Source: Siphonodentalium dalli
Taxonomy: Eukaryota; Mollusca; Scaphopoda; Gadilida; Siphonodentaliidae
Assembly: GCA_032622095.1 (NCBI GenBank)
Contig: CP136067.1
Coordinates: 121,617,030 to 121,681,029, forward strand
Length of the DNA stretch: 64,000 bases
Reading direction: 5' to 3'
Below are positions 1 to 64,000 of the stretch, in pieces. The translations under genes were made by a program, and so were the position numbers. The notes under the pieces are model-generated. The model worked only from the letters and a program-made list of their open reading frames with translations. It had not been told where the DNA came from and searched no databases. The number at the start of each line of letters is the position of its first letter. Within the stretch, counting starts at the first letter, position 1.

Positions 1-59
1 TAAAGACATCACCAATATGAAGAATAAGGTGAAATAGATAAACTTCGTTCTTATAAGCA

Positions 60-462
60 TTAACCCTTTACCCAACAAACCGGCCAAAAACGGCCAAATA
101 AAGCTGCAACAGCCTAAATTATCTTGGGTCTGTCTCAATAAAACCATACAAATATGGATATCATTGGAATCGGCTCATTGACCACATTGTGATGGTTACA
201 GTTATGCCCTGTGCCAATGCATTCTCTCTTATATATGCGAGTCGACCATAGGTCGCCTCGCATATATAAGAGAATGCATTGGCCTAAAAAAAAAAAAAAA
301 TTTAACACTTTTTACCATTTTTTCTTACATTCTTTAACAATTTTATAATTTTTAATGTGTTAAGCCAATGCATTCTCTTATATATGCGAGGCGACCTATG
401 GTCGACTCGCATATATAAGAGAATGCATTGGCACATGGCCGTTTTGTTGGGTAAAGGGTTAA
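60..462 (+). mobile_element. TTAA-flanked piggyBac-like small element, copy A
   Basis: TTAA lies at both ends (60-63 and 459-462). Inner termini are CCCTTTACCCAAC and its reverse complement. Two 69-bp palindromes sit at 213-283 and 364-432, around an AT-rich core. The left arm is long and the right arm short. There is no coding capacity. TTAA targets and CCC/GGG ends are known for piggyBac; assignment to that superfamily is inference. Confidence 0.82.
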
Positions 463-837
463 TACATGTTGTTCTCAAATATATAACGAAATGTCGTATG
501 TAGAAACAATTGCTAGGTAAACAAAACTGGTACAGTGTTTGTCAATAACCATCGCAGTAAGTAATATTGAGTTACGGCTACGTTTAGGGTACTACATGTT
601 ACGTCATCAAAGTATGCGCACGACGTGTCTAACTGTAGCCGTGATATCCTAACATTTGACGCGGATAGGGTATTAATTTCGCCAATTTGTACCAAAAAAT
701 TCATTTAAAACTACAGCCACTCTACTCAGTCAATTAATTTTGTTATATCACACGCTCTGATTTGGGTGTCTTTATTTGTATATATTTTGTTAATCTAATT
801 CACTGTCATTTCTAATCTTGACTCGATTTTGATAATC

Positions 838-903
838 TGTTTCTTCTCGTCGTGATATGGCTTTGTTGCTAAAACGACGTTAAACCCAAATCAATCAATC
901 AAT
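838..903 (+). repeat. SINE-type 3' tail with short repeat end
   Basis: CGTCGTGATATGGCTTTGTT, then an AAACGACGTTAAACCCAAAT segment, then ATCAATCAATCA. A conserved GTTAAAC segment followed by a tetranucleotide tail is typical of SINEs I know from mollusc genomes. The 5' part was not delimited. Confidence 0.5.
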
Positions 904-1496
904 ATTGTCATGGAATTTCTCCCCGGTAATAAATTCAATGTTTATTGCGATATCTGCTGACAAAAGTAAGAAAAATCATACAATCTCGAGCTGAGAGCAC
1001 CTGTAGTGTGAAATAGATATATTATTAAGGAACAAATATTAACAAAGAAATATATTAAGTGTTGTTTATTCAATGTTATAAAGTTACCCACGTTAGAACC
1101 GGTCAGAACACCAAAACGTTACAAGAAAACCATAGTCAGAAATGGTAACGCGCTCAAGATAATATATTATATACCCCATGATTGTAATTATAGAATATAA
1201 AATATATTGGTTTCACGAATTACCAACTCATAGAATTAAGCGCCTTGGACTTCTTGGCATCCGAATAACAATTGAAATTGAAATTCCCAACTACACCTTT
1301 TACCGGACTCGGCCTCCAGGTAGCAGTTCGACTTTTAATCCGTCCCAAACTTTCTCATTTCTATAAATAAAACGCCCATGCGCCCACTGTATACCAAGAA
1401 TCAGCGACACATTATACACGCGGATCGCGAAATGAACTGGTGGATTATAATTTTTACAGGCGTGTAGACAGAGTAGAGATGCATTACATGACAAGT

Positions 1497-1810
1497 GGCT
1501 GGGCGGATGGGTTTTACCACCCCCCGTTTTTTTGGTCAAAACGTTTAACAGTTGGAAATGCCTGACACATCATTAAGTGACAAATTTACATCACTTGTTT
1601 ATAGACCAACATCAGCATATGTTTCAACTTTTAATCAAAATTTTGGTCTGAAATATACATCATTTGGACATATTCCTTATGGGGTGTCAGGAAAGTTGGG
1701 ACGTCTGAGGTACTACTTGAAAAATCTCAACCCAAGGAGGGTGGACATGGTGGTGGAATGTCAAGGTGGACCTGGGAAATTTCAAGATGTACCGGCGGCA
1801 TCTAGCCACG
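1497..1810 (+). repeat. Degenerate dispersed repeat (Z family)
   Basis: Contains AACAGTTGGAAATGCCTGAC, CATCAGCATATGTTTCAACT and TTTTGGTCTGAAATATACATC motifs, also found in varied order at about 11600-11950 and 16715-17075. Boundaries are unclear. Apparent reading frames here look accidental. Confidence 0.4.
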
Positions 1811-2061
1811 CAAGCCTTGACATAGGGTGTCTGTCATTTGCAGAATGAGGTCCCCAGAGGGTGAATTTAGTGATGCTACCCCGCATAGCGGGCTAGCATC
1901 ACCAAATTCACCCTCTGGGAACCTCATTCTGCTGAGGTGTCAGAATGAGGTTCCCAGAGGGTGAATTTGGTGATGCTAGCCCACTATGCGGGGTAGCCTC
2001 ACTAAATTCACCCTCTGGGGACCTCATTCTGCAAATGACAGACACCATATTTCAAGGCTTG
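1811..2061. mobile_element. F-family double-palindrome element with 8-bp target duplication
   Basis: Ends CAAGCCTTGA and TCAAGGCTTG. TAGCCACG flanks both sides (1803-1810, 2062-2069). Inside, two back-to-back palindromes each pair an AGAATGAGGTCCCCAGAGGG arm with its inverse around GCTACCCCGC-type centres. An 8-bp duplication fits hAT- or P-like transposition; the superfamily is inference. Confidence 0.85.
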
Positions 2062-2561
2062 TAGCCACGTTCCTTTATTTCCATTATTTCCAAAAGGTTG
2101 AATTGTTTTAGTTGCTTGAAATCCTGAATTATAAGGCATCTTTACGCAACCATTATCGACAGATATTAATTGAATTACAAATACCAATGATATTTGCAAA
2201 GCCTATCAGTCTAAAACTGTCATATTAATTTAAATTTGAGTTAATGAACATGGCTAAAGCGAGAACCGTAGTGTGAAGATAAGGTATTCCTTCCGTCCCG
2301 ATTTAGTCAAATTTGCATCTCCATATCGAGTAAAGTCACCACAATATGAATTACCCATAATGCTGTATGAAGTCAAGGTATATAGTGACATTGCCACAGC
2401 GGGTCGTTGGACGAAAGTGAGACTATATATGTGGACCATGGGGATGAAACATAATTGGAGGACAATGTGTCCTCAATCAATTTGCGTCCTCTCTGTGTCT
2501 CTCGGTGCACTATATCACACTCTTGATTGCGTCACATATATACTCTGCTCCGCCTACAGCT

Positions 2562-2652
2562 AGGCCCCTGGGGAATATTACTAAAATACGAATATAGAAT
2601 ATAGTACTGGTATAGTCTATATTCGTATTTTAGTAATTTTCCCCAGGGGCCT
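2562..2652. repeat. 91-bp palindrome
   Basis: AGGCCCCTGGGGAATATTAC pairs with its inverse ending CCCCAGGGGCCT; the stem continues through an ACGAATATAGA segment to a short loop. No target duplication was identified. The flanking 2062-2561 and 2653-3744 show no gene. Confidence 0.75.
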
Positions 2653-3744
2653 GTGGGTCCTCCCCACAGGTACATGTAACAAATATTTTATTACTTACTA
2701 TAAAACAGAAAGGTATGCAATTTGGTTTGTCGCCTTGGCTGGTGGTGGTTAATCTGCACTGATTACGCGTGGTTGGATTGTCCATTTATTAATGACCATC
2801 TTATGCGCATTAGGTGGATTTAATTCGGGTAAACGGCTAAATATACAATAACTTACGTATACAAACAGTATAATATGCGATTACCACTTCATATGTTGCT
2901 TATTTCCTTATTCCAATAAAAAGTGTTTGTATTTGATATATTAGATGATTTTATATAAGTGACTAGTCAATATTTTGTCTGTAGATCCACAGTAAATTGT
3001 AGCTGGCGGCTGATTGGTTGAAATAAAAAAATTCTTCTTTATTTTTTTTCCGTATGTCACCTGACTTTTGTTGATAAACAAAACGACATGCTGTCACAAA
3101 TAGTTCGGCCAATCGGTGAACATCAATAAATTCACTGCGGTCATCGCGATGGAATGTGGATGGATCCCCAATCAATCTCCAATGTTTTGTCGTTGAAAAC
3201 AGTTAGTAATACCAAATATTGTCAAATTCAAGAAGAGAGGGCACAAGGTTGCACATTTCGTATACTAATCTGTTTTTTAACGTAAGTCATAAAACATTTT
3301 GCCATTTATCCGAACAAAATCGGTGCACATTAACTCCAACACGGCCGAATCAACAATGGCTACTCAATATTACCACCAGAGTGGCTGGCCTTATATGTAT
3401 ATACTATATATATATAAAAAAAATTCACAAGCGCCTGTGGGTCCTCCCTGTCTGTTGGATAGCGGTTTATTGCAGAGTTTATAGTCGATGTGTGCCACGG
3501 AGCGATGATTCATGTTCACGGGGCTCAAACATCACAATGAGTGGTAAAATGTGCTAACAAAAAATAAGTTTCGGCATTTGTGACGAGTCAAAAGATCGTT
3601 AATTATACACTTCTTATAATTAAAATAATCTTGAAAAAAGTACAGCTTTTCATATATGAGTCAGAGGAAATCTTCCGATTTCCCAGTTCTTCAATCACTT
3701 CTTATAGTCAAAATCAAAACATCGTCTTTTTTGTTCCTTTTATA

Positions 3745-4130
3745 TTAAAACTTTACCCAACAGAACGGCCCTGTGCCAATGCATTCTCTTATTTATGCGA
3801 GTCGATCATAGGTCGCCTCGCATATATAAGAGAGAATGCATTGGCTTAACACATTAAAAATTATAAAATTGTTAAAGAATGTAAGAAAAAATGGTAAAAA
3901 GTGTTTAGGCCAATGCATTCTCTTATATATGCGAGGCGACCTATGGTCGACTCGCATATATAAGAGAATGCATTGGCACAGGGCATAACTGTAACTATCA
4001 CAATGTGGTCAAGGAGCCGGTTCCAATGATATCCATATTTGTATGGTTCTATTGAGACAGACCGAAGATATTTTAGGCTGTTGAAGCTTTATTTGGCCGG
4101 TTTTGGCCGGTTTGTTGGGTAAAGGGTTAA
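3745..4130 (-). mobile_element. TTAA-flanked piggyBac-like small element, copy B
   Basis: Same structure as copy A but reversed: short arm left, long arm right. TTAA is present at both ends; the left terminal CCC is mutated. Palindromic modules are at about 3777-3845 and 3909-3977. Confidence 0.8.
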
Positions 4131-4189
4131 AACTATACTCTTGGAAAGATCTTTACAGTTTTGCTTATGCAAGTCAGAGGTATCACCTT

Positions 4190-4283
4190 CCGATTCTCAG
4201 TTTATTTATTACTTCTTACTCCGATTCTCAGTTTATTTATTACTTCTTACGCCTGATTCTCAGTTTATTTATTACTTCTTATG
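4190..4283 (+). repeat. Three-copy tandem repeat of about 30 bp
   Basis: GATTCTCAGTTTATTTATTA followed by CTTCTTA is repeated three times with small changes. Nothing else recognisable lies in 4284-4664. Confidence 0.8.
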
Positions 4284-4664
4284 CCTCGAGAAGGCGCAAA
4301 AACTGGGTCAAGATCAGCGGCAATCAATGTTTAATGAATTTCTCTAGCTCCGACGGCACGCCATTCCTAGCCATCGCTGTACACAGTATTCACAATTGAG
4401 CGCAGATCAAGGGCAAATGTGACAAACACAATCCGACGCGTGTGCCACTTTGAAGAGACAACAACGAATCGGATAGTCACGCTCGATACAAGACACATTA
4501 CGCCATTGTCCATCAATAATTGTAGTAAACAGAATAATTGATATGAATGCAATCATGGTAGACACCATCATCCTGATATGTCGTGATTCGTGACGGTGTG
4601 ATAAATTGACGACTTGCGTCCGAATCGGTATTCGATAGTCTGAAACAACTACATATAAGGGTTA

Positions 4665-4742
4665 GAGCACAAGAATTGTTCTTTACCAGAATCAATCGAG
4701 TCGAAGACGAGATTTATTCTGGTAAAGAACTATTCGTGTGCT
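4665..4742. repeat. Imperfect hairpin
   Basis: GAGCACAAGAATTGTTCTTT with ACCAGAAT is inversely repeated about 25 bp later as ATTCTGGTAAAGAAC and GTGTGCTC. Confidence 0.65.
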
Positions 4743-5104
4743 CTGACCGACTTAGAGCACAATTGATCCCACATAATGCAATCAACTGGAAATGTGCCGT
4801 TGAGCGTATTTCGACCACGACGCAAAATCCGCGCGCTGGCCGCGATTGGACACAATAGCCGGTTAGCCACGCCCAACAACGTGATTAGGATGAACTGATC
4901 GCCGTTGATTGTGAATAGATATGTCCGAAACAACACGGACTGGTCCCATTTTTAAGCGCCCGTGCGATTTGTCTGTTATGAGTTGCGTGTGCCTAACAAT
5001 GGGATAATCACTGAACTATTCCTTCGCCAGCCTTGGGAATTGGTGTGCTTTACCAGAAATCAGGGAACGATTGTAGCAATGGAATTGTTCTCTAAACCAT
5101 AATA

Positions 5105-5588
5105 CAGGTCAGGCACATCCTGAATTCAACTATTATAGTGGTATATGACCATAACATATTATATGATCTGCGTCGGGAATAGAAAACGGCGCATACTATT
5201 GCACAGCCAAATTTCACTTTTAACAATATCTCAGCGAATGAACTGTATTCCGACAAAATTCGTTGTGCATTTTTTTTATTTGCGCCAGGTTTGTTATTCA
5301 ATAATGTTACTAATGATGCATTTTAAATAACAATAGCAGGATGACTTAATCGCTCCTTCGTGACAAAATTTAAGCTTGTTGAATGCTAATTGAGTTGCTT
5401 ATCGTGTGCCGTCGTGATTAATCATTATCCTGGACAAAATATATGTATGACACCAAATTAGTTCGACGCTGATTTTGAATAATATGTATGAAATATGATT
5501 TTGAATTATCCCTCTTTTATCAAATTCACAAAACGGTAATGGTCATATACAACCATGATATTGGAATTCAGGATGTGCCAGACCTGAT
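5105..5588. repeat. Fold-back region with short terminal inverted arms
   Basis: CAGGTCAGGCACATCCTGAA near 5105 is inverted near 5565-5588 (TTCAGGATGTGCCAGACCTG), and the match continues inward through a GGTATATGACCAT segment. Confidence 0.6.
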
Positions 5589-5644
5589 ATAGGGAACCCA
5601 TTACTTTCAAAAAGTGTCAGTCAACACAATGTTCGCAGGACTAA

Positions 5645-6058
5645 GGGTACGTTCATACACTGGCAAGTTTGCACGGTATTGTTTGCAGTCATTTTGTCGT
5701 AGAGAACGATATAGTGCCATAATATGAACGGAAACAACTATATAAGATGCATCTGTACCACAGCTAACTACGTGCGAAGTAAAATCTCTGTAGTTCCACC
5801 TGTAGCGATGCTACCGGAATTTGCCTGTAAATAGCATGCAATTATCTCGCAAGAATAAATCATACAGATATTTGAAGGCAAATTACAGTAGCACCGTTAC
5901 AAGTGGAACTACATAAATTTTACTTCTCATGTCGTTAGCTTTGGTAGAGATGCATGTTATGTGCATGTTTCCGTTGATAATCTGGCACTATGTGGTTTTT
6001 CTATGACGAAATGCCCGCAAAAACATACCGTGCTAACTTGCCAGCGTATGAACGTACC
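5645..6058. mobile_element. G-family inverted-repeat element, copy G1
   Basis: Ends GGGTACGTTCATACACTGGC and inverse, about 410 bp, foldable over most of its length. Other copies are at 21146-21552, 24021-24429, 25462-26118 and 41687-42093. No open frame is shared among the copies. Confidence 0.8.
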
Positions 6059-6098
6059 TTTAGCGGGAGTGAAACAGAATATAGTAGCGTGGTTCTAT

Positions 6099-6498
6099 TT
6101 AACCCTTTACCCAACAGAAGGGCCCTGTGCCAATGCATTCTCTTATATATGCGAGTCGACCATAGGTCGCCTCGCATATATAAGAGAATGCATTGGCTTA
6201 ACACATTAAAAATTATAAAATTGTTAAAGAATGTAAGAAAAAATGGTAAAAAGTGTTAAAAAAATATTTTTTTTAGGCCAATGCATTCTCTTATATATGC
6301 GAGGCGACCTATGGTCGACTCGCATATATAAGAGAATGCATTGGCATAGGGCATAACTGTAACCATCACAATGTGGTCAAGGAGCCGGTTCCAATGATAT
6401 CCATATTTGTATGGTTTTATTGAGACAGACCGAAGATATTTTAGGCTGTTGAAGCTTTATTTGGCCGGTTTTGGCCGGTTTGTTGGGTAAAGGGTTAA
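6099..6498 (-). mobile_element. TTAA-flanked piggyBac-like small element, copy C
   Basis: TTAA at 6099-6102 and 6495-6498, intact CCCTTTACCCAAC ends, and two 69-bp palindromes at about 6129-6197 and 6277-6345. Orientation is as in copy B. It lies just after G-family copy G1 and abuts a further inverted-repeat element at its right end. Confidence 0.83.
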
Positions 6499-6990
6499 GG
6501 ATCAGGGAACCCACTTGTAAACATTACTTCCTTGGCTTCTGCAGATGAGTCCAGTTGTAATGTTGAACCTTCCCATTGTTGTGTGGCTTTATTATCTCAA
6601 GCAAGTGACCAATATATGTGCCATGTGATTAATTTCACTGGGGAAACCTTCTAACACAAAAAGGGTTTAGTCCCCAATTGAGAGTCTTTCTCTATGCATG
6701 GTCATTGTTGACATGCTCAAGCTGAGCTTTTGGGTGTCACTTCCTTGATAGCCTTGCTTCATTCGGCTAACGTTAACAATGATTATTCAGAAATATAAAA
6801 TTTCAAAGTCTTAATTTGAGGAGAAATGCATAGTCTTTGGGACAAATATTTACCAACTATGGGTGTTCTATGTCTGTATGTCATGTACTACAGGTAGGAA
6901 AACGTTACCTAAATTTACCTATAAAGTTGTTTTTTATTTGATGATATTGTTTGAAAATTTCTAGAAAATTGGGGTACCCTGATCCTTAGT
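6496..6990. mobile_element. Possible short-terminal-repeat element
   Basis: AAGGATCAGGGAACCC after 6496 and GGGGTACCCTGATCCTT before 6990 are inverse copies of about 15 bp. The interior is non-coding. The remaining 6991-8204 holds a C-run (7130-7143) and an AC-family repeat; no gene was seen. Confidence 0.45.
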
Positions 6991-7253
6991 GTGAAACGTG
7001 GACAGTCACGTCGTACTGCAATAGGGAAAGCACTATATATAGCGGTTATAGGACGAAGGATATCGGAACTCGACGATTCAAACATCGAAAACAGACCATA
7101 GAAGATCGCGATGTAATGTTTGGATTATCACCCCCCCCCCCCCTCGTACGCATACGATATATTCCTGCTCTGTTCTATATGTGTTGGAATCGCCAAAATG
7201 CTGATCATATGTGTGTGGTCAACCTTTAAATCTTCTTCAAATCAGTTATACAA

Positions 7254-7480
7254 GTATACATTGGAATGGTTTATTATATATTAATCGTCTGGAGGGATGT
7301 TTAGGTAATAAACGCAGACGATCGACAGCCAGACGAAAAGATTATACAACTGCTTCATGAATGATTCATATTCAATTGTATGAAATGTTCCGATAATAAG
7401 TTCAACAAACGACCTATTTAATTATTATCTGAATATCTCCTGAGGGATAACTACTCGCCAATGAGTATTTAGTATATAAA
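7254..7480 (-). repeat. AC-family dispersed repeat
   Basis: Contains (reverse strand) the ACTCATTGGCGAGTAGTTAT motif, and CGTCTGCGTTTATTACC leading to TCCCTCCAGACGA. Related copies are at about 16140-16345, 37395-37600, 54418-54650 and 61079-61440. Confidence 0.5.
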
Positions 7481-8204
7481 GGATCAAGGAACCCAATCGA
7501 TCTCCGATTTGATTACATCGGCGTGTCACTTCATCACCAGTAGGCCTTGGACCATGTCTGAGTATCAATTAAGCCTGCCCAAAGTAGTTATTTTCATACG
7601 TTTTATATCCAAATAGGCAGAAAACAGAGTCATTGTTATAATAAATCATCCCCAATAATAATTACATTTGTGTGTTGTGTTCTCTCAAATACCACTGTCG
7701 GCATGTGATTAGATTTTTTGACAATCTTAGTTGATTGCTTCACTCTTACGTTGGTGATAGTGTTTTTGTACTAACTTATGAGTTTTATACACTAAATTAA
7801 TTCCAGAATATCTCTTTAAGATTTTTTTTTTTTTAATCTCAATTTAAAACTATGAATTTGAAGGGAAAAAAAATAAATTATTCTTTATAAACAGTGTATG
7901 CTATAGGACTATAAAAACACCTGTTCACCTTCACAAATAGAAAGATATGTTCCAATTATGTAAACAAAAAAATAGCGGTTTCAAAAAAATAAAAACAACA
8001 ATTTTCAAGGCCGGTCATTGCATGCACAGTTTGACTGGAAATATATGAAACAAACACACTGCATTATCTAGTTTATGAACCCAACTATATATATAGGGTA
8101 TGCGCTCAATTTACTATATGAAATTATGAATGTCTGGGAGAAAATAAATAACTCATTTTTCATTGCATATTTTTAATGAATTAATTTTCATTCACTCGTT
8201 ACAG

Positions 8205-8326
8205 ACGCTTGTCGCTGAAACCTTGGTGCTCGCCAAAACACACGGATATGTTGAAAAGATTGAACACGAGCTCGAACGTGAGCTGCAACAGGAAGCCAGC
8301 GAACCACCGAAGGAACGGATTGGGCG
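8205..8326 (+). CDS. Exon 1 (first recognised) of the voltage-sensor gene: cytoplasmic N-terminal segment
   Basis: The acceptor TTACAG precedes 8205 and the donor GTAAGT follows 8326. The 122 nt read as 40 codons plus two bases, starting in phase 0. The peptide is charged and helix-prone, with an [11 protein letters not shown] stretch, then a short proline-containing segment ending in RIG. It has no methionine, so it is internal. Joined to the next exon it gives an arginine-rich juxtamembrane sequence directly before S1. This is the least certain exon because its sequence is not diagnostic; support comes from phase match and clean splice sites. Confidence 0.7.
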
Positions 8327-11300
8327 GTAAGTCACACGTAAATATTTGCCAGGTTTCTATTAGAGTACGTTAAACTTTTTCATTTTATAGAGTATCAACA
8401 CATTGTCCATTCTAGAACTAATCTACCTGGTTTCATCAGCATCCAACATACAGTATAACACCCACCTATATATGTTCTTAATGAATAACCGAGCTAATGG
8501 TTTCCCATAGACGACAGTGTTCACGTTTCGGCCAAATCCACTGAATTGAATCATGCAGGTCACTCCAGTGGTGTTTACTCAGCTAGATTGACACCAGTTG
8601 ATCACGAAAATGTTAAAAAAAATCATAGATCATGTGCTTACTTTAAAAAATGAATCCCCAAGTGTACGACAGGGCTATCCCACAGCCAAATTTTATCTGG
8701 AAAAATCCAGAACTATAGCAGCTAGTTAAATATATTTCCCACTCACAAAAATTCATTCCCCCATTAATTCACCAGTTTAAATTATTTAGATATGATGTTC
8801 AAATCAAATAAACAAGATTTCATCCTTTAATAACGTGTCACATGCATCAGGTGAAGGCCATTCTTCAGTTACCTTCACCTCTATCATTCTACGGTGCACT
8901 CGCTCCCCGACTCGGGAAAGATTTAGCTTCCCGTATACTCTGCCAAGGAGAATCCCGTTTTACCTTTCAGTGCGTGTCGGTAGCTCGTTGTCTCCACACT
9001 AACTAATGGGTCGGAACAGATACACTAATTACCACTCGATTCCAAAGAAATGCGAACGAGAAATCTGGAAGTTCTTCCCAGGAGACCCCGATATCACAGT
9101 TGTATCCACGCTGATTAGCAACTAGCTACGAAGTGAAATTATATTGTGATTCGATGTGTGCCGAAGGATTTTGAGAAACAGGGAGTGACTAAAATGCAAG
9201 CTTGGCGTCAAGCTTCGCGGTTTTTGAGGAAGGTGACTAAAAGACAAGCTTGGCGGTTTGAAATTTTAAAAACCAACCAATCGGGGTCATTACTGCCAAT
9301 ATTGTCGACTAATGTACGAAAATTGGCCATTATAAGTAATTGGCTGATGCTATTCCAACTGAATTCACGCGAAAACAGCGTTTACAGGCTTTTAAAATTT
9401 TCAAACAGCCAAGCTTGTCTTTTAGTCACTCCCTCAAAAACCGACAACCTTGCACTTTAGCCATGGACCCTCTGGGATGTTTCAGCATGTAATCACCGGA
9501 ATGCACTGACCAGGGTTCGTGCTGCCACTTGCCAAATTTGGCAATGGCAAAAATAATTCACATTTATTTTCATTTGGCAATATTTTTGGCAAGTCAGTTT
9601 TAATTCCGCTCGAAAGTTGAAAAATATTGGTCAATCAATACTGTTCATTTCAGGAAACGTTTACTATGTATTTGTATTAGTAGTGTGTTATAAGGTGTAG
9701 GAAACGTTTACTATGTATTTGTATTAGTGGTGTGTTATAAGGTGTAGGAACAGTTGATACCTCTAACAAGATGCAGTTAATCCGATACGAATAGTAACGA
9801 CGAGCGGAGGGAGTAGTAGTATCCATTGTGATGGTGATTACATAGCTAATCCTCATTGTTTTGACGTGGACTTCTGATACAACAACCCTTCTAAAGAGGC
9901 TCTGCATGTTTCTCAGTGTAGTCAACCGAACACTAGCCGTTCTCCTCAGTTTTCAATGACCACAGACCAAATGTTGAAAATATAATGATATTGTATATTA
10001 TTATATATATCGATTTGTCACATCTATCATTTATATACATTTGAATAAGTTTCAAGTGAATTGCATGTCCACACTGTGCTCTTGTTGATTATTTGTGTTT
10101 TTCTTATATGTAATTCTTTAAACCCATGTACACATGGCGTAAGAATAAACAATTATTCTAAATCATATTGATAACAAACATCGCACAAACAGCGATTGTC
10201 GAAATATAGCACTCAATGTTGCAGGAACTGATAGCATTTGGCAATTTCTAGTATAATTTGGCAAACAATAACTTTATTTGACAAAATAACTGTCAAAATT
10301 AATTTTAGGTTCAGCGCGGACTATGGCATTGACACATTTGATCATACCGATTATCAATGTCCTTAGACAAATTCGTTATTATCATTATAATGCTAAATAT
10401 ATTTTTCTAAAAATGTGAATGCGTTGTTTACACACGTTTCCATAGTAACGCACCACTTTCAAATTTGACAGCGGGGCGGAACAAGAATCTGACATATACT
10501 ACTTTCAGGTGATATATAATTATTCCCTGTGTCGGGGAAAAATTAAACTCGAAGATTTCAGATCGAGACCTCTCACCTGAGTGCAACGTCGTTCGGAAAA
10601 GTAACGGGCATATTTATTTATTTATTTAAAACACCCGGGTGCGTTCGATTGGGGATCCACGAGATTTATCTCACTGCAATCATTCCCACAACTCTCATTA
10701 ATCACCGGAAATTGAACGCATTTCACCGTCGATCAATCAGTATTTCGCAGTCTAAGCCAACACTTGTAGTGAAAACAAAAGTCAATAAATTTAGCGATCG
10801 GCTGTGAAGTGTACAAATATTTCATGCGAATGCAAATTTATGCAGTCGTTATTACACTTAGTTGTCCAAACTCCGCGCTACCGAGTTGTGTTTGTTAAAG
10901 TGCGCAACCCTGATCGTGCTACCTACTGCAATACAGGCTGATTGATTTTAATTTATTTTATTTCAATTATATCTGCATATGTTCATCTATATACATAAAA
11001 TACACACAGTTCATAAATCAATACCATGTATACAGCAAAATCATGTATACATGTATGCATACCATACTTGTTATGCCAAGCTGAATTGAAAAAACATTCA
11101 TTGGGTTGACTATATAGAGCCTTCGTTCGGGTAGTGTGCATCGTAGATGTTTTTCAATTGATCACAGGGACGTGGTAGGGTGAGGGGATTAGGCGTTAGG
11201 GTTATTACACATGCACCCCATCTTTGGTCAAAAGTTTCAACAGTTGAAAAGTCCATTAGTTGGAAAACAAGCACATGGATACACATGCAGACAGCATTTA

Positions 11301-14300
11301 TAAACAAATCAAACAATCCATGCAGACTCAAGTGTAAAATATTACTTCCACTCAAACGATGGAAGATTAAATGACTGCTTAATTAGAATGGAGGCCACGC
11401 CTCCAACTGTTTATGAATATGATGGAATAGTTTAATCAGCATGCATATTCCACTTCTAGCCACATAAATGCAATAAAAATGTACACAAATACAGCCGTAT
11501 CCCATGTATAAGTCACATTATAAATATTATGGATACACATAATGTGAATACATAATCAGTCATGGGTCGGTACCGACAGCTTGATGTTGTTTTTTAAAGG
11601 TTTCGTGGGATCAGGGACAAGTCAAACAAAAACTGTTCAAAAGTTGGAAATTCCGTGCCTGATACAACATCAGTTGGAAATTTCAGACTCCTAATTTGTT
11701 ATTATTATTACCATAATTTGATAGTTCCAACCTGTATGTAGCGTGAAATTTGTCATTTTATACCGAAAGTCTCATATTTTCTTACTATATCGGTATTTGT
11801 TATGACTGATATATGGGTATCAGTTCTAACACTAGGCACTATAGGGGGATGTCAAGCTTGGGGCACCAGTTTAAAATTTCATGAGAAGGGGTGAAAATGG
11901 ACCTCCCTGACTTGATTATTTTGGTCTGATTCAAGAGGGTAATCTGGACACCGTCTAACGGAGTCCCCTAGATACGTCCCTCTGTGAGATAATAATAAAG
12001 TGAAGAGAAATCACCGCGGACGCCATTGTAATAGAACACAACATAAACAACCGGCCCTTTGATAGACAAAACAATTACACAGAAGGCAATGGATATATCA
12101 AAGAACAATAACAGTATACATTTACAAGGATCTCGAAATAAAGGTTGCCAAGCTATATATTTATTTCATACTTCATTTGCTGGATAAGATAGTATGCACT
12201 TAAAACAACCAGAGTAATGGTTTTGTACAATTTGTTGATCTGGAACAATACAGATTTTCTTCCCTGGAGAGGTTGTCTAAATATGAGCATGACCGATCAG
12301 TTGGCACAATAAGAGAGGTAAAAAGGCAGAGTCCAGGATGATTTGGTCTAGGTTCTTTGTTATGACCTAATCTCTACAAGAACGCACCAGTCATACTTCC
12401 TTTCTGACTCTGTCATCGGCTGGGTACTGGTCTGTGTTTCTATATTTACCATGGGGTTTTCCAGCAAAAATGGCGACCCGATCGTTCCAAAGTCAAATTT
12501 TCTATGTGGTTTGAGGACAATTCCCGCACTAAAACATAATAACAGAATGGAAAATCAGAGCGGTAGTTTTGTTGACGATTTTCGCAAGCTACTCATCAAA
12601 ATTGCAGCAAATTAGAACTCTTGTGTTTGACTTGCCGTGCGAGTTGTGAAAATGTCGTACACGTGCGTTTATACTTTTGTGTTTGATAAAATAATCGGAG
12701 AACCGATTCACACCGATTCACACCGTTTCGAAATATAGTTCTTCGGTTTTAGTGGGACTTTTCAAACATTTACACAAATTTTGTTCGATCTGTTGTGTGC
12801 TTAAAATATATATCTTAATATCCCGGAAGTCCACAAAACGTGGGTAAAATGTCGCCGGTAGCAGCGGTCTTACCGAGTAATCAAGGGAGGTAAACCCTGC
12901 GTGGAGTTTGGTTATGACGTCGGTTGGATTCAAGCAGTCGCTCCGAAGAAGGAAGGCAAATATTGAACAGTCATCACCCGAGTCCAGTACAGAAATGTAG
13001 CCACACCGAATCGGTTAATTATATGCTCCCAATAGGCATTCCTGATCGAAAGCAAACGGTCGTCTGTGCAATATCTCATGGCATACAGTAATAATTCGTT
13101 ATTAAATGAGTTAGTACAAGGTCCACAGATGCGATTGTTGTCAAACCTCGTTCTGTTCAGAAGTACAGCGAAGGTTTTTAGCGTCCGGGGACACTGGATA
13201 TGACAATTTGAGCCTGCATCTCCAGATGCTCCAGACTGAGAGTGGTTGGGGTGTGTTGATCGGAATATTTTTAGTGATGAGTCGGAAATACCTTTGTGAA
13301 ATTTAATGTTGTCCCACTAGTGTTTGGCGCGCTGTTGGGCCTTATGAAGAGTGTCATCCCAAAAGACACAATCATTACTACAACATGTATACGACACGTC
13401 TCAGTATCGTTCATATTATCTGCTGAACTCTTCATCAAACAGACTAGAGTATTGTTACACTAGTATAGGCGTTCTTTTGTGGGAGCCTATATGGACGCTT
13501 TTTACCTTAGAGAAGAAAAAGACATCAATTTTAAAGCTGCTTTCATAGAGCTGCGGCTGACGCATGCGGTCAACGCATGTAGCTATCGGGTCATATGCAC
13601 AACGTTTCAAATCATACATATGTGACCCGCCATATCAAATCCAGTCGTAAGTCGGGATTTTTTACCCTGTGCCAATGCATTCTCTTATATATGCGAGTCG
13701 ACCATAGGTCGCCTCGCATATATAAGAGAATGCATTGGCCTAACAATGTTTACAATTTTTATAATTTTTATAATTTCACCCATACAGAGCCCCAGACACA
13801 TGAGCAGACGACACTCTTCTATATGCTTCTATATATGTGTGGGGCTCCCTGCAGGGTAATGGATGTTTTTTATTTTATGTCCTAAAAATTGTAAGAAACA
13901 TTTATTTAAAAAAAATGATAAACAATTGTTAGGCCAATGCATTCTCTTATATATGCGAGGCGACATATGGTCGACTCGCATATATAAGAGAATGCATTGG
14001 CACAGGGTAAAAAAAATCCCGACTTGCGACTGGATTTGATATGGCGGGTCACATATATCACTTGGGATGCGGCTGACGCAGTTAAACGTTTTGAAATCGG
14101 ATGCGTTCAGCCGAAACCCCAGTGATATACATGTATGTATGGATTGAAACGTTGCGACTAACCCGATAGCCGCGTGCATTGGCCGCATGCGTTTGGCCGC
14201 TTGCGTCAGTCGCATGTATGCGAAAGCAGCTTAAGGGGCTTGTTACATGAGCCGGGGCAACTCGGCTAGCCGGGACAACCTCGGTTTGCAGGGTGGCCCG

Positions 14301-17300
14301 GTCTAATGTGCTTGCTCACTAAACATATGGTGTGCTGTTTCATGAACGGGTCCACTCGGCAAACCGAGATATCCCTTAGGCCAATGTATTCTCGTATATA
14401 TGTGAGGCTCCCTATGGGACAACTCGGTTAGCCGGGACAACTCGGCTCATGTAAAAGCGAGTCATCCCGACCAGCATGGATGAAAGTCTGGAACGTAACA
14501 CGATTCGTTGGGACTTGACATGGCTTTAGCCAATTGATTGCTCGCGTCATGTGAGTTACGTTTAGTGACAACCAAAGCCACTCAGTTATGGGCGTGCCGA
14601 CATTCGGGGCTGGCGTCGTGACCCGTGATTGACAGCTAGATGGATAGCCAGTTGCGTGAACGTCAAACCGAGTTGTCCAGGTTAACCCAGTTTTCTCGGA
14701 TCATATAACAGCGTGATCGAGTTGTCCCGAGAGACCGGGTTGTCCCGGCTCATGTAACAAGCCCATAAGGCAGACGACCTCGCGTATAGAATATCAACGC
14801 ATCGACACAGCTGGTCCCGTACACGGCATGTGCACGAAGACAGAACAGTCTGTATCAAGCGACGTAAATACGTCCAATTGTCGCCGGCCATTTGTCTTTG
14901 GATTAGGAATTGAAAATGTTCTCGTTCATCATTGTTTACGAGAACACAAAGTGATTGAAGCTCCAAAAAATAAAACAAAACAAAACAAAAAACCAACCAA
15001 CAAACAGAACAGACGAAACAAACCAAAAAACACATATTAATATTTATGATTATGTTAGAAGATTTTAAGCCAAAGCAATGTGTTCGTCTTTCACGGGTTT
15101 TGACCTCAAAGGGGGCGACTCAAATATAACTTCAAAGCAGACGACATCGTGCAGAAACACGTCGTCTTTCATGGTGTTTGACCTTTGAGGGGGCGACTCA
15201 AATATGACTTCAAGGCACTGAAGGCAGACGACCTCGTGCAGAAACACGTCGTCTTTCTTGGAGTTTGACATTTGAGGGGGCGACTCAAACATAACTTCAA
15301 GGCAGACGACCTCATTCATAAATAGTTCGTCTCATTTAGTCCCACCCGGTGCCATGTTTGCAGGCATGCAGTCAGAGCAGACTATCAAGTGACGTAAACA
15401 CGTCCAATTGTCGCCGGCCATTTGTCACTGGAATAGGAATTGAACGCCATGTGCTCGTTCATCATCGTTACGAGAGTACAAAGTAATTTGCAGCTCCGAA
15501 TGTAATCAAATAGCTGGTGCTTGGCCGTGGGATACTTGTCTCATTCGGAAGATTACCCGTAAACTTCGTTACAAATACTTCACTGGAATTAAGTTGTGAA
15601 TATTTGTAGACGAAATTGGATTCCCTCAATTGACGATGACTTGTCATGAAGAGACGAGGAATTCAGTAATCGCGTTTTTTCGTATACACGGATATGATAT
15701 AATTGTGCAGCTGGGCCATAATATCCAAACATTGCATTGTGCTTAAAGTTATGTGAAACACTCCGGTAGGGTGATCTAATAGAAATGGAGAATAATCTTG
15801 CTCAATGCAGCTATTTTTATGAATATTAATCCAAATTTACAACACACACCGTCGTACTGATATATTAATTAAATGCAATGACTCTCGATGGCGAAATCAT
15901 TTGTGTGTGTTTATCGTCGATAGTTGCGTCCCGAATCGAGATGTAAATATTTACAATTGAGCGTAGTTCAGAAGATGTTTTCTTTGGAGTGGTATAGTAT
16001 ATTTCTTTGAAATTTTCGGCGATGTTAGTAGAATGCTACATTCCCAAGCTTTGCATAACGCCTGAGTACTAACTTATTAGTTTCAAGCACCCGAACAAGT
16101 CCACAATATGTCTTTAACGCGTTCCATACTAAACACTGATTGATGAGTAATTCCCTTAGGAAATTCTCAGATAATAAGTTTTTATATTATTCATATATAT
16201 AGTGAGTTATTATCTGAACATGCCCTAAAATTAAAAGGCCTCTTCTCATTTTTATTATCAACCGTCTACTTATTTTTCCAGACGAATATTGTATACATTT
16301 ATAACTGAGTGGGAAAATTCATTTAGTATAGAAATGTTTAACATGCCATGTTCCTGTGTATTAGGATATGTTCAGATTCTCCCGGCAATAAACAATCGAA
16401 AGTACACGTATATGTTCACCTGATCATATTCTGCACATCCGCTTAGTATATTGCTCATGCACAATCCTGCAACAGACAATTAGCTGTGAAAAATTGCATG
16501 TAAAAATTGCATCTCAATAATGCCTATCAATTTTGACATAAGTGTGAACGGAGCCTTATGTGGTGGGTATGAGGATTCAACTACAGCCCAGTATAATTCC
16601 GTTTTAGAAGTATTATTTATTTGCTCATTTTACCTATTTTTGACTCACGAGTGATCTCCCTTTTAAATTCGCCACCATACACATACCCATGTACGTAACA
16701 ACAGGGGGGGGGGGGGTGCCTGACACAACATTAGTTGGAAATTTTACACACACATAAGTTGAAATTGTTCTCGTTGTTTGATTATTGGGAAGTGTGATGC
16801 CTTTACACCTTAACAGCAGCATATTTTATATTTCTACTTTTTGTCAACATTTTGGTCTGAAATGGACATCAGTTGGAATTTGTCCAACCTTAGGTGTGTC
16901 TAGTTGGATAGTTTGATGTACCAGTTGAAATGTCCCCACACAAGGAGGCGGAGCTAGGTGCAACTGGTATTTTGCGAACATGTGAGTTTGGCCAGGTTCA
17001 AGGGGGAGGGGGCATATTGGAAATGTCAATGTGGACATCCAAAGGAGAACCTCTGTAGCCACGTCCCTGCACACACCTACGGAAACGATGTTGAATGCAA
17101 ATGGCTGGCATCAAATCTTTTGAATTCCAGCTTCGAGGAGCTGTGATATCTTAGTATATGAAAAAATTAGTTACCTTAGCACCACATTAACAGACATGTA
17201 TGTCCCAGCATAATAAGAATCGTTCGTGACACGTAGTGGAGCAACCACACACGCTGAATTTGCTTTTTATCGACGACATAACGCTAAGAATAATTTATGT

Positions 17301-20300
17301 AACAGCATGCAATGGCCCTGGTGGAGACGATATGACAAGTATTGTCATGGATTGTGCTATCTTGTCTGGATTCTGGCCCGCAAAGCCAACGACGTCATGA
17401 ACCGTGTCGTGACGTCTTCTGTGGTTTTCATGAGGTTAACTAACGAAATTGTTCTAAATGAAACTAATATGCCTAAATCACTAAATTCTTCACTGCCGAT
17501 TCCGCGATTTAACAATCTCCAGCCAGTTGCTAACCGGAAATCACGTGTTAATTTCATAAAAAGACGTTTACGCCACCAGAATTTGGCTCATCGCTATAGA
17601 AAATTTAGGAAAAAAAGTATATGACGTCATCATTCACCTGCGCCTAAGGTATATAAGCACCAACGCGCACTTGTTGTTGCTATTAGGTAACATAATATCA
17701 AGCTCACCAAACAAATATTTTCCAGTGAATTAACGCTGAACGGGAAGGACAGCTGGACATAAAATGTGAGGTTCATTCTGGAATAACTCAGTATGTCCGC
17801 CGTTTTCGAGAATAGGCAAATACGTGACATTTTAAAATTCAGAATTTCCTGTTTACAACATTACCAAAGTGTGTGGTGCATGTTCTGATATGAACAGGCT
17901 TCAAAAACTCAGAACTTACAGACTGTTCAAAAATGTATTCGAATTGGAATCATATGCCAGTTGCCATGTCATGAAATGTGACAGATCCATCACTGCTCAG
18001 TTTAGATGTGTTGATCTTGAAACCGGGAGATATCGAAGGGGATGACTCTGGTGATCGGGTTTGTGATGTGCGTGATGCCCGCAAACAAACTAAATGCAGG
18101 GTTCACCTCCCTTGGTGACTCGATAAGACCGCTGCTACCGGCGACATTTTACCCATATTTGGTGGACTTCCGCGATATTAAAATATCTACTAAGCGAACA
18201 GAGCAAAATGCTGCCCTTGTTAAAGACACGGTTGGCCTTGGCGGTGGTTATCCTGTGAAAATATATTCACCCGTCATAAACCGCTACAAACAGAAAGAAC
18301 ATCAAAATGTAGATAGACTTTGTACGTATACAAATAAGAAATATCGCATAAACAGTATGTTATGGTCACATGTTTGACCATTGTTATGTAAACAAGAGCA
18401 TAAAAAGTTACTTTTCTGGTGTTTGTTTATATTATGATGGTAAACATAAAGAGCGTTCTTTGTTGGTGAATACCTGATATGGAACTAATAAAGAGCGTTT
18501 ATGCCATTTGTGTGTGATTAGCCAGTAGCATTGTGCTGTCTTCTGTAACACAATCAGGCTCTTGCTTAGGTAAAATATAGTAGGTCTTTATGATAACATG
18601 CTGTTTACGCGATGGTCATGGTATATATTAACGGAACTGTATGCGTTTTAATGTTTTTCTGTTTACGGTGTTTGGAACAAATATGAATATTTTCGACAAT
18701 TAAGGCCGCACGTGCCTTTAAGCACACAAAATATCCAACAAAATTTGTATAAATTTTTGACCTTATGTTTGAAAAGTCCCACTAAAACCGAAGAACTATA
18801 TTTCGAAACGGTGTGATTGTAGCGGTCGCGTTGTAAATATAGAAGGCCGATGACTTCTCTGCTCGAGAGGTCCAGATCTCTTGGTCACGGTCGTTAGACG
18901 CTTTGTGTGATAACCGAAGTTAAGCTCGGTTGGTCCTTGGATGGGTGACCGGCTTGGAATTCCGGGTGCTGCCAACTTTCGTTGCGACTCCCGCGCTTCT
19001 CTCTCTCTCGTTCTGTTACACGTGTACGACATTGTCACAACTCGAACGGCAAGTCAAACACAAGAGTTCTAATTTGCTGCAATTTTGACGAGAAGCTTGC
19101 GAAAATCGTCAACAAAACTACCGCTCTGATTTTCCATTCTGTCATTATGTTTTAGTGTGGGAATTGTTCTCAAAGCACATAGAACATTTGACTTTGGAGC
19201 GATCGGGTTTCGCCATTTTTTTCTGGAAAATCCCATGCTAAATATAGAAACACGGACTAGTACCCAGCCGGTTACAGAGTCAGAAAGGAAGTATGACTGG
19301 AGCGCTCTGGTAGAGATTGGCCCGCAAAGTGGAAGATAAAAAACACTTTTAATCACGATGCTCTGCCAAAAGGCATCAGAGATGCAAGCTATTAACTTCT
19401 TGTAAACTACCAAACAGTGTGCTAAAAGACAATGATGGTGTTTTAATTGAGATGTTTATGAATCAGTATCCGATCCCGGTAGCTAACTGTTTGTATAGCT
19501 CTTACTCCTTAGTAGAACTGTAGATCAATATTAACCATTTGCAGAATGAGGTCACCAGAGGGTGAATTTAGTGACGCTATACCGCACAGCGGGCTAGCAT
19601 CAGCAAATTATCCCTCTGGGAACCTCATTCCTCCACTGCTATGGTAGACCTACATGTAGGATCAGATTGAAGTTCCCCAGTTGAAGTTGGTGATGTTCAC
19701 CCATTGGCACCTCGATTACTCATTTTATCTTCTGCAAATTAGGGGATATAGAAACTTCCCGGAAGGGAAAACATAACTAAAAACATTGTTAATTTGAGAC
19801 TATACATACTTCCAAGAATATGAGGCCTAAGCAGAATGAGGTCCACAGAGGGTGAATTTGGTGATGCTAACCCGCTATATTTGCAGGCTCGATTAACCAG
19901 ACTATGCACTTAAGTATATATTTAATGTATTGCGTTTAAAGTGACATATAGGCCTCGAGGGCCGAGAGTAACGATGTATATTGTAAAGTTTTGCCTTCAC
20001 CTGTATGTGACCTTTTGTTGCATGATAGATATTCACGTCACTATAATAAATTATTCATTCATTTATTCAATATGACGAACTACCAACCCGGAGTATTGAC
20101 ACACATGCCGGAGTACCAACCCGGAGTATTGACACACATGCTTGTCACTCAGTCTGTTCTCCTGTGTCATAAGGTCAATATGAATCCAGTTAGAGGTCGA
20201 ATTGTGTTCAATATGAACATATTTCATAACGAAATCAGTCTACAAGTGCATGAACTGGTTAACGTTATTGCCCGAGTTTGTTGTGACGCGATGGTAAAAC

Positions 20301-23300
20301 GAGAACCGGAGGTTAGAGTTTTACCTCGCGGTACGACAAACGAGTGCAATAACGTTAACATGTTCACAAAACTGCATGTGTTGTTCTTTGTTTTTTGCAC
20401 ACTCTGAAGATTGCAGCTTGTAACATACAAACATTAGGTCGATATTGTTGTATTTAATTGAACAAACGTGTGCTTAATGTAGACTGTACCCCATAATTTA
20501 GCGAAGACATTTTCTGTTAAAGTTGACGTTGCTGGCGTAATGTGTTTGTATTGTTCAAGAGCAGTACACATTTTATTATTGAACGTCTTGAAATCTACTG
20601 TATTTTGCTGTATTGCGCACAAATAAGCCATTGGATGTACAATACAAGCCTATTTATCACTGTTATGTTTCCAAAAATATGTCCAATATGAACCTAGATG
20701 TGAATATTGATGTTGCTTTAGGTGTGTGTTTTATATTTGAGTCATGATTACCGACATGATGTTATGGTCGTGGTACGCGAAATGATGGCTGAAAAGATAC
20801 GGGCGGGGTTGGCGGTGGGTATGCTGTTAAAATATTCACCTCCGTCCAAAACCGCCATAAACAGAAATAATAGTAAAATATAGACAGACCTTGTTCTTAT
20901 ACCAATCAGAAATATGGCATAAACAGTATATGTTATTGTCAAATGGTTTTCCTTTTTTATGTAAACAAAAGCAAAAAAACGTTACAGAACCTGGCTTTTG
21001 TTTAGATTCGGATATGATAAACATAAAGAGCGTTATTTGTTACTGTTTTCCTGATATGGAAATAATAAAGAGCGTTTATATCATTTGTGTGTGATTGACC
21101 AATATAATTGCGCTGTGTTATGTAAACATAAGCAAAACGTATGTAAGGCTACGTTCATACGCTGGCAAGTTTGCACGGTATGTTTTTGCGGGTATTTCGT
21201 CATAGAAAACCACATGGTGCCACGGAACAGTGCACATAACATGCATCTTTACCAAAGCGAAAGACACGAGAAGTGACATTTATCTAATTCCACTTGTACC
21301 AGTGCTATTGGAATTTGCCTTCAAATACCTGTATGATTTATTCTTGCCAGATAATTGCATGATATTTACAGGCAAATTCCGGTAACATCGTTACTAGTGG
21401 AACTACATATATTTTACTTCGTACGTAGTTAGCTGTGGCACAGATGCACTTTATGCGCTTGTTTCCGTTCATATTATGGCACCATATCGTTTTATACGAC
21501 AAAATGCCTGCAAACCATACCGTGCATACTCGCCAGTGTTTGAACGTACCCTAACACGAACAGGCTCTTGTTTACGTACACCATCGTACGTCTTGACGAC
21601 AATATACTATTGACGCGCTGATTATGTTTGGCATATGAACAAAACTGTATATTTTTTTAATATTCCTTCTTTTGATGGCGATTTGAAGAAATATGAAAAT
21701 TTTCAACGAACGCGCCCGTGCCTTTAACCTGAAGAAACAGACAGATTTTTTTTTGGGTATGCTTAAGCATGATATAGCGAATTTAAAAACAAACTGGCTA
21801 AAACCTTAGGGGCATGTTATAACTCAAAACTATCACCAAGTATTCATAGTAATAATTTTGATGCCCATGAAAACGTAAGATTCCCTAGCACTAAACCTAC
21901 AAAATAAGTCTTGCACTGAAAGAGTTAAAGAATATAAGAAAACATTATTAAAATTGTAAAAAATTGTAAAAAATAATAACAAATGATGAAAAATTGTTAG
22001 GCCAATGCATTCTCTTATATATGCGAGGCGACCGATGGTCGACTCGCATATATAAGAGAATGCATTGGCACAGGGTATATGGATTGAAACAGACACATAG
22101 GTCGGATTTAAGGCTCCTAATCATGTTAACAAATAGCGTCACTTCACCCACGAACTGATATACATATTCTTTAGATATTTTATAATCAGATTTGTTTTTA
22201 TTTCAATAAATGATGAGATCTGCTAAGAACGGTGATAATGTCGTCCAAACACTGAAGCAGTTTTGCCTATTTTTTTTCAGTCCATATATTTCACATCTTG
22301 CTTCATGTTTATGAATTATTTTCAGTATAGCTCTGTCTTTTCTCTCAACATCTCTTGTCTTACAATTCTCGATCAGAATTTCGTTTCGATTGTTCTTGTC
22401 ATTTTTGGCTGTTTCTTTTTCAGATGGCGACGGAAAGGGGAAACGGTACTCAAAAGCAAATACATGTTGATTGCGATTGTGATTCTCTGTATAGCTGACT
22501 GTGCCTTCGTTCTCGGAGAACTGATTCTCGACCTACACAGAGTTAAATGTGAGTAAACTATCGCGATGCAAGACCTTCAAGCAACCAGTAATTGTCGAGC
22601 CTATAATTAACCCTTTCACGACCGGAGCTGCCCTGTTTCAGCATTAAAGATCATGTGCTGGTGCATCATTAAAGATCCCGTGCCAGTTCATTCTCTTATA
22701 TAGGCGAGTCTCCCATAGGGAGCATCGCATATATAAGGGAATGCACTGGCTTACAAGGCCTATGTAAATATTGTTATTTATGTGAGTAAGTGAGACTCGC
22801 ACATATAAGAGAATGCATTAACACAGGGTTTTCGCAAAATTTCAGGAAGCTCCAGCCATGTAAGGGTTAAAACACAGAAATTGTTTGCATAAGAGCATAA
22901 GCTATATTATTAGCGTGCTGTCCAATCCTCTTTCTTGAAGGCCCACTTAATTTTCGAATCACCAAATCACATTATATACAACATATTCCATATTATATAC
23001 CATGAACCCCCAGATCACATTATATACAACATATTCCATATTATATAACATTTGAAAGAGGAAGATCCAAAACATTGTATTATCAACTTATCTGGTCGAA
23101 TAAACTGGGAACATGTTGTTTTTGTCAAGGTACCGATGTGTGTTCTGTGCTTAATTTTGATTCGGACTGTACTATAAAGTGTATTACTCTCAATGGAAGG
23201 GGAATAACGCTATATCTTAGTTTGAATTATGATGCATTCTGGGATGACAACGGGGGGAGTCTTGGAATGAACCTGAGAATCGCTATCACTTGGTAGACAC

Positions 23301-26300
23301 TCCTAGCTAGGCCACATCTCTTCCATATTCTGGTGGAATAAAATATATTTTTGGTTCCTCTTCCAAATGGTATATAATATGGACTATATTGTGCATAATG
23401 TTTTCTGGGCATTCGAAATTACGTGGGGCTTTAACCTATTTGTATAGATATGTGTATTGTGCTGTTTGATTTCGAAATACATATTGTTTACACTATATAA
23501 GAGAATATTTGATTAAATCACCGAGTAAGACATAAAGCATATATTACACCAACTTGTACTAATCAATGTCAGAACCGAGACGATATTGTCAGGAAGGATT
23601 ATTCGTGATTGCCAGATCACCTGATTGTGAAACATATGAAGATCTGCCGATATATGGCGCATGTCGATTTATACAGATTGATTGGCCGATAGAGGGCATG
23701 TCGGTGATTATTTTTTGGTATAATCGTACTTATTATTTTATACGATCACATCAGTGTCATTACTTTGGCAGTTGGCCAATGCTGTTGCATTTGTGAGAAA
23801 GCAAATAAAACACTTTACCCCCCCCCCCCCCACCACCCCGCACCAAAAAAAAACCACCATAAAAACCGGAATTAAAATAAAGAACTGGCTTGATAATTCA
23901 CACCTTATACAGGTGGAAATAAAGTTGATATTGGGCTAACTTATGGTTATCTCATGGGGTGATCTCAAAACTTGTGTTGGGTTGCAGAACAAGAAATAAG
24001 AAATATTCAGCGCAACCTTAGGGTTCGTTCACACACTCGTAAGTTTTCACGGTATATTTTGCAGGCATTTCGTCGTAGAAAACATATGGTGCCAGAATAT
24101 GAACGGAAACATGCAAATAAAATGCATTTGTACCAAGCCAACTACGTGAGAAGTAAAATCTCTGTATTTCAACCTGTAGCGATGCATGCTATCGAAATTT
24201 GCCATAGCATGCAATCATCTCACAAGAATCAACCATAGAGTATTGGAGGGGAAATATCAGTAGCACCGTTAGGTGTGGAAGTATATATATTTAGCTTCTC
24301 ATTCCGTTAGCTTTGGGTAAAGATGCATTTTATATTTAGATGTCTTCGTTCATATTTCGAAACCATATAATTTTCTACAACGAAATGCCTGCTAAAATAC
24401 AAGCAATGTTACCAGCGTGTAAACGTACCATAAATCATCAATGAAACACACACATTATACATCATTCTGTAAAATCGCTGACTAGCACTGGCATTCCCAA
24501 CCACCCACAGACATAAATACTCGTGCTATTCGTTCATCGGGGGATTGCTTTTCTGAAATAAGTGTGCAATGTGCATAAATATAAATCCGAATATGAATAA
24601 ATGAATACAGTTTAATAATATTATTGCGATAAATAAAATAACTCCATGTGGATATATTACACACTAAATGCTACAACTTCTGCAGAGAAATATATGAGCA
24701 TGGTAATGTTTTCGATCGGCGCCGAATGAGTATCCATTAATTCCTGTCAAAGTAATAGAGTTATTCCGCGTTAGCTTCGTGAATATATCGGATGTTTCAC
24801 ATATAATAATCATTAATCCAATACTTTCTGAGATCTATGAGTTGTTAATTAATCAAATGTATTGACCATGCATGCATGGTGTGTAAACATGTTGACATAA
24901 TTTGAACCATTTTTGGTTCGCCAGGTTGGCCAAGATTGATTGCAAAACTAGAGGTAATTCATTGAGTGTTAACGATCAATAAAAATCATGATAACACCAT
25001 ATAGACAGGTCTGGCAAATCTTGAATTCAACTTATATAGTTATAGTTAACCCTTTACCCAACACACCGGCCAAAACCGGCCAAATAAAGCTTCAACAGCC
25101 TAAAATATCTTCGGTCTGTCTCAATAGAACCATACAAATATGGATATCATTGGAATCGGCTCCATGACCACATTGTGGTAGTTACAGTAATGCCATGTGC
25201 CAATGCATTCTCTTATATATGCGAGTCGACCATAGGTCGCCTCGCATATATAAGAGAATGCATTGGCCTTTTTTTTAACACTTTTTATCATTTTTTCTTA
25301 CATTCTTTAACAATTTTATAATTTTTAATGTGTTAAGCCAATGCATTCTCTTATATATGCGAGGCGACCTATGGTCGACTCGCATATATAAGAGAATGCA
25401 TTGGCACAGGGCCCTTCTGTTGGGTAAAGGGTTAAGACATACATCATGTTGCGCGCGGTTAGGGCACGTTCACACACTCGCACATTTGCCAGGCATTCTT
25501 TTGCAGGCATTTCGGTGTAGAAAGCTACAGTAAAGCCCTAAATAATCGATTCATTAACCACAGCAGAATTATGGTAACTTTTCAGGATTTATTCGGAAAT
25601 ATGGCTTGTTGCCATTCATCGGAAAGCTCTCACTGAGAGCTTTCCGATGAAGGGCAACAAGCCATGAGAGCTTTCCGATGAATGGCAACAAGCCATATTT
25701 CCGACTAAATCCTGAAAAGTTACCCATAATTCTGCTGTGGTTAAGGAGTCGATTATTTAGGGCATTACTCTACAATGTAACAGAAACCGAATGCAAAAAA
25801 ATGCTTATAAAATTCATCTGTACCATAGGTAACAACATGAGAAAAAAAAAACTTTGTAGAACCACTATAGTAGCTATGCTATCGAAATTTGCCTGTAAAT
25901 AGCATGCAATTATCTCGCAAGAATGAATCATACACTGCAGGTATTTGAAGGCAATGTGTTAGTAGCATCATTACTTGTGGAACTATATACCGAAACTTTA
26001 CTTATCATGGTGTTAGCTTTGGTAAATATGTATTTTATATGCATGTTGCCTTTCATATTCTGGCACCATAGGGGTTTCTATGAAAGAATTCCTGCAAAAC
26101 ACACCGTACACGTAATCTTAACGTTATACAATTATCTAGTCATACATTATATAACTCTGTAGCGCGTGATAGTACATTTGTCATTTCGGTTATATAAGGA
26201 TTAACTGTCATGTGGACTGTTTTTATGGAGATGTAACGGTGAGGTAAGTGGACATAACTTGTGTAAAACCCGAAGGGTTTTACATACAAGTTATGTCCAC

Positions 26301-29300
26301 TTACCTCACCGTTACATCTCCATAAAAATAGTCCACATGACAGTAAATCCTTATATTTATATACATTTAGCGAAAAAGCCGCTTTTGTAAATATATTTAA
26401 ATCGAAAAGTGTATCGTGACAAGATCAGCCCAAAATACCCAATAGCACCCTTGGCAAAAGTTAATAGGAACAATTTCTCTTCATGTTGAAACCCGATGAT
26501 GTATTAAGTCAATCCTGCGCGAGTCAAAATGCGCCCAAAGCATTACGCGTTCGTCTTTCCAAACCTAATGACGTATCGATGGTGTTATTAGCTTGGTGTT
26601 ATGAGGCGTTACGCATTCACCGAGAAATAACTGCAACTAGCCACGTGGGCGCCGACCAATCAGAATGCTGGATTTAGTGATGACAACACTTAGTGTGTAA
26701 ATATATATATAACAACAGTTATTTCTTATAATTTAATCCCAGTATTGTTTAACCTTTCCATGACTGGGGCTTCCTGAAATTTTGCGAAAACCCTGTGTCA
26801 ATGCATTCTCTTATATGTGCGAGTCTCGTTGGACTCGCCCCCTACTTAAGTTTTGCATGAATGCCTCTCCTCAGTGCAAGCGAACTTACCATATTGCATT
26901 CAAATGTGCTATGCAGCTCACATATTGAGCCACCGGGGCACCCAGTAGGAGATATATGTGTTCCATCGAATCAATGGATGGTCCGCCTACTTAACCGATG
27001 GCCTTCGCATTGACCCCCTCGTGCGGACTTATCATGGCATTGCTGTATAACATTAACATGACAGTTAAAGGCTGCCCCCTCAGCGGAAGAAGTCAATGCC
27101 AATCATAACCGTGGGTCACCTCTGCCGACACTTCCATATTATTTATTCAGAAGTCGGCAATTATTTTTTCCTGGGGCTTAGGTTTTTCTTTAGCGGCGTT
27201 AGATATCGAGCTCTGTAATCGAACACATATGAACGCGACGGAGAAGCGAATTCCCCCCGTGGAATACATTAAGAGGATATCCATAATCCTTTTCAGTTAA
27301 ATAATGGCGGGAATCTCGTGTCTCTTTTCCAAGAAAGCTATATATTTCCCGGCTGGAATGGTACCACACATCCTGTGCATGGGATTCTAAGTTGGGACAA
27401 TTGTATCCGCCTGATGCCACATCAGTACCATGTCTACTAAAAAAAACATCGATAATCTTATCAGATTTGTTTGTGGGACTGTGATAAGACATGAGTTATC
27501 TGTTGATGTGAAATTCTGCAAAGTCCCAAGTTATGGCTAACATCCTCAACAGGATGACATGACGACAACAACTCTCTTTGCAAACATTACGGGCAATTGT
27601 ACCATAATCAAGTAGATCATATGTTTTTGCACTGCTTCTCTCCGCATATCACTGATCTCAAAAAAACACTTCTGGTATCGAATAATCAATATCTTCGATT
27701 TATCGACGTTCCTAATTCTGGATCGCCTATCGACACAAGATTTCTTGATGTATTCATTTGGCTGTCAGTCGATGAGTGGGTTGGATTCCTCAGCCATCAA
27801 CAACGAGGGTGAACTTTCTATTGAATGTTTTTCAGTCATATGCATTTTGTGCACTATTTAATTCTCGTGTGCGTACCATCATCACACACGTGGAGTGAGA
27901 AACAACATCGTTGTTATTGGTATGACACACATGTACATCATGTTATCCTATATAGCAACCCATCTTATTGTCTCTATATTATGTAATTGTATGTATTGTT
28001 GTATATGACATCTCCCTTGAATGGAGGAATAAACAATCCCCCCCCTCACTCTGCACGCAACAGTTCTTTGCAAGACGGCATTCATGCAGTCTTTTTATCA
28101 ACCGATAACAAATTACAAACATAGCTTAAAGGCACGGGCGTCGTTCGTTGCAGAAATATGTTCAGAAGGAATATTAAAATATATATAGTTTTGTTCATAT
28201 GCCAAACATAATCAGCGCGTAAATAGTATATTGTCGTCAAGACGTACGATGGTGTACGCAAACAAGAGCCTGCTCGTGTTACAGAAGTTGTGCGTCTGTT
28301 TACATAACACAGAGCAATTATATTGGTTAATCACACACAAATGATATAAACGCTCTTTATTATTTCCATATCAGGAAAACAGTAACAAATATCGCTCTTT
28401 ATGTTTACCATATCCGGATCTAAACAAAAGCCAGGAAACGTAACGTTTTTTGATTTTGTTTACATAACAAAGCAAACAAAATTGACAATAACATACTGTT
28501 TATGCCATATTTCTGATTGGTGTAAGAACAAAGTCTGTCTATATTTTACTATTCTTTCTGTTTATGGCGGTTTTTGACGGAGGTGAATATTTTAACAGCA
28601 TACCCACCACCAACTCCGCCCGTATCTTTAACGAAACAAAGCAAATTTTGTAATACAGAATACAGGCGACATATTCAATTCAATTCTTTAATCTCGATAA
28701 ACCAATATACATGGCATTTGAGATACATAAATATAAATACAAATAAATGACAAAAGCACATTTAGCAGGTACATAATTATATTTTAGTATATGTAATATT
28801 AATGTATTGATTGAAGGCACATCCACCCAAAAATTATGTCATGAAACCTTTAAGTGCGATTGAGACTCTTCCTTATTCGGCAGTACTGTGAATATCGCAA
28901 CGTTGTTGATATGGGATCATTGGACATAATAGCAAACATAGAAAAAATTGAATAAAAGGATAAAGACTAAGTGAGGGTGGATGTGACCGTTACTATATAC
29001 AGACTATCTATTTATTTGATACACTGCATTATACTCATCACAATCGAGAGACATTATCTTCGAGTTTTTATCCGTCGACATTTTTTATTACTGATTATTA
29101 ATTTAGCATCTTGTTGTATTTATGAATACTATTAAAGGCACGTGCGGCCTTAATTGTCGAAAATATTCATATTTGTTCCAAACACTGTAGACAGAAAAAC
29201 ATTAAAACGCATACATATATAGCATGACCATCGCGTAAACAGCATGTTATCATAAAGACCTACTATATTTTACCTAAGCAAGAGCCTGATTGTGTTACAG

Positions 29301-32300
29301 AAGACAGCACATTGCTACTGGCTAATCACACACAAATGGCATAAACGCTCTTTATTAGTTCCATATCAGGTATTCACCAACAAAGAACGCTCTTTATGTT
29401 TACCATCATAATATAAACAAACACCAGAAAAGTAACTTTTTATGCCTTTGTTTACATAACAATGGTCAAAAATATGACCATAACATACTGTTTATGCGAT
29501 ATTTCTTATTTGTATACGGACAAAGTCTATCTACATTTTGATGTTCTTTCTGTTTGTGGTGGTTTTTGACGGGTGGAAATATTTTCACAGGATACCCACC
29601 GCCAAGGCCAACCGTGTCTTTAAATACTACGATTCCCACACATATGTACTGCACCAGGCATGCCTTCCATATTTGGAAACATTTTGATTACATCATACCG
29701 AGAAGCCCCGTCGTCCTAGACATCAAGTCTCGATCACAGTCTCACAGACGTGAATCTGATAAGTTTATCATCCGTTCAAGTAGACTGTGCCTGAGGCTGC
29801 CGTATACCACTGGACACAACATCAATACTCTTTATCTCTGTACTGTCTAGATCGGATACTCTATTTAATTTTACGCCATCTTAATTGGGTTTTCTTTAAA
29901 AAGCGGTGTATATTAGGTATATAATATTTTTCTTAATGCCAAGAAAAGTTTCTTAATATAAGAAATTATTTTTTGTTTTAAGACATTTATTTCTGACCAA
30001 GAAAATTATTTTTGGCAGTGTACCGAGACGGATGAGTTCGGCTACACTCCATATCATACCAAGTTAATGAAGTTATCTCAATTTTCCGTTTAGTTGGCAG
30101 TTATTCCAGTTATGTCATGTTTAAGAGAAGACCGTGTTACAGCATGAATGACAAACTAAACGGACCAGCTGCGCAATAAGAATGACCACACGTTCAACTC
30201 TGGACTGAGTAGAGACAGTAATTTTTGTTTGAATACCTGAAAATTCTCATTTGCGTATGGAAAGATATTTCGGTATTCAAACATTAACTGTTGGTATTCT
30301 CTATTTATTTGAGAATAAACATTTGAACTTGTTGTCTGTTGTCAGCTTGTATTACCTAAACACATGTATATGTTGCAGTAAATATGTAGAATAACTTATT
30401 CTCTGAACAATTGGTCAAAAGTTCAAGAGATTCCCTGAAACGACAATTGATCAATGTATTTATTATATGATCATTAACTTTCTTCTAAAAGTCCCATACT
30501 AAATTATTCGAATAAGGAGTTGTTAAATCATGATATCTACTGGATTGTCCTATAAATAGGACAGATAGGTTAATAACAAGATCACGTTACGTCATGAGTT
30601 GTTAATAGGAATTGTAATCCTGTTTTTTAAATTTTGACTTTTTGAATCACTTTGTTGTGCATTTGATGGATATTCGATACATGTACATATCTATACACGG
30701 GTCAGTAAGGAATTGCGGACGTAATGGGCTTGTTAACATTGGTAGATCATATAATAAAAAAATTATTGCATTGTTTCGAGGTTGACATGAGGATGTATCA
30801 ACCCTTGGAAGTTAATATTCACCTCGGCCTGCAGCCTCGGTGACTATTAACTTCCGCGGGTTGATAAATCCTTATGTCAACCTCGAAACAATGCAATAAA
30901 TGTATAATATTATAAAAAGCTGATAATACTTAAAGTTACTACATCTGATTTGACATTTAATTGTTGAACTTCCCCAATGTTTCGTCTATCAAACAAACAC
31001 AGCATGAAAAGTAGTAGCTGTAGTATATATATAACACAAGTTAATGCATTGTTTTGATGTTGACACGGGGAATTGTCAACCCTTGCATGGAAGTAGGCCG
31101 TGGTGATGTATTTACGTCCAAATGGTTGATAATTCCTTGTGTCAACCACGAAACAATGTGATAATTGTATAATGATGAACACCAAACTGGAGAAAACGTT
31201 ATACAGTAATGGCCTAAATAATCGACTCCTTGACCACAGCATAACTCTCAGTGAGAGCTTTCCGATGAATGGCAACAAGCCATATTTCCGACTAAATCCT
31301 GAAAAGTTACCCATAATTCTGCTGTGGTTAAGGAGTCGATTATTTAGAGCATTACTGTAGTTCTTCAATACTGTACCCACTGTCACTAACACGGATAATT
31401 CTCCTGGATCTTATTAATCAGAATCATGGGTTAGTACGTGTCTACAATTATTGTAACAATTGGCCATCACCATTACTTTAAAATTGATAATATATTACAT
31501 CTATGTTGTACATGTACAAATATATAGGGCATTACTGTATATGATAATATATTTCATCCTATATTACAGATACATTGGAATTATCGGAGAAAGTGACCTT
31601 AGACTTCATGAACAATCTCCGACGAATTCACCCGGATGTGATAGAACCTGGTGATTCGGATATCAACATTCTATATGCGAAAATTCTCAACGCTAATATC
31701 ACTTGGGATCTTAATTCCACAAACAGCCGTAGTTTCTCAGACTTTCCGGAATTTGATTCTGAAAATGTTACTTCTGGAAACGATTCTATAATTTCATACT
31801 ACTTCACCAAAGAACATTCCATAGAAGAGGAAATCGCCCACGTCTTTCATTTGGCTAGCATCGTCATCATCTCTGTTATAGTATTCGAAGTGAGTATTTA
31901 GTAAATATGTGACCCGCCATATATAATCCAGTCGTAAGTCGGGATTTTGTTTACCCTGTGCCAATGCATTCTCTTATATATGCGAGTCGACCATAGGTCG
32001 CCTCGTATATATAAGAGAATGCATTGGCCTAACAATTTTTTATCATTGTTTTTAAATAAATGTTTCTTACAATTTTTAGGACATAAAACAAAAAACATCC
32101 ATTACCCTACAGGGAACCCCACACATATATAGAAGCATATAGAAGAGTGTCGTCTGCTCATGTTTGTCTGGGGCTCTGTATGGGTGAAATTATAAAATTG
32201 TTAAAGAATACAAGAAACAAATATTAAAATTGTAAAAAAATGTTAGGCCATGCATTCTCTTATATATGCGAGGCGACCTATGGTCGTCTCGCATATATAA

Positions 32301-35300
32301 AAGAATGCATTGGCACAGGGTAAAAAAATCCCGACTTACGACTGGATTTGATATGGCGGGTCACATATATGTACATTGGCAATTATACCATGATCACTGC
32401 AGGTATACACGTTTCAAATACGTTTTGAACGGCAAAATGATATACCTACACTTCCTACAGTATAATAGGGGACTATAATAGAATGGCGACGCTGGGAGAG
32501 CTTGGCACTAAACAATGATTAAAAATTGTTAGGCAAATGCATTCTCTTATATATGCGAGTCGACCTATGGTCGACTCGCATATATAAGAGAATGCATTGG
32601 CACAGGGTAAAAAAAATCCCGACTTACGACTGGATTTGATATGGCGGGTCAGATATATAAAATATATTGGAGCTTTATAACGTAGTGTATATATATAGGT
32701 AATGGCTATGTAGTTGATTATATGTCATATTTTTGTATGTGTGTATATAATGTACGCTTCTTGAGAAAACATATGAAATCATTTTTTTAAATTGGACGTG
32801 CCAAACTAAAGTTATGATAATTATTAAATATTTATTAAATATTTAAGCACCCTAAGTACCATACGCACCAAATATACCACATGATATGTGTTCACAAATG
32901 GCGCATTCGTTCCAATTGTTGAAAGGTTCATCGCCAAACATGCTACGGCCATTGCATTGATAAACCAATAACCACACACCCAAAAAAAGTGACGAACGTC
33001 TTGACGATTGAGTTAACGTTATTATGTTGACGCGCTGCCAGCTCGCGGCAAATACACTATAAACTGTTAGTTTCTCGGTTCTCTTATACGACATTTGAAT
33101 TGTTTTTTGCTGGCATATGTCTTTTCTTTTGTTATTTGTTCTAATTTATATTGAAATAGATGTTTGAATAGTGCATGAAATAGCATGCAGAATAATAATC
33201 AGGCCAAAATTATCAATCTTCGTTATATGATTCAAGTACGCAAATACCGAGTACGTCTGTAATCAAATTTAGTCCATCCAAGTACGCAAATACCGAAACG
33301 TTTGTAATCACATTTACAGTAATGCACTAAATAATCGACTCCTTAACCACAGCAGAATTATGATTAAAACCCGTAATTCTGCTGTGGTTAAGGAGTCGAT
33401 TATTTAGGGCATTACTGTAGTCCATCAACTCCTACGGCATGTCAGGGTATAATAACGCAATATGTAGAGAGAACACCGACAATTTCATGGTAGTAACATG
33501 ATTTCCCCGACGCATGGAGCTACGATCCCGATATAGTCTGGTCGATAAACTAAAATTTTAGGGTCAACCTAGAAAAAATTTGGACTAAGTTGGTTTCTAT
33601 TCCATTTTGAAGAGGAATATATCCTCTATAACATATCCAAAATCCGCTAAAATCCGCTTTGAGCATTTTCTGTAATACAAGATGGCGTCCATGATGGCAG
33701 TTGGTATAGAAAAATCCTGAATTTCGGTGGTAGGTGCGCCAACAAATACCAAATTAGTAATAAAATAAAATCCACACAAACAATCCTTAGTCGTAAACCA
33801 TATCGGTAGAATGTCTGTCCAAAATGGCCGCCAAAATGGACAAAATCGAATGAAATTTACAATTTGCGGAAAATTGAATAGCTGGTTATACAAGAACGAA
33901 CAGGCCGTCGAATTATTCGAGGAATAATGATTTCAGAGTATAAGGGGAGCTATTGATAATAGTATGTAAGAATTCTCTCTAATGTATCTCGCGAGAGAGC
34001 AACCGAAAGCCAGGTCTCATACAACGATTGAATGTGAACTTTTTGGGCGCCAAGAAATAGAAGAATAACGCAGTTTTATCTATACTGTTTATCTTGAATC
34101 GTGTAATATATGTGTATTAAAACAGTTAAATATGATCTAATAGGGATGTACTCATTGTGTGACCTTTTCTAGAAGCAGAAATATATGTAATGAAAACAGT
34201 CTCACGAATGTGACCGATAATCATTTATTTTTGAATCTACAACACACAGTCTGTCAACATTCACTACTATAGAACAGTATGAGAGCTATTCATATGGTAC
34301 TAGGTAAAATGTGTAGATCCTATTGTCCGTGTCTTAAAATAGTAGTCATAGTTGCCTCCGGTCAAGTGATTAAACACGAATATTTCATTTTTATCACACA
34401 AATACATGGTGGTACACAATGAACGCAATTTATCAAAATACAAAGGATTACAATAAACTATCTTCAATAAATTCTCAACATAACCCAATTTGCCTACATA
34501 CTCTATGACAGAGACTGTCTTTATACCTGGAAATTATGTGCACATATACGCGAAACGTACGACCTTTTCTGCAACCGCATCGCCGCGTTTACCCATTCTC
34601 CCTAATGTTACACATATCTGCTGCATACAAAACCATAAATAGCAACATTGAGTGAATGGTAAACGCAGAACTAATAACTGTAAACGCTGATGACCTGATA
34701 TTTAGCGCAAGTATGTGGGTGGCAATGGTAACATAATTTCAAACAACAAGATACTGACAACTAATAGTGTGTATTGTGGGGTACATATTCACATCGCAAA
34801 GTGCCGATTGAAGTAATTTGAACATAATTGTCTACTAAGAAAACGGTTTGGGAGCACCATGAAAATTAGTACTAAATAAAATGTACGACGTACAGTCTCT
34901 TCGATCTAGTGAGATATGGTACTATTCTGTTGAAGAGATAAGTGTTTCTTGACAGTATAATCAGCATTACGACATACGTGTATGGTTTATTGTCACGGAG
35001 AGTGTTGAAAATTCTGGAAATATAACTAGTATTTACACAGATAGGGTGGGCTCTTCAGTTTCTGCTTTACATTCAATAATTAATCATCATTCCAAAAGGA
35101 AACTACCACGCACTGTGTGACAAAATATTACTTCGTGTGTTGCATGCCCAAAATAACTGTTTTTGGTCCGACTGTTGGATGTATTCTAAAAAGAAAACCC
35201 GAACGTAAAACATTGGGTTAACGTGCGTAGCAGTGATCGATAAATCATTCAGATAGATCTGTTTTAATTATATGTGTACCTTTAAAGATATATAACAACA

Positions 35301-38300
35301 TTCTTGTAAATTACAAATGTGTATTTTCGCTTATAGGGGGTTATCCAATATGTTGCTTTCATCGTAGCATGGATTGTAGTTGCGGTCATTTTGACAGCCA
35401 TTTCATCGCCGCGATTGCATTGTTTTCTGTCGTTGTCACTCTATTCGCCCCCTATACTCTTTTACACAAACTGGTATATATCGGATGGAGGATTAATGCG
35501 TTCTGGTGTCGCCGATGAGGGATATTGTAGAAAAACGTACTTCGCCAGGTCGAAAAATGAGCATTTTAAAAAATCTCTGTAAAACAGTTTGCTCAAAGCA
35601 GATTTTAGCGGATTTTGGATATGTTGTAGAGGAAATATTCCTCTTCAAAATGGAATAAAAACCAACTTAGTCCAAATTATTTCTAGGTCAAACCTTTTAT
35701 CCACCAGACTAATAGGGGGCTATATGGGATCGCGGAAGCTTATCGAGCTGACCATTGTAGATTTCCCCGACGGGGGAGGCTATCCGATAGCGGGGGGGAG
35801 GGGGGGGGGTGTATCCCACCACCCGATCCACTCCCCTGCGAAAGTGTCTATAATGTTCTTTTTACGCACCGGGTTTTAGTCCACTGACAGTCCACCCCCG
35901 GAATATACCGCATACACAAGAAGACATCACCAAAAAAAATAACGGAATGGGTGCATGTGTTCAAACCACCAGAGCAATGGTTATTTGCCTGGCGTAGAGC
36001 AATGGTTACACGCCTCTCTAAGCTCTTGTCATGGCATGTCTCGTCTCGACCATGCCACTAACGTGATCTATTCATTATTTCAGACGATGCTGAAAGCTCT
36101 TGCCTTCGGAATGCCATTCTTCAAACGAAAACTTGAGGTAAATATGCATAGAGATGGTAGAACGTTTATCATGGTTTCCGAACGCCATTCCTATGCCTCG
36201 TTACTCCTATAATTCTGTCATGTTCTTTGATCGATTTCCACTGGGATCGGTATCTTACGGGGGATTTTTGGCATAATATATGGAAATTTCTTTCATCACA
36301 GACACTTAACTTGCAACATTCTGTTTGACGATAACGATTAGTTATCAAACCACAAAACACTATAGGTGATGTCTTGTGAACTAGTTTCCCGCCTATAGTT
36401 CAAGGCTATTGCGTCACCTTTCACGCTATACATGTGTACTATTGTTTCTGACGAATCCAGTGCACATACGAAACAGCTTTGTCTATAGAACTAATCAAAC
36501 TGGTTTTCGTTCATAGGGGGCGTGGTGGTATAATATATGGAAATTTATTTTATCACACACGCACTTAAAGGCCCACTTAATTTTCGAGTCACTGATTATT
36601 TTTGTATAGTGCATTGATGTACGGTTTTAATAACAATCTATGCCATAAAATATGATTAAAATATTATAATTCATCACCATTTGGAAATAGAGTAATAGCA
36701 AAATAGCTTAAATCATAAAACCATTCCCCCTCTTATGGCTCCCAGAATGCAACCGAATTCATAGTTTATTTGCAATGGAAGGGGAATAACTCTATATCTA
36801 AATATATAGAGTTAATCCCTTCCATTTAAAATAATAGACTTTCTGTAGAAACTTCAGCACAGAACAGACGTCGGTTTCTCAACAAAAACAACATGATAAC
36901 AGTTTATTACATCGAATAAATTAAAAATACTATGTTTTGGAGTTTCCTCTTTCAATACATACTATGGCATATATTTTATATAATATGAGCAGGGGGTTCG
37001 AAAATTAAGTGGGCCTTTCAAATTTTAAAATGGTTAACTCTTCCGGTCCAAAATTACAACATATGTTTTATAAATCCCAATGTTTAAAATAGCTATGCTG
37101 TGATGGAGTACACTGTGTGTATATAAAGGCATAATACAGTGGTATATTTCGATCATAATTCGCTCTAAATCTCTCAGCTGATCTGCAATTTTCCTTAATT
37201 GAGGGTGCTAACAAAATAGAGTGTTCTCTCTATCTTTGTACGTTCTTGGTCTGCTCCGAAGTTTTCGCGTGGATGTTTTTGTAAAAATAGCTCCTAAAAA
37301 TGTCCCATGAAATTATTGTCATGAGAATTTCGAAATAAAATTGATTTAATTTATAGAACCTTTTCCGGACAGGTGTCATCGATACATATCTATTATTTTA
37401 TACCATTGACTTTATATATAACTTGTTGACGTGTAGTTCCTAAGGAAATGTTCTGATAATAAATTTCAGCAGACCATTTGTTGAATGTATTATTTAAATT
37501 TGTCCAACCGATGCATTATAGGGCTCGTTCTGTATTTGAATTATATCTCGGTTTTTTCCCCTCCAGATGAATAATGAATCCATTCAGTATATATAGAAAG
37601 GATTAAAGGTACACAATCCGATTCGAATGGTCCCCGTATCATCAGACTCGAACAATAACAACAACAACAACAACAACAACAACATTTCTTCAAAAGAGTC
37701 GATTAATTAGCAAAAAATTAATGCTAACCTCTATCAACTCTAGTATAAAATGTAAAACAAAACTTGTTATATATCAGTATTTTTTCAACGCAATTTGGCA
37801 TCGAGAGTATGTCGTTCAGCTTGTCGAATATTTACTAGGCCGCCAAATATTCCAGGTGGTGAAAAATAACAGATTTAAAAAATCGATATATTATAACACT
37901 GAGCTGTGATGTGTGGTTTCCTCGACTCGAATCAAATATGTGTTACCCACGGGAAGCCAAAGAAATGGTAATTTGGAAGCGTTAATTCGGATTATACATC
38001 TTTAATATAACCATCGTCATTTCAGGTGTTCGATGCTGTTGTTGTTACGATATCGTTCCTAGTTGATCTGATTTTGGTTACAAAGGTGCTTCCACGTTAC
38101 AAAATCCAGGATTTTGTCTTCATATTAGCTATATTGCTGCCTTGGAGAGTGATTCGTGTTGTTGATAGTAAGTACATATACATATGTGTTACACTAAATC
38201 CTGTTTGATGATTGGTCAACTGCCAATTGAGTCACCCGGTTTACATCCCAATAATAGTGTATATCACGAACAGGAAGTTACAAACTGTTGACCTAATCGG

Positions 38301-41300
38301 AACTAATCACTAAACGCGGTCAGCAGAATAATTGGGCGTTATTTTAATAGTTCAGCCGAATTACATCTGAAGCCAGTTATTTATATCGATCACGTTGTCG
38401 TAGCTAATAATTTGGAAATCTTATATTGGGCTGACTTAATGTGCTGCGTGGGCTAGTCTCAAAATAGCGGCAGATTTCTTGAAAATAAATTAGAATACAC
38501 TCAGCTTTTTATATGAATACATCATCAAAAAGCTATCTACTATATATTTTGGGACGTCTGTCTGTCTGTTTTTGTCTGTCTGTTTGTTTGTTAGAAATGG
38601 CCGGGAAAACTGCCAGACGGATTTCGACGAAATTTGATACCTAGGATACTTTTGTCCGGGGAGTGTTTTGGGCGGGTCAAATCGTGACCCCGACCTGACC
38701 TTGACCTTCAAAATGGTCAATTCAATGTCAAATCGCGCCTTTCGACGGATGAAAGCAGAGGGGAAATAGCCCGGACGAAGTTGGGTCACCCTGCTAGTAT
38801 AAATATAAAAGATGAATGTAGCGGGTGTGAGTGTTATTGGGGGATACGGCGCTGTGGTCGTTGGGGGCACATTTAGTGAGAACCGCTTCGGGGTTTACAC
38901 AATGTACCCCAATTACCACAGCTCCACATCCCCAATAACACCCACGCCCACTACATTCATTTCTTAAGTAACTGAATGAATGATTTAATTGTCAATGCTG
39001 CAAATTAATGCAGAACATGGATATGTACATATATACAATGGGGTAACTTACATCATCATCGTCATCATCATCAACATCATCAACATCATCATCGTCATCA
39101 TCGTCGTCGACATCATCATCATTATCATCATCATTCATCAACATCATCATCATCGTCATCATCAACACCATCATCATCAACACCATCTATATCATCATCA
39201 TCATCATCATCATCATCATCGTCGTCGTCATCATCATCAACACAATCGTCATCTTCATCTTCATCGTCATCATCCGTATCGTCACCATGGTCAACATTTG
39301 TGTCGCCGTCTTCGTAGCTTGTGAATTTCACCCCAGTTAAGTGGTCTTTGTGATATCCTACGATGTTGGTGGATCCTGATGAATTGTTGATATACTGGTG
39401 AGGAATAATTGATGTTGAGAAAAAATACCCATATTTTTGTTCTACGGTTGTCATTTTAAAGTGCTTGGCTAATCCGAGCGATGTGAGAAAAATCCAATGT
39501 ATGTATATGAAATAGCTATTGGAACATTTATTACATGATCCGAATATTATTCCATTCATTAAAACAATTCTATAGACACACAACGGTCATTGTATAACAA
39601 GAAATGTGCCAGGTGTACCCAAATGTATTATTGTTGCGCAAACGTGACTTTGAATTCCGGATTGTTATCAGTTCTGTTGACATTCCCTACGCTATACGTG
39701 CGCTAAATCGATGTCTGTGACTATATTGTTGATTTAGTTTTAACAAATATTTCATTAAAGTTACACTATTAAATACCTCAAAGAAACTTATTAAACTGGG
39801 ACTATTTCTTTACGAGGACAAACAACGCATAGTTACATGAAACTTCATCGAATGATTATATATAGAACCGTCGCTGTTAGCTTCACGTAGGATTTATTGA
39901 TTTAAATCTGTTTTATGGAGGTTTTGGGTCAAGTAATAAATAGAATCTACAACTCGTCCCAAGTTTATAGCTAAATTTACAAAACTCATCAAGTAAATGA
40001 GGTCTGAAGCTTGCCAAAGAACCGGTCCAGAACTAATTTACTGCACTCGTTTTGTAAATTTCGCTATAAACTTGGGACTCTTTGTAGATCATCTCTATAT
40101 ATTTAAAAAATATATTATTAATGGTTCGGATGGTGTTTTCAAAACGACATGTTTACTATGGTCATTGGGGCCGGTTAGTAACAATCAAGACAGCTATTAT
40201 TAAATTAGTTTACAATATATATGTTTTTTAATGTTTTAACAGCTTTCCTCCGATTCGTTTAGCAAACACCTTGAATATGACAACAACACTACGAAGCTGG
40301 TGAGTCCTGTTTAATTGCTATGATGCTGGAAGGGAAAACTGAAGATGTACTGTTATTTTTTCTAACTGAATTTTCACGGCCTTTGGCTAATCTGGACGAA
40401 TGGTAGAGACGCCATTATGTTTATAAAGCAATCAAAAAACATATATATTGTAAACAATTTTAATAATGACACTTTTGGATTTTGAAAAGCGGCCATAATC
40501 AAAATAGCTATTCCTATATTTTGCAAACACCTGAGCTGACATGATTAAAATATTGTAAAATATGTATGTTTTCTCAAATGGTTCGTACATAAATTACACA
40601 AACACAGCAAAATGACAACTTTAGAAAAAAATTTCAGTTTGTCATACCAGCATCATAGAAATTCGACAGGACTCACCAGCATCTTAACAAAGTAACTTAA
40701 CCATGTGTAGTAATACTCTTGAAACTATATTAGTTGTCTTACAACTTACTCCATGGACATTTGTATTATGTTATAAATCCCACCATTTGTATGAACGGTT
40801 TAGTGGTGTCAGTGAAGGACCACGAACAACTAATTATACATACCATTATTTTATGTTCTATATTTCACCTTCTTTATTCAAGGTTTAGTGGTGTCACTGA
40901 AGGACCACGAACATATAACTCTACATACCATTATTTTATTTTCTATATTCCACCTTTTATTAAAGGTTTAGTGGTGTCAGTGAAGGACCACGAACACTTC
41001 AGACTCAAACTACTGTACAGCAGGAAAAAGAAGATTCAGTCGAGTCTCCGCGAAACGGAAGCTAAAATGCAGGTCTATAGGGTAAGTGTGCGACATCTGT
41101 CGTAACTAACCAATCAACCAACCCTCTACAATACAACCGTGCGCACATATATCCCATTATTTAGTTAAAGGTGTACTGTACACTAAATCCGACCATTTAT
41201 AGTACCATCTCCTTTTTACTCAGAATATATGCAACAAATTAATTAATTTTAGCCATGTATTAGTGCAAAATACACTCGTGTGCTCTATGAGCGATGCAAA

Positions 41301-44300
41301 AACAAAAATGGTAATTATAATGAAAATGAATTCATGACAAATTTTCATTATAATTATCATGTTTTTTCAATCGTTCATAGAGAAGACGAATGTATGTTGT
41401 ACTAATTCATGGCTCAAATTCATTCATGTGTTGCACATATTCTTTTGAGTATAACAGGAGATGGTCCGGTCCCATTAATGGCCGGATTTTGTGCACAGTC
41501 CACCTTTAAATACTTATTATGGACTTATTTCAGTAAATGAAACTGATAAGTTAGTACTTAGACACTATACAGGAAGAGGGTAACAATACACTAACATTGT
41601 AAACAAAATCCAATCACATCGACTTATGCCATTTCTGAACTACGCACATACATTGTATAATAATATATGTAAATATTACTCTTTTAGGGTACGTTCATTA
41701 CTAGCTGGCAAGTCTGCACAGTATGGTTTGCAGGCATTTCGTCGTATAAAAGGATATGGTGCCAGAAATGAATGAAACAAGCATATACAATGCACCTGTA
41801 CCACACCTAACTACATGCGAAGTAAAATCCCCGTATAGTTCCACCTGTGGCCATGCTACCGAAATTTGCCTGTAAATAGCGTGCAAGAATCGATCATACA
41901 GGTATTTGAAGGCAAATGTCAGTAGCGCCGTTGCAAGTGCAACTACGGAACTTTTACTTCTCATGTCGTTCACTTTGGTAAAGATGCATGTTATATGCAC
42001 GTTTACTTTCATATTATGGCACCATGTGGTTTTCTATGATGAAACGCCCGCAAAAACATAACGTGCAAACTTGCCAGCGTATGAACGTACCCCTCAGTTG
42101 TTATGTTTATTCTGATAGCAAATTTATGAAAATATCTAATTTGGGCAAGATTATTTGCTACACCGTTCTGGTCATCCTTTCGGGGTGGTGCACAACACTT
42201 TAACATATCTGCTATTGTCGACAAGATTCAATGTCTCTTCAATGCAACACGTCCAACAACAGTAACTACCATGTTACCCCCTCTCTATCCAAGTCATCAA
42301 CGAGAGACAACTCTAAATATGTGCGATAGTCCGTTAAACTGTATTCATGAAGTAACGAGCATATATATGAATGAAATTTGGGAAAACATTGTGAAGTATA
42401 CATTGTGTGGGGAGAACGGACGTCATTCTTATATATTAATTAAATGCAGTGACTGCCGATGGCGAAATCGTTTTCCGTAGTTTATCGCCGATAGAAGCGT
42501 CCCGATTCGAGTAGTAAATATTTACAATTTAGCGTTGTTCAGACAATATTTTTTATGGAGTGGTAGAGTCGATTTTCGTGAGATTTTCGGTGATGTTAGT
42601 AGAATGCTACATTCCTCCAGTTGGCACCGCACCTGTATACTAACTTATCAGTTTCCCGCACCCGAATAAGTACATAATATGTCTTTAACAATTTTGTATT
42701 ATTTTTTTCATTTTTCTTACATTCTTAGCAATTATAAAAAATAATATAAAATAAAATTTGTTAGGTCAATGCATTCTCTTATATATGCGAGGCGACCTAT
42801 GGTCGACTCGCATATATAAGAGAATGCATTGGCACAGGGTTTTCGCCAAAAAATTCAGGAAGCTCCCGTCATGAAAGGGTTAAAGACATATTATGTACTT
42901 GTTCGGGTGCGGGAAACTGATAAGTTAGTATTCAGGTGCGGTGCCAACTGGAGGAATGTAGCATTCTACTAACATCACCGAAAATCTCACGCAAATCGAC
43001 TCTACCACTCCATAAAAAACATTGTCTGAACAACGCTAAATTGTAAATATTTACTACTCGAACCGGGACGCTTCTATCGACGATAAACTACGGAAAACGA
43101 TTTCACCATCGACAGTCACTGCATTTAAAGACATAGTATGTACTTGTTCGGGAGTGTTTCACATCACATTAAAGAATGTTAGAAAAAATTATAGATATGT
43201 AAGAAAAATTATAAAAATAATACAATTGTTAAAGAATGTAAGAAAAAAATGATACAAATGATAAAATTGTTAAAGAGTATAATAAAAAATTATAACAATT
43301 GTTATAGAATGTAAGAAAAAATGATAAAATTTGTTAAAGAATGTAAGAACAAAAATGATACAAAATGATAAAAAATGCATTTTCTTATATATTTACCAGG
43401 CAACCTATGGGAGACTCGCATATATAAGAGTATGCATTGGGTTTTAAAATATCAATTAAACGGGGCATCTTGAAATCAGATATAATTTTCTGAATGTCTG
43501 TGAATGAATGAGGACTCTCACATGTCGGTATCGTCCTTTCATATCAGGGAGGTTTCACATGCCGGTATCGTCATTTCACATCAGGGTGGTTTCACATGTC
43601 GGTATCGTCATTTCATATCAGGGAGGTTTCACATGTCGGTATCGTCATTTCACATCAGAGAGGTTTCACATGTCGGTATCGTCATTTCACATCAGGGAGG
43701 TTTCACATGTCGGTATCGTCATTTCATATCAGGGAGGTTTCACATGTCGGTATCGTCATTTCACATCAGAGAGGTTTTACATGTCGGTATCGTCATTTCA
43801 CATCAGGGAGGTTTCACATGTCGGTATCGTCATTTCACATCAGAGAGGTTTCACATGTCGGTATCGTCATTTCACATCAGGGAGGTTTCACATGTCGGTA
43901 TCGTCATTTCACATCAGAGAGGTTTCACATGTCGGTATCGTCATTTCACATCAGGGAGGTTTCACATGTCGGTATCGTCATTTCACATCAGAGAGGTTTC
44001 ATATGTCGGTATCGTCATTTCACGTCGGAGAGGTTTCACATGTCGGTATCGTCATTTCACATGAGGGAGGTTTCACATATCGGTATCGTTATTTCACATC
44101 AGGGAGGTTTCACATGTCGGTATCGTCATTTCACATCAGAGAGGTTTTACATGTCGGTATCGTCATTTCACATCAGGGAGGTTTTACATGTCGGTATCGT
44201 CATTTCATATCAGGGAGGTTTCACATGTCGGTATCGTCATTTCACATCAGGGAGGTTTCACATGTCGGTATCGTCATTTCACATCAGGGAGGTTTCACAT

Positions 44301-47300
44301 GTCGGTATCGTCATTTCATATCAGGGAGGTTTCACATGTCGGTATCGTCATTTCACATCAGAGAGGTTTTACATGTCGGTATCGTCATTTCACATCAGGG
44401 AGGTTTCACATGTCGGTATCGTCATTTCACATGAGGGAGGTGTCACATATCGGTATCGTTATTTCACATCAGGGAGGTTTCACATGTCGGTATCGTCATT
44501 TCACATCAGAGAGGTTTCACATGTCGGTATCGTCATTTCAATTCAATTCGTTCAATCTTGTCGACCCATATTACATAGGTATTAAGATAACATATAATAC
44601 ATTTATGTACATGGCTTACATAATACATATTCAAATGATATACATTATAATATATGCACAGATTTACAATATAAATAATATACCTGTTTGCCATATATAG
44701 GTGATTTACGTTGACGCTATATACTATGGTGTCATATGATTGATCAACCCAAAGTGCATAGACGCCCTCAATTATATTACCAGCGAGGTAATATAATTAA
44801 GAGTATGTATCCACTCTGGTTTAGTCACTTGCGCACGTCATTTCTTATTAGCTTCGTATGAATACAGTGTAAATTACTATCATTTTCAGTATCTACCCAA
44901 GCTTAACCGAATTTATAAGTTCACGATTGATTATTTTAATAAAATCACACAATTTCCGTATGTCTGTTGAATTGTTCTGGTTAAGTATTTCACTCATTGT
45001 GATAGTATTTTGTTTTCTGTTAGTAAATTTTGACAGTAATCGCCGTCGCTCGGGTGACAGTCTCTCGCATTCGAGAGGTTTCACATGTCCAGATATAGAG
45101 TTACGATTGTATTTAGGGTATTACGTCATGAAATTATGTGCATGATCTCATCACGGTTTGCACCCGTTCTAACTGTAGCCTTGGTGTCGTAACCACGACA
45201 ACGAGTTGGCTATCAATTTCATTCAGTCAAATTACCAAGCTTCGTTTACAATCCTCAATATGCCGATTTAATTGAAGATTATCGAACGAGTTGTCTTTAA
45301 TAATGTGGATCACCAGACGGCGAATATCTTAATACGATCGATCATCCGTGCATTGTCGGGGTCAGTAATCCTTATCGTTGTCAAGGTTAATGGACTGAAC
45401 ATTCGTAAACTATAACATTTAGTTGACGAATGTCTAGTCGCGACTTTATACTACATAGTTTTATAATATGCAAGGAGAAATTACATTTAGGATGGATACA
45501 CACATGCATGTAATCTCTGTAAATATCGTGTGTTTGGCGTTTTACATGGAGCACACAGACCATGTAATATGTGCCCGCTGACAACCCAATCATTGCGCCT
45601 ATATATTTTTGATCACAGTGAGTCAAGCTCTGAACGTGCAAAGACCCGTTGACTCGGGCGAAGTTGCCAGGCCGCTTAAATTGTTCGCGCGATAACCCAA
45701 AAGGTGGACGTTCTGTTTAAATCATTGGGGTGGGTACGCAGCACCTGACCTCCCCTGAATCCATTCCTGATTTAAAAATATTGTAGTTGGCAGTCATGTC
45801 TGTCTTGTCTGTTTGAAACAAGTAATTAATCTAATATGCAGCTAATTATGCTATTCATATAACAATAAACATATTATTGCATCTTTAAATTTGAAGGTAC
45901 AGAAGACGAGAAACAAATCAAGTATAAAATCGAAGTACTCAAATTCACTTTTCGAAATGAATTAAAACTCGTGAAAAACAGCAACAGATATCAGACAGGA
46001 TTTAATCATTTCGGCATCGATGAAAGAAGACATGTTTATGATTGGCCTGAAGTTTCATGATAGAAGACAGTTTGATAATGGCTTACAACTACTCACTGGT
46101 CTCGCGCGAATGCGACAAATGCTATCAATGATTGGTTTGACGATGTAAAATACATGGATTTTACATACAGAAATTACATACAAGTGTGTGTCCACCCTTA
46201 TACAGATGAAAAATTCCGAAAAATCTCGATAAATGAGACGTTTACGAACGTTTTTCTGGGGGAAAATAGTTCCTGGTTGACAACAAAACCACGCACTTGA
46301 CACGGCTCGTGTGTGTGGAAATTGAATCTGTATTTTGGTCACGCATGGATATAAATATATGTTCCAGAAGAAAAGTAATTCCATTACTGCTGACGTTAGG
46401 TTTTACATGTTATATATACCCTGGTATATATGCAAATGAGCTTCACGCCTCTACCGACAAGTACTTGAATTACGCGGGGTTCATAAGCACTGTGTGCATA
46501 TGTTTAGTCTTGTGTGTGGGTGTAGCAGAGAACTATATCTCGGTTAGAGGTCTCTGTGAGGAGTTCATTGTTCATGTATTCGTGGGCGTTGACGTTTTAG
46601 ATTACGAATGTCGACTTGTGGTATAAAGCATGGTATAAAGTGTCCATTCGGAGAAATATAAAGTCGAGGTAGAACAAAGGAGCTGGGTTTTAAGTTTTGG
46701 GAAACGAATTTGTTGGCTCCACGTGAATTTTACGGATACGATTAGCTTTAAAGCCCACTTAATTTTCGAATCGCCAGATAACATTATATAAAATATATGC
46801 CATATTATATACCATTTGACAGAGGAAGCTCCAAAACAATGTATTATCAACTTATTCGATTTAATAAACTGTGCACATGTTGTTTTTGTTGATGTATCGA
46901 TGTGGTTTCTGTACTGCAAAGTCTATTACTTTCAATGGAAGGGGAATAACTCTATATCTTAGTTTGAATGTTGCATTCTGGTAGCCAAATGGGGGAAATG
47001 TTTCTATGATTTCAGCTATTTTCTATTACGCTATGGGCACCTTCTGAGACGTTCCAAATGGTGATGAGTTATAGTATTGTAATCATATTTTATGTCATAA
47101 ATTGTTATTAAAACCGTATATCAAGGCACTATAAAAAACACACAGTGACTCGAAAATTAAATGGGCATTTAACTTAGTCGTTCATTCGTGATTTGCGAAA
47201 CCGCCCTAATATCTACCGTATGTTGTAGCTAAATGTAGAACACAGACAGTTTTGTGTCGTGAGCAAAAGATGTCCACATATACCAGACAGAATCGGAATC

Positions 47301-50300
47301 ATAATCAAGATCTGAGACGCAGAACGATATGATCAAGATTGTTATCAACTAACGATGCAAGATGATTACACATATTTCTGGAAACCACAATGCGGATTTT
47401 ACACGCTACACATAACCATCGAACACACTTTTTTGAATAACTTATGTCAAATTATAAATGATAGATGTAAAGCTCGATGGTTAAGTGGTGTTTTCAAGCT
47501 GGTTTATTTCGTTATCAACGATTTTCTGTAGGGTTATGCAAATTTCTTCCTGTGTTATGTCTCGAGGGCTAGAAATCAGGCTATCAATTATTATAAGCGA
47601 TCGACCCAGAGGATTATACGGCGTGTTCTTACTACCCCGACGCTATATGATACCGCTAATGTGAGCCATGATTTACAGATACATTACAGAACTCGAGATC
47701 ATTGCCAGGGTCCATTTTTCTGCAGCATTCACGGGAGGGGGGGGGGGGTGGTGGTCGCGAAAAAAATTACTAGATCGAGGTCCGGTAGGGTGGGTGGGTC
47801 TGAGCCATATCGCTGATGTTTCCAATGCCATGTAAATTGTTTTTCCAAATGCATGATTAGAAGACAAATGATGAAATTTATATATACCTACATCCCTATC
47901 ATAAGATATTCAGTGTTTATTAATTTTAGTTATAGCATGTTTCATAGGTAACAACACAATCACGTAAGGTCGTTGTGATGAACACCCGAAAAAGTCCATA
48001 ATATGTCTTTAAAAGAGACTGGGTATAGTATAACTTATAGTGTCCACAAACCACCTGTAGTTCTTGATCACGCAAATGATTCCCGACTGACTATACATAT
48101 CACAACATTTGCACGGAGCCGCGATAGCACTCCCGCTGTGTCACTAAATATATAGTCAACCTGTTTTTCTCTTCTTTTTTAGCACCAATGCAACGAATTG
48201 AAGAAGTTGTGTGTCAAAGAAGGAATCAATGGGATAAAGATTCTAGAAACCCTCAAGACGGATGAGAGCTTCATCGGTAAGTATGTCGAAAGACTCATAT
48301 TAACCGTCAAGACGGATTAGAACTTCATCGTTAAGTATGTCGGACAAAAAATGCTCATTAAAAGAATCGGTTTAAAAAATTAAAATTGTTTTAATTTTGT
48401 TTTTAATTTCTGAATATCTCCATTTTTTCGTTAATATAATCATCATGTTGTGTACGTGGTCAGTTCAGTATTAAGATTTATATAACATACATCATGTTGT
48501 GTCCGTGGTCAGTTCAGTATTAAGATTTATATAACATACATCATGTTGTGTACGTGGTCAGTTCAGTATTAAGATTTATATAACATACATCATGTTGTAC
48601 CCGTGGTCAGTTCAGTGTTAAGATTTATATAACATACATCATGTTGTACCCGTGGTCAGTTCAGTGTTAAGATTTATATAACATACATCATGTTGTGTCC
48701 GTGGTCAGTTCAGTATTAAGATTTATATAACATACATCATGTTGTGTCCGTGGTCAGTTCAGTATTAAGATTTATATAACATACATCATGTTGTGTCCGT
48801 GGTCAGTTCAGTATTAAGATTTATATAACATACATCATGTTGTACCCGTGGTCAGTTCAGTGTTAAGATTTATATAACATACATCATGTTGTGTCCGTGG
48901 TCAGTTCAGTATTAAGATTTATATAACATACATCATGTTGTGTCCGTGGTCAGTTCAGTATTAAGATTTATATAACATACATCATGTTGTGTCCGTGGTC
49001 AGTTCAGTATTAAGATTTATATAACATACATCATGTTGTGTCCGTGGTCAGTTCAGTATTAAGATTTATATAACATACATCATGTTGTACCCGTGGTCAG
49101 TTCAGTGTTAAGATTTATATAACATACATCATGTTGTGTCCGTGGTCAGTTCAGTATTAAGATTTATATAACATACATCATGTTGTGTCCGTGGTCAGTT
49201 CAGTATTAAGATTTATATATCGTAATGGTGGGCTCGATGGGGGTATGCGGTACTGATGATCTGGCATTGACAGCATTTACATCTATATGTAATTACTCAT
49301 ATATGTAGTTACATCTATATGTAATTACTCATATATGTATATATGTATGTATATGTCTATGTATATATATATGTGTATATGTATATATAGCTATATATGT
49401 ATATGTATGTATATGTATGTATATGTATGTATATGTATGTATATGTATGTATATGTATGTATATGTATGTATATGTATGTATATGTATGTATATGTATGT
49501 ATATGTATGTATATGTATGTATATGTATGTATATGTATGTATATGTATGTATATGTATGTATATGTATGTATATGTATGTATATATATCACTATTGGTGT
49601 GAGTCGATCGACAGATAGACTCGTGATTTTAAAAATGAATTTATTACTTATATAATCCATATGTAGTATGATGCCAAAATGCTTGTTGAAATATCTTATG
49701 TATATAGTGTATATATGTTCGTGTATGTTCCACCTTAAATGGTGGCTTTATGCATTAAACAATTCAATTCACACAGTTAAGTATCTATGGATGTAAATAA
49801 TGTCCACAATTAAGTAACTATATCTGATAATGCTGTGCGAATCGGGTGGAACGGTCTATATTCATTTGAAAATTGGCTAGATCAAGCCAGAATGAATTGT
49901 AACAGACAAAAAACTTAAATAAAAAAGGTTGGATTTAATTACGAAATATATACATGACGGCAGCTGTCAGACCATCGTAGCGAGGGGACTGAACTCTGTC
50001 TTGTATCATGTCAGCATCATAGCAAATTAGCAGGACCAGGGAGGAATTGTATATGTGAGACAGATGCATGCAACATAATAATCTCTATTATATCACTTCA
50101 GTGAAAGGCAAAGGCAAGAGCAGAATCAAAATAGACGATGATTTCCTATTGGTTGTCGAGGACAAACGAACAACGTTCCGAACAGGCGAGTCAATGAACG
50201 GGCCTCGCCGGGCGTCGCTCGTACACATCGACACTCTGAATCGCGCCATGATTTCATCGCCGTCGCCACGAGTCAAGAAGAAGCACTCTAAAGAAAAGCT

Positions 50301-51027
50301 GTCAAACGGAGAGCTCAAGCAAACGAAAAATGGTATTCTGCGCATGAACTCTGTCCCGGATGTAATCGTCGAGCAGGTGGAACCCCCCGCCGAGCCGGGA
50401 CCATCTGTTGTCGTGTCTCCTCCCAATGATGATGTCACTATGCAAAGTTCTGATTCAAAAATAGACCCTGAATGCAATAATAATGTGCAGGGTATAAACG
50501 GTGACAAGAAGATACCAGTGAAGAAAATATCTTCTACTAGTATGGATAGTATGACGTCAGATCGAGAAGACGAACCTCTCATGAAACCATCGAAACATGA
50601 CTATCGTGTTGAAGATATTCCTTTAACCGAAATTAGTTCGCGAAGTGACATGCGCAGCGGAGAAAATGACGTCGCGCAGTTAGACGTTGAACAAACGAGT
50701 GTTAACCTTGGGAGCAATCGGGAAATAACCGAAGCCATCCCTAGATCAAGGACTAGTCCTAGCATTTTGGGTGGTTCTTCGCGTCGAGGTATTTTAGCTG
50801 CTGATTCTTTGAGCTCCGATGACGTTGAATCACAGGACTTTGATGATTCCAGTAGACTGTTTCCCGTGGATAGGGATTCACAGCCATCGAATTTCGTTTC
50901 AAAGCAGGATACGAGTTTAAACAAAAATGTACATTCGGACATCACTTCCGCCGACGACGAGAAACATTCGGCATGCGATAGTGACTGTTTGACAGACAAC
51001 GAGACACCTCCCGGTTACCGGTGTTAA
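8205..51027 (+). CDS. Voltage-sensor-domain protein of the Hv1/TMEM266 family (8 recognised exons, 5' end missing)
   Basis: Spliced model: 8205-8326, 22424-22548, 31570-31889, 36084-36137, 38026-38167, 40966-41081, 48183-48276, 50102-51027. Every junction is GT-AG and the phases agree (2,1,0,0,1,0,1), giving about 632 residues numbered from the first recognised exon. S1 is near 54-77, S2 near 175-192, S3 near 208-226, S4 near 239-255, a coiled coil near 262-312, then a long polar tail. Residues aligned to human Hv1: D66 (D112), E73 (E119), D77 (D123), H176 (H140), E189 (E153), K193 (K157), D210 (D174), D221 (D185), R248 (R208), R251 (R211). The first S4 arginine (R205) aligns to L245 and N214 to D254. 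Known family members are membrane proton channels (Hv1) or a voltage sensor without established proton conduction (TMEM266). The long tail favours a TMEM266-like architecture, the pore residues an Hv1-like one. No start codon lies in exon 1, so at least one 5' exon is missing. Confidence 0.9.
8327..9180. other. Intron 1 start, no feature seen
   Basis: AT-rich sequence after the exon 1 donor. I see no exon, element end or repeat of note. Confidence 0.5.
9181..9461. mobile_element. Inverted-repeat element (about 280 bp)
   Basis: GGGAGTGACTAAAATGCAAG at the left; CAAGCTTGTCTTTTAGTCAC then TCCCT at the right. An internal second copy of the left motif begins near 9231. Confidence 0.6.
9659..9752 (+). 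repeat. Two-copy tandem repeat, about 47 bp
   Basis: GTTTACTATGTATTTGTATT followed by AGTAGTGTGTTATAAGGTGT occurs twice in direct succession with one substitution. Confidence 0.85.
11600..11950 (+). repeat. Degenerate Z-family repeat
   Basis: Shares AAGTTGGAAATTCCGTGCCT, ACAACATCAGTTGGAAATTT and related motifs with 1497-1810 and 16715-17075. The rest of 9753-12365 showed no gene. Confidence 0.35.
12366..12960 (+). repeat. R-family repeat, copy R1, with a 54-codon frame
   Basis: Homologous in inverse orientation to 18085-19325. Within it 12451-12615 reads [20 protein letters not shown] and continues to KIAAN and TAG. The frame is also open upstream ([15 protein letters not shown]). R2 keeps the same frame despite substitutions and small indels. 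No family is recognised. Confidence 0.65.
13622..14052. mobile_element. GTGACCC-end inverted-repeat element, copy E1
   Basis: Terminal inverted repeats begin GTGACCCGCCATATCAAATC and run through a CCAGTCGTAAGTCGGGATTT segment. Each is followed by a 69-bp palindrome (about 13671-13739 and 13932-14000). The core contains short inverted segments and is non-coding. Confidence 0.8.
14236..14764. mobile_element. Inverted-repeat element with GGGCTTGTTACATGAGCC ends
   Basis: The left end GGGCTTGTTACATGAGCCGG and the right end CCGGCTCATGTAACAAGCCC are inverse. Repeated CGGGACAAC and AACTCGG motifs lie near both ends. A diverged piece of the AATGTATTCTCGTATATATG module occurs at about 14380. Confidence 0.7.
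14828..15490 (+). repeat. Nested direct duplications
   Basis: An outer unit of about 120 bp (CGTCCAATTGTCGCCGGCCA core) occurs near 14868 and again near 15400. Between them an approximately 80-bp unit with GCAGACGACCTCGTGCAGAA and AGGGGGCGACTCAAA is repeated about three times (15070-15320). An A/C-rich run lies at 14966-15030. The open frames here look like by-products of the repeats. Confidence 0.75.
15869..16121 (+). repeat. Solitary arm of the 249-bp fold-back family
   Basis: About 250 bp collinear with 42440-42688, with many substitutions. It starts near TTAAATGCAATGACTCTCGA and ends near CACAATATGTCTTTAA. No opposing arm is present. Confidence 0.65.
16140..16345 (+). repeat. AC-family dispersed repeat
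   Basis: GATGAGTAATTCCCTTAGGA, a TTATCTGAACATGCCCTAAA segment, then CTGAGTGGGAAAATTCATTT. Same order of motifs as at 61079-61300. Confidence 0.5.
16715..17075 (+). repeat. Degenerate Z-family repeat next to a G-run
   Basis: A run of about 13 G at 16705-16717 is followed by GTGCCTGACACAACATTAGT and GGTCTGAAATGGACATCAGT motifs shared with the other Z copies. Confidence 0.35.
17226..17624 (+). CDS. Unassigned open frame, 132 codons
   Basis: Open from ATG to TGA; the C-terminal third is rich in Arg/Lys ([20 protein letters not shown]). No domain is recognised and composition is not clearly coding. It could be a decayed transposon fragment or chance. Confidence 0.2.
   Translation: MTRSGATTHAEFAFYRRHNAKNNLCNSMQWPWWRRYDKYCHGLCYLVWILARKANDVMNRVVTSSVVFMRLTNEIVLNETNMPKSLNSSLPIPRFNNLQPVANRKSRVNFIKRRLRHQNLAHRYRKFRKKSI
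17650..17657 (+). promoter_or_regulatory. Possible TATA box
   Basis: GTATATAAGCACCAACGCGC is a TATA-like motif in a locally GC-richer patch about 25 bp before CACTTGTTGTTGC. No gene follows convincingly, so this is weak. Confidence 0.2.
18230..18721 (+). mobile_element. K-family inverted-repeat element, copy K1
   Basis: Ends TTAAAGACACGG and CCGCACGTGCCTTTAA, about 490 bp. Contains two AATAAAGAGCG-like motifs. Other copies are K2 28126-28631, K3 29132-29623 and K4 20793-21727. Confidence 0.78.
18906..18975 (+). repeat. 5S-rRNA-like sequence, probably part of a SINE
   Basis: AACCGAAGTTAAGCTCGGTT, then CTTGGATGGGTGACCGGCTT and CCGGGTGCTG match the 3' half of eukaryotic 5S rRNA, including the A-box-like AAGTTAAGC and C-box-like GGATGGGTGACC. 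The 5' half is not recognisable and the flanks are not 5S spacer. It sits in R2 where R1 has different sequence, so an inserted 5S-derived SINE (SINE3 type) is the best reading. A decayed 5S pseudogene is the alternative. Confidence 0.7.
19542..19880 (+). mobile_element. Degenerate F-family remnants
   Basis: Two pieces, about 19542-19637 and 19834-19880, carry the GCAGAATGAGGTC and GAGGGTGAATTT motifs with many changes; unrelated sequence lies between. Confidence 0.6.
20083..20140 (+). repeat. Two-copy tandem repeat
   Basis: ACCAACCCGGAGTATTGACA and CACATGCC occur twice in succession. Confidence 0.8.
20248..20371. repeat. Palindrome with arms of about 40-45 bp
   Basis: AACTGGTTAACGTTATTGCC and GAGTTTGTTGTG pair with GTACGACAAACGAGTGCAAT and AACGTTAACATGTTC across a short centre. 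Confidence 0.7.
20793..21727 (+). mobile_element. K-family element K4 with nested G2
   Basis: The left part 20793-21145 and right part 21553-21727 together make a normal K element. The interruption is a complete G-family element. Confidence 0.75.
21146..21552. mobile_element. G-family element, copy G2, nested in K4
   Basis: Same termini and internal fold as G1. Interrupts the K-family element 20793-21727. Confidence 0.78.
21925..22080 (+). mobile_element. Solitary palindromic module with A-rich left flank
   Basis: A run of short AAGAAAA and TTGTAAAA motifs leads into one 69-bp palindrome at about 22002-22070 and then CACAGGGTA. Neither TTAA nor GTGACCC ends are recognisable. Confidence 0.55.
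22424..22548 (+). CDS. Exon 2: S1 transmembrane helix
   Basis: A pyrimidine-rich tract and CAG precede 22424; the donor GTGAGT follows 22548. The exon encodes a basic [12 protein letters not shown] leader followed by a hydrophobic helix containing [17 protein letters not shown]. In Hv1 numbering the aspartate of IAD is D112, the proton-selectivity residue, and the later E and D are E119 and D123. All three are kept. The exon ends in phase 1. Confidence 0.92.
22607..22870. mobile_element. Second TTAA family (P2), copy 1
   Basis: TTAA at 22607-22610 and 22867-22870. The left end reads CCCTTTCACGACCGGAGC; the right end carries GGAAGCTCC followed by a degenerate inverse of it. Inside are two diverged versions of the palindromic module with changed centres. 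Confidence 0.7.
22938..23432. mobile_element. H-family inverted-repeat element, copy H4
   Basis: AAGGCCCACTTAATTTTCGA at the left and CGAAATTACGTGGGGCTTT at the right. A short tandem duplication of CATATTCCATATTATATA lies near the left end. Confidence 0.65.
23433..24020. other. Intron 2 stretch with C-run
   Basis: A C-run at 23817-23831 followed by an A-rich patch. No gene recognised. Confidence 0.45.
24021..24429. mobile_element. G-family element, copy G3
   Basis: Begins GGGTTCGTTCACACACTCGT and ends GTGTAAACGTACC; about 409 bp. Confidence 0.75.
25046..25435 (+). mobile_element. TTAA-flanked piggyBac-like small element, copy D
   Basis: TTAA at 25046-25049 and 25432-25435, intact ends, and palindromic modules at about 25199-25267 and 25337-25405. 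Orientation is as in copy A. Confidence 0.83.
25462..26118. mobile_element. G-family element, copy G4, interrupted by M1
   Basis: The left end GGGCACGTTCACACACTCGC is clear and the right end is diverged. A 243-bp TA-flanked element (25528-25770) is inserted near the left end. Confidence 0.65.
25528..25770. mobile_element. TA-flanked palindromic element, copy M1 (mariner-like)
   Basis: TA flanks both sides. Ends CAGTAAAGCCCTAAATAATC and inverse. Both arms fold along nearly the whole length, with a short internal duplication of GAGAGCTTTCCGATGAA. TA targets fit Tc1/mariner-derived elements. Confidence 0.8.
26193..26355. repeat. 163-bp near-perfect palindrome
   Basis: ATGTGGACTGTTTTTATGGA, then a GGTAAGTGGACATAACTTG arm, folds back on its inverse around AAACCCGAAGGGTTTT. 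Confidence 0.85.
26749..26835 (+). mobile_element. Second TTAA family (P2), left-end fragment
   Basis: TTAACCTTTCCATGACTGGG followed by GCTTCCTGAAATTTTGCG and the first half of the palindromic module, then unrelated sequence. This is a truncated copy. Confidence 0.6.
28126..28631 (-). mobile_element. K-family element K2
   Basis: TTAAAGGCACGGGCG at the left and CCGTATCTTTAA at the right, 506 bp, reverse to K1. The flanking 26836-28125 and 28632-29131 show no gene. Confidence 0.78.
29132..29623 (-). mobile_element. K-family element K3
   Basis: TTAAAGGCACGTGCGGCC at the left and ACCGTGTCTTTAA at the right. Closest to K1. The following 29624-30771 contains nothing I can name. Confidence 0.78.
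30772..30899. repeat. 128-bp palindrome
   Basis: TTGCATTGTTTCGAGGTTGA and inverse, with a CGGCCTGCAGCCTCGG centre. A diverged relative lies at 31040-31162. Confidence 0.75.
31040..31162. repeat. Diverged palindrome related to 30772-30899
   Basis: ATGCATTGTTTTGATGTTGA pairs with TCAACCACGAAACAATGTG. Confidence 0.65.
31204..31357. mobile_element. TA-flanked palindromic element, copy M2
   Basis: CAGTAATGGCCTAAATAATC to AGAGCATTACTG, flanked by TA. The left arm is shortened by a deletion. Lies in intron 2, about 210 bp before exon 3. Confidence 0.8.
31570..31889 (+). CDS. Exon 3: extended S1-S2 extracellular loop and first part of S2
   Basis: The acceptor TTACAG and donor GTGAGT are clear. The 320 nt encode about 90 loop residues followed by S2 ([17 protein letters not shown]). 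Human Hv1 has only about 15 residues in this loop. Four N-glycosylation sequons are visible at assembled residues 125 (NIT), 131 (NST), 148 (NVT) and 153 (NDS), consistent with an extracellular position. The histidine of VFH aligns with zinc-binding H140, and the final glutamate with E153. A GTGACCC-family element begins only about 20 bp after this exon. Confidence 0.93.
31909..32364. mobile_element. GTGACCC-end inverted-repeat element, copy E2
   Basis: 456 bp with the same terminal repeats and two palindromic modules (about 31961-32029 and 32249-32315). It begins about 20 bp after the exon 3 donor of the voltage-sensor gene, so it sits at the very start of intron 3. Confidence 0.82.
32515..32652 (+). 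mobile_element. Solo right end of the GTGACCC family
   Basis: One palindromic module (about 32532-32600, here a perfect palindrome at its centre) plus the right terminal repeat. It lies 150 bp after E2, as if the right end had been duplicated. Confidence 0.7.
33317..33417. mobile_element. TA-flanked palindromic element, copy M3
   Basis: 101-bp minimal version: CAGTAATGCACTAAATAATC to TTTAGGGCATTACTG, flanked by TA, a nearly perfect palindrome. Confidence 0.85.
33500..35790. mobile_element. 2.3-kb element with about 170-bp inverted ends
   Basis: 33520-33670 and 35575-35745 are inverse copies (core CCAAAATCCGCTAAAATC and TTGGACTAAGTTGGTTT). The interior has no transposase. A frame at 35337-35582 encodes a hydrophobic stretch ([20 protein letters not shown]) and stops at the inner edge of the right arm. 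It occupies about half of intron 3. Confidence 0.65.
36084..36137 (+). CDS. Exon 4: S2-S3 intracellular linker (18 codons)
   Basis: A phase 0-0 micro-exon of 54 nt with acceptor TTTCAG and donor GTAAAT. It encodes [18 protein letters not shown]. Placed between exons 3 and 5 it aligns to Hv1 without a gap, and its lysine corresponds to K157. The basic FFKRKLE end is the usual intracellular S2-S3 linker. Being a multiple of three, its skipping would keep frame but remove the bottom of S2. Confidence 0.9.
36567..37018. mobile_element. H-family element, copy H1
   Basis: AAAGGCCCACTTAATTTTCG to CGAAAATTAAGTGGGCCTTT; about 450 bp with an internal palindrome around GGAATAACTCTATATC. Lies in intron 4. 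Confidence 0.8.
37395..37600 (+). repeat. AC-family dispersed repeat
   Basis: TTGACGTGTAGTTCCTAAGG with AAATGTTCTGATAATAA, ending at GAATCCATTCAGTATATATA just before S1. Confidence 0.5.
37603..38005. mobile_element. S-family inverted-repeat element, copy S1, next to exon 5
   Basis: TTAAAGGTACACAATCCGAT at the left and CGGATTATACATCTTTAA at the right. Includes an AAC trinucleotide run at 37651-37684. Its right end lies 20 bp before exon 5. Other copies are at 51669-52092 and 54187-55024. Confidence 0.78.
38026..38167 (+). CDS. Exon 5: S3 and S4 voltage-sensor helices
   Basis: The acceptor TTTCAG precedes 38026 and GTAAGT follows 38167. It encodes S3 ([18 protein letters not shown]) with the two family aspartates, a short linker, and S4 ([15 protein letters not shown]). 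The W-R-V-x-R core matches Hv1 S4, but the position of the first gating arginine is leucine, followed by proline. The S3-S4 linker lacks the second zinc histidine (H193 of Hv1) and is about four residues longer. An S-family element ends only about 20 bp upstream. Confidence 0.94.
38537..38797 (+). mobile_element. Helitron-like non-autonomous element
   Basis: Starts TCTACTATATATTTTGGGAC after an A, and ends CCTGCTAG before a T. A small stem (CCCGG/TTGGG) lies 8 bp before the CTAG. Contains a GTCTGTCTGTC run and GACGGATTTCGACGAAATTT. The A|TC...CTAG|T arrangement with a 3' hairpin is the Helitron hallmark. No Rep/helicase is present. Confidence 0.65.
38812..38960. repeat. 149-bp palindrome
   Basis: ATGAATGTAGCGGGTGTGAG and GTTATTGGGG pair with CCCCAATAACACCCAC and CACTACATTCAT. 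It begins 15 bp after the Helitron-like end. Confidence 0.75.
39051..39247 (+). repeat. ATC/GTC trinucleotide microsatellite
   Basis: About 200 bp of CATCAT and CGTCGT with occasional AAC interruptions, giving spurious poly-His and poly-Asp frames. In intron 5. Confidence 0.95.
39945..40090. repeat. Imperfect palindrome, about 145 bp
   Basis: ATCTACAACTCGTCCCAAGT with TTATAGCTAAATTTACAAAA pairs with TTTTGTAAATTTCGCTATAA and ACTTGGGACTCTTTGTAGAT. Confidence 0.7.
40294..40685. mobile_element. Inverted-repeat element with AAGCTGGTGAGTCCTG ends
   Basis: The left end AAGCTGGTGAGTCCTGTTTA is inverted at the right (AGGACTCACCAGCATCTT). It explains a donor-like GGTGAGT at about 40298. A related end occurs near 50011-50037. 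Confidence 0.65.
40753..41003 (+). repeat. Triplicated acceptor and start of exon 6
   Basis: A unit of 83-85 bp is present three times. Each contains GTTTAGTGGTGTCAGTGAAG (first bases at 40798, 40883, 40966) followed by GACCACGAAC. Copies 2 and 3 have an AG just before; copy 1 has AACG. Only copy 3 continues into the full exon. Confidence 0.9.
40966..41081 (+). CDS. Exon 6: end of S4 and start of coiled coil
   Basis: With the split codon from exon 5 it reads [20 protein letters not shown] and continues through [19 protein letters not shown]. This aligns with the Hv1 segment after S4 that leads into the dimerising coiled coil. The donor GTAAGT follows 41081. The acceptor region is triplicated (see the repeat at 40753-41003); only the third copy continues into the coiled-coil sequence. 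Confidence 0.9.
41165..41509. mobile_element. Inverted-repeat element with TTAAAGGTGTACTGTAC end
   Basis: The left TTAAAGGTGTACTGTACACT and the right TGCACAGTCCACCTTTAA are inverse. An inner fold pairs AATTATAATGAAAAT with its inverse. In intron 6. Confidence 0.75.
41687..42093. mobile_element. G-family element, copy G5
   Basis: GGGTACGTTCATTACTAGCT at the left and ATGAACGTACCC at the right; internal fold as in G1. Lies in intron 6. Confidence 0.78.
42440..43128. mobile_element. Fold-back element with 249-bp arms, interrupted at its centre by a P2 element
   Basis: Arms 42440-42688 and 42880-43128 are near-perfect inverse copies. Between them, flanked by TTAA at 42685-42688 and 42880-42883, lies a P2 fragment with one palindromic module at about 42770-42836 and the right P2 end. 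Removing it restores a continuous palindrome whose centre is TTTAAA. A single diverged arm is also found at 15869-16121. Confidence 0.8.
43129..43440 (+). repeat. A-rich degenerate repeats and a decayed palindromic module
   Basis: Several TTAAAGAATGTAAGAAAAA units follow a TTAAAGACATAGTATGTACT copy. At 43375-43440 lies a decayed AATGCATTTTCTTATATATT module with its inverse. Confidence 0.6.
43527..44541 (+). repeat. 28-copy 37-bp minisatellite
   Basis: The unit begins GGTATCGTCATTTCACATCA and then GGGAGGTTTCACATGTC. Copy starts run from 43527 to 44526, exactly 27 periods of 37 bp. Because 37 is not a multiple of three and the unit has no stop in any forward frame, all three frames stay open for 186-329 codons. 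Variants (CAGAGAG, CATATCAG, CATGAGGG with GTTATTTCAC) recur; one variant pair is exactly ten units apart (44061 and 44431). In intron 6. Confidence 0.97.
44542..46749. other. Intron 6 stretch without named features
   Basis: Contains a small hairpin near 44765-44805 (AATTATATTACC and inverse). An open stretch at 45897-46057 is not supported as an exon. Otherwise unremarkable. Confidence 0.45.
46750..47170. mobile_element. H-family element, copy H2
   Basis: AAAGCCCACTTAATTTTCGA to TCGAAAATTAAATGGGCATT, about 420 bp, in intron 6. The remaining 47171-48182 holds only a G-run near 47737. Confidence 0.78.
48183..48276 (+). CDS. Exon 7: second part of coiled coil
   Basis: A long T-rich tract and TTTTAG precede the exon; GTAAGT follows. 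It encodes [20 protein letters not shown] and continues to DESFI. The ELKKL-x(5)-GINGI pattern parallels the ERLNKLL and GLLG end of the Hv1 coiled coil. Phase is 0 at the start and 1 at the end, matching its neighbours. Confidence 0.9.
48441..49218 (+). repeat. 16-copy 49-bp minisatellite
   Basis: The unit begins CATCATGTTGTGTCCGTGGT and then CAGTTCAGTATTAAGATTTA, ending TATAACATA. Two main types differ in linked positions (GTCC...GTATT and ACCC...GTGTT). The second type occupies units 4, 5, 9 and 14, suggesting block duplications. In intron 7, about 165 bp after exon 7. Confidence 0.97.
49330..49590 (+). repeat. 10-bp AT-rich microsatellite (ATATGTATGT)
   Basis: Imperfect from 49330 and almost perfect from about 49398 to 49583 (about 18 units). 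Open frames on both strands are by-products. Confidence 0.97.
50102..51027 (+). CDS. Exon 8 (terminal): 307-residue polar C-terminal tail
   Basis: The acceptor CTTCAG precedes 50102, and a split valine codon joins exon 7. The exon runs open to a TAA at 51025-51027. The peptide starts with a basic patch ([13 protein letters not shown]), has a PKA-type site in GPRRASLV, a KKKHSKEK cluster, and then long Ser/Asp/Glu-rich sequence without hydrophobic segments. It ends in PPGYRC. This is expected to be cytoplasmic and disordered. Hv1 has no such extension; a long tail after the voltage sensor is typical of TMEM266. Codon composition is much more balanced than the AT-rich surroundings, which supports real coding. 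Confidence 0.95.
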
Positions 51028-51668
51028 TTTATTCATTTTTAATTCGAGTTTCTTCCCCAGTATCATCTATATTATATGATTTACTTTTCAGCATTTGAGA
51101 TAAACTCTGCTATTTCTGGGTCGTATTGGCGGCACCCACATGACGTCAAACGTGGTGCTTTGGGTGCGATATTCAGAATGTTTTTTGTGGCTTTGAACAT
51201 GTCAACTTGGCGTTTGATTTTCATTTGACATTCGACTCTCAGTTGAAAAGGACTTTTACATCAAGATAAACATGGTTCTGTTTACTCAAATTGATATCTG
51301 CATCAAAATTTGTTAGACTCCAATTACAACATTTTCAACCAACGCACATGACATATGATGTCGTTTTCATCTGTTTAAGTTTAATGCGTCTTTCCTACTC
51401 ACTAATGTCTAACAATATGCTACGAGTGTCAAAATATTGGACAGAAGAATGTGGTTGTTGTGTGCACGTAATGGTGTTAACACACAGACTCTGGCGTTAC
51501 ATAAATTTGAACTCATATAAGAAACGAAGTTAGTGGACGCTAAAGGTAAAAAATCTAATTTGATACCTTATTGCAACAATAATATGAATTTCACTCTAAG
51601 CATTCTAAGCCTGCAATTCATTCATTAATATATACGCCATACATACTGACGGCTGGGGGCGGGCACAA

Positions 51669-52092
51669 TTAAAGGTACTCAATCCGATTAAGCACCCATA
51701 AATTACTATTTCTTTGGCTTCAGCGGTTAAACATATTTGATTCGAGTCGAGGAACCCACCCATCAAAGCTCAGAGTGATCAGATATTTATTTTTGAAGTT
51801 TGTTATTTTTCGAGATGTGTACTAATAATTGCCCCATAAACACTTATTTAAACGGACGAAGATGGATAACTCTAAAATCAAGTGGTAATAATAACGCAAT
51901 TTGACCGAGACCATCCTTTTTGGCGGCGTGTTTCTGGGCCACAAACAATATAAATAACAAAACTTCAAAAATTTATATCTGATCACTCTGAGCGTTGATG
52001 GTTAGGTTCCTCGACTCGAATCAAATATTTTTGACCCCCGAAGCCAAAGAAATAGTAATTTATGAGGGTCTGGTCGGATTTAGTATCTTTAA
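51669..52092. mobile_element. S-family element, copy S2
   Basis: TTAAAGGTACTCAATCCGAT to CGGATTTAGTATCTTTAA. A long inner fold pairs GAAGCCAAAGAAATAGTAAT with its inverse. Lies about 640 bp after the stop of gene 1; the 51028-51668 stretch shows no clear AATAAA. Confidence 0.8.
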
Positions 52093-52404
52093 TGTTGAAT
52101 TGACTGTGCTGAATTGTGGCTGAACAATAAATGGCGTTCCGCCTCAATATTCCCCAAAAATTGTATAAAATAACGAACGTTCACCCAAAAGTAGATCCCG
52201 TATCACACAATTTGGAGACATTGTTTACCAGATGTGTGACTGGTCAACACCAGCTACAAAGTTAACAGTCAAACAGACATAATGACGGTGTGATTCTGCT
52301 ATATCACGACATTGGCATGTGCAAAGTTATATAGTTTGGATCACTTTTGACATAAGAGTATTCAAAATCATCCTTATCTTGGAATCAACGTGTACATTGC
52401 ATAT

Positions 52405-52863
52405 ATGACCCGCCATATCAAATCCAGTCGTAAGTCGGGATTTTGTTTACCCTGTGCCAATGCATTCTCGTATATATGCGAGTCGACCATTGGTCGCCTC
52501 GCATATATAAGAGAATGCATTGGCCTAAAACAAAATTATCATTTTTTTTAAATAAATATTTCTTACAATTTTTAGGACATAAAATAAAAAAACATCCATT
52601 ACCTTGCAGGGAGCCCCACACATATATAGAAGCATATAGAAGACTGTCGTCTGCTCATGTTTGTCTGGGGCTCTGTATGGGTGAAATTATAAAAATTGTT
52701 AAAGAATACAAGACAAAATTATTAATATTGTAAAAAATTGTTAGGCCAATGCATTCTCTTATATATGCGAGGCGACCTATGGTCGACTCATATATATAAG
52801 AGAATGCATTGGCACAGGGTAAAATAATCCCGACTTACGACTGGATTTGATATGGCGGGTCAC
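52405..52863. mobile_element. GTGACCC-end inverted-repeat element, copy E3
   Basis: 459 bp, closely similar in layout to E2. Palindromic modules are at about 52457-52525 and 52744-52812. The first base of the left end is changed (ATGACCC). Confidence 0.8.
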
Positions 52864-53030
52864 ATATATTACTCCATGAAATGTTCATTTACAGTAAACT
52901 TGTCGAATATGTTACTGATATGGGATATAATAACCATTCGGTGTATGTTCTAGCCTTCTCGGTTTTAAAGGCAACTATTTTTTCGCGCATCGACCAATGA
53001 ATATAAGTAGGTATCAGTCGTGACATTTAA

Positions 53031-53460
53031 TATTAAGGGGGGGGGGGGCAAGTGAACAATTTTGAATGGGGATTTCCATGCAAATCTCCGGAGAAAAAGT
53101 TAGAGTTGCACATACTTCTGAGCGTGACTTGATGTGGTGTTGGAAACAAAAGGTATTATTTATCTGGCGGCTCCGCTTAGTAAATTATAAAATTTTGCAA
53201 TAAATATATTTTTGAGAATTTTTTTCTGAATAACATCACTTGACCTACATTTGAAAAATCAATATAAAATTCAAAAATAAATACACCAACATTTTGATGG
53301 AACGTGTTCCAAGCGGACCCGCCAGATAAATACCTGCTGCGTCCAATAACACATCAAGTCGCACTCAGAAGTATGTGCTAACTCTGTACATTTTGCTCCG
53401 CAGATTTGCATGGAAATCCCCATTAAAAATTGGTCACTTGACCTCCCTCTTAACTTAATT
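53031..53460. mobile_element. Inverted-repeat element, about 430 bp
   Basis: Left arm 53031-53175 (G-run, CAAGTGAACAATTTTGAATG, GGGGATTTCCATGCAAAT) pairs with right arm 53315-53460 (GATTTGCATGGAAATCCCCA). The centre is AT-rich. Confidence 0.75.
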
Positions 53461-53738
53461 TCGTGGTGCAAAAATTAATCCGTTCTTATCATGTCCAAAT
53501 TCATGGCCATGGTATCGTCTCTCACACCTGTGACCAGCAAGAGAGAACATTGTCTGTGTGCATAGAAAACAGAATCAGAAAGCCAGCCTAACCCTGGTTA
53601 GATATTCAGCACATAAGATGTATGAACAGTTGTTTCCTGCCAATGTTAACACAGACATGCATAGTAGTAGAACTAATGAAAAACTATCTCTGCGTATTTC
53701 TCAGAAACTGTAAACCAGGGTTCACGCTATCACATGGC

Positions 53739-53992
53739 CAAGCCTTGAAATAGGGTGTCTGTCATTTGCAGAATGAGGTCCCCAGAGGGTTAATTTAGTG
53801 ATGCTACCCCGCATAGCGGGCTAGCATCACCAAATTCACCCTCTGGGGACCTCATTCTGCTTACACCTCAGCATAATGAGGTTACCAGAGGGTGAATTTG
53901 GAGATGCTAACCCGCTATGCGGGGTAGCATCACTAAATTCACCCTCTGGGGACCTCATTCTGCAAATGACAGACACACTAATTCAAGGCTTG
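53739..53992. mobile_element. F-family element, copy 2
   Basis: 254 bp with the same double-palindrome design as 1811-2061. Its immediate flanks do not match. The left flank CACATGGC nearly matches CATATGGC after the F fragment that ends at 54365, suggesting a rearranged composite. Confidence 0.8.
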
Positions 53993-54142
53993 GGAATATG
54001 TTGTATATAATGTGATCTGGGGGTTCATGGTATATACTATGGAATATGTCGTATATAATGTGATATGGGGGTTCATGGTATATAATATGGAATATGTCGT
54101 ATATAATGTGATCTGGTGATTCGAAAATTAAGTGGGCCTTTA
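53993..54142 (+). mobile_element. H-family right-end fragment with triplicated segment
   Basis: Three copies of a GGAATATGT-GTATATAATGTGAT segment (about 50 bp period) are followed by TCGAAAATTAAGTGGGCCTT. Confidence 0.65.
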
Positions 54143-54305
54143 ACAAGCACATGTAAAAATAGATCGATTTTGTTCTTATTTCATTATTAAAGGTACTCAA
54201 TCCGATCAGACGGTCCCCATACATCAAGATACAACAACAACAACATTTCTACAAAATACGCTTTAGTTATCAGAATCGATTTATTGCAACAAAATAATGC
54301 TAACC

Positions 54306-54365
54306 ACTAAATCACCCTCTGGGGACCTCATTCTGCAAATGACAGACACCCTATTTCAAGGCTTG
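54306..54365 (+). mobile_element. F-family right-end fragment
   Basis: About 60 bp of F right end, from ATCACCCTCTGGGGACCTC to TCAAGGCTTG, lying inside S-family copy S3. Confidence 0.7.
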
Positions 54366-54417
54366 CATATGGCCAATTTGTGAATTAGATAAGATTTATG
54401 CAAATTGAAGTTGACGC

Positions 54418-54650
54418 AATAACCCTTCTAACTAAATACTCATTGACGAGTAGCTTCTAAGGTGTCGTTTGTTGAACTTATTATCTGAACATTTCCCACC
54501 GACAAAAAATAATCCTTCTGCATTTGTATTATCCTCTCGTCTGTTTATCGTCTGCTCATTTTTCCTGAACACCCTTCAAAATTAATATTAGACTATTCCA
54601 ATATATACTTTTATAACAGGATGGAAGAATCCATTTGGTAAATACATGGC
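54418..54650 (+). repeat. AC-family repeat inside S3
   Basis: ACTCATTGACGAGTAGCTTC, TTATCTGAACATTTCC and CTGAACACCCTTCAAAATTA in the same order as at 61079-61440. Confidence 0.5.
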
Positions 54651-55291
54651 TAAAGCCGTGTATTACCATTTCTGTTTGTTTTCTTGTCACATATCACATC
54701 CACAGCCAACTATAGTATAGAATTGCAAAAAAACATGTTATTTATCAATATATTGTTCAACGAAATTTGGCCGCTTTGTCAAATATTTAGCACCCAAAGC
54801 CACTCGATTTTATAATTATCCATCTTCATTCGCAATTTGGTCCGAGGCGTATATTTGCCAGGCCGCCAAAAATTATATATCTCGGGAGCTGACAAATTTC
54901 AAAATCGATATCTGATCACTCTGAGCTTTGATGGGTGGGTTCCTGGACTCAAATCAAATAGTTTTACCCCCGAAGCCAAAGAAATAGTAATTTTGGAGCG
55001 TTAATTCGAATTATGCATCTTTAACCACGTCAAATTCTAAGTTCCATTAAATGCATGTAGTTTGATATCTATTTAATATTTATTGATAATTTATAAGAGT
55101 CGAAATTATTTCAGATTGTCTACGCGATGTTGTCATTTTGGTGAAGGTGGAACAAAACTGATATGCACCCAGCAGGATTCACTTTGGAAGTGTTGTGGAT
55201 TACCATAATTAACGCCTCATTGAGCAGCAGCTCTTATACATCATGTTATCATTGTTTGTTTGTTACTTTATCATTGCCTTTGAACTATATT

Positions 55292-55719
55292 ATGCCATGA
55301 ATCTCTACTCTGGCTAACAACTGTAGAGATCCTACCCTTCCACCAGTACAAAACCTGGGAACTTTTTGAAGTTTTGACAGGGAACCTTATAAAGTCGAAA
55401 TAATAACGCGGGGAATATATTTCTTAGTTATTATCTGTTACTTAATAATGTACTTCACTGTAGGTGAAGGTCCCAACTCGAAATTTCACGCTCATCGACT
55501 CACAAAAGTAAGAGAAAAGCATGCAATTTTGAGTTGGGACATTCGCCTACAGTGAAGTACATTATTAAGGAAAAGATAGTAGCTAAGAAATATATTTCCC
55601 GCGTTATGTGTTCGACTTTATATACGGTTCCCTGTCAAAACTTCAAAAAGTTCCCAGGTTTTGTACTGGTGGAATATGATCTCTACGGGCGTTAGCTAGA
55701 GTAGAGATTCATGGCATGA
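55292..55719. mobile_element. 428-bp fold-back element
   Basis: ATGCCATGAATCTCTACTCT at the left pairs with AGAGTAGAGATTCATGGCAT at the right. Arms of about 180 bp match through CAAAACCTGGGAACTTTTTG and GTACTTCACTGTAGG. A half-copy may lie at 960-1120. The following 55720-57225 shows no gene. Confidence 0.85.
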
Positions 55720-57269
55720 TCTACCTTTGAACATACGTTATGCATCTTATTTTTTTTATACAGAATTGTTAACAAATGTCTATAATTACTATTTGCATTA
55801 TCAATTTAACACGGAAATAATATATGTTAAAATTTATTCAATTTGTCTTCTTTTCCAAGGAATATTTGTATTATTTCTATTAATATATTATTATACACAT
55901 TTGACATTCGAGCGATTTTATTGGAGGACTTCAGACCTTTCACGTCGAACTTCGAAGGCACTGCGAAGTCTAAACTACTTTATATGTCAGTCTGGAAAAT
56001 ATTCATATATTAACAAAATGACACTGCGATTCAGCAGATATTAAACCGACATGGCTAATTCGAGCTCCCAAGTTTTGTCTACGTAATTTGGAAGGAGGTA
56101 TAATATAAGTTGACAAATACACGAAATTTTTATATACCCGCTTCATGCTGCTTCATGTGTCCTGAAAAATACTTTCATTGGTCACAGTCATTTTCCAGCT
56201 GTTTTCAATTGTTCGCACATAAGTGAAGTAAACGCTCTTTATACCACACCCATTGAAGTGAGGCACGCGTATTAAACGGAATCCATGCCATTGCGTATAC
56301 ATATTAATGTACACATCTAGTTGAATACAAGCCTGAAATATTTATGTTGACGTTGTTGCCAAAAAAGATGACGTATATCTATTACGCCAACGATCAGCTT
56401 CGGGTGATGCCCGGATGAGTAGCACGGTTGGGAATCCCGTGAATTCGAGTTGATGAGTATCACACATTCAAAATGGCCGAGGCGATCGAAAACGCGACCA
56501 GAAACGAGCAAAAGGGAATGAACTAACTATGACATATTACATAGTATTTTGTCAGATATCAGCAGATGTTCTACTATTTTTCAAACAAGCTGATACATCA
56601 TTTGTGTTCAAATTCACATTTATTTGCTCTATAACATTCTTACCAAAGTTGTCAGTCGAAGGATTCGTCAAAATGTATTGACTGGTGTATTCCAAGCAAC
56701 TTTGGTCAGAATGCTATATAAAACCACTGAGTATTTCCGAAAATAAGGTATAAACTTGTTTAAAATATAAACTAGCATATGCTCGTAACTGTAAAAATGC
56801 TATGTTTTGTGTCAGTTCCTCGTATATTATGTTGTTTGCACCAGCTTCGGCCATTTTGTATGCGTGGTACTACCGTGATTAGTATAGAACTTCATGATAA
56901 AACATACTTTGAACAAATCATAAACATCAAATACCAAGTGTTTAGGTCTCTGTCTAATATGTATCATTTAATCATAAGAAGTCAATCCACGAAATACTGT
57001 AAAATAATTGGCTGTCACGCACTTTGTCATTTAGGCTATTTCTCGATAACCTCTCTTTCTTGATTACTTTCCCGCTACGGAAATGACAGCAGCGCCGAGT
57101 GACCACGCCCATACCGCGTGCCTAAAATGTATACATGGAAACTGTTCGATGATTCCTACCATTTAACATGAAATTTCGGTTCTGCTTCATAATTCATTCT
57201 GGTATGACTGTATTGACAATAACCGAACTAGATTCTAGATAGAGCCAGAATCAGCCAGAGCCAGAATCA

Positions 57270-57874
57270 GTTTTGATCTATAGGATTCATATATGGAGCT
57301 AGAGAAAATTTTCTCGGTCCACAACAGTTTGGGATATCGGTTGGGATGATGCTGTTTTGGACCGAGTCCTTCTCCGTTGCTCTTGTATAACGGACACTCA
57401 TTCAAAAGACGTATTATATACGTGGAGCCCGGGCATTCACGTATAAAACCCTGAATGTGATTAACCATCTGTCAGGTCGGCGATCAACCTGTCTTCAAAA
57501 CGACACATCAATTACTGTGATAAACACAGGTATAGTGATGATATGATATTTTATTGTGTTGTTACATGCTTTTTCTGAAATTCTCTGGGAAACAAGGCTT
57601 TGTTTACTTATAAATCTCGTTGTTTTGACATTTAACGGACCTCTGCTGTATGCATGTTTGATATCATCATGATTGGGACAGGCTACTCTCTATACATATA
57701 CGCAAAGCTTCAGAATCAGAAGAAATACAAGCAGGATAACTCCCGCCCACGATTATGGGCGTAAAGTCCGCTATAGAAGCTGTAACGGGGTGGCACTGGT
57801 CCAAAACAGCATCAACACAATCGATATCCAAGCTGTTGTGGACCGAGAAGACTTGATCTAGTATGGATCAAAAC
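57270..57874. mobile_element. Inverted-repeat element, about 600 bp
   Basis: GTTTTGATCTATAGGATTCA and GGTCCACAACAG at the left are inverted at 57794-57874 (CTGTTGTGGACC, GTATGGATCAAAAC). The interior is unnamed. Confidence 0.65.
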
Positions 57875-58069
57875 ATTTAACGTATCTGTTGCCAGAAACA
57901 CGAAACAAACCATTCGCCGTAGTTTAAAGATGCACTATCTGCTTTGATACCAATATTGACAAAATTGCCTAAGTTTACCGTACAAATTAAAATTGAAAAA
58001 TAATTGAAATTAATCTCGTTCTTAGGGCTGAAGAATCGTGAAAATGCACACAACAATCCATTTGTAATA

Positions 58070-58440
58070 CGTCAACAAGAGCATCCCTATAGGGCGTGGC
58101 AAACGTACGCCCGTGTTGATTTCAAGAAAGGACCATAACTCTCGTGAAAATTGGCGGGTGGAACATGACCTCTATTCCGGCTAGTAAATGCACATATCAA
58201 ATTTCATTCCATTAAGTTCAGAGTTATACTAGAATTAGCATACTGAAACTAAAATTGAGTGCAAATTTAAACAAAAAGGGTACTAACTCTGATAAAAATT
58301 GCGGGCGGAGCTCGAATTAGAACTTGATCCATATTTGGTGCTAGTAAACCCGCATATCAAATTTCATTCCATTCACTCTAAAATCACTAAATATATCATT
58401 GCGAACGGACAGACAGACATACTGACTCAGGACCAATAAC
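58070..58440 (+). repeat. Dispersed-type repeat with internal duplication
   Basis: Two similar halves each carry AACTCT-GT/AT-AAAATTG, CTAGTAAA and GCATATCAAATTTCATTCCA, about 160 bp apart, ending in GGACAGACAGACATACTGAC. No second copy in this window. Confidence 0.5.
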
Positions 58441-58685
58441 ATAATACGTCCCGTTTTTTTCTTCAAATGGGCATATACAAACGAGCACAAAATCTGCTAA
58501 TTGAGAACGCTCTTTATTATCGACTGCGTTTTGGGCGACAGAAGCATGGAACCTCTTTGTAAGAGACGGTCATTGAATAATTTGCCAAAAATTCTAAACG
58601 TGTAAAACTTCGTCTTTTCAAAGTCGAAACCTGGCCACAACACCTCCTATTAATGGGATCATGCAGATTTGATGTATACAACATC

Positions 58686-59140
58686 AAAGGCCAATTTTAA
58701 TTTCGAGTACCGTTTATTTTGTCTTATAGTGGCTTGATATATACGGTTTTAATAACAATATATGACTTAAAATAAGATTAAAATACTATAATTCATCACC
58801 CTTTTGAACGTCCGTGTCTCAGAAGGTGTCCATCGAATAACAGAAAATAGCTGAAATTATTGAAACATTTCCCCCGTTTCGCTCCCAGAATGCAACAAAA
58901 TTCAAACTGAGATATAGAGTTATTTCCCTTCAATTAAAATAATAGACCTTGGATACAGTCCAGATGAAACTTAAGCACAGAAAACACGTCAGTACCTCAA
59001 TAAAAACAACATGTTCACGGCTTATTACACCGGATAAGTTGGTAATACAATGTTTCGGAGCTTCCTCTTTAAAATGGTATATAATATGGCATATATTTTA
59101 TAAAATGTAATCTGGATGTTCGGAAATTAAGTGGGCCTTT
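58686..59140. mobile_element. H-family element, copy H3
   Basis: AAAGGCCAATTTTAATTTCG to CGGAAATTAAGTGGGCCTTT, about 455 bp, downstream of the lyase gene. Confidence 0.75.
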
Positions 59141-59389
59141 AACTTTTAGTCAGAGAGAACAGGCCACAGGAACTTCTATAACTAGGAATTTTATGTCCTC
59201 CAATTGTTTTCTTGGAGATCGGTCAGAAAATGTGGCTATGTTTAGAACATTACAGCATTTTTTTTATTTTAAACCAATCTTCTAAAAACAATTAAAACTG
59301 AAATACGAGTAGTACCAGATGTTTATGTGTGTTTTAGCAATAGATGAATCTTGAAAAGCAGTTACATACAAATATTTTGCTGCTGTTGT

Positions 59390-59427
59390 TTTTGTTGTTG
59401 TTGTTTTGTTGTTGTTGTTGTTGTTTG
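59390..59427 (+). repeat. TTG trinucleotide run
   Basis: About 11 TTG units with one T insertion, downstream of the lyase gene. A reverse-strand AATAAA at about 59263-59268 could serve that gene, but the support is weak. Confidence 0.85.
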
Positions 59428-59695
59428 GGATGCTGCCTGGAAGAGATAGAGCATCATTAATAATATTAGATAGAATGAGTGACGAGTTTTAATGGATTCA
59501 CTCTGTTTAATAACGAACGTATATAGTGTTTACCTGGATGGCAAGTGCATGCAGCGGTGCTATACGTAAATCGATTTGAGATCAATACTCTCAAAAACGC
59601 ATGCACGCTTATGGTCTTTTAAGTTAGAAACAATTGCGTAACTGTCCTTTATATATATCAACATGTACAGTTGAGACAAGTGAGCAACTGGGGAA

Positions 59696-61051
59696 CTACT
59701 CAAAATAATCAGAATCGACTGGACGCATGATCGCATATCGGTCACCAAACTTAGCCGGTCTTTCTACCACTTCCACCCCGTTGATCCTATGGCTATCCTT
59801 CATTATTTGAGCTAGGGTGTCAGCGACATGTTCATAGTGAGAAACCGTATAAACTCTCCTAGGAATTGACAGTCTAACCATCTCCGATCGCGAAGTGTCG
59901 CCCTCTTGTATCATGAACCCCGTTGTCAAGGTGACGATCCCTCCCTCAATAAACATAGCGCACGATAAAGTCCATGCTGGGAGATGGTCATTGGTTATAT
60001 GTGGTAGCATCTCACTTGCGTTTATATAGATACTGCTTCCTCCTATTGGCTCAACGACTGGGACCCCGGCAGATTTAAGAATATTCGCAAATCTCTCGAC
60101 GGTTTCAATGCGATATTTCAAGTAGGCTTCTTCCAAACCTTCCATAAGCCCCACGGATACTGCTTCCATATCACGCCCAGTCATACCGCCGTATGTTCGA
60201 CCCCCCTCTGTAGGGAATTGGTCATCTTCTATCTCGTCAGACAAACACTGGTTCTGTTTGAGCGCCAGGAACCCACCCGTATTACACAAGCCATCTTTTT
60301 TAGCCGACACCCAAACGCCGTCGAAAAATGAAAACATTTCACGTGATATTTCCAAAGGAGATTTACTGCTGTACCCAGGTTCACGTTGCTTGATAAACCA
60401 CGCGTTTTCGGCGAACCTACACGCATCAGCCATATACATTACGTCATATTTCTTACATATATCAGCAACTGTTCGTATATTCGACATGCTTACTGGTTGT
60501 CCACCAATGTTGTTGTTAGTTATTTGCATGATGACAATACTGGATTTCCCAACACGACCAGCCAGATGTTGTTCCAATGCACCAGCGTCCATGTCTCCAT
60601 TGAATGGATTCGTCTTTTCCTGGCTGCATTTGAGAATCTCCTCTTGACCGCCATTTCTGATGATATTTGCGCGGGTGGTTGGCCAGATACTATTACCGAA
60701 ACAAACTGTTTCTGTGGTAACCAAAGCTTTGCATACAAGTTGCTCCGCACCGCGGCCCTGGTGAACCGGAAACACGTGATACATTCCGGTTATTTGTTGA
60801 ACCGTCGAAGCAAACTTCTCGTAACTGGACGCTTCCTTGTAGCTTTCGTCTCCAACGAACATTGCTGACCATTGGTTTTGACTCATCGCCGCGGTTCCCG
60901 AATCTGCTACCAGGTTAATGATGGCATCTTTGGCTGGAACTCTCAAGAAATTGTATCCAACTGTTTTCAGTATTTTGGCTCGTTCCGCCCTAGTGCTTGA
61001 AGGCAGCGGCTCCACCATCTTTATTCTGAACGGCTCCATTGGCTTTACAAA
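59696..61051 (-). CDS. Tyrosine phenol-lyase/tryptophanase-like PLP enzyme (main 3' exon)
   Basis: Aspartate-aminotransferase-fold beta-eliminating lyase. On the minus strand an acceptor TTTTCAG sits just above 61051, and the probable start ATG is at 61039, giving 447 residues against 456 for Citrobacter tyrosine phenol-lyase. The N-terminus (MEPFRIK) aligns with the bacterial start region. Conserved residues: Y67, Q94 and R96 (HQGRGAE), N176 before IGGQPVSM, D205 and R208 (ADACRFAEN), PLP lysine K248 in SAKKD, R389 in VRLSIPRRVYT. Not conserved: the position of TPL T124/tryptophanase D137 is P120, the position of TPL R381 is T373, and the C-terminal FF pair is absent. It therefore probably still eliminates or cleaves a beta-substituted amino acid, but the substrate is unknown. 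Nearly the whole enzyme sits in one exon. The stop is TAG at 59696-59698. A 5' exon, perhaps untranslated, should lie upstream. Confidence 0.93.
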   Translation of the reverse strand, partial: FVKPMEPFRIKMVEPLPSSTRAERAKILKTVGYNFLRVPAKDAIINLVADSGTAAMSQNQWSAMFVGDESYKEASSYEKFASTVQQITGMYHVFPVHQGRGAEQLVCKALVTTETVCFGNSIWPTTRANIIRNGGQEEILKCSQEKTNPFNGDMDAGALEQHLAGRVGKSSIVIMQITNNNIGGQPVSMSNIRTVADICKKYDVMYMADACRFAENAWFIKQREPGYSSKSPLEISREMFSFFDGVWVSAKKDGLCNTGGFLALKQNQCLSDEIEDDQFPTEGGRTYGGMTGRDMEAVSVGLMEGLEEAYLKYRIETVERFANILKSAGVPVVEPIGGSSIYINASEMLPHITNDHLPAWTLSCAMFIEGGIVTLTTGFMIQEGDTSRSEMVRLSIPRRVYTVSHYEHVADTLAQIMKDSHRINGVEVVERPAKFGDRYAIMRPVDSDYFE

Positions 61052-61078
61052 CTGAAAACAAATTGAATATTTACATGT

Positions 61079-61440
61079 ACTAATCCTTTCTTTACTAAGT
61101 AAATACTCATTGACTAAGGAAATGTTTAGATCATAAGTCAAAAAAACGACCATAATACTACAATGAACAATACGACGTCTATACTTGTGTTATCTGTCGT
61201 CTGCTTATTTTTCCTGAAAATCCCTCCAAATGAACAATATATAACTCCAATGTATATTTTTATGATTGAGTGGGGGAATCCATTTAGTACAGAATGGATT
61301 AACCCTGTCTATACTAATACTCATTGACAAGTAGTTCCTTTAGCAATGAATACAAATACGAATGAAATGTATCATTCTGCTATTGTTTTACCTGTTTTAT
61401 GTCTGTCGTCTGGTTACTTTGCTTGAACACCCCTCCAAGT
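61079..61440 (+). repeat. Two AC-family repeats upstream of the lyase exon
   Basis: 61079-61300 and 61306-61440 both carry the ACTCATTGAC motif with CTGTCGTCTG and a CCTCCAA end. They fill the intron or 5' flank next to the acceptor of gene 2. Confidence 0.5.
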
Positions 61441-61487
61441 GAAAATACACCAAGTCGTCACCGTTAACACATAAAAGCAGCGTATAC

Positions 61488-62000
61488 TTGCCGATCGCCC
61501 ATGGATGCAGAGAGGTATTCGCCGTTTCCGCTCAAGCTCCCTACTTGGGGATGGGAATTTTGGTATATACAGGTCTATTCTGCACGATATGGCATGTCCC
61601 ACCTCGCTCGGTCCCCTGGTGGCGGCGCGGTAGGCGGGTGTTATTTTCGGCGTTTTTGCGTACATTCATAGCGAACTCCACAGTAACGTATGGGTTAATT
61701 TATTCACTTCCTCAACAGCTAGTGACTTGCCTGATCGGCCATGGATGCAGAGGAGTATTAGCTGCATGATATGATGTCATTTCTTTGATAAGGCAGTCAA
61801 AGGAGGTGCGGTCTGTGCTTTTTAAGATTTTGCGTACCTGACGGAACCGCGTTAATAATAGTGACGTTTCCGCTCGAGCTATTGGAACCTTGGTACATAC
61901 AGGTAAATTATGCACGATAGTGTATGCCCCATATCGCTGGACCCCTGGGGGAGGTGCGATTGGGTGCGATCGAGTACGGTCAGCTTTTATTACGACCCAT
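61488..62000 (+). repeat. Degenerate direct duplication
   Basis: The GCCCATGGATGCAGAGAGGT and GGCCATGGATGCAGAGGAGT motifs, and GGTATATACAGG with GGTACATACAGG, recur in the same order. The intervening sequence differs by insertions. No exon of the lyase gene was recognised here. Confidence 0.5.
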
Positions 62001-62727
62001 CATAGCCACATAATTTATTTTCCATCAGTTAAGCGTTCAAGGTGTGAGATTAAAGATGACTTGTCAAATTTGACACCACGAAAGTACAACATGTACATTG
62101 TATACATCATACAATAATTAGATTTGGCCATGAGCCAATTAATACGACGTTTCGATAACCAGCTTTCGACATTCAAAAGAGCAAGTTTTAACACAGTCAG
62201 TCTATCACATGAGTGTCTCTTATAACGAGGGTCCGTGCTTCGTCGCGCAACAGTGGTAGATATAATAATAAAGAGCGTTCTCGCATGTGAGATTTTATGA
62301 TCGCTTTCGACATATTCGACTGTGCGGATTTTCGCGATGCCTGTGCCACATGAATGATGTTGATTTTAAGTTTGTTTTATTTATCTTTTGCATGGTGAGT
62401 TGAAAATTATCTTCGGAAATTTGGTGTCAAATCGGACGTTGAATCATAAACTGTTGGTCGTGCTTCTAATCGTCAATTGTTTCACGAAAAGTGTCACACT
62501 GACAGCAGTTAGCAGGAACTGAAATGGCGATGTCCTGAGTGAACATGGAAAATACAATACAGTTATCGTGTGTGGTGAGTACAGCTACAAAACAACAACA
62601 ATCTGCATGATTTGATTGGGTGACGGTGCCCCTAGATGTAGCCGCCCGCGATCACCCGGGACACCGTCCCCCCATACAAATAACAAATCCTCTCATCAAA
62701 CTCCTTCCTGCTCACCATCGAGTTTAC

Positions 62728-63577
62728 GGGTGTGACTAATTACCGCCCGGGACCGCCCGGGACAACCCGAGCCCCCCCCCCCCCCCACGGGCCCGCGGAC
62801 ACTATATCTCGACGTTATAAGGTAGCGACATACATCTGAGGGCAACCTAGAGGATTTTACTCGCTCGCTCGTCTCCGGCCGGTGTTATTAACCCCGAAAA
62901 TACCGATAAGAGAGCCCGGGGAGCCCGGGTGTCTTCGTGTGTTTTCGGACAGTGTATTTTGGTGATGCATGGTAGTGTAATACACCTGAGTGTGATTTCC
63001 ATATATTGACTCGTTGACGCGTCCAAGGCCGATGTTATTAACCCCTCAAATTCCGGGCTCTCTTAGCCAATATCGGCATTTGCGGGGTTAATAACACCGA
63101 CCGGAGACCAGCGAGCGAGTAAAATTTCTAGGTTGAGCTCGTAGGGTGTGTCGCTACGTTATAACGTCGATATATAGTGTCCACGGTCCCATGTGGGCGC
63201 CCGGGCGGTCTCGGGATCTTTTTGTTTATATGGTATTTTACCGGATTTGAAGTGTTAATAACATCGGCCGTGGACGCGTCAACGATTCAATATTTGGATG
63301 TCACACTCAGGTGTATTTCACTACCACGCATCACCAAAATATACTATCCGAAAACACACGAAGACACCCGGGATCACCCGGGCTCTCTTAGCCAATATCT
63401 GCATTTGCGGGGTTAATAACATCGGCCGGAGACAAGCGAGCGAGTAAATTTCTCTAGGTTGCCCTCAGGTGGTATGTCGCTACTTTATAACGTCAATATA
63501 TAGTGTCCACGGGCCCGTGGGGAGCCCTGGCGGTCCCGGTGGTCCCCGGCGGTCCCGGGCGGTAATTAGTCACACCG
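62728..63577. mobile_element. GC-rich 850-bp fold-back element with 8-bp target duplication
   Basis: GAGTTTAC flanks both ends (62720-62727, 63578-63585). Terminal repeats are GGTGTGACTAATTACCGCCC and inverse. Inside, a module running from the GTCCACGG/GGACACTATAT region through GACTCGC-like GCGAGCGAGT to GGGGTTAATAACA occurs three times in alternating orientation. It also has CCCGGG-rich tracts and a C-run at 62772-62786. The 8-bp duplication fits hAT-like transposition. No transposase. Confidence 0.85.
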
Positions 63578-63585
63578 GAGTTTAC

Positions 63586-64000
63586 ACATCACCGAATGCC
63601 AGCAGAGAGTCACAATAAATACGTTCAAACAAATACCTTGTGCCTGTCGCATGCAAGTGTGGCTGATATAGTACAGCAGTCTCGCTTGGATAGCTTGTAG
63701 CTTATACTGTGAATGACAGCATAGTATTGCGACAGCACTATATGTGAATGGGAGTACTAATCTGTACGCGTTTTCTCAGTACGGTCCATCGTGGCGGAGA
63801 AACATAATTTCGCGCAACAACGGACATCCAACTTTATAGGAAACTCGTTTTCTGATGACAACGGGTCTTTGTCGCCCATTGTACCGACATTATTATAATA
63901 CTAACATTAGCGGTGGACTGCGAACTGGCCTCGCTGTGTTGACAGCGAAGGCAAGTCAGATTCAGATAACCACTAACCACAGTGGACAAACCGTAAACTC
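63586..64000. other. Window end, no feature seen
   Basis: No exon of gene 2 or other gene could be identified. The 5' exon of the lyase gene may lie here or beyond the window. Confidence 0.4.

Follow-up and report, generated by a model that had tools for sequence, protein, structure and literature searches.

A common 69-bp hairpin unit in mobile-element families with different ends in the Siphonodentalium dalli genome

The window, meaning the whole 64,000-nucleotide stretch of Siphonodentalium dalli DNA analysed here, holds a series of short elements assigned to families A, B, C and E, in which a 69-bp palindromic module recurs. A Pfam scan of ten window ORFs returned one ordinary enzyme. The features are listed below; unless another basis is given in brackets, modules were placed by arm matches and a profile search, and elements by alignment together with their ends and flanks.

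60-462, +, family A element 1, TTAA + CCCTTTACCCAACA, with the long arm at left and the short arm at right (ends, TTAA flanks, alignment)
213-283, +, module A1L, with a 2-bp insertion
284-363, no strand, AT-rich spacer of A1, part of the shared unit (flank comparison)
364-432, -, module A1R
3745-4130, -, family A element 2
3775-3845, +, module A2L, with a 2-bp insertion
3909-3977, -, module A2R
6099-6498, -, family A element 3
6129-6197, +, module A3L (arm matches, profile, DNA fold)
6277-6345, -, module A3R
13622-14052, +, family C element 1, GTGACCCGCCATATC..., TA/AT flank
13671-13739, +, module C1L
13933-14001, -, module C1R
14376-14417, +, 42-bp fragment made up of a half module and its inner junction, within the element at 14231-14768, which has TTAA + GGGGCTTG ends and right flank ATAA
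21812-22100, -, long-form element of family E carrying a single module, its limits and outer end approximate (by eye: internal sequence matches locus L058)
22001-22069, -, module of the E element, the orphan module of the window
22607-22870, +, family B element 1, an old copy, TTAA + CCCTTTCACGACC... (ends and flanks)
22682-22750, +, module B1L, centre CTCCC/GGGAG (arm matches, profile, B consensus)
22774-22822, -, half module B1R (profile)
25046-25435, +, family A element 4
25199-25267, +, module A4L
25337-25405, -, module A4R
26749-26838, +, family B half element with a half module from 26797 (profile)
31909-32364, -, family C element 2
31960-32028, +, module of C element 2
32246-32314, -, module of C element 2
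32513-32652, -, family C half element, left limit approximate (flank comparison)
32533-32601, -, module of the C half element, in which the mismatch is T:A (arm matches, profile, DNA fold)
42685-42883, -, family B half element with a young module; one true B end, the other edge being TTAA + spacer (ends and flanks)
42765-42833, -, module B3R, with the young centre
43168-43441, -, decayed module (43373-43441) next to tandem ~32-bp spacer units; element ends not found (profile)
52405-52863, -, family C element 3
52456-52524, +, module of C element 3
52745-52813, -, module of C element 3

A 20-bp arm sequence with up to three mismatches allowed matched the 64-kb window 40 times, against a mean of 0.01 over 100 shuffles, and the palindromic module of the original prediction is thereby confirmed; taken over the genome it is far more abundant than had been noted. 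About 17 copies plus decayed ones had been claimed; the abundance stands, and the profile search sets the exact count at 19 full and 3 half modules. Before that search 18 full-length modules had been recognised, 16 of them 69 bp long and two 71 bp (2-bp insertion); 17 of the 18 have a CGACC-type centre, a few with one change, and the eighteenth, at 22682, has CTCCC/GGGAG. The profile search added the decayed full copy at 43373-43441 and half copies at 14380, 22774-22822 and 26797, and the arm profile run against the reversed window at E 0.5 gave no matches. The module is built of a 27-bp arm, a T.C mismatch, a tip stem CGACC-ATA-GGTCG and the inverse arm, so that what had been described as an asymmetric centre is the tip of a hairpin with one mismatch below it. 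As single-stranded DNA, the module has a predicted fold of -35.4 kcal/mol (z -15.6). Elements in which two modules face each other with the centre inverted had been proposed as well, and both the pairing and the inversion were seen in window elements; several window elements carry a single module.

The suggested genome-wide arm search was run on 2,226,750,531 bases in 9 contigs and, at up to two mismatches, returned 257,541 forward and 257,549 reverse matches (reversed-pattern control, 0 and 1), that is, about 257,000 modules in the 2.2-Gb genome. The arm preceded by CCCTGT was matched 102,337 + 101,880 times (control 0 and 0). Scaling from the random sample described below gives a load of ~390,000 modules, diverged copies included, with a 95% interval of 200,000-601,000 when stretches were resampled. 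An Rfam scan of the window gave no match at the gathering score, the arm patterns matched nothing in viral and bacterial sequence collections, and the C-end pattern matched nothing in the viral collection. Searches of the openly licensed literature for the arm sequence, for MITEs with a shared core and different terminal inverted repeats, for palindromes and for molluscs yielded no description of such modules.

The 69 bp form the core of a longer half-unit, consisting of CCCTGT, the hairpin, CTAACA or a close form, and an AT-rich spacer; the prediction of a common hairpin thus held, and its limits had to be extended on both sides. Well-preserved modules have CCCTGT on their outer side, with one change in some copies, and the inner CTAACA is followed by a spacer of related ~32-bp units. 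Homology ends sharply outward of CCCTGT in A, B, C and E, and the families differ beyond that point. Families A, C and the older B each hold two copies of the half-unit in inverted orientation, and family E holds a single one. From about position 10 inward the arms of different families are unrelated, whereas the module is identical, and the spacer consensuses are also unlike, with an inner identity of 53-85% that is rough because the alignments are AT-rich.

Family A has TTAA + CCCTTTACCCAACA at both ends, with one arm of ~150 bp and the other of ~26 bp; TTAA flanks all four window elements, and one window end (3749) has decayed to AACTTT. Family B, which is old and diverged, has TTAA + CCCTTTCATGAC-type ends and two modules ~26 bp apart, and family E has TTAA + CCCTTTGAGTGCCAGG and a single module. 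Family C has GTGACCCGCCATATC ends with near-identical arms of ~50 bp and is not a TTAA family; the three complete window copies are all flanked by ATAT on the left and ATATAT on the right, which fits TA, AT or ATAT, and the context is T/AT/A rather than the A/AT/T within which ISL2EU duplicates its AT target in the portion of PMC4482050 used here. Families A, B and E all start with TTAACCCTT and have only these first bases in common, while the C end is unrelated to the TTAA/CCCTT ends; the ends of all families are thus not one related set. By sequence, A, B and E have piggyBac-type ends (TTAA/CCCTT), and C has other ends with a TA/AT flank. Genome-wide counts were 52,983 + 53,058 for A ends (control 1 and 4), 13,527 + 13,564 for C ends (control 0 and 0) and 13,938 + 13,975 for E ends (control 0 and 0). 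Three families with unrelated ends had been predicted; the differing ends were recovered, and the families exceed three, since E adds a fourth end type and the element at 14231-14768 contains a fragment. The latter element is Kolobok-like if judged by its GGGGCTTG end against the Kolobok termini given in an excerpt of PMC9587614.

Some further copies were noted in passing. A B-like end at locus L017 (2143) is without a recognised module, and there are E copies without the hairpin (L053) or without part of it (L054, L055). An E copy in L007 was considered as a pre-capture element with 11-bp junction homology and dropped, a truncated copy being equally possible.

Whether modules occur outside elements was addressed in 20 random stretches of 10 kb (200 kb), these being the first 20 of 120 positions drawn at random from the 1-115 Mb range of the nine contigs. 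The sample contained 35 modules, with none in 9 of the 20 stretches, and all 35 adjoin A, B or C sequence, as placed by flanking sequence rather than by both ends: 31 by script (B 16, A 13, C 2) and 4 by eye (three B and one truncated A). No free-standing module was therefore present in the 200 kb. An arm or module lay 43-52 bp inside the C end at 12 of 12 C loci picked among the first 100 listed C ends, two further C ends at locus edges having been left out, and all 11 A elements found by both ends have arms. Genome patterns for empty A and C elements gave 0 matches, a weak result as the pattern search skips very common words.

Base pairing was compared between the young modules and the older B form. 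Among 49 young modules there were 25 stem changes, none of them compensated; the T.C mismatch is present in 48 and levelled between the arms in the remaining one. Relative to the young consensus, the B-left consensus (n=9) has 6 altered sites, which make up three restored pairs (5-65, 30-40 and 31-39), and the B-right consensus (n=11, one being the young B3 copy) restores 31-39 only, its changes at 24, 30, 62 and 68 having no majority partner. In the window alignment there were 3 double-changed pairs against 0.7 expected, a number reached by 4 of 500 shuffles, and the covariation score was reached by 26 of 500, a modest control. A looser B consensus was discarded, its pattern being too permissive. 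In the B copies seen the module itself has diverged, and window copy B3 has a young module at a B end, so that old and young forms do not divide neatly along family lines.

At 69 of 69 positions A, C and E have the same module consensus; five half-unit classes were compared in all 10 pairings, each with 0 differences. These consensuses were made from the 49 of 55 copies that measure exactly 69 bp (A-long 10/13, A-short 8/11, C-r 13/13, C-l 11/11, E 7/7), some of which had been found by exact arm match. The drift test in A was therefore run on elements recovered by their ends alone from the random and window sequence; 10 of the 11 were retained, one without a long arm being dropped. Columns with a variant in at least two copies numbered 0/138 in the module versus 10/163 in the arms (p=0.002). 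Pooling A, C and E gave 0/345 in the module versus 15/456 outside (p=0.00025); left out of this comparison were a C copy without an orientation marker (L038), C loci without both ends and the long E copies L058 and L059, and two of its eight E copies (L002, L005) came from arm match. No subfamily change, that is, none shared among copies, was seen in the module in the aligned A, C and E copies, and this absence suggests a role for the hairpin in cis in propagation. By family, the shared-variant signal comes mostly from A, and C has just one such column anywhere. An earlier module-versus-arm comparison (p down to 2e-9) was set aside, as it included exact-arm-match copies and was biased toward the module.

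Changes private to one copy behaved differently among the comparisons. In A they numbered 6/1375 cells in the module versus 11/1245 in the long arm (p=0.22), or versus 33/2186 once spacers and short arms were included; in E they numbered 0/417 versus 7/648, these last two contrasts being plain counts, and in C they were about level, at 21/1202 cells in the module and 31/1363 in the flanks. With spacers and short arms counted, the pooled values were 27/2994 versus 71/4197 (p=0.005), fewer in the module. Inserted single copies thus decay, perhaps more slowly in the module, and the lower count may reflect homogenisation at the level of copies or alignment noise in the AT-rich flanks.

The genome search gave 128 matches to piggyBac transposases, and many of these have open frames; one transposase family ends in TTAACCCTTTATCTGCT and another in TTAACACGTTGAGTGCC, similar but not equal to the A, B or E ends. 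An autonomous element carrying the module had been suggested as a check, and none was found: the 15 piggyBac transposase loci examined, among them several copies of a single family, all had no module within 1.3-1.5 kb, a span that for most of them stops short of the element's ends. No binding protein was found.

The homologous unit, with its identical consensus among families with different ends and targets (TTAA versus a TA/AT flank), argues for capture of a shared cassette, which was among the explanations first put forward. We consider the chances about even that the elements are non-autonomous cut-and-paste MITEs with a common captured hairpin unit, the hairpin being maintained in the copies that amplify and acting in cis. 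The unit would be oldest in family B, with its CTCCC centre and diverged copies, and the founders of A, C and E would each have taken up the younger form, with the CGACC centre, on a single occasion. Copies would then have multiplied by whichever transposase reads the ends of each family, and source elements that lost or altered the hairpin would have spread poorly, so that the hairpin was kept. Recognition may be of the palindrome or of the folded hairpin. Counting against this reading are the lower pooled number of private changes in the module, a shared-variant signal drawn mostly from A, the unpartnered changes of the B-right consensus, the modest shuffle controls, the young module at a B end in B3, the B-like end at L017, the E copies that have lost all or part of the hairpin, and the failure to find a module-bearing autonomous element or a binding protein. 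A bolder form of this idea, which we regard as rather doubtful, is that the hairpin, its fixed T.C mismatch included, serves as a portable signal for amplification and raises the spread of any DNA element capturing it, whatever its transposase, for example by recruiting a host factor, by shaping a cruciform while excision or repair takes place, or by countering silencing.

The identity of the modules could instead mean too little time, the cassette being a pure passenger recently captured by the founders of A, C and E. A and C do look fixed for the module (11 A elements, 12 of 12 picked C loci), as amplification from a founder gives, and the absence of matches to the empty A and C patterns, with the limit of that search noted above, points the same way; yet family A had time for shared variants in 10 of 163 arm columns with none in 138 of the module, and the spacer consensuses are unlike between families, so far as their rough identities tell, and we think this account possible but not especially probable. 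Gene conversion at ectopic sites across the hundreds of thousands of modules, erasing the changes of source copies, would yield a module identical across families and accords with the lower pooled count of private changes, but C modules have about as many private changes as C flanks, the mismatch was levelled in only 1 of 49 modules and no stem change was compensated, and we hold such homogenisation to be unlikely. 

A shared transposase site was likewise among the explanations first put forward: the palindrome might be a subterminal binding site for a piggyBac-type transposase, by analogy with piggyBac and piggyBat, whose cysteine-rich domains bind palindromes of shorter length. The TTAA/CCCTT ends of A, B and E and the many piggyBac transposases in the genome favour such a site, and published piggyBac ends carry palindromes bound by piggyBac transposases, as the consulted part of PMC11707139 describes. 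The distance from module to tip, however, varies from 26 to about 149 bp, E has the module on one side only and C is not a TTAA element, which together make a poor fit to a plain transposase site; with no module within 1.3-1.5 kb of the 15 piggyBac loci examined, we judge this improbable. Descent of all copies from one ancestral element with gradually diverging ends had been named as the refuting alternative, and it may hold among A, B and E, which begin alike and could be related, B being old and holding the older module form. It does not easily explain C, which has neither the TTAA target nor a related end, nor arms that are unrelated past ~10 bp beside an identical module, and as an account of the whole set it is very unlikely. 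An independent hairpin unit inserting into MITEs by its own machinery was also proposed; homology that halts sharply outside at CCCTGT in A, B, C and E would suit it, as would the TA seen by eye on both sides of the unit in C, which could be a duplication. This idea is largely refuted, and we give it hardly any weight, since all 35 modules of the random sample adjoin element sequence, all 12 picked C loci have the module, no direct repeat was seen by eye at the A or B junctions, and the junction is constant among the aligned copies of each family.

The elements, read as MITEs with a captured hairpin, resemble several known systems in part. Bacterial BIMEs consist of paired REP hairpins (PMC2817692). 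Their hairpins alternate in orientation around a spacer, without coding capacity. The modules described here are likewise paired hairpins in alternating orientation around a noncoding spacer, but they are eukaryotic and lie inside MITEs with terminal inverted repeats. The pearl family MITEs of bivalves, as portrayed in extracts of PMC5139131, are also modular, non-autonomous and furnished with internal repeats, and DTC84 has a conserved palindrome near a repeat junction; compared by description, they differ from the long hairpin found here across differing ends. The V domain of V-SINEs in the MER6 MITE is, in the sections of PMC6887750 relied on, a conserved module that moved into another kind of mobile element, but that is a SINE domain in a mariner MITE, whereas here a hairpin is present in several DNA-element families at very high copy. 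KolobokP, a DNA transposon of composite-like build that occurs in molluscs and other animals and has parts that can be excised alone (PMC9587614, from an excerpt), differs in its direct repeats, coding internal region and ends. Known piggyBac-type MITEs share TTAA flanks, CCCTT ends and the presence of piggyBac transposases in the same genome, but here the 69-bp hairpin unit is also found in a family with other ends (C).

A few MITEs attain tens of thousands of copies while most do not, and explanations of this difference generally look to the ends. In the present case several very successful families, unlike in their ends, have one internal hairpin in common, and this is the part that does not drift between source copies. 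It would represent an exchange of modules between groups of DNA elements on a scale of ~257,000 copies, and, if the hairpin acts in cis, its effect is open to direct measurement by cutting it out, scrambling it or transferring it to other elements.

The family B half element at 42685..42883 (-), which carries a young-centre module at 42765..42833 (-), lies within one of several further repeats that were catalogued, together with one open frame, as follows (window positions unless a locus is named):

42440-43128, palindrome with 255-bp arms (96%), its centre occupied by the B half element
1811-2061 and 53731-54000, two copies of a long, almost perfect palindromic repeat (CAGAATGAGGTC...), distinct from the other palindromes described
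25573-25724, foldback repeat (GGTAACTTTTCAGGATTTA...) near an A element, recognized by eye
about 2310-2470 of L002, a locus outside the window, foldback repeat similar to GGTAACTTTTCAGGATTTA..., likewise near an A element and recognized by eye
43518-44540, minisatellite, 27.6 copies of a 37-bp unit
48441-49219, minisatellite, 15.9 copies of a 49-bp unit
59696-61153 (-), 485-aa open frame matching Pfam Beta_elim_lyase (E 1.2e-56)

Examined by eye, the flanks around the half element within 42440-43128 join at TTTAAA. The element has a true B end on one edge; on the other, spacer directly follows a TTAA, which would fit the use of a cryptic end there.

Among the genomic copies, some at L002, L005, L053, L054 and L055 carry deletions that removed either the hairpin or just its centre, a kind of loss to which unstable palindromes would be prone. 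Additionally, a stretch of contig C1 of the genome, at about 0.73-0.92 Mb, shows modules and A ends repeating with regular spacings of ~14.56 kb and ~11.17 kb; these steps indicate tandem arrays whose long units incorporate the modules and A elements.

Several families of piggyBac transposase in this genome have open frames, and near-identical transposase copies (97-99.9% between loci) are present. These families look recently active.
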